From contig NZ_CP066779.1 of the NCBI RefSeq assembly GCF_016598535.1, positions 5,764,053 through 5,828,052 of the forward strand: a DNA stretch of 64,000 bases, written 5' to 3'. The notes beneath the pieces are model-generated. The model was not told the DNA's origin and did not search any database. It saw nothing but the letters and a program-made list of their open reading frames with translations. How positions within the stretch are numbered: the first letter of the stretch is position 1; each line of letters opens with the position of its first letter. The position numbers and the translations under genes are program-made. The DNA is from Rhodococcus sp. P-2. GTDB lineage: Bacteria > Actinomycetota > Actinomycetes > Mycobacteriales > Mycobacteriaceae. Below are positions 1 through 64,000 of this stretch, one piece after another.

Positions 1-1
1 G

Positions 2-574
2 TATCGCGAAGGCGTCAGGCGAATGGTGCTCCTGTCCGGTCGGGGTGAACCGGCAGCGCAGAAGGCCGAGCGGGTGCTGGCCGACAGTGGCCTGGAATGG
101 GCTGTGGTGCGGGCCAGTTGGTTTGCCCAGAATTTCAGTGAAGGGTATCTGCTCGACCCGATTCGAGAAGGCCACCTGGCACTTCCGACAGGTGGGGTGG
201 GGGAGCCGTTCATCGACGTCGACGATCTCGCTGACGTGGCGGTGGCCGCGTTGACTCGAACCGAACTCCTCGGCCGAGTCCTCGAGGTGACAGGTCCGGA
301 GTTACTCACTTTCGCGGAGGCCGTTGAGGCGATTTCGACGGCGTCGGGTCGCGCGGTGGAGTTCGAAAGAATTGGACTGCAACAATTTTCCGACAGCATG
401 ACGGAAGTCGGCATCCCGAGCGACGTCGTGGAGTTGCTCACGTACCTGTTCGCCGAGGTTCTCGACGGACGGAATCAAAGCGTGACCGGAGTGGTCGAAG
501 AGGTCCTGGACAGGCCCGCTCGAGATTTCACCACTTTTGCCGCCGAGGTCGCTCGAACGGGGGTTTGGTCATGA
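2..574 (+). CDS. NmrA-family NAD(P)-binding protein (5' truncated)
   Basis: The reading frame is open from base 2, so the true start and the N-terminal dinucleotide-binding glycine motif lie before the window. About 190 residues remain. The visible part (VRRMVLLSGRGEP, ASWFAQNF, FIDVDDLADVAVAAL, LEVTGPELLTFAEAVEAIS) is typical of atypical SDRs of the NmrA / ergot alkaloid AFUA_2G17970 type, which bind NAD(P) and act as redox sensors or reductases. The gene ends in an ATGA overlap with the DUF1772 gene, so the two are translationally coupled. This pairing is common in actinobacteria. The substrate is unknown. Confidence 0.8.
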   Translation, partial: YREGVRRMVLLSGRGEPAAQKAERVLADSGLEWAVVRASWFAQNFSEGYLLDPIREGHLALPTGGVGEPFIDVDDLADVAVAALTRTELLGRVLEVTGPELLTFAEAVEAISTASGRAVEFERIGLQQFSDSMTEVGIPSDVVELLTYLFAEVLDGRNQSVTGVVEEVLDRPARDFTTFAAEVARTGVWS

Positions 575-1074
575 AGAAGTCCGAGGTCTTTCTGGAGTTG
601 CTGGTCGGCGTGACTGCGCTCGGCGCGCTCGTCGACGGTGGTGCGTTGTTTGCTTTCTCTTCCTTTGTGATGCCCGCCCTGCGATCGGTGGACACTCATA
701 CCGCGATCACGTCGATGCAGGCGATCAACGTCGAAGCACCACGCAGTGCCTTGATGCTGCCGCTCATCGGATCCGCGCTGACTGCACTGTCCGCTGGAAT
801 CTGGGCATCGATCTCCAGGCCGAACGGTTGGATGCTCGCGGTCGTCGGTTGCGTCGGCGTCCTCGTTTCCTTCGTGGTGACCGCGATTTACCACGTCCCG
901 CGTAACGACGCTTTTGCCTCGGTGAGCGCTACCGACGCAGCCGCATGGGCGTCGTACGAGGCGGGGTGGACGATGTGGAATCACGTCAGGGTTGCGCTGT
1001 ACCTCCTGTCGGGAATCGTGCTCGCGGTGGCCGCGGTGCTACCAGCAACAAACGCGGTGGACACGGCCCAGTAG
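571..1074 (+). CDS. DUF1772 (anthrone oxygenase-like) membrane protein
   Basis: This is a 167-residue protein with about four hydrophobic helices: around residues 8-30 ([20 protein letters not shown]), 60-80, 88-108 and 140-160. The central sequence HVPRNDAF followed by W-x-x-W/NHVR is characteristic of DUF1772, a family that includes fungal anthrone oxygenases. The ATG at 571 overlaps the stop of the upstream NmrA-type gene (ATGA) and is preferred over an in-frame TTG at 565. Co-translation with an NAD(P)-binding protein suggests a small redox unit. No substrate can be inferred. Confidence 0.8.
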
Positions 1075-1085
1075 TCTTGTACCCC

Positions 1086-2597
1086 GTGAGTGATGTAGAA
1101 GCCCAGCCAGTCGACGACACCCCCGAGCAGCTCCGTATCCGGCGCGAAAAGCGTGAACGGATCCTCGCGCAGGGGCAGGAGGCGTACCCGGTTTCGGTCG
1201 ATCGCACCCACACGCTTGCGCAGATCCGCGCGGAGTATCCGGAACTCGAGCCGGACACGGCGACTGGTGTGCTGGTCGGCATCGTCGGCCGCGTCATCTT
1301 CATGCGCAACACCGGCAAGCTGTGCTTCGCGACTCTGCAAGAGGGCGACGGCACCCAGCTGCAGGCCATGATCAGCCTCGCCGGTGTCGGCGAAGAGGCA
1401 CTGGCTGCCTGGAAGTCCGACGTCGACCTCGGTGACTTCGTCTTCATCCACGGCGAGGTCATCAGCTCCCGTCGCGGCGAGCTCAGCGTGATGGCCGACG
1501 CCTGGCAGATCGCATCCAAGTCGCTGCGCCCCCTGCCGGTTGCGCACAAGGAAATGAGCGAAGAGTCCCGGGTGCGTCAGCGCTACGCGGATCTGATCGT
1601 TCGCCCCGAGGCTCGTGACAACGCCCGCAAGCGCGTCGCTGTCGTCCGCGCGCTGCGCAATGCGCTCGAGAGCCGCGGCTTCCTCGAGGTCGAGACGCCG
1701 ATGCTGCAGACGCTGCACGGCGGCGCGGCAGCTCGCCCGTTCGTCACGCACTCGAACGCCCTCGACATCGACCTGTACCTGCGTATCGCGCCGGAACTGT
1801 TTCTCAAGCGTTGCGTTGTCGGCGGCATCGAGAAGGTCTTCGAGATCAACCGCAACTTCCGCAACGAGGGCGTCGACTCCACCCACTCTCCCGAGTTCGC
1901 GATGCTCGAGACGTACGAGGCCTACGGCACGTACGACGATTCCGCGAAGATGATTCGTGAACTCGTCCAGGAAGTTGCGCAGGAAGCGTTCGGAACGCAG
2001 GTCCTCACCCTCGCCGACGGTACCGAGTACGACGTCAGCGGCGAGTGGCAGGTTCTCGAGATGTACCCGTCGTTGTCGGCGGCCATCGGCACCGAGGTCA
2101 CCCCGGATACGACGGTCGACGAGCTTCTTGCTTTGGCGGAGAAGGTCGGCCTCGAGATTCCCAAGGACAAGGGTTACGGCCACGGCAAGCTCGTCGAGGA
2201 ACTGTGGGAGCACCAGTGCGGCGATCAGCTGTACGTGCCGACGTTCGTCCGCGACTTCCCGGTCGAGACGTCGCCCCTGACCCGAGATCACCGCAGCAAG
2301 AAGGGTGTCACCGAGAAGTGGGACCTGTACATCCGCGGATTCGAGTTGGCGACCGGCTACTCCGAACTTGTCGACCCGGTGATCCAGCGTGAGCGTTTTG
2401 TCGACCAGGCGCGCCTCGCGTCGGCCGGCGACGACGAAGCGATGGTGCTGGACGAGGAGTTCCTCGCCGCGATGGAACAGGGCATGCCGCCGACCACCGG
2501 CACCGGCATGGGAATCGATCGACTGCTGATGGCTTTGACGGGTCTCGGTATTCGCGAGACGATCCTCTTCCCGATCGTCCGTCCGTCCGTTCGCTAG
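1086..2597 (+). CDS. lysS: Lysyl-tRNA synthetase, class II
   Basis: A 503-residue class II lysyl-tRNA synthetase, which charges tRNA-Lys in the cytoplasm. An N-terminal OB-fold anticodon-binding domain (about residues 55-165) precedes the catalytic core. Motif 2 is visible as [19 protein letters not shown], and motif 3 as [15 protein letters not shown] near the C-terminus. The length fits bacterial LysS. I chose the GTG at 1086 because the sequence from there ([21 protein letters not shown]) matches the usual N-terminus. The frame is open further upstream, but that part overlaps the preceding gene. No clear Shine-Dalgarno is visible. The order lysS-lsr2-clpC1 is the mycobacterial arrangement. 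Confidence 0.95.
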
Positions 2598-2997
2598 ATT
2601 CACTTCGATCAGGGTTCGGCCGCACACGTTGCGGCCGAACCTTTTTCAGTTGGGGCGCTCCCGAGGGATTCGATTTGTTCCCGACGATATTCGCCCGCCG
2701 CCGCTCTGAGCGGTGACGGAGTTCTGCCGTAGCTTCGGGCCCTGCGCGTTCAGCGCATCGTAGTTCCCGATTCGAAAGTGGGACTCGGAAGAGGTGTTTT
2801 CTCGCGCCGTCTTCTGTCATGATCCCCCGCTGCATGCATTCCCCAATGCGTCGCAAGGAGCGTATCGGCACTGTCCTTGTCGCAAGACAAGTCGACTGGC
2901 ATACCCGGCGGCGATCAGTCCCAATCATCCGGACGAGCCAAGACAGGACGTTTGTCCAGGTGCTATTGTCGCTGCTTATCGAAGGATCTGGGGAGGA
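2598..2997. other. 400-nt intergenic region between lysS and lsr2
   Basis: No convincing gene is seen. The first 50 nt hold the lysS terminator. At 2876-2891 there is a small hairpin (CTTGTC, loop GCAA, GACAAG) that could be part of the lsr2 5' leader. A TATTGT hexamer at 2964-2969 is a weak -10 candidate for lsr2. A 63-codon frame at 2819-3010 has no ribosome site or recognisable features and was rejected. Confidence 0.5.
2613..2646 (+). terminator. Intrinsic terminator of lysS
   Basis: A perfect 12-bp stem (GGTTCGGCCGCA / TGCGGCCGAACC) with a 5-nt loop is followed directly by TTTTT at 2642-2646. It starts 15 nt after the lysS stop codon. This is a textbook rho-independent terminator and separates lysS from lsr2. 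Confidence 0.93.
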
Positions 2998-3342
2998 ATG
3001 GTCGTGGTGAAAAAGGTTGTCGTCACGATGGTTGACGATCTGGACAAGAAATCGCCCGCTGACGAAACTGTCGAGTTTTCCGTCGACGGAGTTGCGTACG
3101 AAATCGATCTCACCGCCGCCCACGCCGCGGAACTGCGCGATGCACTGAAAAAGTGGATTCCCCATGCGAGAAAGTCGAATTCCGCAAAATCGGCCAACGG
3201 ATCGGTGGCCAAGTCTCGCCCAGTTGCCGACCGCGATCAGAGTGCCGCCATCCGCGAATGGGCCAAGGGTGCCGGCTTCGAGATTTCGGCCCGCGGTCGT
3301 ATTTCGACCGAGGTGCGCCGAGCCTACGAAAAGGCCGTCTGA
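2998..3342 (+). CDS. lsr2: Lsr2-family nucleoid-associated protein (H-NS-like)
   Basis: A 114-residue Lsr2 protein, a small basic nucleoid protein that bridges DNA and silences AT-rich or horizontally acquired genes. The N-terminal dimerisation half (VTMVDDLD...ADETVEFSVDGVAYEIDLTAAHAAELRDAL) and the C-terminal DNA-binding half (DQSAAIREWAKGAGFEISARGRIS) both match the family. The RGR minor-groove loop near residue 97 is intact. The ATG at 2998 is preceded by GGGGAGG. GTG codons at 3004 and 3007 are possible alternative starts. The position between lysS and clpC1 is the same as in Mycobacterium. The linker is short and Ser/Lys-rich, unlike the Gly/Arg-rich linker of mycobacterial Lsr2. Confidence 0.93.
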   Translation: MVVVKKVVVTMVDDLDKKSPADETVEFSVDGVAYEIDLTAAHAAELRDALKKWIPHARKSNSAKSANGSVAKSRPVADRDQSAAIREWAKGAGFEISARGRISTEVRRAYEKAV

Positions 3343-3384
3343 AATGGATCGCGAATGGATTCGGGCGCATTTTGCCGAAACGGA

Positions 3385-3412
3385 TTGATAACGCGTTCTA
3401 GTTTGTTAGCGT
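3385..3412 (+). promoter_or_regulatory. Candidate promoter of the lipase pair
   Basis: TTGATA (3385-3390) and TAGCGT (3407-3412) are separated by 16 nt, and the lipase start at 3448 lies about 30 nt downstream. The spacing fits a SigA-type promoter. The -10 box is only a partial match. Confidence 0.4.
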
Positions 3413-3447
3413 CTGCACGGTTCGCATCTCTCGTAGAGGAGTCGGTC

Positions 3448-4389
3448 GTGCGCAGAATCAGGTTGTTCGGGGGAGCGGTCCTTGCCGCGGTGATGCTCAT
3501 CGGGTTCAGTTCCGTGGCGTCGGCTCAGGCTCCGTTGCCCGTGCCCAATGCATTCCTCGCAGGAGTTCCTCAGGAGTTGGGAAATCCTGGCGGTTCAGCT
3601 CCCGGATCCAATGACTTTTCGTGTAAACCGACTGCCGAACATCCCAATCCGGTTGTGCTCGTTCACGGAACGGGTGGAAACAGGCAGACCAACTGGGCCA
3701 CCTATGCGCCGTTGCTCGCCAACGAGGGCTACTGCGTCTTCGCGCTGACGTACGGCAACTTCCCCGAGCAGCCATGGCCGTTGTCGGCCATCGGTGGAAT
3801 GCAGGAAATTCCCTCCAGCGCAGCACAATTGTCGAAATTCGTCGATCAAGTACTGGGCGCCACGGGCGCAACGTCGGTAGATCTGATCGGACATTCGCAG
3901 GGCACCATAATCAACGGGTACTACGCGAAGTTCCTCGGCGGTGCCGGCAAAGTGGACAACATCGTCTCGGTGGCGTCGCTGTGGAAGGGAACGCTCGGAA
4001 ACGAGCAGGTAAGTATCGGCCGCAGCCTTCGCGAACTCGGAGTATCCGAGGCAGCGCAGGCCGGATTCCCGATCTGCAAGGCGTGTCTGAACATGGGGGC
4101 CGGTTCGGAGTTCATCGAAAATCTCCGTGCGGGAGGCGTTTACGCGCCGGGCGTTCACTACACGAACATCACGACGCGCTACGACGAACTGGTGCTGCCG
4201 TACACAAACGGACTGGAGCCCGGGCCCAACGCCACCAACATCGTCGTCCAGGACGGTTGTGAGCAAGACATCTCCGATCACCTCGCCATCGCGGCATCGC
4301 TGCGCGCTGCGACTTTTGCTCTCAATGCACTCGACCCCGCGCACCAGCGGCCGGTACCGTGCAACTCGGTATTGCCCGTCGTGGGTTGA
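3448..4389 (+). CDS. Secreted triacylglycerol lipase/esterase (Lipase_2 type), copy 1
   Basis: A 313-residue exported alpha/beta hydrolase, predicted to hydrolyse acylglycerols or esters outside the membrane. A signal peptide is clear: RRIR, a hydrophobic core, then ASAQA near residue 28. The oxyanion segment is VVLVHGTGGN. The nucleophile is Ser150 in GHSQG. The acid is likely the Asp of TTRYDELVLPY and the base the His of ISDHLAIA. A Cys pair (ICKAC) sits before GSEFIENL, as is usual in this family. The GTG at 3448 is preceded by GAGGAG. A closely related lipase follows 20 nt later, and the pair lies between lsr2 and clpC1, which are adjacent in Mycobacterium tuberculosis. Confidence 0.9.
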   Translation: MRRIRLFGGAVLAAVMLIGFSSVASAQAPLPVPNAFLAGVPQELGNPGGSAPGSNDFSCKPTAEHPNPVVLVHGTGGNRQTNWATYAPLLANEGYCVFALTYGNFPEQPWPLSAIGGMQEIPSSAAQLSKFVDQVLGATGATSVDLIGHSQGTIINGYYAKFLGGAGKVDNIVSVASLWKGTLGNEQVSIGRSLRELGVSEAAQAGFPICKACLNMGAGSEFIENLRAGGVYAPGVHYTNITTRYDELVLPYTNGLEPGPNATNIVVQDGCEQDISDHLAIAASLRAATFALNALDPAHQRPVPCNSVLPVVG

Positions 4390-4409
4390 GCAACATGTGG
4401 AGGCCTTCG

Positions 4410-5285
4410 GTGGGGATTCGAACATGCGTGGGCGCTCTCGCTCTGGCCGGAGCCGTAGCTGCGACCGCCACACCGCTTGCGTCGGCGAACGAACCTCTTC
4501 CCGTTCCGTTCGGTTTCTTCAGTGGAATCGCCCTCGAAGCGACCAACCCGGGTGGATCGGTCCCCGGCACCAACGACTTCTCGTGCAGGCCTTCCGCTGC
4601 TCATCCTGATCCCGTCGTTCTGGTGCACGGGACGGCGGCCAACCGTCAGACAAATTGGGGCGTACTCGCACCCGTGCTGGCCAACGAGGGGTACTGCGTT
4701 TTCGCGCTCACCTTCGGGAATCGAACGGACCAGCCGTGGCCGATTTCCGCAGCCGGCGGCCTCGCACCACTCGGAGACAGCGCAGGGCAGCTGTCGGAGT
4801 TCGTCGACCAAGTCCTTACCGCGACCGGTAGCTCGAAGGTGGACCTGATCGGACACTCCCAAGGGACGACGGTCAGTGCGTACTACGCCAAGTTCCTCGG
4901 CGGCGACGCGAAGGTTTCCAAGATCGTCTCCATCGCTCCGTTGTGGGACGGCTCGGAGGTCGGCCCACCGGAAGGCGTCGGCGGACCGGATTTCGACAAC
5001 GCCACCTTCGTGACCGAACTGCGCGACGCGGGCGTCTACTCCGATGACGTCGAGTACACCAACATCGTGACCCGTTTCGATCAAGTAGTCGTTCCGTACA
5101 GCAGCGGAATACTGGCCGCGTCGAATGCGTCGAACATAGTTGTTCAGGACGGCTGCGAACAGGACCTGTCGGATCACATCGCGTTGGTGGCGTCGGCGCG
5201 AACGGCGACTCTGACGCTCAACGCGCTGGATCCGTCGAATCCGCGTGAGGTGCCGTGCACTCGGGTACTCCCGATATTCGGCTGA
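4410..5285 (+). CDS. Secreted triacylglycerol lipase/esterase (Lipase_2 type), copy 2
   Basis: A 291-residue exported hydrolase, paralogous to the preceding gene along its whole length. The signal peptide runs to about residue 26 (ATPLASANE). The nucleophile is Ser150 in GHSQG, with Asp in VTRFDQVVVPY and His in LSDHIALVA. Compared with copy 1 it lacks about 20 residues, including the ICKAC cysteine pair, so the lid or disulfide region differs. The start is uncertain. GTG 4410 has GGAGG six nt upstream and gives a short n-region like copy 1, whereas ATG 4395 is in frame with a weak ribosome site. Tandem duplication is the simplest origin, and the two probably share a transcript. Confidence 0.88.
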   Translation: MGIRTCVGALALAGAVAATATPLASANEPLPVPFGFFSGIALEATNPGGSVPGTNDFSCRPSAAHPDPVVLVHGTAANRQTNWGVLAPVLANEGYCVFALTFGNRTDQPWPISAAGGLAPLGDSAGQLSEFVDQVLTATGSSKVDLIGHSQGTTVSAYYAKFLGGDAKVSKIVSIAPLWDGSEVGPPEGVGGPDFDNATFVTELRDAGVYSDDVEYTNIVTRFDQVVVPYSSGILAASNASNIVVQDGCEQDLSDHIALVASARTATLTLNALDPSNPREVPCTRVLPIFG

Positions 5286-5304
5286 TCAGGCGTCGAAAAT
5301 CGCT

Positions 5305-5321
5305 GTTCGCTTCAGGCGTAC
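5305..5321. promoter_or_regulatory. ClgR-like operator upstream of clpC1
   Basis: The sequence GTTCGCTTCAGGCGTAC has the CGC-N5-GCG core of actinobacterial ClgR sites. It differs from the corynebacterial consensus (CGCYNANRGCG) only at the central A. ClgR activates clp genes in corynebacteria and mycobacteria, so the place is meaningful. The site lies about 260 nt before the clpC1 start, so a long leader or an upstream promoter is implied. The rest of the 297-nt gap (5286-5582) shows no gene. Confidence 0.5.
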
Positions 5322-5582
5322 AGGAACCGGGAAACGATTCCCTCAGCTGCGACGTTGTGAACGGTAAGCAGTCCGGCTTCCGCCGCCAATCGGGTGGAGG
5401 AGCAGCAGGTGGACTTCGCGCCCTCTAGAGTAATAAGTGGGGTCGTGCAACCTTTGTCGATTCGTGGACGTCAGTCCGCTGACCGGCGAGGCGATCAGTC
5501 TGTAGTGCCGGAGCGAAACGCGGCGACCAGGGACGAGACATCCGGTCTCGAACCTGCCCGCCGGAGAGTGTGAGGGAGAGCG

Positions 5583-8126
<2,544 letters not shown>

Positions 8127-8142
8127 TACAGCAGAGCAAGTA

Positions 8143-8181
8143 ACGAAACGGGCGGCACCTCACCGGTGCCGCCCGTTTCGT
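8143..8181 (+). terminator. Hairpin terminator after clpC1
   Basis: A perfect 17-bp inverted repeat (ACGAAACGGGCGGCACC and its complement) with a 5-nt loop starts 16 nt after the clpC1 stop. There is no long T-run, only TTTC inside the arm and TGTAT after it. It shares its 12-bp core with the hairpin at 8698-8731. Confidence 0.8.
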
Positions 8182-8204
8182 GTATCACGGGAGAGGGCGT
8201 ACAC

Positions 8205-8684
8205 ATGAACGACATCGAACTGGGTCACCTGCGTCGTTGCGTCGAATTGGCAACGGAAGCATTGGATGCCGGCGACGAACCTTTCGGTTCCGTCCTGGCA
8301 GCGGCCGACGGAACCTTTCTGGCGGAGGATCGAAACAGAATCGCGGGCGGCGACAACACTCGTCACCCCGAATTCGAGCTGGCGCGGTGGGCGGCTCAGT
8401 ACCTGACGCCGGAAGAGCGTTCGACGGCAACGGTATTCACCTCGGGTGAGCACTGCGCGATGTGTTCGGCAGCGCACGCGTGGGTGGGACTGGGACGGAT
8501 CGTCTACATCTGCTCTTCGGCCCAACTCGGCGACTGGCTCGCGGAGTGGGGTGTGGCTCCGGCGCCGGTGAAGTCTCTGTCCGTCAACGAGGTTGCGCCG
8601 AACATCCCGGTCGAAGGTCCGGTTCCGGAGTTGGTTCCACAGGTACGAGAACTGCATCGGAAGTTGCATTCGCAGAGCACGTGA
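8205..8684 (+). CDS. Nucleoside/cytosine deaminase-family zinc hydrolase
   Basis: A 159-residue cytidine deaminase-like fold protein. The zinc and proton-shuttle motif appears as HPEFE (H-x-E), with two further zinc ligands in HCAMC (C-x-x-C). The usual Pro before the first Cys is His here. The family includes guanine deaminases and tRNA adenosine deaminase. The conserved N-terminus (EPFGSVLAAADGTFLAEDRNRI) fits a small-molecule nucleobase deaminase better than TadA. The ATG at 8205 has GGGAGAGGG upstream. The gene is isolated between two hairpins that share one sequence, so it is probably transcribed alone. Confidence 0.82.
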   Translation: MNDIELGHLRRCVELATEALDAGDEPFGSVLAAADGTFLAEDRNRIAGGDNTRHPEFELARWAAQYLTPEERSTATVFTSGEHCAMCSAAHAWVGLGRIVYICSSAQLGDWLAEWGVAPAPVKSLSVNEVAPNIPVEGPVPELVPQVRELHRKLHSQST

Positions 8685-8697
8685 AGGACGCACACGA

Positions 8698-8731
8698 ACG
8701 GGCGGCACATCGCTGGAGGTGCCGCCCGTTT
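8698..8731. terminator. Bidirectional hairpin between convergent genes
   Basis: Arms AACGGGCGGCAC and GTGCCGCCCGTT (12 bp, perfect) enclose a 10-nt loop. The hairpin sits between the plus-strand deaminase and the minus-strand acyl-CoA ligase, so it can serve both. Its arms are identical to the core of the hairpin at 8143-8181. Confidence 0.78.
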
Positions 8732-8740
8732 CATGTCGAG

Positions 8741-10330
8741 TCAGGAAACGGCGTCGACTGCTCGAACCTTCTCTCGCAGTTCACCCTTGACGACCTTGCC
8801 GCTTGCGTTGCGTGGGAGCGCTTCCACGACGACGATGTCCTTCGGGTGCTTGTAGCGCGCGAGACGATCGTTGAGGAAGACGCTCAGCTCTTCGATGGTC
8901 AGGTCAACGGCTGAACCCGGCGCCATTGCGACGATCGCGACCGGCACCTCACCCCACTTGGCGTCGGGGCGACCGACGACGGCCGCTTCGACGATCAATT
9001 CGTGTTCGTAGAGAACGTTTTCCACCTCGGCGCAGTAGATGTTCTCGCCGCCGGAGATGATCATGTCCTTCTTGCGGTCGACGACGTAGACGAAGCCTTC
9101 GTCGTCGACTCGAACGAGATCGCCGGAGTGGAACCATCCACCGTGGAAGGCGTCTGCGGTGGCGGTGGGGTTGTTCCAGTACTCGCTCATCATCGTGGGT
9201 CCGCGGTAGACGATTTCCCCGATTTCACCGGGTGCCACGTCGTCCATGTTCTCGTCGACCACCCTGGCGGAGATGGTCGGAATGACCCGACCGACCGATC
9301 CGAGCTTACGGATTGCGTCTTCGCCGTCGAGAACGCAAGTGATGGGCGACATTTCGGTCTGACCGAAGACCGCGACATTGAATGCGTCGGGGAAGGTTTC
9401 GGCCATTGCCCGCAGGATCGTATCGGACGACGGCGCGGCACCCCACGAGATGTTCTTCAGCGACAGTGCTCGAGGTTGTGCCTTCTGAACTGCGCACACG
9501 GCCTGCCATTGCACAGGCACGAGGAACAGACTGGTGACCTTCTCGGCTTCGAGAATGTCGAGTAGTTGGCCCGGGTCGAATGCGCCGACCGGGTGGATCA
9601 CCGTGGTCGTGCCGAGTTGCAGGCTCGGTGCGATGGAGCCGAGGGCTGCGATGTGGAACATGGGCGACGCGCAGAAACCGATGGAATCGGCGTTGAACAG
9701 GTGGAAGGCTCGGATACAGGTCAATGCTTGCGACGACAGGTTCGAGTGGGAGAGTACCGAACCTTTGGGGCGACCGGTGGTTCCCGAGGTGTACATGATC
9801 AGAGCAGGAGTGTCGTCCGGGATGTCGACGAACGCGTGCTGCTCACCCTCTTCGCTGATCAGGTCCTCGTAATTCAGGCTGTTACCCTCGGCGGCGGCGC
9901 CCACGGTGATGGAAATGTCGATCCCCTCGGATGCGGCGCGAGCCGCGCTGGCCAGCGGAGCCAAGGGGCCTTCGGCGACAATGACTTTGGAGCCGGAGTC
10001 GTTGACGAGATAAGCGACCTCGGGTGGCGTCAGACGGAAGTTCACCGGAACAGCGATTGCGCCCAGCGCGTTGGTCGCGAGCACGACCTCGAGGTATTCC
10101 GGGCGGTTGAGCATCAGGATGAGCACGCGGTCGCCGAAGCTGACACCGCGTCGAGCAAGGGCGTCTGCCAGCTTCTCGACGCGCGTGTCGAGAGTGCTCC
10201 AGGTGATGGAATTGCCCAAAAATCGCAGCGCGGTGCGATCGGGAATCATCTGCGCATGCCTGGCGATCTGATTGTTCCAGTTGGTGCGGCGTGAACGCTG
10301 CGCCTCGGAGACTGCATCGGTGGAGGCCAT
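8741..10330 (-). CDS. Acyl-CoA synthetase (FadD-like AMP-binding enzyme)
   Basis: A 529-residue ANL-superfamily ligase expected to activate a carboxylic acid to its CoA thioester through an acyl-adenylate. The A3 P-loop ([13 protein letters not shown]), the A5 region (FGQTEMSP), the A8 hinge (YVVDRKKDMIISGGENIYCAEVE) and the A10 lysine (ASGKVVKGELR) are all visible, so the enzyme looks active. The ATG has GAGAGGAA upstream. It is the last gene of an NPD, crotonase, ligase operon read from 12190 downward, 94 nt after the crotonase stop. The substrate is unknown; medium-chain, aromatic or branched acids are all possible. Confidence 0.9.
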   Translation of the reverse strand: MASTDAVSEAQRSRRTNWNNQIARHAQMIPDRTALRFLGNSITWSTLDTRVEKLADALARRGVSFGDRVLILMLNRPEYLEVVLATNALGAIAVPVNFRLTPPEVAYLVNDSGSKVIVAEGPLAPLASAARAASEGIDISITVGAAAEGNSLNYEDLISEEGEQHAFVDIPDDTPALIMYTSGTTGRPKGSVLSHSNLSSQALTCIRAFHLFNADSIGFCASPMFHIAALGSIAPSLQLGTTTVIHPVGAFDPGQLLDILEAEKVTSLFLVPVQWQAVCAVQKAQPRALSLKNISWGAAPSSDTILRAMAETFPDAFNVAVFGQTEMSPITCVLDGEDAIRKLGSVGRVIPTISARVVDENMDDVAPGEIGEIVYRGPTMMSEYWNNPTATADAFHGGWFHSGDLVRVDDEGFVYVVDRKKDMIISGGENIYCAEVENVLYEHELIVEAAVVGRPDAKWGEVPVAIVAMAPGSAVDLTIEELSVFLNDRLARYKHPKDIVVVEALPRNASGKVVKGELREKVRAVDAVS

Positions 10331-10424
10331 CGATGGGTTCCTCTCATGCGTGGGTGATTGTGTGACTCAGGCTACAGTGAGCCGTCGATGTGCACAGGGG
10401 TTTTGTTAACGAAAATTCGCAGGA

Positions 10425-12529
<2,105 letters not shown>

Positions 12530-13753
12530 GTGCCCGGACAGACACGCGTCTCCGTGCGTGGCAGCGACCCTGCACCACGGACGCGTCCGAAGAATCGGAA
12601 GGCGCAAATTGCGGCCGCTGCCGCGGAAGCATTCAGCGAACGTGGCTACCACGCGGTGGGTATCGACGAGATCGCAGCGAAGGTCGGAATCTCCGGGCCT
12701 GCCCTCTATCGTCATTTCCCCACGAAATACGCGCTGTTCGTCTACACCGTGAACAACCTGACCCAGGCGTTGTTGGATGCCAGCGATCCCGCGGTACACG
12801 GAAACGACGATCCACGCGAGCAGTTGAAATCCACGATGGTGGGCGTCATTCGCGCGACGATCGAGAATCGGCGTAGGGGAGGTCTCTACCGATGGGAGGG
12901 GCGCTACCTGGTCGACGAGGATCGTGAGCAGTTGCGGGTGGGAATGCGCACGCTCAATCTTCGGATTGCCGAGCCGCTGGCCGCAGTTCGCCCGGAACTC
13001 GACCCGGCGGACGTGGAGCTCATCGCACCCGCTGTGCTCAGCGTGATCGCCAGTATCACCGGGCATCGATCGGCGTTGTCCGCCAAGCAGATCGAAGCGC
13101 TGATCCTTGCAGCATGCTGGTCCGTCGTCGGCGTCGAACTGCCGGTCGGTGTGCAAGGCGGCGCGGGGGTGGCGGCGTCCGAACGCAAAACCGGCCTCGT
13201 GCGGACGTCGAAACGTGAAGTGCTGCTTCAGGAAGCAGTCCTGCTGTTCTATCAGCGCGGGTATCACGACGTGAGCATCGAGGAGATAGGCGCCGCGGCG
13301 GGTATCAACGCGTCGAGTGTGTATCGGCACTTCGCGAGCAAGGCCGACCTACTGGCTGCGGCCTTCCACCGAGCGTCCGATCGTCTGACGATGACGTTGG
13401 GTTCGGCCTTGGCGGAATCCGAGACCCCTCTCGCAGCCGTCGAGACGTTGGCGAAGATGTACGTCGAGGTTTCGTTCGGAACCAGTGAACTGTTGGCCGT
13501 GTACTTTGCCGAGATCGGCAGCTTGCCGGATCGATCGCGGACCGAGCTGCGCAACATTCAGCGTTTGAACGTCGAGGAGTGGGCGCACCTGTGCGTCGAG
13601 GCACGGCCGGAGTTGACGATCGTCCAAGCCCGTTTTCTCGTCCACGCGGCGCTCGGGCTTGTCTTCGACATCGGCAGAATCGTGCACTTTTCCTCGGAGA
13701 ACTCCGCACAGGCCCGCGTCGAGAAACTGCTGTCCGCGACGCTCCTCGGGTAG
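12530..13753 (+). CDS. Fused tandem TetR-family transcriptional regulator
   Basis: A 407-residue protein containing two complete TetR modules. The first helix-turn-helix lies near residues 22-70 (AFSERGYHAVGIDEIAAKVGISGPALYRHFPTK) and the second near 222-270 (LFYQRGYHDVSIEEIGAAAGINASSVYRHFASK). Each is followed by its own helical ligand-binding region. Normal TetR proteins are about 200 residues and act as dimers, so this may be a pseudo-dimer in one chain. I prefer GTG 12530, which has GGAGGG four nt upstream, over GTG 12479. It is divergent from the NPD operon and probably controls it. Confidence 0.87.
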   Translation: MPGQTRVSVRGSDPAPRTRPKNRKAQIAAAAAEAFSERGYHAVGIDEIAAKVGISGPALYRHFPTKYALFVYTVNNLTQALLDASDPAVHGNDDPREQLKSTMVGVIRATIENRRRGGLYRWEGRYLVDEDREQLRVGMRTLNLRIAEPLAAVRPELDPADVELIAPAVLSVIASITGHRSALSAKQIEALILAACWSVVGVELPVGVQGGAGVAASERKTGLVRTSKREVLLQEAVLLFYQRGYHDVSIEEIGAAAGINASSVYRHFASKADLLAAAFHRASDRLTMTLGSALAESETPLAAVETLAKMYVEVSFGTSELLAVYFAEIGSLPDRSRTELRNIQRLNVEEWAHLCVEARPELTIVQARFLVHAALGLVFDIGRIVHFSSENSAQARVEKLLSATLLG

Positions 13754-13851
13754 TCCCGTCCGAAACAGTAGGTGTGACGTCACGTATCGCGGGTAGGTTC
13801 GTGATCGCAAGGCGTTCACCGAATCATGTGAAGACGGAAGTAGGGACAGCA

Positions 13852-14286
13852 ATGCCAACTCGTACCGCACGCACCGCCTGGAACGGCACCCTCGAGGCCG
13901 GATCGGGGCAGGTGGAACTCACCAGCTCGGGCGTCGCGACCTTCGACGTGTCGTTCCCCAAGCGCGCAGCTGAGGAGGCCGGCGGAACCACCAGCCCCGA
14001 GGAGCTCATCGCCGCAGCACATTCCTCCTGCTACGCGATGCAGTTGTCGGCCCTGATCGCCGAGGCCGGCGGAACCCCGCAGAGCCTGGACATCACCGCG
14101 GACGTGTCGCTCGGACCCGACACGGTCGGCTTCAAGCTCACCGGAATCAAGCTCACCGTTCGCGCCGAGGTCGACGGCCTCGACGCCGACGGCTTCGCCG
14201 AGGTCGCCCAGGCGGCCAAGGAAACCTGCCCGGTCAGCAAGGCACTGACCGGCGTCGACATCACGTTGGATGCGGCCCTGGACTGA
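13852..14286 (+). CDS. OsmC-family peroxidase (Ohr/OsmC fold)
   Basis: A 144-residue OsmC-type peroxiredoxin that reduces organic hydroperoxides. The two redox cysteines are Cys60 (AAAHSSCYAMQ) and Cys126 (AKETCPVSKAL). The N-terminal W-x-G segment (AWNGTLEAGSG) fits the OsmC rather than the Ohr branch. The start ATG follows AGGGACAGCA. It is 98 nt downstream of the double-TetR gene and could be cotranscribed or independent. Its end overlaps the convergent membrane-protein gene by 26 nt. Confidence 0.9.
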   Translation: MPTRTARTAWNGTLEAGSGQVELTSSGVATFDVSFPKRAAEEAGGTTSPEELIAAAHSSCYAMQLSALIAEAGGTPQSLDITADVSLGPDTVGFKLTGIKLTVRAEVDGLDADGFAEVAQAAKETCPVSKALTGVDITLDAALD

Positions 14287-14743
14287 TCAACTCGTGCTCG
14301 GGCGCCCCCTCCGGCGCCCGAGTGCGGTTGTGTGTGATGACCAGGTAGCTCGCGAACAGTATCGGGAGCACCCACAGGTCCGATGGATCGCGATAGACCA
14401 GGATCGGCAAGAGATCTCCGCGGAATCCTCGTGCGGTCAGGCGGAGAAACCCGATCACCCACTCGTACGCGTCACCGATCGGCGGGACCACCTTCACCGC
14501 GGCGAAGCCGATACCCGTGACCGCGATGGACCAGGCGATCGCTGCTCGCCCCACCAGGTTTCGCCTGAGCACCTCGAAAACCGAGAGCAGAAGCAGGGGA
14601 AACAGGAACACGCCGGCGACGTCGGACAGCTTGCCCGTCACCATGTTCCCGAAGGCGCCTTTGAGTGCGTGGTCGTTGATCAGAATGATCGCCACCGAAA
14701 CCAGCGCCCACGGACTCAGCAGCAGATCGCCCGGACGGTTCAC
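14261..14743 (-). CDS. Small polytopic membrane protein of unknown function
   Basis: The proposed protein has 160 residues and about four hydrophobic helices (SPWALVSVAIILIND; VAGVFLFPLLLLSVFEVL; AIAWSIAVTGIGFAAVKV; LWVLPILFASYLVIT). I recognise no family. GTG 14743 is chosen because it overlaps the stop of the upstream DUF4352 gene (GTGA), implying coupling; no separate ribosome site is visible. The frame stays open upstream, but that part runs over the DUF4352 gene. The 3' end overlaps the osmC-like gene by 26 nt. Confidence 0.65.
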   Translation of the reverse strand: MNRPGDLLLSPWALVSVAIILINDHALKGAFGNMVTGKLSDVAGVFLFPLLLLSVFEVLRRNLVGRAAIAWSIAVTGIGFAAVKVVPPIGDAYEWVIGFLRLTARGFRGDLLPILVYRDPSDLWVLPILFASYLVITHNRTRAPEGAPEHELISPGPHPT

Positions 14744-15255
14744 GACAGGTTGATCGTTGCCGAGCCGGACGAGAATAGATCGCACTTGAACTGAAGGCGC
14801 AGACCGGTTGCGGCCTCGGGGACCTCGTAGGCCAGTTCGCCTCGCTTGGCAGCGCCCGGTGCTAGTTCTCCGTCGACACTCGACGTGCTGCTGTCGGTGA
14901 ACGTGATGTTGTACGACTTGTTCGCCGAGTCCTGCAATTCGAAGCACATCATCGACGAGACAGTCGACGGCTTGTCACTGTTGTTGGTGACCTCGGTGTC
15001 GACCACCACGTAACGGTTTCCGGGATCAGCGGTGATGAACTGATTGGTCGAGACGTAAGGATCGACGACGCCGTGTACCTGTACGCGCCAGTCGCCCAGC
15101 TCGACGACGTCACCGATGCCGAAGGCAGCCGCAGGAGCGGTGGACGAACCGTTGTCGTCGACCTTCTTCGCTTCGTCTGTTTCGCCCGAGGCGATGGTTG
15201 CGAACAAGGCTGCGCCGACGGCGAGGAGGACGAGGGGAGTGCGGAGTGATCGCAT
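14740..15255 (-). CDS. Secreted DUF4352-type protein
   Basis: A 171-residue protein with an N-terminal signal or anchor segment (RTPLVLLAVGAALFATIASG). An immunoglobulin-like domain follows (GDVVELGDWRVQVHGVVDPY; RYVVVDTEVTNNSDKP; GELAYEVPEAATGLRLQF), as in DUF4352 / telokin-like proteins of the actinobacterial envelope. The signal segment has no lipobox Cys. The ATG has GAAAGG upstream. Its stop is fused by GTGA to the membrane-protein gene. It is divergent from the sensor kinase gene at 15445. A role as an extracellular partner of the kinase is possible but not shown. Confidence 0.72.
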   Translation of the reverse strand: MRSLRTPLVLLAVGAALFATIASGETDEAKKVDDNGSSTAPAAAFGIGDVVELGDWRVQVHGVVDPYVSTNQFITADPGNRYVVVDTEVTNNSDKPSTVSSMMCFELQDSANKSYNITFTDSSTSSVDGELAPGAAKRGELAYEVPEAATGLRLQFKCDLFSSGSATINLS

Positions 15256-15444
15256 GATGTGCGCCTTTCGAGAGTTGGTATGGCACAAGTCAACGATGCG
15301 AAGACTGCTCACCGCTTCAGCCGAAAGATCGGTCCGCCTCATCCTTTCGGTCGGAACCTGGCGGTTCGTCCACCCGTTCGGCTGATTCGAGGCGTCGGTG
15401 GCGGTCGATACGCTTGCTCGGTGATCACCACCCAAGGAACTGTT

Positions 15445-16635
15445 GTGCGACGGCGCGTATGGACCACCACCGCCGTCGCGTTCAGCCTTTTCTGTTCCTT
15501 CATGACGGTGGGCATCGCCGGTTCGTCGGGAAACATGCCACCGGTCCTGGTCGGGATCGGGTTCGTCCTGGGCGTGGCGGGCGGGGTATCGCTCGTCTGG
15601 CGCCATCAACATCCTTGGATGGTTCTGGCGATCACGCTGGTCGGGCCGCTGTTCTTTCCCACTGATGCAACGGCGGCGCTCATCGCGTTGTTCGCCGTTG
15701 CCAGGATCGCACGTGGGCCTCGGCTTGCTGCCGCTGCGGCAGCTGTCTTCGTCGTGTGCGGAATTTCGTTGACCTACGACGCTTTTCGAAATCGTGAGTA
15801 CTCCGTTCTCACGATGGGCACCATGAAACCCAAGGACGGTTCGGCAGTCGTTCAATACGACGTCGCCATCTGGATCCCGTGGCTCGTCGCGGCCGTCATG
15901 GTCGGCATCGTCGTGGCGCTCTCTCTCCTGATCCGGACCAGGACCGAACTCGTCGAGGCCGAGCACGTACGGGATCTGGCCACCGAGAAAACCGACGTGA
16001 TGCGCGACGAGATGATTCGCACCGAGGAACGAACGCGGATCGCTCGCGACATGCACGATACGATCGCCGCCAGCTTGAGCCGGATTTCGTTGTTCGCCGG
16101 CGGGCTGCAGGTGAGCGCGGCAGACAATCCCGAGAAGGTCGTCAACACGGCTGCGATGATCAGAACGACCGCGCACGAGGCTTTGGACGAATTGAAGGGA
16201 ATCGTCGGAGTGCTCAGAGGAAATGGTGATCGTCGCGAACACGGTGGGCATCAAGGGATCGACGCGATCGGAGATCTGGTCAACAGTGCCCGCGCCGCCG
16301 GCATTCACTGCCGTCTCGAATCCGAGTTGCTCCCGGGTGACGTCGGAATGTTGGCGGGGCACGTCTGCTATCGCGTCGTGCAGGAGTCACTGACCAATGT
16401 CCAGAAATACGCGAGCGACCAGATGCTCGTCATTTCGGTGACCGGGTCTCCGCACGACGGAATCCGCATCCTCGCACGCAACAAGCTCAGCGAGCTTGCA
16501 CCCATGACGTCGATCGGTTCGCGATCAGGTCTACGCGGACTGGCCGAACAGGCGCGAGAGATCGGCGGCAAGGTCGAGGCCGGTGCGTTGGGGGACGATT
16601 TCCTCGTCAGTTGCTGGGTGCCCTGGTCGTCGTAG
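15445..16635 (+). CDS. NarL-type sensor histidine kinase
   Basis: A 396-residue membrane kinase. About four or five transmembrane helices fill residues 5-130, with a last helix before residue 175 (WIPWLVAAVMVGIVVALSLLI). A HisKA_3 dimerisation segment follows with the phospho-acceptor His in RTRIARDMHDTIAASLSRI. The ATP-binding domain keeps the N-box (RVVQESLTNVQKYAS) and a G-box (SGLRGLAEQAREIGG). Where a D-x-G-x-G motif is usual it has ILARNKLSEL, a variant seen in actinobacterial kinases. GTG 15445 has AAGGAA five nt upstream and is preferred over GTG 15421. It pairs with the response regulator 48 nt downstream. Confidence 0.88.
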   Translation: MRRRVWTTTAVAFSLFCSFMTVGIAGSSGNMPPVLVGIGFVLGVAGGVSLVWRHQHPWMVLAITLVGPLFFPTDATAALIALFAVARIARGPRLAAAAAAVFVVCGISLTYDAFRNREYSVLTMGTMKPKDGSAVVQYDVAIWIPWLVAAVMVGIVVALSLLIRTRTELVEAEHVRDLATEKTDVMRDEMIRTEERTRIARDMHDTIAASLSRISLFAGGLQVSAADNPEKVVNTAAMIRTTAHEALDELKGIVGVLRGNGDRREHGGHQGIDAIGDLVNSARAAGIHCRLESELLPGDVGMLAGHVCYRVVQESLTNVQKYASDQMLVISVTGSPHDGIRILARNKLSELAPMTSIGSRSGLRGLAEQAREIGGKVEAGALGDDFLVSCWVPWSS

Positions 16636-16683
16636 CCCGCCCACCCTCTCACTGTCGGGGGCTCTGGGTAATCTGAGCGCACT

Positions 16684-17337
16684 ATGGACGCTGACTCGCG
16701 CATCACAGTTTTGATCGTCGACAACGACGCCTGGGTTCGGCGCGGAATGAAGGACATCCTGGAAGCAGCGCCGGACATCGTGGTCGTTGCCGAGGCAGAA
16801 GACGGCGATCAGGTCGCAGCCAAGGTCACGCGTTTTCGTCCGCACGTTGTGTTGATGGATCTGAAGATGGCGCGGGTCGGCGGCCTGGAGGCCACCCGAG
16901 AATTGATGACCATGAGCAATCCGCCGAAGGTCATTGCGATGACAGCCTTCGACGTCGACGACATGGTCGTGCAGGCCGTCGAGGCGGGCGCGCACAGTTT
17001 CCTGAGCAAGGACGCGGCTCCACAGGCGTTCCAGCAGGCAGTACGAGTGGTGGCGTCCGACCACTCGTTGTTCAGTTGCGATTCTCTGCGCGCCATCGTG
17101 GCCTCGACGCCGCGTCGGCAAGCCCCCGATCAGACCCCCCTCGCGTCGCTCACCGAACGCGAGCGTGAAGTGCTGGCAATCCTGGCGACGGGCGCGGCCA
17201 ACAGCGTCATCGCGGAGCGGTTGTACCTCGGTGAGACCACCGTCAAGACGCACATCTCTTCACTGTTCGCCAAGCTCGGCGTGCCCAACCGGGTGGGTGC
17301 GTCGTTGATCGCGTTCCGGTGTGGCCTGGTCACGTGA
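16684..17337 (+). CDS. NarL/LuxR-family response regulator
   Basis: A 217-residue response regulator. The receiver domain (residues 6-125) has acidic residues in LIVDNDAW, the phospho-Asp in VLMDLKM near residue 59, Thr in AMTAFD and Lys in LSKDAA. The GerE-type helix-turn-helix (residues 150-215; LTEREREVLAILATGAANSVIAERLYLGETTVKTHISSLFAKLG) binds DNA. It is cotranscribed with the upstream kinase. The signal and target genes are not visible; the neighbouring envelope proteins are candidates. Confidence 0.92.
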   Translation: MDADSRITVLIVDNDAWVRRGMKDILEAAPDIVVVAEAEDGDQVAAKVTRFRPHVVLMDLKMARVGGLEATRELMTMSNPPKVIAMTAFDVDDMVVQAVEAGAHSFLSKDAAPQAFQQAVRVVASDHSLFSCDSLRAIVASTPRRQAPDQTPLASLTEREREVLAILATGAANSVIAERLYLGETTVKTHISSLFAKLGVPNRVGASLIAFRCGLVT

Positions 17338-17377
17338 CTCGGGACTAATCCCGCCCCTGTTCGTTGTTGCACCTTCG

Positions 17378-18037
17378 GTGACTGATCAAATCGTGATTGA
17401 CCAAGACGTGACCATCGAAGTGTGGTCGGACGTCGCTTGCCCGTGGTGCTACATCGGAAAGACCAGGTTCCTCTCGGCTCTGGATCGTTTCGAGAACAAG
17501 GACCGCGTCAACGTCATCTGGCGCTCGTACCAGCTCGCTCCGGAGACCCCGGTGGGCGCGGGCCGTACCGAACTCGACGCGTTGGTCGAGATGAAGGGGA
17601 TGGCGCCTGATCAGGTACGTCAGATGTTCGCCCATGTCAGTGCGACGGCAGCCGAGGTCGGGTTGACCTTGGACTTCGACACCGTGATCGCCGCCAATAC
17701 CTTTGATGCGCACAGGTTGCTGCATCTCGCGGGTGAGCGGCAGAACGAACTCCTCGAAGCGCTGTTCAAGGCTCACTTCAGCGACGGCAAGGTGATCGAC
17801 GACCGTGAGGTGTTGGTCGAGCTGGCCGTGAGCGTCGGTCTCGATGCCGATGTGGTGCGCGAGCAACTGGGCTCCGATGCCGCCGCCGAGGCCGTGCGCG
17901 AGGATCTGTCCATGGCCCGCCAACTCCAGGTCAGTGGTGTTCCGTTCTTCGTTGCCAACCGTGCGGTCGCAGTGTCGGGCGCTCAGCCCGAAGAGGTGTT
18001 TCTGCAGTTGCTTACTCAGGCCTCCGAACCGGCCTGA
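17378..18037 (+). CDS. DsbA-family oxidoreductase, FrnE-like
   Basis: A 219-residue thioredoxin-fold protein of the FrnE/HCCA-isomerase-like DsbA group. The N-terminal EVWSDVACPWCYIGK carries the C-x-x-C active site, and the cis-proline loop is QVSGVPFFV. There is no signal peptide, so it acts in the cytoplasm as a dithiol oxidoreductase or isomerase. GTG 17378 was chosen because the protein then starts close to the fold boundary; GTG 17393 is an alternative. Neither has a strong ribosome site. The 3' end overlaps the convergent GAF regulator by 22 nt. Confidence 0.88.
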   Translation: MTDQIVIDQDVTIEVWSDVACPWCYIGKTRFLSALDRFENKDRVNVIWRSYQLAPETPVGAGRTELDALVEMKGMAPDQVRQMFAHVSATAAEVGLTLDFDTVIAANTFDAHRLLHLAGERQNELLEALFKAHFSDGKVIDDREVLVELAVSVGLDADVVREQLGSDAAAEAVREDLSMARQLQVSGVPFFVANRAVAVSGAQPEEVFLQLLTQASEPA

Positions 18038-19356
18038 GTAAGGCGAGCGGCACGTACTGCCGGCGCGTTCGAGAACGGCAACAGATGCGCGCCGTCCACG
18101 GGGCAGGACAACGTCACGTGCGCTGCATCGACGAACCGGTACGGCTGCGCTGCAACAACTCCGGCAAGGTTCTTTCGCAGACGTGACATCTCGGCCCGCG
18201 CAGTCACCGTGCGGGCCGGGTCACCGAACAGGTCTTGCGCCAACCGAGATGCAGTCAGTCCTCGTCTTTCCGATCCGAGGAGGAACAGAATCTCGGCGTG
18301 CCGCTGGGTCGGGGAGTACGCCCATTCGCCGAACCCGGATGTGACGGTCACCGACATGTTCTCGGAATCGCGCAGATCGATATGCACCGTGGGAGCGGTG
18401 ATTTTCTCGCCGGTGGTGATCGGACGAACCAGCCACCCGCCGGGGAGCGGATCCAGTTCGCACAGGCCCAGAGCCGGAAACCACGTTCTGCCGGGAGCCA
18501 AAGCTGCGGGAAGCAGCACGCGCGAGCGATGGGGGAGTGCGTCGACCGCTGCGACCCAACCATGAGTATCGATCACCAATGCGGGTGATCCGCTGCGGGC
18601 AAGCATCGGCCCTGCAACAGAACGTAATTGATCGAGATTGTCCCTGTGCTTGTCCCGCAGGTGTGATTGGGCGAGGCGTGCGACGGCGTCGACCAGAGCG
18701 AGCGTCGTGGGATGGACGGTCTTCGCCGGACCACTGATGTCCACCACGCCGATGACACGGTCGTCCCGCGGATCGCGGATGGGTGCCCCCGCACATGTCC
18801 ACGGATGGTGGCTACGCGCATAATGTTCCGCCGAGAAGATCTGCACCGCCTGTCGTGACACCAATGCCGTTCCGATGGCGTTGGTACCGACGCTGTCCTC
18901 GGCCCAGTTCGCCCCTTCGACAAAACCCAGACGCGCAGCCTGGTCGAGTACGCGATGGGAACCGCTGCGCCACAGCACAGTTCCGCGAAGGTCCGCTACG
19001 ACCATGATGTTCTCACCGCTTGCGGTGACCGATTCGAGTCCACGCGTGACGTCGTCGAGCACGTCGTACAGTCCGGACTCACGACGACGGAGATCGAGTT
19101 CGGCAACGTCCATCGACGGTTCGACCCGGTTGTGCTCGGGGTCGATACCGAGTTCGCGCAGGCGCTGCCACGATTGGCGCACCACGTCCCTGGGTCGGGC
19201 CGGTGCGCGGTCTCCGGCCATCGTCGCGTCGTACACCGCGGCGAGGGTCCTCGCGTAGTCGCGAGGATCCTCGCCGGGTGGCATCGCGGGTTCGGGCAAC
19301 CGCCTTTTCTGCGAGGGCACCGTTTTCGGCGAAGGCACCGTTCTCAGTGACGACAC
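18016..19356 (-). CDS. GAF-domain transcriptional regulator (AcoR-like without AAA domain)
   Basis: A 446-residue cytoplasmic regulator. The N-terminal half has the AcoR-type sensor: VRQSWQRLRELGIDP, then a GAF domain (WAEDSVGTNAIGTALVSRQAVQIFSAEHYA; HPWTCAGAPIRDPRDDRVIGVVDISGP). The C-terminal 110 residues (SPTQRHAEILFLLGSERRGLTASRLAQDLFGDPA) look like a winged-helix DNA-binding module, and no sigma54 AAA domain is present, as expected in actinobacteria. The start (GTG 19356) is weakly supported; ATG 19284 is an alternative. Two imperfect 18-nt repeats encode TVPS(P/Q)K near the N-terminus. It lies 5 nt after the SDR gene, in one operon, and may bind the repeats at 20225-20279. Confidence 0.82.
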   Translation of the reverse strand: MSSLRTVPSPKTVPSQKRRLPEPAMPPGEDPRDYARTLAAVYDATMAGDRAPARPRDVVRQSWQRLRELGIDPEHNRVEPSMDVAELDLRRRESGLYDVLDDVTRGLESVTASGENIMVVADLRGTVLWRSGSHRVLDQAARLGFVEGANWAEDSVGTNAIGTALVSRQAVQIFSAEHYARSHHPWTCAGAPIRDPRDDRVIGVVDISGPAKTVHPTTLALVDAVARLAQSHLRDKHRDNLDQLRSVAGPMLARSGSPALVIDTHGWVAAVDALPHRSRVLLPAALAPGRTWFPALGLCELDPLPGGWLVRPITTGEKITAPTVHIDLRDSENMSVTVTSGFGEWAYSPTQRHAEILFLLGSERRGLTASRLAQDLFGDPARTVTARAEMSRLRKNLAGVVAAQPYRFVDAAHVTLSCPVDGAHLLPFSNAPAVRAARLTQAGSEA

Positions 19357-19361
19357 TTCGG

Positions 19362-20141
19362 TCAGCGGTAGACGAGACCGCCGTCGATGAGACCGGCCTG
19401 CCCGGTCATGTAGTCGGAATCGGGCCCGGCGAGGTACGAGACGAAACCGGCTACATCGTCGGGGGTTTCAGCTCGACTCAGCGCAATTCCGCCGACGAAC
19501 TTCTCGTAGGTGGCGCCCTCCGGCGCACCGGTCAGTTCGGCGAACCTCTTGTCGATCGTCACCCACATGTCGGTTCCCACGACGCCGGGGCAGTACGCGT
19601 TGACGGTGATTCCGTCGGACGCGTATTCCTTGGCCGCGGCCTGAGTGAGGGCCCTGACCGCGAATTTCGTGGCGCTGTAGACGCCGAGCATGGCGAATCC
19701 GTCGTGGCCGGCGATGGACGACGCGTTGATGATCTTTCCGCGTTGTCCCAGCGCTTGGAACTTTGCTGCTGCAGCTTGAATTCCCCACAGCACACCGTCG
19801 ACGTTGACGCTCCAGATCTTGGAGACCTCTTCCGGCGTCGCGTCGGAGATCGGGCCGACGAGAGCGATTCCAGCGTTGTTGACGATGACGTCGAATCCGC
19901 CCAATTCCTTGTGTGCGTGTTCGACAGCGGCGTTCACCTGTGCTCGATCGCTGACGTCGGCGACAAACGTGGTCGCCTGACGCCCGATCTGTCGAATCTC
20001 GTCGGCAACCGCATCCAGTTTGGTCTGGTCGAGGTCGACCAGTGCGATGTCGGCGCCGTCGTGGGCGAGGCGGAGAGCGATTCCGCGTCCGATTCCTTGG
20101 CCGGCGCCGGTGACCAGAACTACCTTGCCCGTGATGCTCAT
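19362..20141 (-). CDS. Short-chain dehydrogenase, acetoin/diacetyl reductase-like
   Basis: A 259-residue classical SDR. The cofactor motif is TGAGQGIGRG, then NNAG, and the catalytic Tyr-x-x-x-Lys is YSATK. The C-terminal stretch (AYCPGVVGTDMWVTIDKRFAEL; PDSDYMTGQAGLIDGG) closely resembles (S)-acetoin-forming diacetyl reductases / 2,3-butanediol dehydrogenases of the BudC type, which reduce vicinal diketones with NAD(P)H. The ATG has GAGGAG upstream. It is cotranscribed with an AcoR-like GAF regulator, consistent with hydroxyketone or diol metabolism, but the specificity is inferred. Confidence 0.85.
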   Translation of the reverse strand: MSITGKVVLVTGAGQGIGRGIALRLAHDGADIALVDLDQTKLDAVADEIRQIGRQATTFVADVSDRAQVNAAVEHAHKELGGFDVIVNNAGIALVGPISDATPEEVSKIWSVNVDGVLWGIQAAAAKFQALGQRGKIINASSIAGHDGFAMLGVYSATKFAVRALTQAAAKEYASDGITVNAYCPGVVGTDMWVTIDKRFAELTGAPEGATYEKFVGGIALSRAETPDDVAGFVSYLAGPDSDYMTGQAGLIDGGLVYR

Positions 20142-20224
20142 GCAGTTTCTCCTCGTTGGTAGTGAAACGGTTAGCCGTGAACCGGTGAGTGATTTGTATG
20201 TGACCGCGACCACAATGCGGAAGG

Positions 20225-20279
20225 GTTGCACGGTGTTGCAATTCCGAAGAATCGGACAGCGATTGCAACCCTTGGCAAC
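20225..20279. promoter_or_regulatory. Paired GTTGCA/TGCAAC repeats in a divergent promoter
   Basis: GTTGCA at 20225-20230 and 20235-20240 (10-bp period) faces TGCAAC at 20264-20269 and GGCAAC at 20274-20279 (10-bp period) across a 23-nt gap. The result is an inverted repeat of direct-repeat pairs. It lies between the SDR-GAF regulator operon and the membrane-protein gene. The same TGCAAC-N4-TGCAAC arrangement recurs at 23146-23161, so a common activator or repressor is likely. Confidence 0.6.
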
Positions 20280-20361
20280 CCTCCCGGTGCCCCGCGCGAC
20301 AGCTTCATAGTTGCGCGACCACTTCGCGAATCATCTTGCGAGACAATCTGGGAGAGGGAAC

Positions 20362-21507
20362 ATGACCGCTACAGTCGACACACCCACAGAACCGGCGACG
20401 CCGAACCGGCCACCGTCACGCCGCTGGATCGAGTTCGGAATCACCAATCTTGTGATCGTTCTCGTGCTGGCCGTGGCGAGTTGGTACCTTTTGGCAGATC
20501 CGACCACCAGTCCGTGGAATTTCTATCCTTTGCCGTTCAACGCGGCGCTTTTCTGGGCGATCCTCTTTGTGGTGTTCATCGGCTTCAACTGTGAGTTCGC
20601 CGGCTTCGATCGACTCCCGCAGCCGGCGAAGGGGCTGGCGATCATGGCCGCGACCGCGGTCTTCGCCGTCGTGGTGACGTGGCTCCTGGCACACGGTTTG
20701 GGGAGCTTGTACCCGGATTTCGCGGCCGATCGTGAGGGCGGTCTCGGTTTTTTCGCGGGTGCGCTGTTCGTGCTCTTCGGATTCGGGACCTGGGTGATGG
20801 TGGTCCTGAACTGGCAGCACTGGCCGTGGACTTCCCTCGGGATGAAGCAACCGCTGGTGGGGTTGTGTGAGATCGCGTTTGTCGCCGTCCCGACGCTGGC
20901 GCTGTACTTCGTGTTCGGCCTGCCGTCCGTGTCGCTTTCCGCCACGGATCCGTTGATGACCGTCGACACCGTGCTCGGTTGGTTCTACTGCGTCGTGGTG
21001 GTCGTGATCCTGACCGGTCAGACGCTCGACAACTGGCCGTGGCGACTGTTCGGCGGTGGTGGAAAGACGGCGCTCGCAGCCACGATCGGTAACTTCGCCG
21101 CGGGAACCGGCTTGTACTTCGTGGCACTTCCGGTCGTGAAGGCACTGGTGGGAAGCGATGCTGTTGCCGAGTTGGGTGGCGTGGTCCATCAGTTCCCGGC
21201 GCAGCTCGGTGTGTGCTGGGCGTTCTGGATGATCTTCTGGGCCAACGCCTTCGGCAACAAGCCGACGGGTTTTGCTGACGGGGTCAACCTCGCGATCCGC
21301 GCGCTGCTCACGTTTGCGCTCGCGGTGGTGACCTTCCTGTTCTATTACCGCTTTGCGGCAGAGCACATTCTTCACGAGCCGGCAGTTGTCGACGGATTAC
21401 ACGGTAACGCACTGGGTTTCGTGGACTGGGCTGTGCTGTGGACGCTGTTCTACGTCGTGGGATTTCAGTCGCTGGGACTCGGCAAGTTGAAACCTGCTGA
21501 GGGGTGA
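20362..21507 (+). CDS. Polytopic membrane protein of unknown function
   Basis: A 381-residue integral membrane protein with about nine or ten helices, rich in Trp and Phe (SWYLLADPTTSPWNFYPLPFNAALFWAIL at the start; WAFWMIFWANAFGNKP near the middle). I recognise no named family. Conserved-looking polar positions include NWQHWPW and DNWPW. The start ATG has GGAGAGGG upstream. It is divergent from the SDR/GAF regulator operon, sharing a promoter region with TTGCAA repeats, and convergent with the exporter gene behind a hairpin terminator. A role in transport or sensing of the compound handled by the nearby monooxygenase is possible. Confidence 0.75.
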   Translation: MTATVDTPTEPATPNRPPSRRWIEFGITNLVIVLVLAVASWYLLADPTTSPWNFYPLPFNAALFWAILFVVFIGFNCEFAGFDRLPQPAKGLAIMAATAVFAVVVTWLLAHGLGSLYPDFAADREGGLGFFAGALFVLFGFGTWVMVVLNWQHWPWTSLGMKQPLVGLCEIAFVAVPTLALYFVFGLPSVSLSATDPLMTVDTVLGWFYCVVVVVILTGQTLDNWPWRLFGGGGKTALAATIGNFAAGTGLYFVALPVVKALVGSDAVAELGGVVHQFPAQLGVCWAFWMIFWANAFGNKPTGFADGVNLAIRALLTFALAVVTFLFYYRFAAEHILHEPAVVDGLHGNALGFVDWAVLWTLFYVVGFQSLGLGKLKPAEG

Positions 21508-21509
21508 CA

Positions 21510-21539
21510 CGGTTGCCCGCACGACGGTGCGGGCAACCG
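21510..21539. terminator. Bidirectional hairpin terminator
   Basis: A perfect 13-bp stem (CGGTTGCCCGCAC and its complement) with a GACG loop sits between the convergent membrane-protein and MFS genes. There is no T-run on either side. Confidence 0.78.
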
Positions 21540-21546
21540 GTATCGG

Positions 21547-23010
21547 TCAGTCGCTTGCAGCGGAGATCGACTCGACGGGTATTTTGCTGCGGGAAGACAT
21601 CTTTCGGACGGGAATCGACAGTGCGATAGCTGCGGCGAGCAGGGCGAACCCGCATCCGATCAACAGACTGGTGCGGAAGCCGGCTTCCGACGGCAGGATA
21701 TGGCTATCGGCCTGGACGGTCATCTGTGCAAGAACGACGCCGATGACGGCGGCGCACACAGACGTGCCGATCGAGCGCATCAAGGAGTTGAAGCTGTTGG
21801 CAGCAGCAGTGGCGGACGGCGGGACCGCGCCCATGATGAGGGCGGGCATGGAACCGTACGCGAGACTGATGCCGGCGTTGGCGATGCAGGCGACGATCAG
21901 CAGCCCCCACGTCGAGCCCATCAGCAGCATCGAAGATCCGTAACCGAGAGCGAGGACGAGCGCGCCTGTGATGAGTGTGAACTTGGGCCCGCGCAGTGCG
22001 GTGAGGCGTGCGCCGAGTGGAGAGACCGCCATCATCACGAATCCGGGTGGCGCCATCCACAGGCCCATCGCCAACATCGACTGTCCCATGCCGTAACCGG
22101 TGGACTCCGGTAGTTGCAGCAGTTGCGGGATGATCAAGAACTGGGTGTACATCGCGAATCCAGTTGCGATGGAAGCGATATTGGTCAGCAACACCTGCGG
22201 CTTCGCCGTCACACGTAGGTCCACGAGCGGGTCGTCGGTGCGTCGTTCGAACCAGACCCAGCCGAGAAGAACGATGATCGTGGTCGCGAACAAGCTCACG
22301 GTGGTGCCGCTTGTCCATCCCCAGCTGCCGCCTTTCGATACGGCCAGCAGGAGTGAGATCAGGCCGGCTCCGAGCCCGATCGCGCCGATCAGGTCGAACC
22401 GTCCGCCGACCTTGTGTACCGGTGTCGCCGGGACGAAGAACCAGGTCAGGATCAGTATCAGCACACTGAGCGCCGCTGATCCCCAGAAGAGTGCCCGCCA
22501 GCTGGCGTTCTGAGCTACTGCCGCGGCGATCGGCAGGCCGAGTGCGCTGCCGATTCCCATGGATGAACTCATCAGAGCGATTGCAGAATTGAGTCTCTCC
22601 GGCGGAAGCAGATCGCGTAGTGCGCTGACGCCGAGTGGGATCAGGCTGACGCAGATGCCCTGCAATCCGCGTCCGATCACCATCGGAATCAGAGAACTGG
22701 CAGTTGCGCAGATGACCGATCCGACTATGAGCGGGATCGTGCAGATCAGAATCAGCCGCCGCTTGCCGTACAGATCCCCGAGACGCCCGGCTATCGGTGT
22801 AGCGACAGCGCCCGCCAGGAGCGTCGCAGTGACGACCCACGACGCGTTCGAGGCGGTCGTGTTCAGCAGTGTGGGTAGTTCCGCGATCAGTGGGACGACA
22901 AGCGTTTGCATGAGTGCGGCGAGGATGCCGATGAACGCCAGTACGCCGACAAGTCCGCCAGGTCGTACGGCGGGGGCCGTCCGCTCGGCTATAGCGCCTG
23001 CTCGTGCCAT
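21547..23010 (-). CDS. MFS drug/metabolite exporter, DHA2 (EmrB/QacA) type
   Basis: A 487-residue major facilitator with 14 predicted helices, proton-driven efflux type. Motif A appears as GRLGDLYGKRRLILI after helix 2, and motif C-like GLGAGLISLLL lies in the central part. The N-terminus begins on the cytoplasmic side (MARAGAIAERTAPAVRPGG). The ATG has AAAGGAGA upstream. The frame stays open far upstream over the divergent gene, but that part is not coding. It is divergent from the FMO gene, and the shared intergenic region carries TTGCAA repeats, so the two are probably co-regulated. Confidence 0.9.
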   Translation of the reverse strand: MARAGAIAERTAPAVRPGGLVGVLAFIGILAALMQTLVVPLIAELPTLLNTTASNASWVVTATLLAGAVATPIAGRLGDLYGKRRLILICTIPLIVGSVICATASSLIPMVIGRGLQGICVSLIPLGVSALRDLLPPERLNSAIALMSSSMGIGSALGLPIAAAVAQNASWRALFWGSAALSVLILILTWFFVPATPVHKVGGRFDLIGAIGLGAGLISLLLAVSKGGSWGWTSGTTVSLFATTIIVLLGWVWFERRTDDPLVDLRVTAKPQVLLTNIASIATGFAMYTQFLIIPQLLQLPESTGYGMGQSMLAMGLWMAPPGFVMMAVSPLGARLTALRGPKFTLITGALVLALGYGSSMLLMGSTWGLLIVACIANAGISLAYGSMPALIMGAVPPSATAAANSFNSLMRSIGTSVCAAVIGVVLAQMTVQADSHILPSEAGFRTSLLIGCGFALLAAAIALSIPVRKMSSRSKIPVESISAASD

Positions 23011-23091
23011 GCGCGTCTCCTTTGCATATCGCGGGTGGTTCCGGATGCGAAGGGGTGCGCATCGTCGAAGGCGGTTTGAATCGTACATATC

Positions 23092-23161
23092 GTTGCATTG
23101 TTCAACTAGTTTTGTGATCGAGGGATTGGTCACAGTGGGGCGGATTGCAACAGGCTGCAAC
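23092..23161. promoter_or_regulatory. GTTGCA/TGCAAC repeats between exporter and monooxygenase
   Basis: GTTGCA at 23092-23097 (followed by GTTCAAC) faces TGCAAC at 23146-23151 and again at 23156-23161 with a 10-bp period. The spacing inside the pair is the same as in 20225-20279. It lies in the divergent promoter of the MFS exporter and the FMO gene. Confidence 0.55.
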
Positions 23162-23223
23162 GCTTGTGACCCGGGCCACTGATGCGATGTGCTGTGTGTC
23201 ACATTCATAAACAAGGAGAAGTG

Positions 23224-25059
23224 ATGACGCAAACCATCGATTCCGCAGTCGCCCCCGAGGTGAAGCTGACGGCGGTGACACCGCAGGAGCGCGTCGATGC
23301 CTGGCTGGCGGATTTCGAGTCGGCACTTGCCGCTCGTGACATCGAGCGTGTTGCAGGCAAATTCGCACTCGACAGTTTCTGGCGAGACTTGGTGTCGTTC
23401 ACTTGGAACATCAAGACCGTCGAAGGTCGCGAGCAGATCGCCGACATGCTCTCCGCACGACTCGACGACACCGATCCTTCGGGGTTCCGGACCACCGAGA
23501 CGCCCGACGAGGCCGACGGCGTTACGTCGGCCTGGATCGAATTCGAGACTGCAACCGGGCGCGCGCACGGGCACCTTCGTCTGAAGGGCGATGAAGGTTG
23601 GACCCTGCTGACGTCGTTGCAGGAACTCAAGGGCCACGAGGAGGGCAAGGGCACTCGCCGCCCGCGCGGCGCCAAGCACGGTGCAGATCCGAATCGCGTC
23701 ACGTGGGCCGAGCAGAAGGAGATCGAGGACCGCGAACTCGGTTACACCACACAGCCTTACGTCGTGATCGTCGGCGGTGGGCAGGGCGGAATCGCGCTCG
23801 GTGCCCGGATGCGTCAGCTCGGAGTGCCGGCCATCGTGATCGACAGCCACGAGCGACCCGGCGACCAGTGGCGCGGACGCTACAAGTCCCTGTGCCTGCA
23901 CGATCCGGTGTGGTACGACCACCTGCCTTACATGCCGTTCCCCGACAACTGGCCGGTGTTCGCGCCCAAGGACAAGATCGGCGACTGGCTCGAGATGTAC
24001 ACCAAGGTCATGGAGGTGCCGTATTGGAGTTCTACGACCTGCACGTCAGCGTCGTTCGACGAGAAGACCCAGGAATGGACCGTCGAGGTCGACCGCAACG
24101 GCGAGAAGCTGACCTTGCGTCCCAAGCAGTTGGTGATGGCGACGGGTATGTCCGGCAAGGCCAACGTCCCGACGTTCCCCGGGCAGGACAAGTTCCTCGG
24201 CGATCAGCACCACTCGAGCAAGCACCCCGGCCCGGATCAGTACGTCGGCAAGAAGGTTGTGGTCATCGGGGCCAACAATTCCTCGCACGACATCTGCGGC
24301 GCTCTGTGGGAAAACGGCATCGACGTCACGATGGTGCAGCGCAGCTCGACGCACATCGTGAAATCGGATTCGCTGATGGATCTGGGCCTGGGCGATCTGT
24401 ATTCGGAGCGTGCGCTTGCCGCCGGCATGACGACGCACAAGGCCGACCTCACGTTCGGTTCGCTGCCGTACCGGATCATGCACGAGTTCCAGATCCCGGT
24501 GTACGACGCAATCCGTGAGCGCGACAAGGACTTCTACGATCGCCTCGAGAAGGCCGGCTTCGAGCACGACTGGGGCGACGACGGTTCGGGTCTGTTCATG
24601 AAGTACCTACGCCGCGGATCGGGTTACTACATCGACGTCGGTGCCGCCGAACTGGTCGCCAACGGAGACATCAAGCTCGCGCACGGCAACATTCGTGAAC
24701 TGACCGAGAACAGCGTCATCCTCGAAGACGGTACGGAACTGCCGGCCGACGTGGTGGTCTACGCGACCGGCTACGGCTCGATGAACGGTTGGGTGGCTGA
24801 TCTGATCGGACAGGACACCGCGGACAAGGTCGGCAAGGTGTGGGGCCTGGGCTCGAACACGACCAAGGATCCGGGACCGTGGGAGGGCGAGCAGCGCAAC
24901 ATGTGGAAGCCCACGCAGCAGGAGGCGCTCTGGTTCCACGGCGGCAATCTGCATCAGTCGCGGCACTACTCGCTGTACCTCGCGCTGCAGTTGAAGGCGC
25001 GCTACGAGGGTATTCCGACGCCGGTGTACGGGCTTCAGGAAGTGCATCACCTGAGCTGA
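23224..25059 (+). CDS. SnoaL-like domain fused to flavin-containing monooxygenase
   Basis: A 611-residue two-domain enzyme. Residues 15-140 resemble a SnoaL/NTF2-like fold (ERVDAWLADFESALAARDIERVAGKFALDSFWRDLVSFTW). Residues 175-600 form an FMO/Baeyer-Villiger-type domain with an FAD motif (VVIVGGGQGGIALGARMRQLG), a second dinucleotide motif for NADPH (VVVIGANNSSHDICGAL) and an ATG motif (VVVYATGYGS). It should insert oxygen into a soft nucleophile or ketone, in the cytoplasm. The ATG at 23224 has AAGGAG upstream. An adjacent exporter and an acetoin-reductase-like SDR suggest a small ketone- or aldehyde-oxidising unit. Confidence 0.9.
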   Translation: MTQTIDSAVAPEVKLTAVTPQERVDAWLADFESALAARDIERVAGKFALDSFWRDLVSFTWNIKTVEGREQIADMLSARLDDTDPSGFRTTETPDEADGVTSAWIEFETATGRAHGHLRLKGDEGWTLLTSLQELKGHEEGKGTRRPRGAKHGADPNRVTWAEQKEIEDRELGYTTQPYVVIVGGGQGGIALGARMRQLGVPAIVIDSHERPGDQWRGRYKSLCLHDPVWYDHLPYMPFPDNWPVFAPKDKIGDWLEMYTKVMEVPYWSSTTCTSASFDEKTQEWTVEVDRNGEKLTLRPKQLVMATGMSGKANVPTFPGQDKFLGDQHHSSKHPGPDQYVGKKVVVIGANNSSHDICGALWENGIDVTMVQRSSTHIVKSDSLMDLGLGDLYSERALAAGMTTHKADLTFGSLPYRIMHEFQIPVYDAIRERDKDFYDRLEKAGFEHDWGDDGSGLFMKYLRRGSGYYIDVGAAELVANGDIKLAHGNIRELTENSVILEDGTELPADVVVYATGYGSMNGWVADLIGQDTADKVGKVWGLGSNTTKDPGPWEGEQRNMWKPTQQEALWFHGGNLHQSRHYSLYLALQLKARYEGIPTPVYGLQEVHHLS

Positions 25060-25067
25060 AACGAGAA

Positions 25068-25117
25068 CTGCTGTGCGCCTTTATTAACCGCCCGCGGTTA
25101 ATAAAGGCGCACAGCAG
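25068..25117. terminator. 24-bp perfect inverted repeat, bidirectional terminator
   Basis: Two 24-nt arms (25068-25091 and 25094-25117) are exactly complementary and include CTTTATTAACC / GGTTAATAAAG. The hairpin starts 9 nt after the FMO stop and ends 3 nt before the convergent cbtA stop, so it serves both genes. Confidence 0.85.
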
Positions 25118-25119
25118 GT

Positions 25120-25896
25120 TCAGCGAAGGGCGTACTTCTTCGCCACGTCGGCGTTCTTGGTCGCGCGCTCGGTGAGGAAGGCAAATGCCAATCCGAGTAC
25201 GAGCCACAGCGTCGCCTGTGTAGCGAGCGAGGAAAGCCGGAACTCCCACAGCAGAGTTGCCGGGAAATCCTCACCCACCTCGTTGATGCCGGGAAGCGAG
25301 ACGTAACCGATCGCGACGATCACCAGGAACGCGGCCACCGGAGCAGCGATGCGCACACTGAGGAACTCGTGTCCGGAAACTGCCTTTGCTGCCGCTGCCG
25401 CTGCGGTGACGGACAGCAGTCCGAGAATCACGGCGGCCAGCCACAGCAGTGTGCGCTGATTGATGGTGTCCGGATCTCCGACGGCAGGCGGATTGGCCGG
25501 GTACTTGAAGAACGGCACGGCCTCGATGGCCAGCCAACCGCCGACGGCGATGGTGATCGCCAACAACGGTCCGGACATCCCGGTGAGTCGTCGCGCGTAA
25601 TTCGCGACGACCGAGAAGATCGCGCCGAGTGCCAGTCCGGCCAGCGCTGTGGCCAGGAACAACCCGGCGCGCTGCCCGTCGCGGCTCACCAGTGGTTCTT
25701 CTTCGTCCCCGTGTGAATGCCCAGCGGCTTCGCCGGCAGCCTCACCGGTGGCGCTGTTGGCTTCTTCGATCGCAATGGCAGCATTGACGTGCGGTTCACC
25801 CAGCACGAACGCAACTCCGCCGGCAAGGATGCCCGCGATCAAACCAGCCAACAAACCACGAATGAGAAGCTTCGTGAAATTGTCGACTAGTGGCAC
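25120..25896 (-). CDS. cbtA: Cobalt transporter subunit CbtA
   Basis: A 258-residue membrane protein with about five or six helices and a His/Asp/Glu-rich loop after the first helix (GHSHGDEEEP), typical of CbtA, a proposed cobalt importer for B12 synthesis. The family signature GLLAGLIAGILAG is at the N-terminus and FLTERATKNADVAKKYALR at the end. Its start overlaps the end of cbtB by 10 nt. The pair sits behind a cobalamin riboswitch, which strongly supports a cobalt role. Confidence 0.88.
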   Translation of the reverse strand: MPLVDNFTKLLIRGLLAGLIAGILAGGVAFVLGEPHVNAAIAIEEANSATGEAAGEAAGHSHGDEEEPLVSRDGQRAGLFLATALAGLALGAIFSVVANYARRLTGMSGPLLAITIAVGGWLAIEAVPFFKYPANPPAVGDPDTINQRTLLWLAAVILGLLSVTAAAAAAKAVSGHEFLSVRIAAPVAAFLVIVAIGYVSLPGINEVGEDFPATLLWEFRLSSLATQATLWLVLGLAFAFLTERATKNADVAKKYALR

Positions 25897-26081
25897 GGCA
25901 GGCCCATCAAGTGGCGACCGTCGTGCATCAGTTCATGCATGTACATACCGGTGCGAGAGATAGCGCCCTGGTCGAATCCGACCAGGTAGAGAGCGAGCAT
26001 CGCGAACAGCACTACTGCAGCGGCAAGGAAAGCCAGACGAGTCGAGTCGATCGACGTATCGGGAGAATAGGCGAGAGCCAT
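25887..26081 (-). CDS. cbtB: Cobalt transporter subunit CbtB
   Basis: A 64-residue protein with a single transmembrane helix (LAFLAAAVVLFAMLALYLVGFD) and a C-terminal His-rich tail (MHELMHDGRHLMGLPCH) that is the CbtB metal-binding signature. The start ATG is preceded by AGGAGG, which may be masked by the riboswitch expression platform. It is the first gene of the cbtBA operon and overlaps cbtA by 10 nt. Confidence 0.9.
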   Translation of the reverse strand: MALAYSPDTSIDSTRLAFLAAAVVLFAMLALYLVGFDQGAISRTGMYMHELMHDGRHLMGLPCH

Positions 26082-26104
26082 CGAAGCCTCCTGGGATTTT
26101 CGCG

Positions 26105-26265
26105 TCCCCTAGGTCCATGCGATGGCCGAAGTGTCTGGCTGTCGAAATGGTCGTGCCGAAAAGACACTTCACCTCGAATTACAGTGGCGCGACCGCTCCG
26201 GGCTTTCACCGGATTCCTGTCGGACCATCGCGTTTACATGCGAACTTTTGCACTACTGCCCGCAC
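26105..26265 (-). promoter_or_regulatory. Cobalamin (B12) riboswitch controlling cbtBA
   Basis: On the minus strand, bases 26217-26181 read ACAGGAATCCGG, TGAAAGCCCGG, AGCGGTCGC, then GCCACTGT, the conserved B12-box core of cobalamin riboswitches. A GCCAGACAC segment at about 26139-26131 corresponds to the 3' conserved part. It lies between a TTGACA box (26273-26268) and the cbtB ribosome site. When adenosylcobalamin is abundant it should shut off cobalt uptake. Exact ends are approximate. Confidence 0.85.
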
Positions 26266-26331
26266 CGTGTCAACGCGTGAAGCCGAGTTGAGCAGGGATT
26301 GCGCCCGCCGCGGCGAGCGCAATCCACGAAA

Positions 26332-26640
26332 TCAGCTCTTGGCGGCTACGTCCAGGACAACTTCGAATTCCAGCAACGACGCACCCGAAGCGACAGGCTT
26401 CGCGCGCTCACCGGAGTGTGCTTCGCGGGCAGGGCCGTCACGCCAATCGGCGAATGCCTGCTCGGACTCCCACTGCGTCACCACGAAGTAGCGGCTCTCA
26501 CCTGCGGTGGGGCGGAGGAGTTGGAATCCGAGGAAGCCCGGTGAGTTCTCGACTGCATGAGCGCGTGCTGCGAAGCGCTTCTCCAGTTCGGGGCCGGCGC
26601 CCTCGGGGACCTCGATTGCATTGATCTTCACGACTGCCAT
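26332..26640 (-). CDS. mhuD: Heme-degrading monooxygenase MhuD
   Basis: A 102-residue ABM-fold protein that is very close to MhuD of M. tuberculosis, which converts heme to mycobilin and free iron. The residues important there are at the same numbers: Asn7, Arg26, Trp66 and His75 (VVKINAIEV; AARAHAVEN; WRDGPAREAHSG). It has no signal peptide, so it acts in the cytoplasm as a dimer. It is divergent from an alpha/beta hydrolase with only 36 nt between them, the same neighbour as in mycobacteria (Rv3592/Rv3591c). Confidence 0.92.
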   Translation of the reverse strand: MAVVKINAIEVPEGAGPELEKRFAARAHAVENSPGFLGFQLLRPTAGESRYFVVTQWESEQAFADWRDGPAREAHSGERAKPVASGASLLEFEVVLDVAAKS

Positions 26641-26676
26641 GCAAGCGACATTACCCGCGTACCTTCACCGCGTACC

Positions 26677-27423
26677 GTGACACTCGTGTTGCATGACGAA
26701 GGTGGAACGGGACAACCGATTCTGTTGTTGCACGGCCTCATGGGCAGCTCACGAACGTGGCGGCGCCACGTGCCGTGGATCCGCGAGTTCGGCCACGTCT
26801 ACACCTTCGACGCCGCCGGTCACGGCAGGCCTGCGCCTGCTGAACTGACCACCGAGGCATTCGTCGAGGACCTGGCGTCTGCTGTTGCTTCCGTCGAGGG
26901 TCCGATGATCGTGATCGGGCATTCGATGGGGGCGCTGCACGCCTGGTGCTTCGCCGCCGCGCACCCCGACAAGGTCGGTGCCCTCGTCCTCGAAGACATG
27001 GCTCCCGATTTTCGCGGACGCACCGCGGCGGATTGGGCTCAGATGATCTCGGCGTGGCCGCAGCCGTTCGCTTCCGAGGACGCGATGAAGGAATTCTTCG
27101 GCCCCGTCGCCGGCCAGTACTTTCTCGACTCTTTCGACCGCCGCGACGACGGTTGGTACCTGCACGGCGAGGTGTCGACCTTTCGTGACATCTCGGAGGA
27201 GTGGGGTACGCGGCATTTCTGGGATCAGTGGAAGGCGATCGAGGTGCCGACCTTGCTCATCGAGGGGGAGTTCACCATCACCCCGGAAGGACAGATGCGT
27301 GAGATGGCCGAGAGGCCGGAAACCCGGTACGTACGTATTGCCGATGCAGGTCACCTGGTCCACGACGATCAACCGCAGCGTTACCGTGACGTGGTGACGG
27401 AGTTCCTTCAGACAGTGAGTTGA
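26677..27423 (+). CDS. Alpha/beta hydrolase (Rv3591c-like)
   Basis: A 248-residue hydrolase. The oxyanion segment is LLLHGLMGSSRTW, the nucleophile Ser is in IGHSMGALH, and the catalytic His is in DAGHLVHDD near the C-terminus. Two Trp-rich cap helices lie in between. GTG 26677 was chosen because the protein then starts MTLVLHDEGGTG, as in mycobacterial relatives; upstream in-frame codons lie inside the divergent mhuD gene. The family contains esterases, epoxide hydrolases and C-C hydrolases, so the substrate is open. The 3' end overlaps the convergent HIT gene by 16 nt. Confidence 0.88.
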   Translation: MTLVLHDEGGTGQPILLLHGLMGSSRTWRRHVPWIREFGHVYTFDAAGHGRPAPAELTTEAFVEDLASAVASVEGPMIVIGHSMGALHAWCFAAAHPDKVGALVLEDMAPDFRGRTAADWAQMISAWPQPFASEDAMKEFFGPVAGQYFLDSFDRRDDGWYLHGEVSTFRDISEEWGTRHFWDQWKAIEVPTLLIEGEFTITPEGQMREMAERPETRYVRIADAGHLVHDDQPQRYRDVVTEFLQTVS

Positions 27424-27833
27424 CTGCGGATCGACGCACCCACCTGCTCCAGTTCGACGGCTCTTCTGGCCAGAAGTCCGGCAGCGAACTTAGCCTTGTC
27501 GCCGCGATGGCGTGGGACGACGTGCAGGTGCGAGTGGAACACGGTTTGGCCCGCGGCGCGACCGTCGTTGACCAGAAAGTTGACTCCGTCAGCGGCGATG
27601 TCGCAGCGGCGAAGGGCTCCGGCGATGAGCGTCCCGACGCGGAACATCTCAGCGCCCTCGTTGCTTTCGAGAGCATCGAGGTTTTCTGCATGGCGTTTGG
27701 GAACCACCAGAGTGTGTCCCCGACTCACCGGTCGGGCATCGAGGAATGCGAGAGTCGTCTCGCTTTCGTGAACGAGAATTGCCGGCTCGGTCAGTGCGAC
27801 GATCTTGCAGAAGACGCAGGTATCGGTGCTCAT
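27408..27833 (-). CDS. HIT-family nucleotide hydrolase/transferase
   Basis: A 141-residue histidine-triad protein. The N-terminal CVFCKIVALTEPA and the active site QTVFHSHLHVVPRH (H-x-H-x-H-x-x) are typical of HINT/Fhit-like enzymes acting on AMP-amidates or dinucleoside polyphosphates. The two N-terminal Cys (C-x-x-C) may help bind zinc. It lies 38 nt downstream of the LuxR-type regulator gene on the same strand. Confidence 0.9.
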   Translation of the reverse strand: MSTDTCVFCKIVALTEPAILVHESETTLAFLDARPVSRGHTLVVPKRHAENLDALESNEGAEMFRVGTLIAGALRRCDIAADGVNFLVNDGRAAGQTVFHSHLHVVPRHRGDKAKFAAGLLARRAVELEQVGASIRSQLTV

Positions 27834-27871
27834 GCCTACAGAATGTAGTCCGAATCAGTTCCGAACCGGGA

Positions 27872-30559
27872 CTACAGCAAGCGCAGCTGACGTGCCTTCG
27901 TGATCGCTTCGTTTCGATTGTGCGCGTCGAGCTTCTTGTAGAGGGTGCGTAGTTGAGTCTTGACGGTGTTGACGGACACGTACAGTTTGTCCGCCATCGC
28001 GGCCGACCCCATTCCCAGTGCCAGGAGTGAGAGGACCTTCTGTTCGCGTTCGGTGAGCTCGACGATGCGAACGATCTCCGGAAAGGATTCAGCAGGATGC
28101 TTTTTCGCGAACTCGGCGAGTGCGGGCGAATTCGTTTTCGCCATCGATTCGAGCTTCTCGACATCAGCCGATGCGATGGTCGCGAACGAACGCAGAAGTC
28201 CGGTCTGATCCGCGATACTGCACGCTCTGGACCATTCCTGCGCCGCGAGGCGCGGTTCACCCAACTCGGAGTGTGCAACCGCTTGCACCAGAAGCGATTC
28301 CATCTGTGCTCGCGGATACGACTCGCCGGACCAGTCGAACTGGTGACACAGGGCGACCGCGGCTTCGTTCTGGCCGATCCGCTGTCGTAGGCGTGCCACC
28401 GACGTGAGGGTCCACGGGTTGGTCGCGGGATCGATGAATTCCTTGGCCAGTGCTGCGGCCTTGTTTCCCTCTCCGAGAGCGAGCAGGAGATCGATCTCGG
28501 CGGATTGCAGCAGCGGGAGCGCGAAAGAGGAAGCCGTGTACTGCATGGAATGCGCTTCGATCGCATTGTGGAGCAACAGTAGTGCCGACGTTCGGTCGCC
28601 GGAGGTCAAGGCGAATTGGCAGTGCGCATAGATGACGAATGCCCACAGTTCCTCGGTGTCGGAAGGTAGACCGAGTTCGGTCAGTGTCCCGCGTGCGTCG
28701 TCGAAGTCGAGTGTGTCGAGGGCCTCGAGCACCCGTGCCGTGAGGCCGGCGATCTTGACCACAGGTTCCAGCCAACCGCCAGGGTCCGGGTGCTTTTGCT
28801 CGAGCTCGAACCAGTATGCGGCCTGGCGAGGTTCACCCGCCAGCGCCCAATTCAGTGCGGCACTGCCCGCGGAGTTGCGAGCGATGAAGTCGACTCCGTG
28901 AGACAGTGCGCCGTGGTAGGCCATTCGGGCCTTGATCGTGGATTCGGTGAGCCTGCCGCTCAATTGAAAATTGATCGCCCATTGAAGTCGCATGAGAGGG
29001 AGTTGCGCGCTGACGGCTTCCGGGTTGTTCTCCAGCGCACTGCGACTGAGGTGAGACAGGCGCCTGGTGGTTTCTGCTGCGAGCCCGTACTCGCCGGCCA
29101 TCCTGAGCATGATCGATTGAACGCAGGCAATGCTCAAGGCGTCCTTCGCGCCGGCCTCGCTGCCGAGCTCCCACAGTTCGGTCGGCGATTCGGGTAGCAA
29201 GTCGACGACCGCCGAGCGCTCGCTCGGATGCATCGTGAACAGAGCGCGCCCCGCCTCCACAGCAGAGTGTTTGTCTGCAGCTTCCATCGGAATCCGTTGG
29301 AGGGCAGAGCGAACCGAGTCCAGGTTGTGGACGATCATCGTCACCCAGTGTTGCTCGACGATGTCTACTGCCAGTGTCCAGTTCTTTGCCTCGACAGCGT
29401 AGTCCAGTGCTGACGCGTGATGACCGTTGTCGAGTCGATTGTGCGCGAGGAACGAAAGACGTTGCGCTGGATCGATTCCAGCGTGGGTGTGGCGCGCAAG
29501 TATCGATCGACGAATTGCGGGCGGCAACTCCCAGGTTTCTTCTGCTTCGGTCTCGACCCGCGACACCAATCCGGATGTCTCGAGTATCGCCAGGCGCGCG
29601 CGAATCTGATGAACGGTCTCGGCAGCGTCCGGGCGTTGGGACTCGAACAGCATTGCGGCGATGTCGACGGTGATCGATCGCGCAAAGGCCGTCGCGAGCA
29701 GGAACTCGAGTTGCTTCACGTGCTCAGCGGTGGTGAGAACGGAATTGTTCACGTAATCGTCTATCGCCCGCGCGATGTTCTTTTTGATCATCTGCCCGCG
29801 GTTGCCGGTGCCGGAGACGCGGACGGCGGGAACGGCGACGCGAACAAGCGCGGGCAGTCCACCCGTCAAGGATGTGATTTGTTCGGAATCACCGTCAGTC
29901 GGTTCTACGCCGGCCTGTTCCAGCACATGGGCGGTATCGGCTGTCGTGAACAACAGCTCACTCGCACTTATCACCTCGTGGTCGGTGTCGAGCAGGTACG
30001 GCTCGGAGAACATGCCGAAGCCCGAGAGCGTGACCACGAGGTCCAGATTGTGGCAGAGGGTGAGGAGTTCGATCAGTTGATCGTCCAACTCTGGTTCCGC
30101 TGTCAGATCCGGCCTGATCAGCACGAGCAGCACGGGGCGGCTGAGGGCGTTCAGGGATTTGGCGACAGCGGTGAAAGGATCGACGAGATCGTCGATGTCG
30201 GGCAGTGCGATTCCGGCGGCATGGATTCGATCGAGGACAATGGCCCAGAAATCTTCGAGAGTCGACGAGGGCTGTGGGGCCGAGACCCAGACGAGTATTC
30301 GTTCGGATGCCAGATGAGCGCGCAGCCACGATGCGATCAACGACGATTTCCCGTGACCGTTCGGTGCACGGACGATGGTCAGCGCGGCACGCCGGTCAAG
30401 TTTCGAGAACAGTGCCTGCCGGGGAATCGACGTCGCGAGAGTGCGCCTTTCGGGAATAGCTGCCCAGTCATGGCCGTCCATCCCGAACATCAGCGCGGAC
30501 CCTTTCTGCTTTCGCGCCCCGCAGTAATTGAAGAGTTTGGGCGGATTGTCTCGATCCAT
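27872..30559 (-). CDS. Large LuxR-family (LAL/MalT-like) ATP-binding regulator
   Basis: An 895-residue STAND-type regulator. The N-terminal NTPase has a P-loop APNGHGKSSLIASW near residue 65, with Ala where the first Gly is usual. The middle 500 residues are helical repeats of the TPR/MalT type. The C-terminal GerE helix-turn-helix (LTEREQKVLSLLALGMGSAAMADKLYVSVNTVKTQLRTLYKKL) is at residues 828-890. Such proteins bind a ligand in the repeat domain and activate transcription. The start is uncertain: ATG 30559 has no ribosome site, and ATG 30490 has AAAGG upstream. It is divergent from the envelope genes at 30785 and 31752, which it may control. Confidence 0.88.
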   Translation of the reverse strand: MDRDNPPKLFNYCGARKQKGSALMFGMDGHDWAAIPERRTLATSIPRQALFSKLDRRAALTIVRAPNGHGKSSLIASWLRAHLASERILVWVSAPQPSSTLEDFWAIVLDRIHAAGIALPDIDDLVDPFTAVAKSLNALSRPVLLVLIRPDLTAEPELDDQLIELLTLCHNLDLVVTLSGFGMFSEPYLLDTDHEVISASELLFTTADTAHVLEQAGVEPTDGDSEQITSLTGGLPALVRVAVPAVRVSGTGNRGQMIKKNIARAIDDYVNNSVLTTAEHVKQLEFLLATAFARSITVDIAAMLFESQRPDAAETVHQIRARLAILETSGLVSRVETEAEETWELPPAIRRSILARHTHAGIDPAQRLSFLAHNRLDNGHHASALDYAVEAKNWTLAVDIVEQHWVTMIVHNLDSVRSALQRIPMEAADKHSAVEAGRALFTMHPSERSAVVDLLPESPTELWELGSEAGAKDALSIACVQSIMLRMAGEYGLAAETTRRLSHLSRSALENNPEAVSAQLPLMRLQWAINFQLSGRLTESTIKARMAYHGALSHGVDFIARNSAGSAALNWALAGEPRQAAYWFELEQKHPDPGGWLEPVVKIAGLTARVLEALDTLDFDDARGTLTELGLPSDTEELWAFVIYAHCQFALTSGDRTSALLLLHNAIEAHSMQYTASSFALPLLQSAEIDLLLALGEGNKAAALAKEFIDPATNPWTLTSVARLRQRIGQNEAAVALCHQFDWSGESYPRAQMESLLVQAVAHSELGEPRLAAQEWSRACSIADQTGLLRSFATIASADVEKLESMAKTNSPALAEFAKKHPAESFPEIVRIVELTEREQKVLSLLALGMGSAAMADKLYVSVNTVKTQLRTLYKKLDAHNRNEAITKARQLRLL

Positions 30560-30605
30560 CTATCTACAGGGAGGAGCGTAGCTGGTGCGAATCCAGAGCG
30601 TGCGA

Positions 30606-30654
30606 TCCCGGGCAATTCACCCGGGACTTCACCCTGGGTGAGAGAAGTTCACCC
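30606..30654. promoter_or_regulatory. Nested repeats upstream of the LuxR and envelope genes
   Basis: TTCACCC occurs three times in direct orientation (30616, 30628, 30648), and the second copy forms a palindrome TCACCC-T-GGGTGA at 30629-30641. An overlapping inverted repeat TCCCGGG-N7-CCCGGGA spans 30606-30626. It lies in the 225-nt divergent gap between the LAL regulator and the exported-protein gene, so it is a likely binding platform for that regulator. Confidence 0.5.
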
Positions 30655-30784
30655 GCACAATCATGCCGTCACCATTGGCTTTCGCGGCCATCGAGCGACT
30701 TCTATTGAACGTAGCTCGGGATTCGCCAAATGTGGCCGCGAGTGCCTGTCGGGAGCCCCGAGAGTCAGACATCGAAGGAGCGTC

Positions 30785-31696
30785 GTGAGAACTCGTCTGT
30801 CAGAGGTGTGGTCGAAGGCCGTTGTCGTCGGACTCCGACCGAGGGCGTGGCGGAGAGGAGTGCGAGGTATCGGCGTCGTTGTCGTGACCGGAGCTCTGGT
30901 GGTCGGCGCTGCTGCGCTCGGTGTGCTTCCGATGCAGTCGGATGTTCGATTGGCAGCCGAGGGAGAGTTCACGCCTGCCTTCACCGTCGGGTTGACGGCC
31001 ATCGACGGTGCACCGCCTTTCGATCCAGCCGACGGCCCCGGCCTCGATTCCGGACCGTCCAACGGGATTGTCCGAGAGGGTGATCCGGTGACGTACGTCG
31101 TCGACATCGGTGTCCGGGGCACATCGCTCTCGGACGTGGTCGTACAACTTCAGGTGCCCCGAGGTTTCACTCTGCCGTCCCTGCCGGACTACTGCGGAGT
31201 CGGCTCGGACATCGACGAGGCCGGGTTACTGTGCTTGGTAGGGGATCTGGAAGCGGATCGATTCTTCACACGAACTGCGACGATGATTGCGGGCAAGCGG
31301 GAAGATACCGACGGTCTACCGACAGCAGTAGTGGTCACTGCCGATAGTGGTGCGGTTCGCGTGCGGTCGAACGACGTCACTGTGCGCGTATCGACTGGAC
31401 CGGGAGTGTGTGATCCACAAGGGAATTCCGTCGACGGACAAACGGTTCAGGAGGATCCGGTAGTTGCGAACGGGCAGATCTCGGGTCTGGTGACGTCCGG
31501 CACCACGCAGACAGTGGCGATCATCGGTATCGATCAATGCGGGCACGCGACAGCGCGGACAGTGACACCGTTCGAGGGTCACTTCTCGTTTCTCGGACTG
31601 TTACCGGGGACGTATCGCGTCACGGTCGACGGCCGAGCGCCGGTGGACGTGGTGCTGGAACCAGGTGCAATGGCGGTCGATGGCCTGACGTTCTGA
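30785..31696 (+). CDS. Exported envelope protein of unknown function
   Basis: A 303-residue protein with a basic N-terminus and one hydrophobic helix (GIGVVVVTGALVVGAAALGVL, about residues 25-45), so it is secreted or membrane-anchored with the rest outside. A DUF11-like beta-rich segment follows (IVREGDPVTYVVDIGVRGTSLSDVVVQLQVPRGF), with Cys in DYCGVG and LLCLV that could form a disulfide. The C-terminus resembles a carboxypeptidase-regulatory fold (GHFSFLGLLPGTYRVTVDG). The GTG has GAAGGAG upstream. It is 55 nt before the next envelope gene and divergent from the LAL regulator. Confidence 0.72.
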   Translation: MRTRLSEVWSKAVVVGLRPRAWRRGVRGIGVVVVTGALVVGAAALGVLPMQSDVRLAAEGEFTPAFTVGLTAIDGAPPFDPADGPGLDSGPSNGIVREGDPVTYVVDIGVRGTSLSDVVVQLQVPRGFTLPSLPDYCGVGSDIDEAGLLCLVGDLEADRFFTRTATMIAGKREDTDGLPTAVVVTADSGAVRVRSNDVTVRVSTGPGVCDPQGNSVDGQTVQEDPVVANGQISGLVTSGTTQTVAIIGIDQCGHATARTVTPFEGHFSFLGLLPGTYRVTVDGRAPVDVVLEPGAMAVDGLTF

Positions 31697-31751
31697 TACA
31701 GCTTCGCAGTGATGGCAGCACCCGTAACGGCAACAGTCTATGGAGGATCCA

Positions 31752-32777
31752 GTGCGTGAAAGCCTGGGCGTTGTATTCGAAAACGATTCAATTTCAACAG
31801 CTCTCGTAGATGCGGACACACCCCTTCTGGGCTCGATCGACGAGTTCCGTCACCCCTGGGGTGCAGACGGGACCGTTCCCTCTCCGCAGGCGTCGGCACG
31901 CGCGCTCGCGTCCGCTGCCGAGGTCGCCACCGGCCGGGCCCTGCGCTCGAATCTGTGTCCCACAGTCGTCGGGGTTATGTGCGAGCGTGCGGACGTGCGT
32001 GACCTCGTTCCGGATTCGTTGTCCTCCAGTTCTTTCGAGAACGTGGAGTTGGTCAACGGTCTCGACGCTCGGCTCGCCTACCTGCGGGCGGTCGACGCTC
32101 TGAATGGTGTTTCGTCGATTCTCGTGTTCTGGCCGGACGGCGGTGAGACCGTGATCGCGGCCGTCGACCCGAGTGCCGGTGTCGTGGACTCGGCGCACCG
32201 TTACGACACCGCCGAGTTGCTTGCAGACAGCTCGACATTTGCTGCGACATTGGACCTCCTCGTCGCCGAACGAGACCCGGTGCCCAAGATGCTCGTCGCG
32301 ATGCTCGTGAAGGAAGAGTCTCGGCAGCCGTCCGCCGAAGCCGCTGAACTGGCAGGTCTCGGCTTCCTGTTTCTCGGCGAGCGGACCCAACTCGCGATTG
32401 GCGCTGCGCTGGTGGCGGCCGATCGGGGAGCTGACGTTCGGTCCGGTGGCGGCATGGCTGTCCGGCCCGTCAACAGGATCCGGTGGGCGGCGGCAATAGT
32501 CCTGCCACTTCTGCTCATGCTGACGGGGTTGCTGATCGCGCTGTCTCCAGACGGGCCGCGCGCGGTGTCCACGGATCGCCCGAACGTCGGCGCGGAGCCG
32601 GCGACCTCGACCAGTGGACCTCCGCCCGGCGCCGCCCTACCGATTCCGGCTCTGACCCCTTGCGACCCGGCGGTACCTGCCGTTCCTGCTGCACTGCGGC
32701 GTTCTGATCCGGACGTCGCACCGCCTCAGGCCGACGAACCCGCAGCCGAAGAATGCAACCCGATGCGAGTCGGTTAA
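31752..32777 (+). CDS. Membrane protein with cytoplasmic N-domain, unknown function
   Basis: A 341-residue protein. Residues 1-220 look soluble (RESLGVVFENDSISTALVDADTPLLGS; LAYLRAVDALNGVSSILVFWPDGGETV). One transmembrane helix follows (WAAAIVLPLLLMLTGLLIAL, about 237-257), then a Pro/Ala-rich external tail with three Cys. I do not recognise the family. GTG 31752 has GGAGG five nt upstream and is preferred over ATG 31740. It probably shares a transcript with the exported protein before it. Its end overlaps mutY by 4 nt. Confidence 0.72.
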   Translation: MRESLGVVFENDSISTALVDADTPLLGSIDEFRHPWGADGTVPSPQASARALASAAEVATGRALRSNLCPTVVGVMCERADVRDLVPDSLSSSSFENVELVNGLDARLAYLRAVDALNGVSSILVFWPDGGETVIAAVDPSAGVVDSAHRYDTAELLADSSTFAATLDLLVAERDPVPKMLVAMLVKEESRQPSAEAAELAGLGFLFLGERTQLAIGAALVAADRGADVRSGGGMAVRPVNRIRWAAAIVLPLLLMLTGLLIALSPDGPRAVSTDRPNVGAEPATSTSGPPPGAALPIPALTPCDPAVPAVPAALRRSDPDVAPPQADEPAAEECNPMRVG

Positions 32778-33667
32778 GCCGTACCCTCTCCGGCCAGCGC
32801 AAACAGGCCGTCATCCGTCTGCTCGACCAGTCCGTCGACGAGCAGGGAATGCAGTGCGCGGTCACGCTGACCCGGATCGTTCGGCCAGACGATGTCGAGT
32901 TGCGCGCGTTCGACCGGACGGTGACTCTCACGAAGAACGGCCATCAATTTTCCTCGTACCTGGCGATCGGTTCCCGCGAACTTCTGCACCTTCTTGGGCG
33001 GTCCGGTGTGTGCCGGTTTGCCCGAAGCGACCCAGGCGCAGTTCGGCAACGGGCAGTTTTCGCAGTTCGGCGTCCGCGCAGTGCAGATCAGTGCGCCGAG
33101 TTCCATGAGAGCTGCGCTGTAGGTGGCTGCGCGCGCTCGCGTCCGCGGCAGCAGCGCCGCGACATCGGCCAGGTCGCGTGTGTTGGACGGATTGCCTGGT
33201 TCGGCGTTGCCATGAACGGCCCGTGCAACAACGCGTCGTACGTTGGTGTCCACCACCGGCACTCGCTGTCCGTAGGCGAAGCACGCCACGGCGCGGGCGG
33301 TGTAGGAACCGATCCCCGGCAGCGAGAGCAGGATGTCGACATCTTCGGGCACCACGTCACCGTGCTCGGCAGCCAGGACGCCCGCGCATTCGTGAAGCCG
33401 CAGCGCGCGTCGTGGGTAACCGAGTTTGCCCCAAGCGCGAAGCACTTCTGCCTGACTCGACGCCGCCATCGCCGACGGAACCGGCCAGCGCTGCACCCAC
33501 TCTTCCCAGATGGGCGCGACACGCACCACCGGCGTCTGCTGGAGCATGATCTCGCTCATCAGGATCTGCCAGGCACTGACGCCCTCGCGTCGCCACGGCA
33601 GATCACGGGCCGTATCGGAGTACCACTCGAGCAGCACCGAAGATTCCACTGCCACCGCTACCGACAC
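32774..33667 (-). CDS. mutY: A/G-specific adenine glycosylase
   Basis: A 297-residue base-excision repair glycosylase that removes A mispaired with 8-oxoG. The catalytic Glu39 is in SEIMLQQTPV and Asp140 in VPVVDTNVRRV. The helix-hairpin-helix is LSLPGIGSYTARAV (about 113-127). The four Fe-S cysteines are Cys195, Cys202, Cys205 and Cys210. The last spacing is four residues where five is usual, although all four ligands are present. It lies in the same broad neighbourhood as in M. tuberculosis (mutY, hydrolase, mhuD, clpC1). Confidence 0.93.
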   Translation of the reverse strand: MSVAVAVESSVLLEWYSDTARDLPWRREGVSAWQILMSEIMLQQTPVVRVAPIWEEWVQRWPVPSAMAASSQAEVLRAWGKLGYPRRALRLHECAGVLAAEHGDVVPEDVDILLSLPGIGSYTARAVACFAYGQRVPVVDTNVRRVVARAVHGNAEPGNPSNTRDLADVAALLPRTRARAATYSAALMELGALICTARTPNCENCPLPNCAWVASGKPAHTGPPKKVQKFAGTDRQVRGKLMAVLRESHRPVERAQLDIVWPNDPGQRDRALHSLLVDGLVEQTDDGLFALAGEGTA

Positions 33668-33760
33668 ACTCCTCGAACCTGCGCTCCCGGTCGACGAAGG
33701 ACACGTCGACGTGTGGAGGTCACTTTATCGGCAGTGACCGACAGTCATTTCTCGTGCCCG

Positions 33761-33803
33761 AAAACCGGGAGGGAGTGGCATCGAGACCACTCACCCCCCG
33801 GTT
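33761..33803 (-). terminator. Intrinsic terminator of the MFS importer gene
   Basis: Read on the minus strand, a 16-17 nt imperfect stem starting AACCGGGGGGTGAGTGG closes with CCACTCCCTCCCGGTT and is followed by more T residues (TTTT in all). It starts 3 nt after the stop of the gene at 33807-35168. Confidence 0.75.
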
Positions 33804-33806
33804 GAA

Positions 33807-35168
33807 TCACGATGCGTACTGAGCGTTCGCAGTCTCCACTCGTGTGCCTACGACTGGCGAGCGTCCGGAGTATCGGCGAACGATCACGTAGAGGCAGATC
33901 AATCCGATGGCACCGGCAGCGGCGAGGAAGGAACCGACTTTCCATGCGTTGTCCGGATTGCCGTTGATCAGCATCACCATGATCATCGGCGCGAAACCCC
34001 CGATGATTGCGGAGATCTGATAGCCGAGTGAAGCGCCCGAGAATCGAATCTCCGGTGGGAACAGTTCAGCGAAGAGCGTTCCCTGCGTACCGGTTTGGAG
34101 GGACATTGCCACCACTCCGACGATAACCGCGACGGCAAACGGCCAGATCGTGTCCGGGCTGGACCCACCGATCATCAGCCACATCAGGATACCCCAGAGC
34201 ATCATGGCTGCGGTGCCGAGGCCGAAGACGAGTTTGCGACCGTAGAGGTCGGACAGGTATCCCGCCAGCGGAACCAGGGGAATCTGTATTGCGCATGCGA
34301 TCAGGATGTAGGTGAGGACCGTCGACCGCGGTATCTCCAGGTAGGTGGTCGCGAACTGAACCGACCCGGTGATCATCGTGTAGAAGAAAATCACGCCGAT
34401 GGCATTGGCGCCCGCTGCAGCTAGGACGGTGCCCGGGTTCTTCTTGAGAACTTCGAGGATGGGGGATTTCCGAACTACCGGCGATTCGGCCAGTTTTTCA
34501 GCGAGCGCTTTGAACTCGGGCGTCTCTTCGAGATAGCGGTGGATGAGGAATGCCACAGGAAGCATGATCAAGCTGATCCAGAACGGGATCCTCCATCCCC
34601 ACGAAAGGAACGAATCAGCCGCGAGAGTTGCTGTCAGAACCAGGAACACGATATTGCCCAGCACCACACCGATCGGAACACCGAGTTGGGCGAAGCTACC
34701 GAAGAGCCCGCGGCGGTTTGCCGGTGCGTTCTCGGTGGCAAGCAATACGGCTCCGCCCCACTGTGCTCCCACGGCCAAGCCCTGACAGATTCGCAGCGTC
34801 ACGAGGATGGCCGGGGCAAGCCACACGACATTGGTGTTGGGTACGAAACCGACCAAGGAGGTCGCCACAGCCATCAGGACCACGGCGGCAACGAGCACGG
34901 GCTTTCGTCCGTACCGGTCACCGAAATGACCGGCGAGCACTCCACCGATGGGACGGGCGATGAATCCGACTGCGACGGTGGCAAACGAACTCATTGCAGC
35001 GACCACCTCGCTGTCGGTGGCGAAGAAAGTCGAGTTGAACACGAGCGCAGCGGCAGTCGCGTAGATGAAGAAGTCGTACCACTCCAGGGAAGTGGAGATC
35101 GCGGCTGCAAAGGACGCGCGCCGAGATCTGCCCGGGCGCTCCACCGCAGATTCGGTGTTGTTGGTCAT
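33807..35168 (-). CDS. MFS carboxylate/metabolite:H+ symporter (MHS family)
   Basis: A 453-residue importer with 12 predicted helices. The start RRASFAAAISTSLEWYDFFIYATAAALVF and the loop GHFGDRYGRKPVLVAAVVLM are hallmarks of the metabolite:H+ symporter group (ShiA, KgtP and ProP relatives), which take up organic acids. The fold is repeated in the second half (GYLSDLYGRKLVFGLG). It opens the catabolic island and has a long upstream region with three palindromic operators, one lying inside a candidate promoter. Import of the island's acid substrate is the natural guess. Confidence 0.9.
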   Translation of the reverse strand: MTNNTESAVERPGRSRRASFAAAISTSLEWYDFFIYATAAALVFNSTFFATDSEVVAAMSSFATVAVGFIARPIGGVLAGHFGDRYGRKPVLVAAVVLMAVATSLVGFVPNTNVVWLAPAILVTLRICQGLAVGAQWGGAVLLATENAPANRRGLFGSFAQLGVPIGVVLGNIVFLVLTATLAADSFLSWGWRIPFWISLIMLPVAFLIHRYLEETPEFKALAEKLAESPVVRKSPILEVLKKNPGTVLAAAGANAIGVIFFYTMITGSVQFATTYLEIPRSTVLTYILIACAIQIPLVPLAGYLSDLYGRKLVFGLGTAAMMLWGILMWLMIGGSSPDTIWPFAVAVIVGVVAMSLQTGTQGTLFAELFPPEIRFSGASLGYQISAIIGGFAPMIMVMLINGNPDNAWKVGSFLAAAGAIGLICLYVIVRRYSGRSPVVGTRVETANAQYAS

Positions 35169-35435
35169 CGCGATTCGCTCTCTGTGGGGTCGTTCAGGTG
35201 AGTTCGGTCAGGACGTGAGTTGCGGCAAGTTCGGTGTGCAGACGACGCAATATCCAAGTGCGAGTGCGATCTTCGATACGAGAAGTCATATCTCGCCATC
35301 GTTGCCCTACGGGAAGCGCTCGGACATTCGGGTGGCGAAGGCGTCCACCTCGAGGCAGTCGGCGAGGTGCGCAGTGTCGCGCGTGGCAATGCGGAGGTGC
35401 TCATGTTGCCCGCACTCCTTCGTTCCAATTTGCCA

Positions 35436-35445
35436 AACGATCGTT
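35436..35445. promoter_or_regulatory. Operator copy 1 (AACGATCGTT)
   Basis: A perfect 10-bp palindrome in the context CAAACGATCGTTCG. It lies 33 bp, about three helix turns, from copy 2, downstream of the candidate MFS promoter. Confidence 0.65.
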
Positions 35446-35457
35446 CGGCTGCGAGCC

Positions 35458-35487
35458 ATCATTGACCTAACGATCGTTAAATGTCAA
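35458..35487 (-). promoter_or_regulatory. Candidate promoter of the MFS gene with embedded operator (copy 2)
   Basis: On the minus strand TTGACA (35487-35482) and AATGAT (35463-35458) are 18 nt apart. The palindrome TAACGATCGTTA (35468-35479) fills the spacer, so a bound TetR-type repressor would block RNA polymerase directly. Confidence 0.6.
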
Positions 35488-35556
35488 TAGTCGAGAAAAG
35501 TGCACTTTTGCAGCGGATTTCTCCGGATGTGCCGTGCGATCCGGAATCTGTTGCCA

Positions 35557-35566
35557 AACGATCGTT
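35557..35566. promoter_or_regulatory. Operator copy 3 (AACGATCGTT)
   Basis: Same palindrome and same flanks (CAAACGATCGTTCG) as copy 1, 88 bp from copy 2. It may allow repressor looping or mark a second promoter. Confidence 0.6.
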
Positions 35567-35751
35567 CGCCTGAGATGATGATTCGTCAGTGATGTAGATC
35601 TCAGGAATGGGGATACCGATTCGAGCAGTGGGTGTGCGGACGCACGTCGAGGCGCGCTGGTCTCGCACATCGACGGCATTTCGTGGCTTCGGCCCTGCGG
35701 CGTTGCAGCCCTACGTGCTTTCAGCCCTTCTCGGCGGAGGTGTCGCCCAGC

Positions 35752-36339
35752 TCAGCTTGATTCGACCATCGCGGTCGCCAATGCGCAGTAGCGAGACGCG
35801 ATATCTTCCGCATTCATCGGTCCGTCGACGCGCCACCACACACAGACCTGCTGCCCCATGTTGATAATGGCGCGCACGGCATCCCGGGGAAATGGAGTGT
35901 GGAAAGTACCTTCTTCAATTCCGCGCTCGATGACGTCGCGAAACATGCTTTCCTGCTCGTCACGCAGGGTTACGACCAGACGGTGCCCCGATTCGTCCAA
36001 GCTGCGCAATTCGGTCGCTCCTACGAGGGCGTCTTCGCGCCTGGTCGTATGGAACATGACCCAAGCGCGGACGAGTGCTTGTAGTTGGTCTTTCGGATCG
36101 CCGCCGGAGCGCAGCAGTGCACTACGGGTCATGCTGTTGGCGTCGTGCAGCGCCCGAATCATGATTTCCTGAAGTATTTCCTGCTTCGATTTGAAATGGT
36201 GGTAGATGGACGCGACAGTGAGATCGGCGCCGGCGGAGATGTCTCGCATGGACGTCCCGTGATAGCCGCGCTCGTTCATGTTTCGGACAGCGGAATCGAG
36301 TATGAGTTGCCGGACAACGACAGTCTTCGCCCCACTCAT
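35752..36339 (-). CDS. TetR-family transcriptional regulator
   Basis: A 195-residue regulator. The helix-turn-helix is near residues 10-58 (AVRNMNERGYHGTSMRDISAGADLTVASIYHHFKSKQEIL), and the rest is a helical ligand-binding domain of the type seen in acyl-CoA-responsive repressors. ATG 36339 is preceded by GAGAAGGAA with good spacing and is preferred over ATG 36357. It is divergent from the crotonase gene at 36501, and a variant of the island's palindrome lies between them. It is my first candidate for the repressor that binds the nine recurring sites. Confidence 0.88.
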   Translation of the reverse strand: MSGAKTVVVRQLILDSAVRNMNERGYHGTSMRDISAGADLTVASIYHHFKSKQEILQEIMIRALHDANSMTRSALLRSGGDPKDQLQALVRAWVMFHTTRREDALVGATELRSLDESGHRLVVTLRDEQESMFRDVIERGIEEGTFHTPFPRDAVRAIINMGQQVCVWWRVDGPMNAEDIASRYCALATAMVESS

Positions 36340-36454
36340 TGTTCGGTTCCTTCTCATTTCCTCGGTGCCTGCGTCCTGCCCAGCTTAGAGCCGAACAGTC
36401 GCGGCACACACCTGATGGAAAGAAACCGCCTTGAACTGCGTATATGGGCAGAAC

Positions 36455-36480
36455 TGGCGATTATCGTTCGCTAATCGCCA
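36455..36480. promoter_or_regulatory. Operator-like inverted repeat between tetR and crotonase
   Basis: TGGCGATTA and TAATCGCCA form a 9-bp inverted repeat with an 8-nt centre. The core TTATCGTTCGCTAA (36461-36474) read on the minus strand matches TTAGCGATCGTTAA at 12 of 14 positions. This is the expected place for TetR autoregulation. Confidence 0.5.
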
Positions 36481-36500
36481 CCAAGAGAAAAGAGGGACCT

Positions 36501-37388
36501 GTGGAAAACATATCGATGAGTATCGAAGACGGTATCGCCGTGATCACCCTTGATCGACCGGACAAGCTGAACGCATTCACCACGACGATGGAAAACGAGC
36601 TCATCGAAGCGTTCGACGCCACCGACGCGAACGACGCTGTGCGTGCGGTGATCCTGACGGGAGCGGGCCGTGCGTTCTGCGCGGGGGCAGATCTGTCCTC
36701 GGGAGCAGAGACGTTCTCCGAATGGAGCGCCGAGTCGAACGGAAATGGCGCGAACGGTGACGATTCACGTCGGGACGGCGTCGATCTACGTCGGGACGGT
36801 GGCGGACGCGTCGTCCTGCGGATGTTCGATTCATTGAAGCCGATCATTGCGGCCATCAACGGACCGGCCGTCGGCGTGGGCATCACCATGACTCTTGCGG
36901 CCGACTTTCGCTTGGCCGCCGACGACGCCAGGATGGGTTTCGTCTTCAATCGGCGAGGACTCGTGCCCGAGTCGTGTTCGTCGTGGTTGCTGCCGAAACT
37001 GGTTCCGCTCCAGCGAGCCCTCGACTGGATCTACTCCGGACGGATCTTCACTGCCGCGGAAGCATTTTCGGCCGGGTTGGTCTACCGACTGCATTCGCGC
37101 GAAGATCTTCTCGGGGAGGCGACGGCGCTCGCTCACAGCCTGACCCGTGACACCGCGCCGGTATCGGTTGCCCTGTCGCGTCAGATGGTCTGGCGCATGC
37201 TGGGAGTCGAACACCCCATGGTCGCGCATCGCGTCGAGAGCATCGGAATCAATGCTCGCGGTGCTCAGGCTGACGTTCGTGAAGGTATCGCGGCGTTTCT
37301 GGAAAAGCGAGAGGCGGTATTCCCCGACCGTTGCAGTGACGCGATGCCGGATCTGTTCTCGTCCCATCTCCCACGCCCCCGGTGGTGA
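36501..37388 (+). CDS. Enoyl-CoA hydratase/isomerase family protein
   Basis: A 295-residue crotonase-fold enzyme. The oxyanion-hole segments are GRAFCAGADLSSG and NGPAVGVGITMTLAADFRLA. The segment FVFNRRGLVPESCSSWLLPKLV keeps a Glu at the second catalytic position. A polar insertion of about 20 residues (NGNGANGDDSRRDGVDLRRDGG) lies before the helix that contacts CoA. GTG 36501 has AGAGGGA upstream. It is divergent from the TetR gene, so it is probably one of its direct targets. The reaction is likely hydration or isomerisation of an acyl-CoA. Confidence 0.87.
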   Translation: MENISMSIEDGIAVITLDRPDKLNAFTTTMENELIEAFDATDANDAVRAVILTGAGRAFCAGADLSSGAETFSEWSAESNGNGANGDDSRRDGVDLRRDGGGRVVLRMFDSLKPIIAAINGPAVGVGITMTLAADFRLAADDARMGFVFNRRGLVPESCSSWLLPKLVPLQRALDWIYSGRIFTAAEAFSAGLVYRLHSREDLLGEATALAHSLTRDTAPVSVALSRQMVWRMLGVEHPMVAHRVESIGINARGAQADVREGIAAFLEKREAVFPDRCSDAMPDLFSSHLPRPRW

Positions 37389-37430
37389 GCCGCTACGACC
37401 TTCGAACCGTCGGCGTCGTGGCTCATGCGG

Positions 37431-38435
37431 TCAACCGCCGCGGCGGGTAAGTTCCCTCCGCTTCTTCAGGGGCGTTGTGGAGAACCAACGCTTACAGCTT
37501 CGAGTGAGGGTGCTCGGTTCGGAATAGCCGAGTTGGCGTGACACTTCGGAGAGGGACACGTCTCTGTTCGAGAGAAGACTGCGAGCGAGTTCGCGTCGTG
37601 AATCGTCGACTAGTGATTCGAACGCCTTGCCTTCCAACGCCAATCGTCTCTGCAGTGTTCGTGGGTGCAGCATCATCAAAGTCGCGACTTGCTTCAGCGT
37701 GGCTGCACCCGCAGGCAGGGAACGCACGATGACAGCCGACACCGCGTCGTGGAACGCCACATCCGGATCTCGACCTGCCATGAAACGCACGGCTAAGTCG
37801 TAGGCCATCGGATCCACCCGGGGGAGGTGGCGATGCATGACTCCGCGCGGAAAGGTCAACAGGTTCCGATCCGAGCTGAACTCGACAGAACAACCGAAAA
37901 ACTCTACGTACCTGCGCAGTTCGGAGATACGTGGATGTTGAAACGAGATGTGCGTCGGATGGAAGTCCGGGCCCGCCATCATCCGGAAAGTCTGAAGCGT
38001 CACGCCCATCGCCAGTTCCACGACGTGGGACCGATACGGAAGTCGATGCAGCACGGTATCGATCCCGTAGGACACCTCGGTGTCGCCGACTGTCAGATCT
38101 ACCGCCAACGCCGGGCTGTACACGTGCGCGTATCGGGCGACGTCGTGCAATGCATCTCCGATTGTCTCGGCACTGCGGGCCGCGATGGCGACCGGACCGA
38201 GAATGTCCGGGTCCTGTTTGCCGGCGAGTCTGAGTGCGAAGTCCGGCGCCTCCAACTCATCCGCACAGAGTCCGAGCAGTGTGGACAAGGCACTGAACGG
38301 CAAGAAGTGGTCGTACGCGCCGATGACGGCCGGATCGACGCCCACACGGTCGAGGAATTCGTACGGATCTCCGCCGAGTTCGGAGATCAACTCGGGCAGT
38401 CGTGTCAGCGACGAGGCGCTGATCAGATCGGCCAT
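37431..38435 (-). CDS. AraC-family transcriptional regulator
   Basis: A 334-residue regulator. Residues 20-200 form the Arabinose_bd-type ligand domain found in OruR/ArgR-like AraC proteins, and residues 235-330 hold two helix-turn-helix units (LKQVATLMMLHPRTLQRRLALEGKAFESLVD; VSLSEVSRQLGYSEPSTLTRSCKRWF). Proteins of this branch usually activate adjacent catabolic genes. It is divergent from the aldehyde dehydrogenase gene at 38550, with candidate binding repeats in between. Confidence 0.9.
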   Translation of the reverse strand: MADLISASSLTRLPELISELGGDPYEFLDRVGVDPAVIGAYDHFLPFSALSTLLGLCADELEAPDFALRLAGKQDPDILGPVAIAARSAETIGDALHDVARYAHVYSPALAVDLTVGDTEVSYGIDTVLHRLPYRSHVVELAMGVTLQTFRMMAGPDFHPTHISFQHPRISELRRYVEFFGCSVEFSSDRNLLTFPRGVMHRHLPRVDPMAYDLAVRFMAGRDPDVAFHDAVSAVIVRSLPAGAATLKQVATLMMLHPRTLQRRLALEGKAFESLVDDSRRELARSLLSNRDVSLSEVSRQLGYSEPSTLTRSCKRWFSTTPLKKRRELTRRGG

Positions 38436-38443
38436 GTGTCGAA

Positions 38444-38472
38444 ATGTAAATAAATTGGCGCATCATGTCAAT
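38444..38472. promoter_or_regulatory. AraC-type direct repeats
   Basis: ATGTAAAT (38444-38451) and ATGTCAAT (38465-38472) are direct repeats exactly 21 bp apart, two helix turns, in the 114-nt gap between the AraC gene and the aldehyde dehydrogenase gene. This is the classical half-site spacing of AraC-family activators. An overlapping AAATTG-N11-CAATTT inverted repeat is also present. Confidence 0.5.
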
Positions 38473-38549
38473 TTTCTCGTCTGTTGGGCAGTGATGATCA
38501 ACACAGGTTGGCTGGTTCAACGTCGAGCGCCATCCCTGGAGGAGCCACA

Positions 38550-40004
38550 ATGACAACACTCACCGACCGCACTGCACTGTTCATCGACGGACTGTGGAGA
38601 GCGCCGGACACTTCCGAAATCATCCGAGTCGTATCACCTTTCACGGAGCAACAGATAGGCTCGTTCCCCGCATCCGTATCGACGGACGTCGACGCAGCTG
38701 TATCAGCGGCTCGAAAAGCATTGCGACGGAACGACTGGTCCGATCTTTCCCCTGTCGAACGTGCGCGTGTCATCCGCAGGTTCGCCGACGAACTCGAGAA
38801 ACGATCCGAGGACCGCGCGGCGGCGGTCACTCACCAGAACGGCATGCCCATCGAGCTCGCCCGTTTCGCCGAGGGGGCCGCGCCCGTCCAACTTTTGCGC
38901 TATTACGCAGGCCTCGCCGAGTCGATGCCTACCGAAGAACGACGGGCCAGCCAACCGATGCCAGGTACGACAATCGTGCGACGCGAGCCGATCGGTGTCG
39001 TTGCTGCCATCGCGCCCTGGAACTTCCCGGCTGTGCTTTCGATGTTCAAGATCGCCCCGGCTCTTGCTGCGGGATGCACCGTCGTTCTGAAACCCTCTCC
39101 CGAAACCACCTTGGACTCCTACATATTGGCCGAGGCCGCCATTGCGGCAGAACTCCCCGAGGGTGTCATCAACATCGTGACTGGCGGACCGGAGATCGGT
39201 CAGTATCTCGTGTCGCATCCCGGGATCGACAAGGTCGCGTTCACGGGATCCACTGCGGCCGGTCGACACATCGGTACGGTGTGCGGCGGAATGCTTCGCC
39301 CCGTTACTTTGGAATTGGGTGGCAAGTCGGCGGCCCTGGTCCTCGACGACGCGGATGTCGAGGAGACGGTAACCGGTCTGGCAACTGCATCCCTGCTCAA
39401 CAGTGGGCAGACGTGTTATATGTCGACTCGAATCTTGGTTCCCCGCAGCCGTAGTCGGACGTACGTCGACGCCATCACCGCGATGGCGGAGGGTCTGCAG
39501 GTCGGCGATCCGATGGAACCGTCGACGTTCGTCGGCCCGTTGGTGAGCGCGAGGCAACAGGACCGTGTGCTGTCCTTGATCGACCAGGGACGCTCGGAAG
39601 GCGGAACTGTCACCACGGGTGGCGGACGCCCCGCCGACCTCGACACCGGATTCTTCGTGCAGCCCACGGTGTTCGCCGATGTCGACAACGGCAGCACCAT
39701 CGCACGGCAGGAAGTATTCGGGCCGGTGCTGTCAGTCATTTCATACGACGACGTCGATGAGGCTGTCGCGCTTGCCAACAACTCCGAGTACGGCCTCGGT
39801 GGGACTGTATGGACCTCCGACGAGGAACGCGGTATCGCAATTGCTCGACGCGTCGAGACAGGCTCGTTCGGTGTCAACACCTTCAACCTCGACTGGGGCT
39901 CACCGTTCGGTGGCGTCAAAGCCAGCGGCTTGGGTCGTGAACTCGGTCCCGAAGGGCTTGCGGCGTACCAGCAACTCAAATCCATTTTCCTCGCATCCTC
40001 GTAA
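38550..40004 (+). CDS. NAD(P)-dependent aldehyde dehydrogenase, copy A
   Basis: A 484-residue aldehyde dehydrogenase oxidising an aldehyde to the acid. The cofactor region is IAPWNFPAVLSMFKIAPALAAGCTVVLKPSPET and FTGSTAAGRH. The general-base Glu is in LELGGKSAA and the catalytic Cys in NSGQTCYMST. The ATG has GGAGGAG upstream. It is divergent from an AraC regulator and starts an operon with the isomerase-like and SDR genes. It is clearly paralogous to the aldehyde dehydrogenase at 50172-51611. Confidence 0.93.
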   Translation: MTTLTDRTALFIDGLWRAPDTSEIIRVVSPFTEQQIGSFPASVSTDVDAAVSAARKALRRNDWSDLSPVERARVIRRFADELEKRSEDRAAAVTHQNGMPIELARFAEGAAPVQLLRYYAGLAESMPTEERRASQPMPGTTIVRREPIGVVAAIAPWNFPAVLSMFKIAPALAAGCTVVLKPSPETTLDSYILAEAAIAAELPEGVINIVTGGPEIGQYLVSHPGIDKVAFTGSTAAGRHIGTVCGGMLRPVTLELGGKSAALVLDDADVEETVTGLATASLLNSGQTCYMSTRILVPRSRSRTYVDAITAMAEGLQVGDPMEPSTFVGPLVSARQQDRVLSLIDQGRSEGGTVTTGGGRPADLDTGFFVQPTVFADVDNGSTIARQEVFGPVLSVISYDDVDEAVALANNSEYGLGGTVWTSDEERGIAIARRVETGSFGVNTFNLDWGSPFGGVKASGLGRELGPEGLAAYQQLKSIFLASS

Positions 40005-40017
40005 GAATCGAGCCACC

Positions 40018-40809
40018 ATGTCCGACGCAGGACTCGCCGGCGCTCGTGCGCTGGCAGAAAATACCGTGAAGATAGCCGAGCAATTCGGGACCACCGAATG
40101 GGAAGCGGACACTGCGTGCCACGGTTGGCGCGTCCACGACCTCATCGGTCACATGGCGTTCTTCTTCAACTTCATCGCCGACCCGGATCTGGTGTTCCCG
40201 TCGAACCCCAGTGGAAAGTCCGAGCGGCTCAACGACGCTGCCGTCCGCGAGCGTGCCGATCTACCGCACGAGCAGATCCTGGACTACTACCGGGAGCAAT
40301 CCGAAGCGGGGCTCGCGACGTTGGCCGCGCTGCAGACAGAGGAGCTTCGCAACAACACACTCGAGATGCTCGACCTCGGGACTTATCGCCTGCATCAGCT
40401 CAGTGACGCGGTGTCGTTCGACCATCTCGTCCATTTGACGTCGGATCTTCTGGCGCCGTTCGGACCGATTCCTCACGGTGAGATCGACGTGGCGGCCGCA
40501 GTCGATCCGGCGATCGACTGGATGGTTGCTGGGCTCCCGCAGATGTGCGGCGAAGCTGTCGCCACCGCGTTGACATCGCCTGTGGCACTGCGCCTCAACG
40601 GCGCCACCGAGCGCACTTTCGTCATCTCTCATGGCGATGGGGGAGTGACCGTCACCGAATCTGACGACGTGCCGGAGAACGTCGCGACCACCCAGGCCAC
40701 CGAATTTCTGCGGTGGGGGACCACCCGATCTGCATGGCGGTCTGCCGTCGAGGTCTCCGGCGACCGCAGGACCGTCGCCGCGGTCCTCGATGCCATCGAC
40801 ATCGTCTGA
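40018..40809 (+). CDS. Mycothiol-dependent maleylpyruvate isomerase-like (DinB-fold) protein
   Basis: A 263-residue protein with an MDMPI N-terminal / DinB-2 helical bundle. Metal ligands are suggested by His45 (DLIGHMA) and by Asp135 and His139 in SFDHLVHLTSDLL, where family members have Glu-x3-His. A C-terminal domain of about 100 residues follows. Such enzymes use mycothiol in isomerisation or detoxification. It is 13 nt after the aldehyde dehydrogenase stop, in one operon with that gene and the following SDR. A role with a reactive aldehyde or enone is possible. Confidence 0.78.
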   Translation: MSDAGLAGARALAENTVKIAEQFGTTEWEADTACHGWRVHDLIGHMAFFFNFIADPDLVFPSNPSGKSERLNDAAVRERADLPHEQILDYYREQSEAGLATLAALQTEELRNNTLEMLDLGTYRLHQLSDAVSFDHLVHLTSDLLAPFGPIPHGEIDVAAAVDPAIDWMVAGLPQMCGEAVATALTSPVALRLNGATERTFVISHGDGGVTVTESDDVPENVATTQATEFLRWGTTRSAWRSAVEVSGDRRTVAAVLDAIDIV

Positions 40810-40849
40810 CCCACACCGAATCCGAAAACCAGAACACGAGGAAACAGTT

Positions 40850-41686
40850 ATGTCTCAGTACTTGCAGGACAAGGTCATTCTCATCACCGGTGCAGGGGGT
40901 GGGTTCGGTCAACTCATCGCCGAGAAGGTGGCTGCGCAGGGCGCCAAAGTCGTCGGCGTGGACATCAACGAGGCGGGCCTGAAGACTGTGTTCGACGGTA
41001 TCGCGGCCGCGGGATTCACCGGCACCTACAAGGTTGCCGACGTCACCGACATGGATCAGGTCATCGCTGCGGCGCAGCACGGCATTTCGGAGTACGGGGC
41101 GCTCGACGTACTCGTCAACAATGCGGGCGTCATGCCTCTCGCATATTTCGCCGATCACGAACGTGCGTGGCAGAAGTGGCACAAGGCAATCGACATCAAT
41201 ATCAAGGGCGTCGTCAACGGAATCTCTGCGGTATACGACCAGATGATCGAGCAGGGTCGCGGTCAAGTCGTCAACATCTCGTCGATCTTCGGAAACGCCG
41301 GCGTCGACGGTTCCGGCGTCTACAGCGCAACTAAGGCTGCAGTCACCACGATCTCGGATTCACTGCGAATCGAAGCCAAGGGCAAGATCAAGGTGACGAC
41401 TGTCAAGCCCACGGGTGTGACAGGAACGAACTTGGCGAGCTGGATCGTCAACGAGAACGCGATCCTCGGTCTCACCGGTCAACGTGCGGGTACCTACATG
41501 GAGAACGTCGGGCACCTGGCCGACGGCACCCTCAGCCCCGGGCAGAAGGATGTCGACTCCATCGAATACTGGCTGATCAAGCCCGACGACCTGGCCGACG
41601 CTGTCGTTCACATCATCGATCAACCGTGGGGTATCAGCATCAGTGACATAACCGTCCGCGCCAGCGGCGAGGATTACCTGTACTGA
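40850..41686 (+). CDS. Short-chain dehydrogenase/reductase
   Basis: A 278-residue classical SDR. The cofactor motif is ITGAGGGFGQLIAEKVAAQG, followed by NNAGVMPL and the catalytic SSIFGN...YSATK. The C-terminal 60 residues are longer than usual and include MENVGHLADGTLSPGQKD. It should oxidise or reduce an alcohol/ketone with NAD(P). The ATG has GAGGAAA upstream. It is the third gene of the plus-strand operon beginning at 38550. Confidence 0.88.
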   Translation: MSQYLQDKVILITGAGGGFGQLIAEKVAAQGAKVVGVDINEAGLKTVFDGIAAAGFTGTYKVADVTDMDQVIAAAQHGISEYGALDVLVNNAGVMPLAYFADHERAWQKWHKAIDINIKGVVNGISAVYDQMIEQGRGQVVNISSIFGNAGVDGSGVYSATKAAVTTISDSLRIEAKGKIKVTTVKPTGVTGTNLASWIVNENAILGLTGQRAGTYMENVGHLADGTLSPGQKDVDSIEYWLIKPDDLADAVVHIIDQPWGISISDITVRASGEDYLY

Positions 41687-41808
41687 GTACCTGATCGAAA
41701 GCCGCGCTCTGCCGGTGTGGCTGCGCAAACCTCGCAGAAGACTGCAGTCCGGGACGTTCCGTGGTCGAGCGCCATTGCCATGGCATTGCCTGTCGTCGTA
41801 GAGTCTTA

Positions 41809-41824
41809 CTTAACGATCGTTAAG
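41809..41824. promoter_or_regulatory. Operator copy 5, 16-bp perfect palindrome
   Basis: CTTAACGATCGTTAAG lies 61 nt upstream of the MDR gene start, in the 199-nt gap after the SDR gene. A 22-nt block including it (41805-41826) is repeated exactly, in the same orientation to the downstream gene, before the HpaB-like gene. Confidence 0.75.
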
Positions 41825-41885
41825 CTGTTGCTGTGGAGGACTCCGTTTGCCGAGGAAGTCGCCGGAATCAGTCCGAGGAGTTTGA

Positions 41886-42854
41886 ATGAAAGCAGTCCAC
41901 TTGGTGGAGGCGACGGGGCCCGAAGGTTTGTCGTTGGTCGATGTCGACGAACCTGTCGATCCCGCACGGGTGGTAGTTGATTTGCACACCGCCGGCGTGA
42001 GTTTCCCTGATCTTCTCCAGACCACGGGCGGCTACCAAATGGTGCGCGAACTACCGTGCGTACCAGGGATTGAAGGTGCCGGTACCGTTCGGAGCGCGCC
42101 GCCAGGGTCAGGCTTCGTGCCCGGGCGGCGCGTGGCCGTGCTGACGACCGGGGAAGGCTCGTGGCAGCAGACCGTTGCGGTCGAGCCGTCCAATGTCTTC
42201 GCTCTTCCTGATGTGGTCTCGCTCTCGGCCGGTTCGGGATTTCTCCTGAATTATCTGACCGCGCACTTCGCCCTCGACGAACGTGCGCGATACCGTGCCG
42301 GCGAGACCGTCCTGATTCACGGCGCGGCCGGTGGGTTGGGTACTGCCGCGTTGCATGTCGCGTCTGCGCTCGGTCTGGAGACGGTCGCTGTCGTGAGTAC
42401 GGGCGAGAAGGAGAAAATCGCCGCGGAGTCCGGGGCAACGCACGTCGTGTCGGTCGACGGGTGGAAGGAAGGCGTCCAACGGATTACGAATGGGCGCGGT
42501 GTCGACATCATTCTCGATCCGGTCGGTGGTGACCGCTTCACCGACAGCCTGCGCAGCCTTGCGCCGAACGGTCGCCTGGTCGTTTTGGGATTCACCGGCG
42601 GTGATATTCCCACGGTCAAGGTGAATCGACTTCTCCTGAAGAATATTTCGGTGACGGGTGCAGGATGGGGTGAATATCTGAAAACCGATCCCCGGTATCT
42701 ACAGCGTCAATGGCAGGAGCTCTATCCCCTGCTCCGGTCGGGAGCTCTGAGGGTGCCTGAGCCCACCCTCTACCCCTTGGCGCGTGCTGCCGATGCACTG
42801 ACGTCGTTGAGCGAGCGCACGGCGGTAGGAAAAGTCGCGCTTTCTCTCGAATGA
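41886..42854 (+). CDS. NADPH:quinone oxidoreductase-like MDR enzyme
   Basis: A 322-residue zinc-independent medium-chain reductase. The N-terminal GroES-like domain (TAGVSFPDLLQTTGGY; PGIEGAGTV) and the Rossmann motif (HGAAGGLGTAALHVASALG) are typical of QOR/enoyl reductases, which reduce quinones or enoyl-CoA-like double bonds with NADPH. The ATG has CCGAGGAG upstream. It leads the operon MDR, ligase, racemase, crotonase and is preceded by a perfect operator palindrome. Confidence 0.9.
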   Translation: MKAVHLVEATGPEGLSLVDVDEPVDPARVVVDLHTAGVSFPDLLQTTGGYQMVRELPCVPGIEGAGTVRSAPPGSGFVPGRRVAVLTTGEGSWQQTVAVEPSNVFALPDVVSLSAGSGFLLNYLTAHFALDERARYRAGETVLIHGAAGGLGTAALHVASALGLETVAVVSTGEKEKIAAESGATHVVSVDGWKEGVQRITNGRGVDIILDPVGGDRFTDSLRSLAPNGRLVVLGFTGGDIPTVKVNRLLLKNISVTGAGWGEYLKTDPRYLQRQWQELYPLLRSGALRVPEPTLYPLARAADALTSLSERTAVGKVALSLE

Positions 42855-42911
42855 TCTCCACACGAACAACTTTGTGAACAAGACCTCAGCGAACGAACCT
42901 TGGAGTGAACC

Positions 42912-44459
42912 ATGTATCCCGGAGCGTATGTTGCGACAAACCCGGACAAGGCCGCGGTGATCGTTGCCGAGACCGGTGAAGCGGTGACGTTCGCGCAACT
43001 GGAATCGAATTCGATTCGGATTGCGCGAGTTCTCCACGGACTCGGGTTGCGGCGGGGCGACAACCTGGCCGTACTCGCCACCAATAACGTTCAGGTCTTC
43101 GACATCTACTGGGCGGCTATGCGCTCCGGTGTCTACCTGACGATGGTGAACTGGCACCTGACCGCTCCGGAAGGTGCATATATCGTCGAGGACTGTGAGG
43201 CAAAGGTAGTCATCGTCGATGCTGCTCTGAGCGAACTGGCCGCGACATTGTCCGAACTCGTTCCCCGGCAGGTGACCAGGCTTTCCTTCGGCGGCCAACT
43301 CGACGGATACGACTCCCTCGACCGGGCGGCTGACATGGAGTCGGACGTCCCGCTCCCGGATCAGCCGCGCGGCGCCGACATGTTGTACTCGTCGGGAACC
43401 ACCGGCCGTCCCAAGGGCATCAAGCCGGCTCTACCGAATCGTCAGATACAGGATCCAGGCGATCAGATGACGGCGATGAACCAAAGTGTTTGGGGTGTAA
43501 CCGAAGACGACATCTATCTGTCCCCGGCGCCCCTCTATCATGCCGCTCCGCTCCGGACGTGCGCCTCGGTCCAGGCGCTGGGCGGAACCGTTGTGGTGAT
43601 GAATCGGTTCGATCCGGAGAAGGCTCTGGAATACATCGAGCGTTATCGCATCACGTACAGCCAGTGGGTGCCGACAATGTTCGTGCGCCTGCTCAAACTG
43701 CCACAAGAAACGCGCGACCGTTACGACATGTCGTCTCTGCGACTCGCCGTCCACGCGGCCGCACCGTGTCCCGTCGATGTGAAGCGAAAGATGATCGATT
43801 GGTGGGGGCCGATTCTGGACGAGTACTACTCCTCGACGGAACTCAACGGCATGACCATCGTTCACTCGGACGAGTGGCTGCGAAAGCCGGGCACGGTGGG
43901 GCGGGCCGCCCTGGGAGTGCTCCACATATGCGGGGAGAACGGCGAAGATCTACCCCCCGGCGAGGTGGGTACGCTGTACTTCGAACGTGACGAGTTGCCA
44001 TTCAACTATCACAATGCGCCCGAAAAGACCCAGGAGGCACAGCATCCCGCCCACCCGGCCTGGACGACTACGGGTGATGTCGGCTTCGTGGACGAGGAGG
44101 GTTACCTATTTCTGACCGACCGTAAGTCCTTCATGATCATCTCGGGCGGTGTGAACATTTATCCGCAGGAGATCGAGAACGTGCTGATCGAGCATTCCTC
44201 GGTATTGGACGCGGCGGTGATCGGGTTGCCCGACGACGAGATGGGGGAGATAGTGATGGCTGTCGTCCAGCCAGTCCCCGAAGCCGAAGCCGGCGATGCG
44301 CTTCGCGACGAACTGCTTTCTCATTTGCGCGCGCAGATCGCCAAGTACAAGCTGCCGAGGCGACTCGTGTTCAGTACGGATCTACCTCGAACTCCGACCG
44401 GGAAATTGGTCAAAGGAAAACTGCGCGATCGCTATTCAGGCAAGGTTTCCATCGGATGA
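42912..44459 (+). CDS. Acyl-CoA synthetase (FadD-like AMP-binding enzyme)
   Basis: A 515-residue ANL ligase. It has [16 protein letters not shown] (P-loop), the acid-binding loop region ([10 protein letters not shown]), the hinge ([23 protein letters not shown]) and the C-terminal catalytic Lys ([13 protein letters not shown]). It activates a carboxylic acid to a CoA ester. Its stop overlaps the start of the racemase gene by ATGA, so activation and racemisation are translationally coupled. That fits a pathway for an alpha-methyl-branched acid. Confidence 0.9.
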
Positions 44460-45550
44460 GCGGCCCGTTGCACGGTGTTCGAGTGCTGGAACTCGCGGGG
44501 TTGGGTCCGGGGCCGCACGCTGCGATGATGCTTGCAGATCTCGGAGCGGACGTTGTTCGAGTCGAGCGTCCGTCTGGTGGACTCGAGATCTCGCCACGAG
44601 AGCAGGACCAACTTTTGCGTGGGAGACGGTCGGTGGAAGCCGACCTCAAGACCGAGTCAGGCCGAGAGTTGGTGAGGGCCCTCGTCTCGAAAGCCGATGT
44701 GTTCCTGGAAGGTTTTCGGCCCGGCGTGACCGAGCGGCTGGGTTTCGGCCCCGACGTGTGCACCGAACTCAACAGCCGGCTGATCTACGCACGTATGACG
44801 GGATGGGGTCAAGACGGCCCACTCGCGCAGCGGGCGGGACACGACATCACTTACCTGGCGCTGACCGGAGTCCTGCACGCTATCGGTCCGGCCGAGAAAC
44901 CCACGGTTCCGCTGAACCTCGTCGGAGACTTCGGCGGTGGCTCCATGTTCTTGATCCTCGGAATCGTCTCTGCGTTGTACGAGCGAGAGCGTTCGGGCAC
45001 AGGACAAGTGGTCGATGCCGCAATTGTCGACGGAACTTCGGTGTTGGCGCAGATGATGTGGTCGTTGCGAGGGAGCGGACAGTGGAGTGACTCACGTGCA
45101 ACCAACCTCCTGGACGGTTCTACGCCGTTCTACGACACATACGAATGTTCGGACGGCAAGTTCGTAGCAGTCGGTGCCCTCGAACCGCAGTTCTACGCGG
45201 CGCTCCTCCAAGGCATGGATATCGCGCCGGAATCGTTGCCCGATCAGATGGATCGAAGTGGCTGGCCCACAATCCGAGAACGGTTCACAGAGGCGTTCTC
45301 GTCGCGCACGCGAGACGCCTGGGCAGCGCTGTTCGAATCGACGGACGCTTGTGTTGCTCCTGTCCTGAGCCCCGCCGAAGCCGCGTTGCACCCGCATCTT
45401 GCCCAGCGGGGAACTCTTGTCGAAGCCGACGGAATAGTGCAGGCGGCACCCGCGCCGCGGTTCTCCCGTTCCAGGACTGTGCAGCCGTCAGGTGCCCGGC
45501 CACCCGGGGTCGATACCACCGCCGTGACGAAGGATTGGCTGGACGACTGA
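44456..45550 (+). CDS. Alpha-methylacyl-CoA racemase (CaiB/BaiF family)
   Basis: A 364-residue family III CoA-transferase-fold protein. The residues that define the racemase branch in M. tuberculosis MCR (His126, Asp156, Glu241) align with His129 (AGHDITYL), Asp158 (LVGDFGGGS) and Glu243 (VGALEPQFY). This makes a racemase more likely than a CoA-transferase. It interconverts 2R and 2S methylacyl-CoA so that acyl-CoA dehydrogenase can act. It is coupled by ATGA to an acyl-CoA ligase and followed by a crotonase. Confidence 0.9.
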
Positions 45551-45607
45551 GTGGCAGATCAACTTTTGTAGCACAACTCGATCGAGTCTGACTGACAAGG
45601 AATTTCA

Positions 45608-46384
45608 ATGACCGAAACGCGACCGGATGTCTACGCGAGCCGAGACGGCGGAGTGCTCCGCATAGTCGTCAACAGGCCAGCGCGAATGAACGCGTTGACT
45701 ACCGAAACCCTGGAGAGTCTTGCCACGATCTTCGTCGAGCACGCACAATCCTCGGATGTGCGGGTGGCGGTTCTCGAAGGAGAGGGCAAGGCCTTTTGCA
45801 CGGGCGCGGACCTCGCGGACGTGACGTTGTCCGGTCCGCCGTCGGCGGACACGATCGATGCCGCCAATGCCTTGGTGCAGACCATTCGAGAGTTTCCGTT
45901 TCCGGTGGTCGCTGCGGTACGAGGCCCTGCGGCAGGTGTGGGTGTTTCGCTGGCTTTGGCGTGCGACCTCGTGCTCGCAGCGGAGTCGAGTTACTTTCTG
46001 CTCGCGTTCACAAAGGTGGGATTGATGCCGGACGGTGGAGCCACCGCACTGGTGGCAGCGTCGATCGGTCGCGCGCGCGCCATGCGCATGGCACTGCTGG
46101 CCGAAAGATTATCCGCTCGAGATGCTTTCGACTGCGGCCTGGTCTCACACGTGTGCGAGGACGACGCTTTCGCGGTGGAGTTGGCAGACCTGACGCACCG
46201 ATTGGTCGCCGGGTCGTCCCCTGCATTTCGGTTTACCAAGAAGGCGATCAACGACGCTACGCTCACCGAACTCGGTGATGCGTTCACACGCGAGCGCTCA
46301 GGCCAGATCGACCTGTTGGGCAGTGGTGATTTCGCCGAAGGTGTTGCGGCGTTTCAGGAAAAGCGCGCAGCAGTCTTCGGATAG
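45608..46384 (+). CDS. Enoyl-CoA hydratase/isomerase family protein
   Basis: A 258-residue crotonase with GKAFCTGADLADV and RGPAAGVGVSLALACDLVLA as oxyanion-hole segments. In LAFTKVGLMPDGGATALV an Asp stands where hydratases have the second catalytic Glu, as in the paralogue at 10425-11204. It may therefore be an isomerase or a specialised hydratase. It is the last gene of the plus-strand operon from 41886 and is followed by a 17-bp hairpin terminator. Confidence 0.88.
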   Translation: MTETRPDVYASRDGGVLRIVVNRPARMNALTTETLESLATIFVEHAQSSDVRVAVLEGEGKAFCTGADLADVTLSGPPSADTIDAANALVQTIREFPFPVVAAVRGPAAGVGVSLALACDLVLAAESSYFLLAFTKVGLMPDGGATALVAASIGRARAMRMALLAERLSARDAFDCGLVSHVCEDDAFAVELADLTHRLVAGSSPAFRFTKKAINDATLTELGDAFTRERSGQIDLLGSGDFAEGVAAFQEKRAAVFG

Positions 46385-46409
46385 ACGAAGCGAGAACGGT
46401 GCTTACAAT

Positions 46410-46448
46410 GACCGTGGTCCCGAACACAGGATGTTCGGGACCACGGTC
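46410..46448. terminator. Bidirectional 17-bp hairpin terminator
   Basis: A perfect 17-bp stem (GACCGTGGTCCCGAACA and its complement) with a CAGGA loop lies between the convergent crotonase and acyl-CoA dehydrogenase genes. GAGAAC (46392) and GTTCTC (46449) could extend it across an internal bulge. Confidence 0.83.
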
Positions 46449-46462
46449 GTTCTCGGTGCTGA

Positions 46463-47614
46463 TCAACCCTTCGCGATGTCGCGGCCGATTATCTCCTTCA
46501 TGATTTCGGTGGTTCCGCCGTAGATGGTCTGGATTCGGCTGTCTACGTAGGCCCGGGCGATCGGATACTCCATCATGTAGCCGTATCCGCCGTGTAGTTG
46601 TACGCAACGATCCACGACGCGCTTCTGAAGTTCGCTGGCCCACCACTTCGCCTGTGCCGCTTCGACTGCTGACAGCTGGTCGTCGTTGATGGCCAGGACT
46701 GCGTTGTCGACGTATGCCTGTGTCACGTCGATCTCGGTCAGCATCTCGGCGAGGGCGAATCGAGTGTTCTGGAAGTCGCCGATCGGCTTTCCGAAGGCGG
46801 TGCGGTCGAACGCGTAGCCTTTGGTCCATTCGTAGGCCGCACGCGCGCAACTGATTGCGCTCACTGCGATCGACAGGCGCTCACGGGGAAGGCGCTCCAT
46901 GAGATGAATGAGGCCTCCACCCTCCTCGCCCAGGAGGTTGCCTGCCGGGACTCTCACATTGTCGAACGACAACTCGGCTGTGTCCTGACCCGCGAGCCCC
47001 ACCTTGTGGAGTTTGCGACCGCGGGTGAATCCGTCCATCCCACGTTCGACCACGAGGAGGCTGAATCCCCGCGACCCGGCTTCGGGATCGGTCCGCGCTG
47101 CAACGATGACGATGTCGGCGTGAATACCGCTGGTGATGAAGGTCTTCTGTCCGTTCAAGATCCAGTCGTCGCCATCTCGAACAGCCGAGGTCTTGATGCC
47201 TTGCAGATCGCTGCCGGTACCCGGCTCGGTCATCGCGATGGCGCAGATGAGTTCGCCGGCAGCCATACCCGGTAGCCAACGTGCCTTCTGCTCGTCTGTG
47301 CCGAGGTCGGCGATGTACGGAATGACGATGTCGTCCTGAAGTCCGAGTCCGGCGCCGAACGAGGTGGTACCGGTACGGGCGATCTCTTCGGCGACCACAT
47401 ACCGGTACCGGTAGTCGAGTTCACCCGAGCCTCCGTATTGTTCGGGGACGGCCAGACCGACGATACCCATCTTGCCGGCGGCGAGCCACGCCGATCGGTC
47501 GACGAGCCTGGCTTCTTCCCAGCTGTCGTAGTGAGGCATGATCTCGCGGGCAATGAACTCGCGCACGGTCTCTCGGTAGGCATCGTGGTCGGCTGTGAAC
47601 AGTGTTCGACGCAT
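46463..47614 (-). CDS. Acyl-CoA dehydrogenase (FadE-like, LCAD/IVD type)
   Basis: A 383-residue FAD enzyme for the first step of beta-oxidation. FAD-contact segments are AIAMTEPGTGSDL and TFITSGIHADIVIV, with QLHGGYGYMMEYPIARAYVD near the end. The MCAD-type catalytic Glu (YEGT) is Gly here (YGGT). The base is instead likely Glu262 in ARAAYEWTKGY, the LCAD/isovaleryl-CoA dehydrogenase position. It is the last gene of the operon HpaB-like, NPD, acyl-CoA dehydrogenase. Branched or bulky acyl-CoAs are plausible substrates. Confidence 0.92.
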   Translation of the reverse strand: MRRTLFTADHDAYRETVREFIAREIMPHYDSWEEARLVDRSAWLAAGKMGIVGLAVPEQYGGSGELDYRYRYVVAEEIARTGTTSFGAGLGLQDDIVIPYIADLGTDEQKARWLPGMAAGELICAIAMTEPGTGSDLQGIKTSAVRDGDDWILNGQKTFITSGIHADIVIVAARTDPEAGSRGFSLLVVERGMDGFTRGRKLHKVGLAGQDTAELSFDNVRVPAGNLLGEEGGGLIHLMERLPRERLSIAVSAISCARAAYEWTKGYAFDRTAFGKPIGDFQNTRFALAEMLTEIDVTQAYVDNAVLAINDDQLSAVEAAQAKWWASELQKRVVDRCVQLHGGYGYMMEYPIARAYVDSRIQTIYGGTTEIMKEIIGRDIAKG

Positions 47615-47630
47615 GGGTTGCTCTCCTGTC

Positions 47631-50053
<2,423 letters not shown>

Positions 50054-50099
50054 TGGATACTTCCTTGATCTTCTGTCGCGGTTACTGCACTGAACCTAG

Positions 50100-50115
50100 C
50101 TTAACGATCGTTAAG
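50100..50115. promoter_or_regulatory. Operator copy 6, 16-bp perfect palindrome
   Basis: CTTAACGATCGTTAAG lies 46 nt upstream of the HpaB-like gene, identical to the copy at 41809-41824. The surrounding 22 nt (50098-50119) are also identical when read toward the regulated gene. Confidence 0.75.
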
Positions 50116-50171
50116 TAAGTGCGCAATCGTGTGCTCGACGATTTCCGGCGACTCATGGTGCAGGTGACGAA

Positions 50172-51611
50172 TCAGGCCGTGGTGAAGATCGATTTGGTCT
50201 GGAAGTAGGCGGCCAGGCCTTCCGGTCCGAGCTCGCGACCGATCCCGCTCGCCTTGGTGCCTCCGAACGGTGCTCCGAAATCGAGTGTGTAGCCGTTGAT
50301 CCCGAACGAACCGGTATCGACTGAGCGGGCTATTTCCAACCCGCGATCGAAGTCGGCAGTCCACACGGTTCCACCGAGGCCGTACTCGGAATCGTTGGCG
50401 ATTGCGATGGCCTGTACCTCGTCGGTGTATGGAATGACAGAGAGGACGGGGCCGAAGATCTCTTCGGTTGCAATCGTGTGGTTCGCGGAGACGTTACCGA
50501 AAACGGTTGGCTCCAGGAACCATCCGCGCTTGAGTGTGCGCGGTCGTGATCCGCCGGTCGTGATCCGTGCGCCTTCCGCAGTGCCCGTGGCGATGAAGGA
50601 CTCGACACGTTCGCGCTGCCCGGCGCTCACGAGAGGGCCGATGAAGGTGGTGGGGTCCAACGAGTCGCCCACCGGTAGCGACTCGACCATTGCGGTGACG
50701 GCATCGAGCACCTCCTCGTAGCGTCCTTCGGGCGCGAGAATTCTTGTCGAGGCGTAGCAGGTCTGGCCGGTGTTGATCAACGATGCCGTCGCCAAACCTG
50801 CCATCGTCGCGTCGAGGTCCGCATCGTCGAGAATGACTGCGGCGGACTTGCCGCCGAGCTCCAGCGATACCGGTCGCAGTAGTTGCCCGCAGGTTGCTCC
50901 GATGTGTCGCCCTGCAGGTGTGGAGCCGGTGAAGGCGACCTTGTGCACGCCCGGATGAGCGACGAGGTACTTGCCGATGTCGGGTCCTCCGGTGACGATG
51001 TTGAGAACACCGGCAGGAAGGTCGGCCTCCATTGCGGCCTCGGCCAGGACGAACGCGTCGAGCACGGTCTCGGGCGACGGCTTCAGTACAACGGTGCATC
51101 CTGATGCGAGCGCGGGGGCGATTTTCATCATTGCGAGAAGCGAGGGGAAGTTCCACGGTGCAATCGCGGCGACAACACCGATCGGCTCTTTCCGAACAAT
51201 GGTGGTTCCCGTTCCGGCCAGCGCGTTACGGTGTTCTTCGAGCTCGGTCGTGCGGGCAAGCGCGGCGTAATAGCTCAAAAGCCCTGAAGGTCCTTGTCCT
51301 TCGGCAACAGTGGAGATCGAGATCGGCATTCCGTTCTGCTGGCTGACCAATCGAGCTGTGAGATCCGCGCGACGCCCCAGGGCCGCGGCAAATCGATCCA
51401 AGGCGTCGGCTCGGTCGGCAGGCGCGAGTCGCGACCACGTCCGGAAGGCTCGGCCCGCCGCCGCGACGGCAGTATCGACGTCGTTGGGTGCGCTGTCCGG
51501 CACACTGCCGATCTTCTCCTCTGTGCTGGCCGAGTGCACCGAGATGGCGTCCGGCGTCGTCGGTGATTGCCAGGTTCCGTCGATGTAAAGGGCGGAGTGA
51601 GTCAGAGTCAT
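50172..51611 (-). CDS. NAD(P)-dependent aldehyde dehydrogenase, copy B
   Basis: A 479-residue aldehyde dehydrogenase, strongly similar to copy A at 38550. The cofactor region is IAPWNFPSLLAMMKIAPALASGCTVVLKPSPET and FTGSTPAGRH, the base Glu is in LELGGKSAA, and the catalytic Cys in NTGQTCYAST. The upstream gap to the IclR gene holds an operator variant at 51689-51702. Two copies under the same operator family suggest either two aldehyde intermediates or different inducers. Confidence 0.93.
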   Translation of the reverse strand: MTLTHSALYIDGTWQSPTTPDAISVHSASTEEKIGSVPDSAPNDVDTAVAAAGRAFRTWSRLAPADRADALDRFAAALGRRADLTARLVSQQNGMPISISTVAEGQGPSGLLSYYAALARTTELEEHRNALAGTGTTIVRKEPIGVVAAIAPWNFPSLLAMMKIAPALASGCTVVLKPSPETVLDAFVLAEAAMEADLPAGVLNIVTGGPDIGKYLVAHPGVHKVAFTGSTPAGRHIGATCGQLLRPVSLELGGKSAAVILDDADLDATMAGLATASLINTGQTCYASTRILAPEGRYEEVLDAVTAMVESLPVGDSLDPTTFIGPLVSAGQRERVESFIATGTAEGARITTGGSRPRTLKRGWFLEPTVFGNVSANHTIATEEIFGPVLSVIPYTDEVQAIAIANDSEYGLGGTVWTADFDRGLEIARSVDTGSFGINGYTLDFGAPFGGTKASGIGRELGPEGLAAYFQTKSIFTTA

Positions 51612-51688
51612 GGAGGCTCCTTGCGGCCGAAGGGTGTGCGGGGATCGGGGTGGTCACGGGACGTAGGCGGACCGCCACGCTCATAGAC

Positions 51689-51702
51689 TTAGCGATCGTT
51701 AT
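51689..51702. promoter_or_regulatory. Operator copy 7 (TTAGCGATCGTTAT)
   Basis: It matches the island palindrome with one A to G change in the left half-site and a less conserved end. It lies 77 nt upstream of aldehyde dehydrogenase copy B. Sixteen nt (GACTTAGCGATCGTTA, from 51686) recur exactly at 52715-52730. Confidence 0.65.
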
Positions 51703-51723
51703 ATAAGCGATAGGATTTACAAG

Positions 51724-52659
51724 CTATGTTGCTCCGTCTGCGGATGTCAATGGTCGAGGTGTTCGGCCGTGCATGAGAGTGGTGACCCGATCGGCGGCTT
51801 CCCGCACGAGTTTGCCCAGTTCGGCGATCCGCTCCCCGGTCAGTGGTGACGGGGCATCGACCAGGCAGAGGATCAGTGCCGGTGTCGAGTCCTGGGCGAA
51901 GGCGACGGCATTGACGGACAGCAGTTGATAATTGGCGTCGAGGTCGAGTGTTCCGACCGCGACATCCGCAGACAGAAGACGTCGTGCTTCTCTCAGTGCG
52001 AGTGCGGCCCTCTGGCCGCCGACTCCCGGCCCGCGCATCTCGGTGACGGCGTCGGAAATTGAACGTTCTTGTTGGCGAAGGCATTCCACGGCGAAACCGC
52101 GCTCTCGAATGGCCATGAGGATCGGCTCGTACTCCGACCGTAGAAGTGTGGCCTCCGTGTCCAATGCTTCCTTGCCGAGGAGAAACCATTCGTGAAGGTC
52201 GTCCTCGTCGAACCATGCGGCAAGGCCTGCCCCCAGTGGAGGTGCCATCAGTACATTGTCGCCGATGCGCAAGCCGAGAGTTCCGCTGCGTTTGGAGATC
52301 GGTTGAATTGCCTCGGCGACAACGAGGTCGGCGCCGGATCGGATGAATCCGAGACAGGCCAGTTCGGATGTGTCGGCCAGCTCTTGCATGACGGTACGGG
52401 AAAGATCGACGACATCGATTGCGCGGGAGGCGGCTTGGCCGATGGGAACTAGTGCCGGGCCGAGTTGGTAGGTCTTGCGGATCGGGTGACGTACGAGCCA
52501 GCCGGCCTCGGTGAGAGCGACGACCATGGGGTAGCAGGTTGCCTTTGCGACGCCGAGGTGTCGTGCGATGTCGGCGAGGCTCCGCCCCGTCGTGGGGTCG
52601 GATGCCAGCAGTTCGGTCAACATGACGATTCGATCGGTTTGGGGGGAATTTCGTGCCAT
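51724..52659 (-). CDS. IclR-family transcriptional regulator
   Basis: A 311-residue regulator. The N-terminal winged helix (LTELLASDPTTGRSLADIARHLGVAKATCYPMVVALTEAGWLVRH) is followed by a GAF-like effector domain (about residues 85-260). Start choice is open: ATG 52659 is used, and GTG 52677 is in frame upstream, neither with a clear ribosome site. It is divergent from the ThDP-enzyme operon, and an operator variant lies between them. IclR proteins usually sense a pathway intermediate, so this may be a second control layer on the lyase operon. Confidence 0.85.
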   Translation of the reverse strand: MARNSPQTDRIVMLTELLASDPTTGRSLADIARHLGVAKATCYPMVVALTEAGWLVRHPIRKTYQLGPALVPIGQAASRAIDVVDLSRTVMQELADTSELACLGFIRSGADLVVAEAIQPISKRSGTLGLRIGDNVLMAPPLGAGLAAWFDEDDLHEWFLLGKEALDTEATLLRSEYEPILMAIRERGFAVECLRQQERSISDAVTEMRGPGVGGQRAALALREARRLLSADVAVGTLDLDANYQLLSVNAVAFAQDSTPALILCLVDAPSPLTGERIAELGKLVREAADRVTTLMHGRTPRPLTSADGAT

Positions 52660-52717
52660 GTGTTCGCATAATGCCACTCTGGCGTCGCACTGTGACCCAC
52701 GATACAGTGAAATGACT

Positions 52718-52731
52718 TAGCGATCGTTAAT
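52718..52731. promoter_or_regulatory. Operator copy 8 (TTAGCGATCGTTAA)
   Basis: A near-perfect palindrome in the divergent gap between the IclR gene and the ThDP-enzyme gene, 27 nt before the ThDP-enzyme start. It shares a 16-nt block with the copy at 51686. Confidence 0.68.
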
Positions 52732-52758
52732 CAAGCAACGAGATTCGGAAGGAAATAC

Positions 52759-54471
52759 ATGATTGTCAACGGTGGCGAACTACTGGCCAGGGCACTAGCC
52801 GAAGCGGGCACTACCGAGGTCTTCACCCTCCATGGAGGGCATTTGGATGCTTTCCTCGTAGCTTGTCGGCGACATGGCATTCGGCTCACCGACACCCGAC
52901 ACGAAGCCACCGCGGGACACGCTGCGGATGCATACGCGCGGGTGACGGGCAATTACGGCGTTTGTGTGGTCACCTCCGGCCCAGGCTTCACCAATGTCTA
53001 CACCGCGCTGACCAATGCACTCCTCGATCGCACTCCGACTGTCTTCGTCGTCGGTGCTCCGCCGATGCGCGAGACCGAGACGAATCCGCTTCAGGGTGGT
53101 TTCGATCAGATTGCCGCGGCCGTTCCAGTGACCAAGTGGGCATATCGCATCACCGATCCGGCGCGCGTTCCCGAGATAGTTGCTCTGGCAATTCGTAAGG
53201 CGACGACCGGAATTCCGGGGCCCGTGTTGCTGGAAGTGCCGATCGACGTGATGTTCGGTGAAGCCGACGAGGACACCGTGAGGTTTCCGGTGAACTACAC
53301 CCTGAGTGCGAGGTCGGGTCCGACTGCCGCGGCGGTCGAGGCCGCTCTCGATCTGCTCGGTGAAGCGACGAACCCCGCTATTGTGATCGGCGGCGGCGTC
53401 ACTTTCTCCCACGCGAGCGAGGCACTTGTGGCGTTCGCGGAAACGGTGGACGTGCCGGTGTTCTACCCCGGGAAGTCCGATGGAGCAGTACCCGCAAGCC
53501 ATCGACTCGCCGGCGGCGGGTTGCTGGCAATCGGTTCATTGCCTGCCCTCGGGCAGCCGACGCCCGACGTGGTGTTCGTTGTCGGGGCCCGCGCCGGAAT
53601 GTTCACCGGCGGACGCACCAGTTTGTTCCCCGGTGCGCGGTTGGTTCAGATCGACGTCGACGCGTCCGAAATCGGACGTATGCAGGATGTGGACGTTCCG
53701 ATACTTGCCGACTGTCGAGAAGCACTAATCGGGTTGAAAACTGCTGCTGAGCAACGTCAATGGCCCGATTGGAGCGCCTGGGTCGATGCCGCCACCAGTG
53801 CGAAACACGCGCACCGGCATGGTTTCGAGGACCAAGCGACGGAAAGCGGTAAGGCGCATCCGTACTTTGCAGCGCGCGCGATCGTCGAAGCCTGCCCGCC
53901 TGGTACGACTTTCGTGATGGACGGTGCCGAGGCCCCGTCGTGGGGTGAATTCTTCACGACCACCGAAGTAGTTGGTGGTGTCTTGAGGCTCGGCTACCTC
54001 GGGTGTCTGGGTGTCGGGCCGGGTTTCGCAATCGGCGCACATCGAGCACGACCGGAATCACCGGTCGTACTCATTACGGGTGACGGCGCCGCAGGATTCC
54101 ACATCCAGGAATTCGACACGATGGCCCGTCACGGAATACCGGTTGTGACAGTGATATTCAACAATGCAGTGTGGGGGATGTCGATCCACGGCCAGGAAGC
54201 GGTGTACGGGGACGAAGGAATTGTCGTGTCCGAACTCGCAGACAGTGCATACGAGAAAGTTGCCGAGGCCTTTGGTGGATATGGTGAGCGTGTGAAGGAC
54301 GTCGCCTCCATTGCCGACGCTATGAAACGTGCGTTCGACGCGGGGGTTCCTGCATGTATCAACGTCGAGGTGGACCCGCACGTGGTCCACCCCATCACGA
54401 CGATGATGCTGGGCGACGTCACGAGTACGGACGAAATCGTTGTCCCGTACTACGAGAACATTCCTCGCTGA
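52759..54471 (+). CDS. ThDP-dependent enzyme (acetolactate synthase / 2-hydroxyacyl-CoA lyase type)
   Basis: A 570-residue thiamine diphosphate enzyme with the three usual domains. The N-terminal PYR domain has the ylide-activating Glu49 in DTRHEATAGHAADAYARVTG, then comes a central Rossmann-like domain, then a PP domain with the GDG...NN metal/ThDP motif (ITGDGAAGFH to VIFNNAVWG). The family includes acetolactate synthase, oxalyl-CoA decarboxylase, benzoylformate decarboxylase and 2-hydroxyacyl-CoA lyase, and sequence alone does not settle which. Among CoA ligases and aldehyde dehydrogenases, a lyase giving an aldehyde plus formyl-CoA is attractive. It starts the operon ThDP enzyme, SDR, ligase. 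Confidence 0.85.
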   Translation: MIVNGGELLARALAEAGTTEVFTLHGGHLDAFLVACRRHGIRLTDTRHEATAGHAADAYARVTGNYGVCVVTSGPGFTNVYTALTNALLDRTPTVFVVGAPPMRETETNPLQGGFDQIAAAVPVTKWAYRITDPARVPEIVALAIRKATTGIPGPVLLEVPIDVMFGEADEDTVRFPVNYTLSARSGPTAAAVEAALDLLGEATNPAIVIGGGVTFSHASEALVAFAETVDVPVFYPGKSDGAVPASHRLAGGGLLAIGSLPALGQPTPDVVFVVGARAGMFTGGRTSLFPGARLVQIDVDASEIGRMQDVDVPILADCREALIGLKTAAEQRQWPDWSAWVDAATSAKHAHRHGFEDQATESGKAHPYFAARAIVEACPPGTTFVMDGAEAPSWGEFFTTTEVVGGVLRLGYLGCLGVGPGFAIGAHRARPESPVVLITGDGAAGFHIQEFDTMARHGIPVVTVIFNNAVWGMSIHGQEAVYGDEGIVVSELADSAYEKVAEAFGGYGERVKDVASIADAMKRAFDAGVPACINVEVDPHVVHPITTMMLGDVTSTDEIVVPYYENIPR

Positions 54472-55250
54472 TGCCCGGGCGAATGGAAGGTGCGGTAGCC
54501 GTCGTCATCGGCGGAGCCTCCGGTATCGGTTGGGCAACAGCGCAATTGCTGGCCGCTGGAGGGGTGATCGTCGTGATCGGTGACATCGACGTCGAAGGCG
54601 GGCGGAAACGCGCCGTAGAACTCGGTGGGCGAGCTGAAGCAGTCCGGGTCGACGTCGTCGACGAAGAATCGGTCAAGGCGATATTCGAGGGGGCGAAGGC
54701 GCAGCACGGTCGGTTGGATATCGCGGTCAATTGTGCAGGGGTGAATCTGCCGGGCTTCATCACGGATTTGGAGGCGCAAACTTGGCAGCGAACCGTTGAC
54801 ATCTGTCTCACCGGAGGTTTCTTCGTGATCAAGCATGCTGCGCGTGCCATGACTGCCGGTGGATCGATCGTGTCGATCACCTCGCTGAACGCACGACAGG
54901 CAGCAGCAGGTTTTGCGGGATACTGCTCCGCGAAAGCGGGCCTCGCCATGCTCACCGAGGTGGCGGCACTCGAACTCGGAGACCGGGGGATACGCGTCAA
55001 CGCGGTTTCGCCAGGTCTTGTCGAAACGCCTCTTGTCGAGGGTCTCACCGGTGTTCCGGCTATTCAGGCGGACTTCACGGAGAACACTCCGCTCGGCCGT
55101 AACGGGTTGCCTCGCGACGTTGCCGAAGCGGTGTTCTTCCTCGCCTCCGATGCTTCTTCGTGGATCACGGGTGAGGTTCTCGATGTCAACGGCGGTGCTC
55201 ACTTGCGTCGGTACCCGGACGTGATGAAACACATCGAGGCGATGCAATAG
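54471..55250 (+). CDS. Short-chain dehydrogenase/reductase
   Basis: A 259-residue classical SDR. The cofactor motif is VIGGASGIGWATAQLLAAGG. An NCAG variant (VNCAGVNLPGF) replaces NNAG, and the catalytic motif is SITSLNA...YCSAKAG. ATG 54471 overlaps the stop of the ThDP-enzyme gene (TGATG), so the two are coupled; ATG 54483 is an alternative. It probably interconverts a hydroxyl and keto group on the pathway intermediate. Confidence 0.88.
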   Translation: MPGRMEGAVAVVIGGASGIGWATAQLLAAGGVIVVIGDIDVEGGRKRAVELGGRAEAVRVDVVDEESVKAIFEGAKAQHGRLDIAVNCAGVNLPGFITDLEAQTWQRTVDICLTGGFFVIKHAARAMTAGGSIVSITSLNARQAAAGFAGYCSAKAGLAMLTEVAALELGDRGIRVNAVSPGLVETPLVEGLTGVPAIQADFTENTPLGRNGLPRDVAEAVFFLASDASSWITGEVLDVNGGAHLRRYPDVMKHIEAMQ

Positions 55251-55341
55251 CTCGTCGAGAGTTCGTCGGTTAGACAGCGCTCGGGCGTCGTGCACACGCC
55301 TGGGCGGGAAGTTACGTCCAATCCAGAAGGGGCTTTTCACG

Positions 55342-56880
55342 ATGTGCTCACAATATCGCCTTGGCGATGAGTCTCGACGCCACGCTGCTGCACGACCGGA
55401 CGCCCTCGCGTTGACAGGTCGAGACGGGTCGATGACGTTTGCCGAGCTCGACCTCCGTACCAGTCGGCTGGCCAACGTTCTTCTCGACCTGGGTTGTAGC
55501 TCGGGAACCAGGGTGGCCGTGGTGGACAGAAGCTCGACTCAAGTCGTCGAGATCGTACTTGCGGCAGCAAAGATCGGGGCAGTGGCAATCCCGATCAATT
55601 GGCGGTTGTCCGGCGCCGAGGTTGCCGAGGTGCTCGCCGACGCGGACGCTCGGGTGTTGTTCTTCCACAGTGAATTCGAGGGCGTGGTGTCGGCGGTGCA
55701 GGCATCGGGAGTCACGAAGCTGCGCGTTGTGAAGATCGACGGTTCCGAGGAGTTCGACTACGAAGCTCGATCGGCAGGCGCAAGTTCGGTCGATCCGGGA
55801 TGGCGCGGAAGCCTGGACGACGTTGTACTGCAACTGTATACATCCGGAACCACGGCAAAACCCAAAGGCGTTCTCACGTCCAACAGGAACCTGGAAGCAT
55901 GCACGCGAACCGGTGGGCCATGGGGATTCGACGAATCCTCGGTCAGCTTGTGTGCGATGCCACTGTTCCACGTCGGCGGATTGGGTTGGGTACTCGTGGG
56001 ACTCGCGAATGGAGCCCACAACGTCGTTCTCCCGGAATTCACACCTGACGGTCTGTTGGAAGTAATGGAAGGGATGAGTATCACCAATACCTTCCTCGTG
56101 CCTTCCGTCATCGGGATGCTGGTCGACGTGCCAGGTGCGCGAGAGCGCAATTTCGCAACTCTCCGATCCATCGCCTACGGTTCTTCCCCGATCACACCGT
56201 CGGTCTTGAAGCGAGCTCTCGAGACGTTCCGCACGCCCCTGTTCCAGGTCTACGGGCTGACCGAAACGCATGGAGCAGTAACGCAACTCGATTCTTGTGA
56301 CCATGCAGTGGACGGCGAGAACGTCGGACTGCTGCGCTCGGTGGGAAAACCGTACCCCTGGGTGGAACTGAAGGTGATGTCACCGGAAGGCGAGGAAGTT
56401 GCGATCGGCGAGGCCGGCGAGATCTACGTCAGGTCTCCTCAAACGACCGAAGGCTACTACCGACGTCCGGAAGAGACTGCCGCTGCGATAGATGCCGACG
56501 GGTGGTTCCATACCGGCGACGTGGGACGGGTCGACAGCGAGGGCTACGTCTACATCACCGATCGGATGAAGGACATGATCATCACGGGTGGAGAGAACGT
56601 CTATCCCATCGAAGTCGAATCGGTCATCGCCGATTATCCGGGAGTATCCCAAGTCGCCGTCATCGGAGTGGAGGATCCATTGTGGGGCGAGGCGGTCAAA
56701 GCCGTCGTAGTTGCTGCTGCAGGACATCAACTCGATACCGACGTGATTTCAGGTTTCGTCCGAAGCCGACTTGCCGGTTACAAGTGCCCCAAGTCCATCG
56801 AGATAGTCACCGAACTCCCGTTGGGCGCTACGGGCAAGATCCTCAAGCGTGAACTTCGGGCGCGATACACGACGGTGTGA
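55342..56880 (+). CDS. Acyl-CoA synthetase (FadD-like AMP-binding enzyme)
   Basis: A 512-residue ANL ligase with LYTSGTTAKPKGVLTSN (P-loop), VYGLTETHGAVTQ, YITDRMKDMIITGGENVYPIEVE (hinge) and TGKILKRELR (catalytic Lys). It should form acyl-CoA from a free acid, for example one regenerated by the aldehyde dehydrogenases. The ATG has AGAAGGGG upstream. It is the third gene of the lyase operon and ends 3 nt from the convergent TetR gene. Confidence 0.92.
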   Translation: MCSQYRLGDESRRHAAARPDALALTGRDGSMTFAELDLRTSRLANVLLDLGCSSGTRVAVVDRSSTQVVEIVLAAAKIGAVAIPINWRLSGAEVAEVLADADARVLFFHSEFEGVVSAVQASGVTKLRVVKIDGSEEFDYEARSAGASSVDPGWRGSLDDVVLQLYTSGTTAKPKGVLTSNRNLEACTRTGGPWGFDESSVSLCAMPLFHVGGLGWVLVGLANGAHNVVLPEFTPDGLLEVMEGMSITNTFLVPSVIGMLVDVPGARERNFATLRSIAYGSSPITPSVLKRALETFRTPLFQVYGLTETHGAVTQLDSCDHAVDGENVGLLRSVGKPYPWVELKVMSPEGEEVAIGEAGEIYVRSPQTTEGYYRRPEETAAAIDADGWFHTGDVGRVDSEGYVYITDRMKDMIITGGENVYPIEVESVIADYPGVSQVAVIGVEDPLWGEAVKAVVVAAAGHQLDTDVISGFVRSRLAGYKCPKSIEIVTELPLGATGKILKRELRARYTTV

Positions 56881-56883
56881 GAA

Positions 56884-57525
56884 TCAACGTGCACGCTTGC
56901 GGCTGGGTTTGCATCCAACCGTGTTCAGTGCGATCACGGCGTACTTCTGAGCCACCTCTGCCGGGGTGAGTTCTCCCTCCGCGTGATACCAACGCGGAAT
57001 CGACTGGCACATCGCGAGCAGCGCGCGCGTGGTCTCGGGTATGTCCGCCACCGAGAAGACGCCTCGTTCCGCGCCTTCCGTCACGATGCCCAGTACCAGT
57101 TCCTCGACACCCTTTCGTACGACGCGGTATCGCTGGCGGTTTTCGGGGCTGAGGTACCGCACCTCGCCCTCGAGAGCCGCAAGGCGTGACCGGGTGGTCA
57201 TGCGAAGGACGATCGCTTCGACGACATTGGTGAGCTGTTGCCGGGGGTCGTCTCCACCGTCGGCGTAGGCGGTGTGTGCTCGTGCGAGCACGTCGCTGGT
57301 CGAAACTTCCAGGAGAGCAAGAAGAATCCCTTCCTTGCTCTGGTGGTGGTAGTAGAGAGCGGGAATAGTGACACCGACACGACGCGCGATCTCGCGTACC
57401 GACGTTCCGTGGAATCCGTTGTCGTAGAATCCTTCGAGGGCGGCTTCCAGGATAGGAGTCAGCTCGAGCGGCTCGATCCGTCGCCAACTGGCTGTGGCGT
57501 CCTTCGCCGAATCTTTCGTGGCCAT
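56884..57525 (-). CDS. TetR-family transcriptional regulator
   Basis: A 213-residue TetR protein. The helix-turn-helix is near residues 27-75 (ALEGFYDNGFHGTSVREIARRVGVTIPALYYHHQSKEGIL), and the C-terminal domain resembles KstR2-like acyl-CoA-responsive repressors. The start ATG has AGGGG upstream. It lies 58 nt after the Mce-associated gene on the same strand, so it may be the last gene of the mce operon, but a palindrome at 57540-57553 suggests its own promoter. It is the second candidate for the island's operator-binding repressor. Confidence 0.88.
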   Translation of the reverse strand: MATKDSAKDATASWRRIEPLELTPILEAALEGFYDNGFHGTSVREIARRVGVTIPALYYHHQSKEGILLALLEVSTSDVLARAHTAYADGGDDPRQQLTNVVEAIVLRMTTRSRLAALEGEVRYLSPENRQRYRVVRKGVEELVLGIVTEGAERGVFSVADIPETTRALLAMCQSIPRWYHAEGELTPAEVAQKYAVIALNTVGCKPSRKRAR

Positions 57526-57539
57526 ACAGGGTCCCCTAG

Positions 57540-57553
57540 CTATCGCTCGATAA
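57540..57553. promoter_or_regulatory. Operator-like palindrome upstream of the second TetR gene
   Basis: CTATCGCTCGATAA contains TATCG-CT-CGATA, a palindrome with a 2-nt centre, 14 nt before the TetR start. It resembles the variant at 36461-36474 and fits the loose form TTANCGANCGNTAA, so it may belong to the same operator family or be a private autoregulatory site. Confidence 0.45.
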
Positions 57554-57583
57554 TGCTCGGGGAGATACTACGCCGTGACGAGG

Positions 57584-58138
57584 TCACAACAACTGCACGT
57601 TGCTCAGTTTCCACTCGCCGTCCTCGCGGACCAGCGACAGTTGCATGCGGTTGCGGTCGATCCTCGGATCCGGGGAGTTGGTGTTCGTAATCGTCTGATC
57701 GAGGAAAACGAGCACCTCGGCATTGTCCCGGTCGCTGCTCGCCAGCCCGGCAGAAATGATCTGAGCGGACGAGGTCGCCTGATACTGCACGATCATGTTC
57801 TGCAGATTGGCGGCCACCTGGGCGTACTGGCCGGCAAACTCGCCGACGGAGTTGTCGCGCACCACGGAGAGGTTCTGATCGAGGTTCTGGAAGTTGTACG
57901 TCGCAAGATCAGTGGCGAATTGCCGTCCGCTGTCCAGTGCGCTGGTGCGGGCGTCTTCGTCGATCGATCTCTGCCAGGTCGCGAAGGCGCCCCAGCCGAG
58001 CGCCGCTACGACGACCAAGGCGCCGGCAACGATCAGCAGGGTCTGCTTGCGAAGGCGCGTGGGCTTCTCGACGACTGTGGGTGTTGGACTCTCGGAGATC
58101 TCGGGCTCGGGTGTCTCGGACTGAGGTGTCTCGGTCAT
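57584..58138 (-). CDS. Mce-associated membrane protein (Mas)
   Basis: A 184-residue protein with a Pro/Thr/Glu-rich cytoplasmic N-terminus, one transmembrane helix (TLLIVAGALVVVAALGWGAFA, about residues 33-53) and an external domain of the kind encoded after mceF in actinobacterial mce operons (YNFQNLDQNLSVVRDNSVGEF; GEWKLSNVQLL). Mas proteins stabilise or complete the Mce complex. The ATG overlaps the mceF stop by ATGA. There is one such gene here, whereas some mce operons have two or more. Confidence 0.87.
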   Translation of the reverse strand: MTETPQSETPEPEISESPTPTVVEKPTRLRKQTLLIVAGALVVVAALGWGAFATWQRSIDEDARTSALDSGRQFATDLATYNFQNLDQNLSVVRDNSVGEFAGQYAQVAANLQNMIVQYQATSSAQIISAGLASSDRDNAEVLVFLDQTITNTNSPDPRIDRNRMQLSLVREDGEWKLSNVQLL

Positions 58139-59373
58139 TGCGTTCCTTGTACTAGTAGTGCGGCAAACGAGTTGTCACCGAGAACGGTGTTCTGACCACC
58201 GTTGAGGCCCAGACGAATCGACGTTCCGTCACCGGCTGCAACCGTGCCGAGGGCAGGATCGTATTCGGCAACCCCGTCGATCGTTCCAGTTCCGGTGGGG
58301 ACGTTCTGTGAGCCGCGATTCTGGATCCGGCCCGACTGGTCCGCGCAGTGTTGGTTCTTGTCGAGCGTGGTCGGTGAGGTGTCCTGTACCGATCGCCGGG
58401 GCGTGTCGTAGATACAAACCGGACCCAGTGCTGTGATCAGATCAAGCTGAGCGCGTCCGTCTTCGACGATACTTCCGAACTTCTCGAAACCTTTGGGTAC
58501 CACTACCAACAAGGCATCGACCGCGGGCATCCGTGCGGTGACGATCTGAGTGGAGACGAGAGAATTGGCCAACAGAAGACTGAACGGCTCGCGGCTCTGT
58601 TCGATGAGAGGCAGTATCTGATTGTCGAGAACGCTCGGGCTTCGATCGAGGAGAGTGCGCAGTTGCGGATCGGAGTTTCGTACCTGATCTGTCAATTGGC
58701 GAAGTGTGAGTGCAACTTCGGGAAGAGCGTCGACATTTTCCTCGTTCGCAGCAAACAATGAGCGCGAGTTCTCGACGAGCGTGTTGACACGGGGCTGATC
58801 GGCTTGAACGGTGCGCGCAAGCACGTCGAAGTTGTCGACGAGCGCTTGTAGATCCGGACCCAATCCGTTCAATCCCTCGCCGAGTTCGTGCGAGAGTGTC
58901 CGTAGGTCTGCCGGATCGACAGTGTCGGCAGCAGCGTTGAAGTTCGCGATCACGGTTCCCAACGCGACCGGGATCGACGTGCGCTCAGTCGGAACAACTG
59001 AGCCTTCATGCAGATACGGGCCGCCGTCGGTCTGCGAAGTCAACTGAACTTTCAGTACCGGGACTGCGGTGTCCTGGCTGATGGCCGCATGCGAATCGTC
59101 GGGGATCTGTTGGTCGGCGGCGATGCTCAGCGTCATCACGACGAGGTCCCGGGCAGATTCAACCTCTACCGACTCGACGTCGCCGACGGTGACTCCGCGA
59201 TAGGCCACTTCCGAACCCGGAGCGATTCCAGCCGCGTTCTCCAATTCGACGGTGACCGAGAATGTTCCGGTGAAGGGATCTCCAGCACCTACTTGTCGGA
59301 GCACATACGTCGTGCTGACCACCGCGATGAGGAGAAAGGCGACGATCTCGAAATAGACGGTTCGGTTCTTCAT
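58135..59373 (-). CDS. mceF: Mce family protein, MceF
   Basis: A 412-residue Mce protein, part of the envelope-spanning lipid/sterol importer powered by MceG with YrbE permeases. An N-terminal helix (FEIVAFLLIAVVSTTYVL) is followed by the MlaD/Mce domain (about residues 35-115; FSVTVELENAAGIAPGSEVAYRGVTVGDV), a long helical region, and a C-terminal tail with two Cys (VCIYD; QHCADQ). It is the last mce gene, overlapping mceE upstream and mas downstream by ATGA. Confidence 0.92.
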   Translation of the reverse strand: MKNRTVYFEIVAFLLIAVVSTTYVLRQVGAGDPFTGTFSVTVELENAAGIAPGSEVAYRGVTVGDVESVEVESARDLVVMTLSIAADQQIPDDSHAAISQDTAVPVLKVQLTSQTDGGPYLHEGSVVPTERTSIPVALGTVIANFNAAADTVDPADLRTLSHELGEGLNGLGPDLQALVDNFDVLARTVQADQPRVNTLVENSRSLFAANEENVDALPEVALTLRQLTDQVRNSDPQLRTLLDRSPSVLDNQILPLIEQSREPFSLLLANSLVSTQIVTARMPAVDALLVVVPKGFEKFGSIVEDGRAQLDLITALGPVCIYDTPRRSVQDTSPTTLDKNQHCADQSGRIQNRGSQNVPTGTGTIDGVAEYDPALGTVAAGDGTSIRLGLNGGQNTVLGDNSFAALLVQGTQ

Positions 59374-60443
59374 CGCGTTCCTCCTTGCAGGGGTGTCGTG
59401 ATCGGCAGTTCCCGATCGGAGGCGGGCAGAGGTGGCAGTGGCGGTGCGGCGCCCGGAATTATCTCGTTGAGCACTCCGGTCACGGTGCCCTCGACATCGA
59501 CGTCGAGGTCGATGTTCACGTAGTCACCCGGGCTGGCGCGCTCGAGGAGCACTCTCGCATTGTCCAGGTTGGCCATCGTCTCACCCAGTGTCGGGCCCAT
59601 TGCCGAGAACTGGTCGAGGATAGGTGACAGACGTCCGGTTATCTCTGATATCTGGTCGGCCGACTGGTCGAGTACGGAATTGGTTGCGGTACTGAGTCTG
59701 TCGGTTTCGTCGAGTAGATCGAGGAGCGGTTGTCGTTGGTCGGCGATCACGCCCAATGCGGGTGTGAGTGTGCGCAAGCCTTCGTCGATGGTGGCGCTCT
59801 CGTCGCCGATGAGAGCGCTCAGCCGATTCAGCGAGTCCAGCGCCGAGTTGATCGATTCCTTTCGGTCTTCGAGTGTCCCGAGAAAAGTGTCCAGGCGCCC
59901 AAGTAGATCGCGGATCGTCTCTTCCCTGCCGTCGAGAATCTGATCAGCCTCGCTCACGATGGTCTTGACCTGTGCCAACCCACTGCCGTTCAACAAAGTT
60001 CCGACGGCGCCGAGTAGTTGTGCGACGTCGGGTCCGCGGACGGTCTCCGAACGCTCGATGGTGGAACCTGGTACGAGCATGGGGCCGGTTGAATCGACCG
60101 GAACTTCGAGGTTGACGAACGCATCGCCGATCGGGGTGGACAACTCGATCCGAGCGCGGGTGCCGGTGGGTAGTTCGATATCGGATTCGATCTCGGTATG
60201 TACCACGGCTGCAAAGGTTTCCGCGCTCATCGACGTGACTCTGCCGACCACTGCCTGACCGATACGCACCTCGCCGCCGACGGGAAGCAATGACGCATCG
60301 ACGAATTCCATGTTCAGCGGGTACGACTCTCCCGGCAGAGAGCGCCCGAGAGGGAGGTGCTGGAAGTTGAGACTGCAGCCGGTCAAAGGCGCCGCGATGG
60401 CGAGTGCCACGACAACGCTCACTACGGGCTTGTTCGACGCCAT
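59370..60443 (-). CDS. mceE: Mce family lipoprotein, MceE (LprK type)
   Basis: A 357-residue Mce protein. The N-terminus is a lipoprotein signal peptide with the lipobox LTGCS near residue 23, which identifies the E position of the operon. The MlaD domain follows (YPLNMEFVDASLLPVGGEVRIGQAVVGRV), then a long helical segment that probably adds to the hydrophobic tunnel. The start ATG overlaps the mceD stop by one base (TGATG). Confidence 0.92.
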   Translation of the reverse strand: MASNKPVVSVVVALAIAAPLTGCSLNFQHLPLGRSLPGESYPLNMEFVDASLLPVGGEVRIGQAVVGRVTSMSAETFAAVVHTEIESDIELPTGTRARIELSTPIGDAFVNLEVPVDSTGPMLVPGSTIERSETVRGPDVAQLLGAVGTLLNGSGLAQVKTIVSEADQILDGREETIRDLLGRLDTFLGTLEDRKESINSALDSLNRLSALIGDESATIDEGLRTLTPALGVIADQRQPLLDLLDETDRLSTATNSVLDQSADQISEITGRLSPILDQFSAMGPTLGETMANLDNARVLLERASPGDYVNIDLDVDVEGTVTGVLNEIIPGAAPPLPPLPASDRELPITTPLQGGTR

Positions 60444-61522
60444 CAGTTGCCCCCACCGAGGATGCGTGCCAGGTCGGAGCTGCCTGCCGAGGGAAATTCG
60501 ATGGGATTGACGATTCCGGGCCCTGTGCACAGCGGAATCGGCATCTTCTCGCACAGTTCTCGTGTCGTGTCGAACTGTGAGAGATCGGTGGCGACGTTCA
60601 ACCGTGCTCTGGCTCGGCCTTCTTCGGTGACGAGGTTGGACACGTTCTCGAATCCCGTTGGTGCCGTTTCAATGATCTCGCGCAATTGGTCCTGTTTGGT
60701 CGCGACTGCGCCGGCCAACTGTGCAAGCGTACCCAGATCGGCGGTGACCGCCTCGCCGTGTTCGGCGAGTAGCGCTGAGACCTGTCCGAGCAACGTGGTC
60801 AGGGAATCGAGCGCCCCGCTGATGTCTTCTCGCTGGGTACCGAACGCGCGTGCCGTGACGGTCACCGAGTTCGACAGCGAGTCGACCTGGATCTGGTTGT
60901 CCGCGATCAACTGCACGAGGGTGTTCAGGTTCTTCACCAGTTCGGAGATGTCAGGACTCGCGCCGGCCAGTACCGAACTGGCCTGTGAGATGGACTGCAC
61001 GGCATCGTTGAATGCTTGCCCGTTGCCGTCCAACGCGTGAGCGCCTTCTCCGATGAGGTCACCGATCCCACCGCCGTCGGCGCCAGGGCCGAGCGCGACC
61101 GTCAGTTCGTTCACCGATGCGGTGAGCTGGTCCCATGTCAGCGGGGAGTGAGTTCGTTCGAGAGGGATCACTGCGCCGTCCGCGAGGAATTCACCGTCCT
61201 CGTATCCGGGGCCGAGTTCGATTGTGCGGTCACTGATGACCGAGGGAGAAAGGACCCAGGCCTGCGCGTCGGCCGGTATACGTGTTCTGGATGGCAGGCT
61301 CAGCGCCACTCGAACCCGGGACCCTTCCGGCGTGACGCTCTCGACCCTTCCGTTGGGAACTCCCAGAATCGTCACCGTGTTACCGGTGAAGATTGCGTCG
61401 GTCGAGGTGAATTCGGCGGTGAGAGTGAGTCGGTGTTCGTCACGCGTGACGAACAGGACGGCACCGATCGCGCAGATCACTATCGCTGCCAGCACGGCGA
61501 GTTTCTTGACGGTCGTAGTCAT
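60443..61522 (-). CDS. mceD: Mce family protein, MceD
   Basis: A 359-residue Mce protein. An N-terminal helix (LAVLAAIVICAIGAVLFVT) and the MlaD domain (LTAEFTSTDAIFTGNTVTILGVPNGRVESV) are followed by the usual helical region and a short tail with a Cys pair (LCEKMPIPLC). ATG 61522 overlaps the mceC stop by ATGA and is preferred over an upstream in-frame ATG at 61552. It is part of the hexameric Mce tube. Confidence 0.92.
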   Translation of the reverse strand: MTTTVKKLAVLAAIVICAIGAVLFVTRDEHRLTLTAEFTSTDAIFTGNTVTILGVPNGRVESVTPEGSRVRVALSLPSRTRIPADAQAWVLSPSVISDRTIELGPGYEDGEFLADGAVIPLERTHSPLTWDQLTASVNELTVALGPGADGGGIGDLIGEGAHALDGNGQAFNDAVQSISQASSVLAGASPDISELVKNLNTLVQLIADNQIQVDSLSNSVTVTARAFGTQREDISGALDSLTTLLGQVSALLAEHGEAVTADLGTLAQLAGAVATKQDQLREIIETAPTGFENVSNLVTEEGRARARLNVATDLSQFDTTRELCEKMPIPLCTGPGIVNPIEFPSAGSSDLARILGGGN

Positions 61523-62511
61523 CGACACCCCTGAACGAGCCCGACGACGCACAACCAGTTGTCCGGGATGAGTGTGGAGGGTGAGTTGAGATCGAGCCAG
61601 TTGCCGTTGCCGGTCGCGTTCGTGACGTACCGAACGCTGGGTGCGAAGTTGTCGAGCAGCGTGGTCAGTGATTGTTCGTTCTCGGACAGAACTCCCGTCA
61701 CCTCGTGGAGGTCTCCCAAGACCGAGTCGACCAATGCCTGATTCTCACCGAGGAACTGGGCAATGTTGGTGCTCAACTGATTCAGGTCTTGTACGAGCGC
61801 AGTCAGCACATCTCGCCGGTCGGCGATCGTTGACATCACCAGATCCGCATTTCCCAGAAGGGTTTCCAGCGTGTCCCTCTGCTCGATCAACGTTGTGGTC
61901 GTCTGCTGCGCTCCGGTGAGAAGGGAACGGAATGCATCGTCGTTGTCGTTGACTACTCCGGAGAGTGCGTCGATTCCCTCGAGTGAGCGGCGAATGAGTT
62001 CGGGATCGTCCGGTGAGTTGTCGGACACCACGGTCAGCATATTTCGCAGTTGTTGCAGATCAAGGTTTTCCGAAGTGGTTTGTGCTCCTCGTCCGAGATC
62101 GTCGAGAGTGAACGGAACACTCGTGTTCTCGACGGGAATGGTCGAACCTCCGGGTAGCGAGCGCGATCCGTTCGGAGTGATGTCGAGCGAGCGTCGGCCG
62201 AGCAGAGTCGAGATCTTGATGTCCGCACGGGAGTCTTCGCCGAGTGTGACGCCGTCGTCGAGGCGGAAGGTGACTTCAACGGAATTGCCGCTGACCGCCA
62301 ACGAGGTGACCACCCCGCTCGGGACTCCTGCGACGTTGACCGGATCGTCCTGCGTCAATCCGGTGGCGTTGGCAAAGACGGCGTGATACTCGTTGGTCTT
62401 GACCTTCAAGATCAGTTGAGGGACAACGAGTGCGGCCAGAACTACACAGACTCCGACGAGAATGCAGATGATTCCGTTGCGGACCGGGTTCTTGACGGTG
62501 AGCCAGTTCAT
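61519..62511 (-). CDS. mceC: Mce family protein, MceC
   Basis: A 330-residue Mce protein with an N-terminal helix (NGIICILVGVCVVLAALVVPQLIL), an MlaD domain (YHAVFANATGLTQDDPVNVAGVPSGVV) and a helical domain. It ends with two Cys in WLCVVGLVQGCR, a C-terminal signature seen in several Mce proteins. ATG 62511 overlaps the mceB stop by ATGA; GTG 62517 is two codons upstream in frame. Confidence 0.92.
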   Translation of the reverse strand: MNWLTVKNPVRNGIICILVGVCVVLAALVVPQLILKVKTNEYHAVFANATGLTQDDPVNVAGVPSGVVTSLAVSGNSVEVTFRLDDGVTLGEDSRADIKISTLLGRRSLDITPNGSRSLPGGSTIPVENTSVPFTLDDLGRGAQTTSENLDLQQLRNMLTVVSDNSPDDPELIRRSLEGIDALSGVVNDNDDAFRSLLTGAQQTTTTLIEQRDTLETLLGNADLVMSTIADRRDVLTALVQDLNQLSTNIAQFLGENQALVDSVLGDLHEVTGVLSENEQSLTTLLDNFAPSVRYVTNATGNGNWLDLNSPSTLIPDNWLCVVGLVQGCR

Positions 62512-63518
62512 CGGCACACCGCCGAACGCTCGGGGCCGCCGAGAGTCACCGACTGGTCCAGCGCGCTGAGTCGGAAGTTGCAGATGTAGATGTTCGCCCA
62601 GCTTCCGTAGCTCATCGCGATCCCCAACTGGGTGAACAATTGATCGAACGCGGTGATACCGGTCGCCAGCGACTCACGATTGTCGACGACGACCCGAGCC
62701 GATTGATCGACGGAAGTCAGCGCGCCAGCCAACTCGGGTTCCACGCGCGTCACCAGGTCCTGAAGGGAAGAAGTCAGGGAACCCGCGGAATCAACTGCGG
62801 CCGAGATCTGTTGGCGGTCCTGTGCCAAACCGCCGACCAGTGTGTCGAGCGTGTTGATCATCTCGACGAAGTTGGGTCGATTCGTCGTGGTGACGGTGAG
62901 TACCCGGTCCAGGTTGGTCAGTAGTTGGTCCAAGATCCCGTCTCGGGACGTCAAGTTCTCGGTGACGGCAACAGTGCGCTCCAGCAGGCTTTCGATGGTG
63001 GAACCTTGTCCTTGGAATACCTGGACGACGTGTGCGGCAAGCTCGTTGACTTCTGTGGGGTCGAGCGCGTCGAACAGGGGACGGAAGCCGCCGAGGATGT
63101 CGGTGAGGTCGATCGCGGGCTGAGTCTGTTCGACGGGAATGGTGGCCCCGGGGGAGAGGTAATTGCCGGTTGCGCCCCCGTCTTGCCCTGGTTCGATCGA
63201 GATCGTCCGTGCCCCCAACAGATCCGCGTACCTCACCACCGCCCGACCGTCGGTCGGAATACGTTGTGTGGATTCGAGTTCGAACCCGACGACGGCTTGG
63301 TTGTTCACCAACTCGACGCTGTCGACGCGCCCGACTCGGACTCCGGCGATCTGGACATCACTGCCGGTGACCAGACCGGACGCATTGACGAAGACAGCCT
63401 GGTACTGCGAGCTCGACCCGGAGACGGGGTTGATCAGGGTGCTCACCACGACGACGGTGGCGAGAATTGACAGTGCGGCAAACAATCCGAACCTGATCAG
63501 AGATTGCTTCACGCTCAT
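62508..63518 (-). CDS. mceB: Mce family protein, MceB
   Basis: A 336-residue Mce protein. The N-terminal helix is FGLFAALSILATVVVVSTLI, the MlaD domain YQAVFVNASGLVTGSDVQIAGVRVGRVDSV, followed by a helical region and a short C-terminus with ICNF and a final Cys. ATG 63518 overlaps the mceA stop by ATGA. The frame is open upstream, but that part lies over mceA. Confidence 0.92.
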   Translation of the reverse strand: MSVKQSLIRFGLFAALSILATVVVVSTLINPVSGSSSQYQAVFVNASGLVTGSDVQIAGVRVGRVDSVELVNNQAVVGFELESTQRIPTDGRAVVRYADLLGARTISIEPGQDGGATGNYLSPGATIPVEQTQPAIDLTDILGGFRPLFDALDPTEVNELAAHVVQVFQGQGSTIESLLERTVAVTENLTSRDGILDQLLTNLDRVLTVTTTNRPNFVEMINTLDTLVGGLAQDRQQISAAVDSAGSLTSSLQDLVTRVEPELAGALTSVDQSARVVVDNRESLATGITAFDQLFTQLGIAMSYGSWANIYICNFRLSALDQSVTLGGPERSAVCR

Positions 63519-64000
63519 CTGCCCACCACCGTCGTGCCGCGAAATACCGGCCCCGCCACGAGAGTGTCCAAAGCTGTACCGCCCTGGGTGATAGCTGAGA
63601 TCAGGGATTGTTCGGCAGGGCTGCCGACCGGGCCGACGGTTCCGCCGAACGCGGTCGCGGAGGCAGGACAGTTGGGGCCGCGGGTCCCGTCGTATTGCGG
63701 GCAGTCGGTCTTTCCGTACGGATACAGATCTGTGACAGACAACCGTAGGTCGGTGCTGAGCCATGGACCGTGGGCCAACGCGGGCGGAAGTTCGATCGTG
63801 AGATTGCGCAGGCCGTTGTAGAAGGTGGTGATGTGGTCTGGCCGCGAAGTGATTGCACCGGTGAGGGAATCGGCGTCGTCGATCAAGGTGATCATGCGGT
63901 CGCGATTGTCACCGATCAGACTTGTGGCGGCAGATCCCGTACTGGTGCCGGCCCGCAGAAGCCCCGCTAATCCGTCGGATTTCTCGACGACGGTCTTGGA
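63515..64000 (-). CDS. mceA: Mce family protein, MceA (partial; N-terminus beyond window)
   Basis: Only the C-terminal 161 residues are present, and the frame runs off the window edge. The visible part has the helical segment (LLRAGTSTGSAATSLIGDNRDRMITLIDDADSLTGAI) and a C-terminal domain with two Cys (TDCPQYDGTRGPNC), as in MceA proteins. The stop overlaps mceB by ATGA. The yrbE permease genes and the promoter should lie just outside the window. Confidence 0.88.
   Translation of the reverse strand, partial: SKTVVEKSDGLAGLLRAGTSTGSAATSLIGDNRDRMITLIDDADSLTGAITSRPDHITTFYNGLRNLTIELPPALAHGPWLSTDLRLSVTDLYPYGKTDCPQYDGTRGPNCPASATAFGGTVGPVGSPAEQSLISAITQGGTALDTLVAGPVFRGTTVVGR

Follow-up and report, generated by a model that had tools for sequence, protein, structure and literature searches.

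KstR2, a TetR-family protein of steroid ring catabolism, has the operator AnCAAGnnCTTGnT. For PaaR (TTHA0973) from Thermus thermophilus, the operator is given as 5'-CNAACGNNCGTTNG-3' in PMC6651687, which quotes Sakamoto et al., and REPSA selection gave AACnAACGTTnGTT instead (PMC6651687). The mycobacterial TetR-family protein BkaR (Rv2506/MSMEG_4718) recognises the core GTTA(N)T(N4)A(N)TAAC (PMC3920632).

We analysed a 64,000-nucleotide stretch of DNA from the soil bacterium Rhodococcus sp. P-2 (the window), in which a catabolic island contains two TetR-family genes, tetR1 and tetR2, and nine predicted operators of two classes, A (CCRAACGATCGTTYGG) and B (CTTANCGNTCGNTAAG). All sites are 16-mers, named by their start coordinate in the window. 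The published PaaR operator CNAACGNNCGTTNG is fully matched in both class A sites (35433 and 35554), a likeness of operator sequence; the predicted arrangement, in which a TetR protein represses a neighbouring pathway with a CoA ligase and a hydratase, is also similar. PaaR-type regulators are linked to phenylacetyl-CoA epoxidase genes and have phenylacetyl-CoA as their effector. A Pfam scan of 20 queries (two of them not genes) between 33.8 and 58.2 kb gave no phenylacetyl-CoA epoxidase (paaABC) domain, i.e., the paaABC linkage of a PaaR-type regulator was not seen for TetR1 in that interval. Class B resembles the BkaR motif in being a 16-bp palindrome with the frame TTA-N8-TAA, and the likeness extends to the setting, BkaR being autoregulated and adjoined by acyl-CoA genes (PMC3920632). 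The motifs differ in the inner bases (T/A in BkaR, C/G in class B) and in the outermost ones (G...C in BkaR, C...G in class B). Assignment of TetR2 to the BkaR regulon was rejected on the motif, the inner C and G being present in all seven class B sites of the window. Solved KstR2 chains were matched by TetR1 (69.8 bits) and TetR2 (43.0 bits), but the KstR2 operator is unlike class A or B. The best solved relative of both proteins, 3vpr (95.0 bits for TetR1 and 74.1 bits for TetR2), is distant; we take it to be PfmR, a TetR regulator of the Thermus thermophilus type. Among the titles and abstracts listed for AACGATCGTT, AGCGATCGTT, AGCGATCGCT and ACGATCGCT, for TetR combined with CGATCGTT, and for TetR or regulator combined with degenerate forms, there was no TetR operator of class B. 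Resemblance to class A was limited, among the matches listed, to PaaR-related papers.

Genes of the island

The island comprised the following genes and operons.

33807..35168, minus strand, importer resembling MFS metabolite/H+ symporters, proposed class A (and B) target
35752..36357, minus strand, TetR1 (TetR_N + TetR_C_24), proposed class A reader
36501..37388, plus strand, enoyl-CoA hydratase ECH1 (ORF as listed starts at 36444)
37431..41686, AraC gene plus the ALDH1-MDMPI-SDR1 operon, where the scan found no site
41886..46384, plus strand, MDR-FadD4like-CaiB-ECH2 operon, proposed class B target
46463..50053, minus strand, operon of HpaB-like, NMO and FadE, proposed class B target
50172..51611, minus strand, aldehyde dehydrogenase ALDH2, proposed class B target
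51724..52677, minus strand, IclR-type regulator, divergent from ThDP
52759..56880, plus strand, ThDP enzyme, SDR2 and FadD, proposed class B target
56884..57525, minus strand, TetR2 (TetR_N + TetR_C_24), proposed class B reader

The nearest solved structure to the ThDP enzyme was benzaldehyde lyase. Homology of ECH1 starts only at residue 21, which makes the GTG at 36501 the likelier start; with the listed start at 36444, site 36460 would fall within the ORF.

Predicted operators and their enrichment

The nine sites were scored with weight matrices built from sites of other genomes; twenty 20-kb stretches taken from this genome, 400 kb in all, served as the control.

35433..35448, class A, CCAAACGATCGTTCGG, upstream of the MFS gene; matrix A 27.8 bits, control maximum 17.5
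35466..35481, class B, CCTAACGATCGTTAAA, central site of the A-B-A array; matrix B 23.1, control maximum 11.7
35554..35569, class A, CCAAACGATCGTTCGC, before MFS; matrix A 22.3, control maximum 17.5
36460..36475, class B, ATTATCGTTCGCTAAT, tetR1/ECH1 gap, just upstream of the likely GTG at 36501; matrix B 12.0, control maximum 11.7
41809..41824, class B, CTTAACGATCGTTAAG, perfect palindrome, before MDR; matrix B 26.4
50100..50115, class B, CTTAACGATCGTTAAG, perfect palindrome, before the HpaB-like operon; matrix B 26.4
51688..51703, class B, CTTAGCGATCGTTATA, between iclR and ALDH2; matrix B 23.0
52716..52731, class B, CTTAGCGATCGTTAAT, between iclR and the ThDP operon; matrix B 22.4
57539..57554, class B, GCTATCGCTCGATAAT, before tetR2; matrix B 12.3, control maximum 11.7

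The seven highest class B and two highest class A scores in the window were exactly these nine sites. Each outscored the best of the 400-kb control, and nothing else in the window did, although 36460 and 57539 are weak sites with a narrow margin. A preliminary description of this DNA had claimed nine intergenic sites, two of them perfect 16-bp palindromes, and none in the first 33 kb. All nine were present, each before genes and far from chance expectation; the palindromes are 41809 and 50100, and the sole near-match in the first 33 kb, at 8863, lies within an ORF. In the genome-wide comparison of site density that it proposed, exact AACGATCGTT occurred at seven places in the 6.34-Mb genome, five of them in the window and the other two within predicted ORFs, and at none in the reversed control.

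With up to one mismatch, the window held eight copies of AACGATCGTT, against a shuffle mean of 3.1 (eight were reached in 2 of 100 shuffles). The genome-wide search for CTTARCGATCGTTAAG gave three places with at most one mismatch, all in the window; allowing two mismatches added two in the window and one outside, and allowing three added 12, none in the window. Up to three mismatches, the genome-wide counts of CTTARCGATCGTTAAG (14 forward/15 reverse) showed no excess over the reversed control (16/21), and TWANCGNNCGNTWA occurred at nine places, four of them in the window, against seven in the control. Since such loose-pattern totals are close to those of reversed controls, the enrichment lies in close matches and their clustering, and loose counts were left out as evidence.

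Conservation of the sites

Counterparts of several sites were found at corresponding positions in relatives. The class A site 35433 has counterparts adjoining tetR1 homologues in other genomes. The steps of the A-B-A array measure 88 and 33 bp in the window, 86 and 33 bp in genome G175, and 88 and 31 bp in G108 and G095. A class B-like site stands in the gap in each of the seven genomes seen, counting this one, where tetR1 and ECH1 are divergent; in G185, G195, G023 and G027, matrix B beats matrix A there by 3-6 bits only. Class B-like sites precede MDR in relatives, and G175 has CTTAGCGATCGCTATA between HpaB and iclR. A class B site occurs at the place matching 51688 in G123, and at the place matching 52716 in both G175 and G123.

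Relatives of HpaB in other genera gave 41 loci, 23 of which provided the following figures: class B at 13/16 or better was present in two (L137, from R. globerulus, and L154) and the class-A-like CCGAGCGATCG[TC]TCGG in three (L142, L148 and L149). The idea that the HpaB gene as such carries class B along was rejected on the count of 2/23.

Two operator classes and their TetR clades

The preliminary description treated the nine sites as one operator, which was not borne out: motif discovery without seeds, confined to other genomes (G000 and its nearest relative, G175, were left out), separated two classes. Class A comprises 35433 and 35554, and class B comprises 35466, 36460, 41809, 50100, 51688, 52716 and 57539. 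At TetR1 homologues (14 loci, thinned from 15), the motif was C[GA]AACGATCGTT[CT]G, i.e., class A, scoring 73.4 against 17.7-23.0 in five shuffles. At TetR2 orthologues (25 loci, thinned from 28), it was nTAnCGATCGnTAn, i.e., class B, scoring 119.2, with 22.9-35.4 in the shuffles; shuffled sets were given fewer starts (25 vs 60) and iterations (25 vs 40) than the real data. Exact-dyad counting found AACGATCGTT at 6 of 15 TetR1 loci (none of 20 shuffles gave more than 3) and no motif at the TetR2 loci, where the sites are imperfect palindromes; expectation-maximisation tolerating imperfect palindromes recovered the class B motif there. The classes have a 10-bp core in common, and most of the difference between them is in the outer 3 bp. 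Cross-binding is possible, given that AACGATCGTT is common to both; 41809 and 50100 scored 12.3 under matrix A, and 35433 scored 11.1 under matrix B.

In a census of 201 genomes, which are not independent and for which the clade cut-off was picked after the scores were seen, class B occurred in 48 of the 51 genomes with a TetR2/TetR2b-clade protein (116 sites, 6 in the reversed control), or in 46 of 49 without G000 and G175. The other 150 genomes had class B in 46 cases (66 sites, control 59). Four genomes of the window's genus (G083, G110, G145 and G155), whose best TetR2 match is 49-52% and whose proteins were taken as TetR2b-type by identity alone, held 12 class B sites (control 1). Genes of relatives were called with a home-made caller that missed some (e.g., TetR1 in the window); of 28 tetR2 orthologues, 15 had class B upstream at a distance of at most 25 bp, and in four more it lay inside ORFs called too long.

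For class A, a strong site (at least 20 bits) lay within ~420 bp in 9 of the 18 TetR1 homologues of ~50% or more, some of these sites having belonged to the training set of matrix A. Such a site was found at 1.8-1.9 kb in three more, at ~3 kb in G123 and at ~6 kb in G185, and none was found near the homologue in G195, G023, G174 or G172; G023 has two such sites somewhere in its genome. Of the genomes that have a TetR1 homologue (51-57%) but lack a TetR2-clade protein, four also carried class A. It lay 44 bp beyond TetR1 in G088; G151, G161 and G116 each had a strong site 1.8-1.9 kb upstream of the TetR1 gene, accompanied by a second, weaker site at a distance of 87-88 bp (21.4, 15.8 and 15.8 bits). 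Class A occurred in 69 of the 183 genomes without a TetR1 homologue of ~50% or more, where part of the sites adjoin a third TetR clade (~40% to TetR1), whose motif is class-A-like.

The TetR proteins and the remote thiolase operon

TetR-family repressors combine an N-terminal TetR_N helix-turn-helix with a TetR C-terminal domain and leave DNA when a ligand binds. Both TetR1 and TetR2 exceeded the gathering scores of PF00440 and PF17932, and each has palindromic sequence sites at its own or a neighbouring promoter. Class A lies mostly on the 3' side of tetR1, away from the tetR1 promoter. The proteins are 29% identical, with the recognition helices LTVASIYHHF in TetR1 and VT[VI]PALYYHH in TetR2 and TetR2b. 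The second candidate reader of class B is TetR2b, whose gene lies beyond the window at 3.79 Mb. Its helix, GVTVPALYYHH, compares with GVTIPALYYHH in the window TetR2 and occurs in 5/5 aligned TetR2 orthologues. An mce operon runs toward TetR2. Plasmid-borne TetR2-like genes of Rhodococcus, beside mce operons, encode proteins of 54-55% with the helix VTMPTLYYYH; a scan of 24.6 kb around these genes gave no class B site scoring more than 9.5 bits.

A strong class B site at 3,796,238, ~2 Mb from the island, precedes a thiolase-SDR-TetR2b operon. This operon matches one in relatives (thiolase 82-90% in 13 loci, SDR 88-92% in 14 loci), which adjoins MDR in 9 of 13 loci. A regulon limited to the island, as the preliminary description had it, is thus too narrow. 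Control of the whole island is too wide, as the matrix scan found no class A or B site for the AraC gene and ALDH1-MDMPI-SDR1 operon (37431-41686); in G175, this block is absent between ECH1 and MDR. From the proposal of a single TetR-type regulator with two TetR genes as candidates, we retain a local TetR-type regulon, with tetR2 leading for seven of the nine sites, and we drop one regulator for nine. Each candidate gene is tied to a site class; two of the MFS-promoter sites are of the other class, tied to tetR1 orthologues, so the two TetRs are not rivals for one site.

Proposed regulation and alternatives

Comparative sequence evidence makes it probable (about 0.72) that the island is a two-repressor regulon, with TetR2, alone or together with TetR2b, acting on the CoA-thioester pathway and tetR1/ECH1 via class B, and TetR1 on the importer operon via class A. 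TetR2, and probably also TetR2b, would bind CTTANCGNTCGNTAAG as a dimer and repress the MDR, HpaB-like, ALDH2, iclR/ThDP and tetR1/ECH1 promoters, along with that of tetR2 itself, and would also block the thiolase-SDR-TetR2b operon 2 Mb away. TetR1 would bind CCRAACGATCGTTYGG and shut off whichever operon lies downstream of tetR1, which on this island is that of the MFS importer. The ligand that releases the repressors would be a CoA thioester produced in the pathway. As the importer promoter carries the A-B-A array, TetR1 and TetR2 may both act there, and the class B site at tetR1 implies that TetR1 levels would in turn depend on TetR2. Tentatively, such a cascade could form an interlocked circuit, in which TetR2/TetR2b sets tetR1, TetR1 gates import, and both meet at the conserved A-B-A array, giving ordered or cooperative induction with limited cross-talk.

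It is unlikely that one regulator (TetR2 or TetR2b) serves all nine sites through the AACGATCGTT core, with the outer bases tuning affinity only. The common core, the 33-bp spacing of the two classes before MFS and the cross-scores would fit such an arrangement, but the unseeded motifs split by TetR clade, and four genomes that lack TetR2-clade proteins have class A near TetR1 and, in the TetR1 flanks and stretches scanned, no class B site of at least 12 bits. We also find it improbable that TetR2b is the main class B repressor and that TetR2 acts mainly on itself or on the mce operon. The recognition helices are one conservative change apart, and the four genomes with TetR2b-type proteins only do hold class B sites; against this stand the class B sites directly upstream of 15/28 TetR2 orthologues, the location of TetR2 in the island, and the 20 kb starting at the right end of the window, in which no class B site exceeded 9.5 bits.

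The two-repressor reading also fits better than regulation of some or all sites by the IclR protein (51724-52677), which we regard as very improbable: its gene is flanked by sites on both sides, but class B accompanies TetR2-clade genes in the examined stretches of G196, G186, G176 and G045, where no IclR homologue was matched. That the sites are chance occurrences or a repeat without a regulatory role is hardly credible; loose patterns are scarcely above reversed controls genome-wide, but this explanation is already disfavoured by the clustering, the upstream placement, the 400-kb control and the recurrence of sites at orthologous promoters.

Implications

Under the two-repressor model, a catabolic island that had not been described would become a regulon open to testing, with its member genes defined, two regulators named and two operators assigned. 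The model would also tie an operon 2 Mb away to the same pathway. The regulon may serve as a handle for finding the pathway substrate. Moreover, the two proteins would represent a natural case of related TetRs kept apart by operators with a common 10-bp core, which could be used in studying how TetR specificity diverges.

Two putative operator classes in the island

The genome is one contig of 6,340,135 bases, and the window covers bases 5,764,053-5,828,052; site positions follow window numbering. All nine sites of the preliminary description were found in the window, at the positions it had reported. The expected excess over the rest of the genome was also borne out: a whole-genome pattern search placed five of the seven exact copies of AACGATCGTT in the window, and the two outside lay within predicted ORFs. 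With at most one mismatch, CTTARCGATCGTTAAG occurred at three places, all in the window. At three mismatches, CTTARCGATCGTTAAG showed no genome-wide excess over the reversed control (14 and 15 vs 16 and 21), and TWANCGNNCGNTWA occurred at 9 places vs 7 in the control. Because loose patterns are barely or not above reversed controls, the case for the sites is made from close matches and from the way they cluster. When the window was ranked with weight matrices built with sites from other genomes, the top scores were exactly the nine sites, and none was equalled anywhere in 400 kb of control DNA taken from this genome. The margin was below 1 bit for 36460 and for 57539, which are backed instead by the positions of their counterparts in relatives.

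The nine sites had been described as one recurring operator; they do not form a single class, as outer bases and matrix scores give two. The sites at 35433 and 35554 (class A) read CCAAACGATCGTTCG[GC] and scored 27.8 and 22.3 with matrix A, and 11.1 and 6.3 with matrix B. The seven class B sites scored 12.0-26.4 with matrix B and at most 12.3 with matrix A, under which 57539 was outside the 16 best (<6.9).

Correspondence with TetR clades

The training sites of both matrices were chosen by resemblance; therefore, a palindromic motif search with random starts was run on the sequences around TetR genes of other genomes, with the source genome and its nearest relative among those compared (G175) left out. 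Homologues of TetR1 (35752..36357, minus strand; 15 loci, thinned to 14) yielded C[GA]AACGATCGTT[CT]G, and orthologues of TetR2 (56884..57525, minus strand; 28 loci, thinned to 25) yielded nTAnCGATCGnTAn. From a third TetR clade, ~40% identical to TetR1 (13 loci, thinned to 12), came CGAnCGATCGnTCG. All three motifs scored well over five shuffles each, which had fewer starts and iterations than the real runs. The motif differences are paralleled by the recognition helices: LTVASIYHHF in TetR1, VT[VI]PALYYHH in TetR2 and its relative TetR2b, and LSVPGLYHHY in the third clade. We also observed an operator-like palindrome, CCGANCGATCGNTCGG, near most third-clade loci (L041-L052), a further relative of class A.

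A census of 201 genomes of the family, counted regardless of their relatedness and with clade limits chosen once the hits were known, used the class B pattern with at most one mismatch. Of the 51 genomes encoding a TetR2/TetR2b-clade protein (best E up to 5e-50), 48 had class B, with 116 sites vs 6 when the pattern was reversed; of the remaining 150, 46 had it (66 vs 59). Class A occurred in 15/18 genomes carrying a TetR1 homologue (~50% or more) and in 69/183 without one; several of the latter sites adjoin the third clade.

Promoter layout

Measured from site centre to start codon, class B lies ~20-85 bp ahead of MDR, HpaB-like, ALDH2, iclR, ThDP, tetR2 and the likely start of the enoyl-CoA hydratase ECH1, where a bound dimer would block the promoter. 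Each of the seven genomes in which tetR1 and ECH1 are divergent has a class B-like site (12-21 bits) between the two genes; none was found within 330 bp on the 5' side of the eleven remaining TetR1 homologues.

The array 272-394 bp upstream of the importer gene MFS has the order A-B-A. Its steps measure 88 and 33 bp, compared with 86 and 33 for G175 and 88 and 31 for the relatives G108 and G095. A class-B-like middle site is common to the window, G175, G108 and G095 (23, 12, 13 and 13 bits, respectively), but G186 has class A there. G108 and G095 each have one weak outer site (11 and 16 bits, respectively). Relatives including G175 carry two genes between array and MFS that are absent from the window; in G175 they account for ~2.3 kb extra (counterpart 35169-35751), and one of the two ORFs is acyl-CoA dehydrogenase-like.

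No operator site was found for AraC or for the ALDH1-MDMPI-SDR1 operon (37431-41686), which together form a cassette-like block between ECH1 and MDR. Since the block has no site and is missing between these genes in G175, it may be a later insertion. At that place G175 has a divergent hydratase-like ORF.

A mce-type operon (57584-64000) shares its strand with tetR2 and is read toward that gene. TetR2-like genes likewise follow mce operons on the Rhodococcus plasmids pLPS8 and pDK3, at loci that yielded no class B site.

Sites beyond the island

A class B site at 3,796,238 (22.7 bits) lies upstream of a thiolase-SDR-TetR2b operon, which in this genome stands ~2 Mb from the island and has the predicted operator. 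Its thiolase is 82-90% (13 loci) and its SDR 88-92% (14 loci) identical to those of the relatives' operon, which adjoins MDR in 9 of 13 thiolase loci, with class B-like sites in between. Next to the operon, at L132 14926-17544, is a gene for a class III lanthionine synthetase. A second outside site, at ~2,895,881 (L136 9881-9896; 18.5 bits), is isolated and class B-like. It precedes an SDR gene, and the ORF flanking it on the opposite side had no NCBIfam match.

Pathway and known systems

The island encodes CoA ligases, a CaiB-type transferase, enoyl-CoA hydratases, an acyl-CoA dehydrogenase, aldehyde dehydrogenases and a ThDP enzyme (nearest solved chain benzaldehyde lyase, 375.9 bits), which are a CoA-thioester catabolism set. 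The HpaB-like protein (48647-50053) scored higher against chains of 4-hydroxybutyryl-CoA dehydratase/vinylacetyl-CoA isomerase (195.5 and 191.9 bits) than against 4-hydroxyphenylacetate hydroxylase (147.2 bits). The cysteines presumed to hold the cluster are, however, not conserved in the alignment, so the protein is probably neither the dehydratase/isomerase nor the hydroxylase. By analogy with the known relatives PaaR, KstR2 and FadR, the effector may be a CoA thioester.

The class A sites agree with CNAACGNNCGTTNG, the operator of PaaR as quoted in PMC6651687, where the title of a reference names phenylacetyl-CoA as the PaaR effector. Class B shares the frame of the BkaR operator given in PMC3920632 and differs in the inner bases. 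In Table 1 of that paper, two copies of the motif, located between Rv0575c and Rv0576 and unbound by BkaR, contain TTAGCGCTCACTAA, near class B; these may belong to a TetR2-like protein. No published class B operator was found among the literature matches listed. The island system would operate as a standard local TetR regulon does. What is unusual is that one island has two TetR proteins whose predicted operators have a common core.
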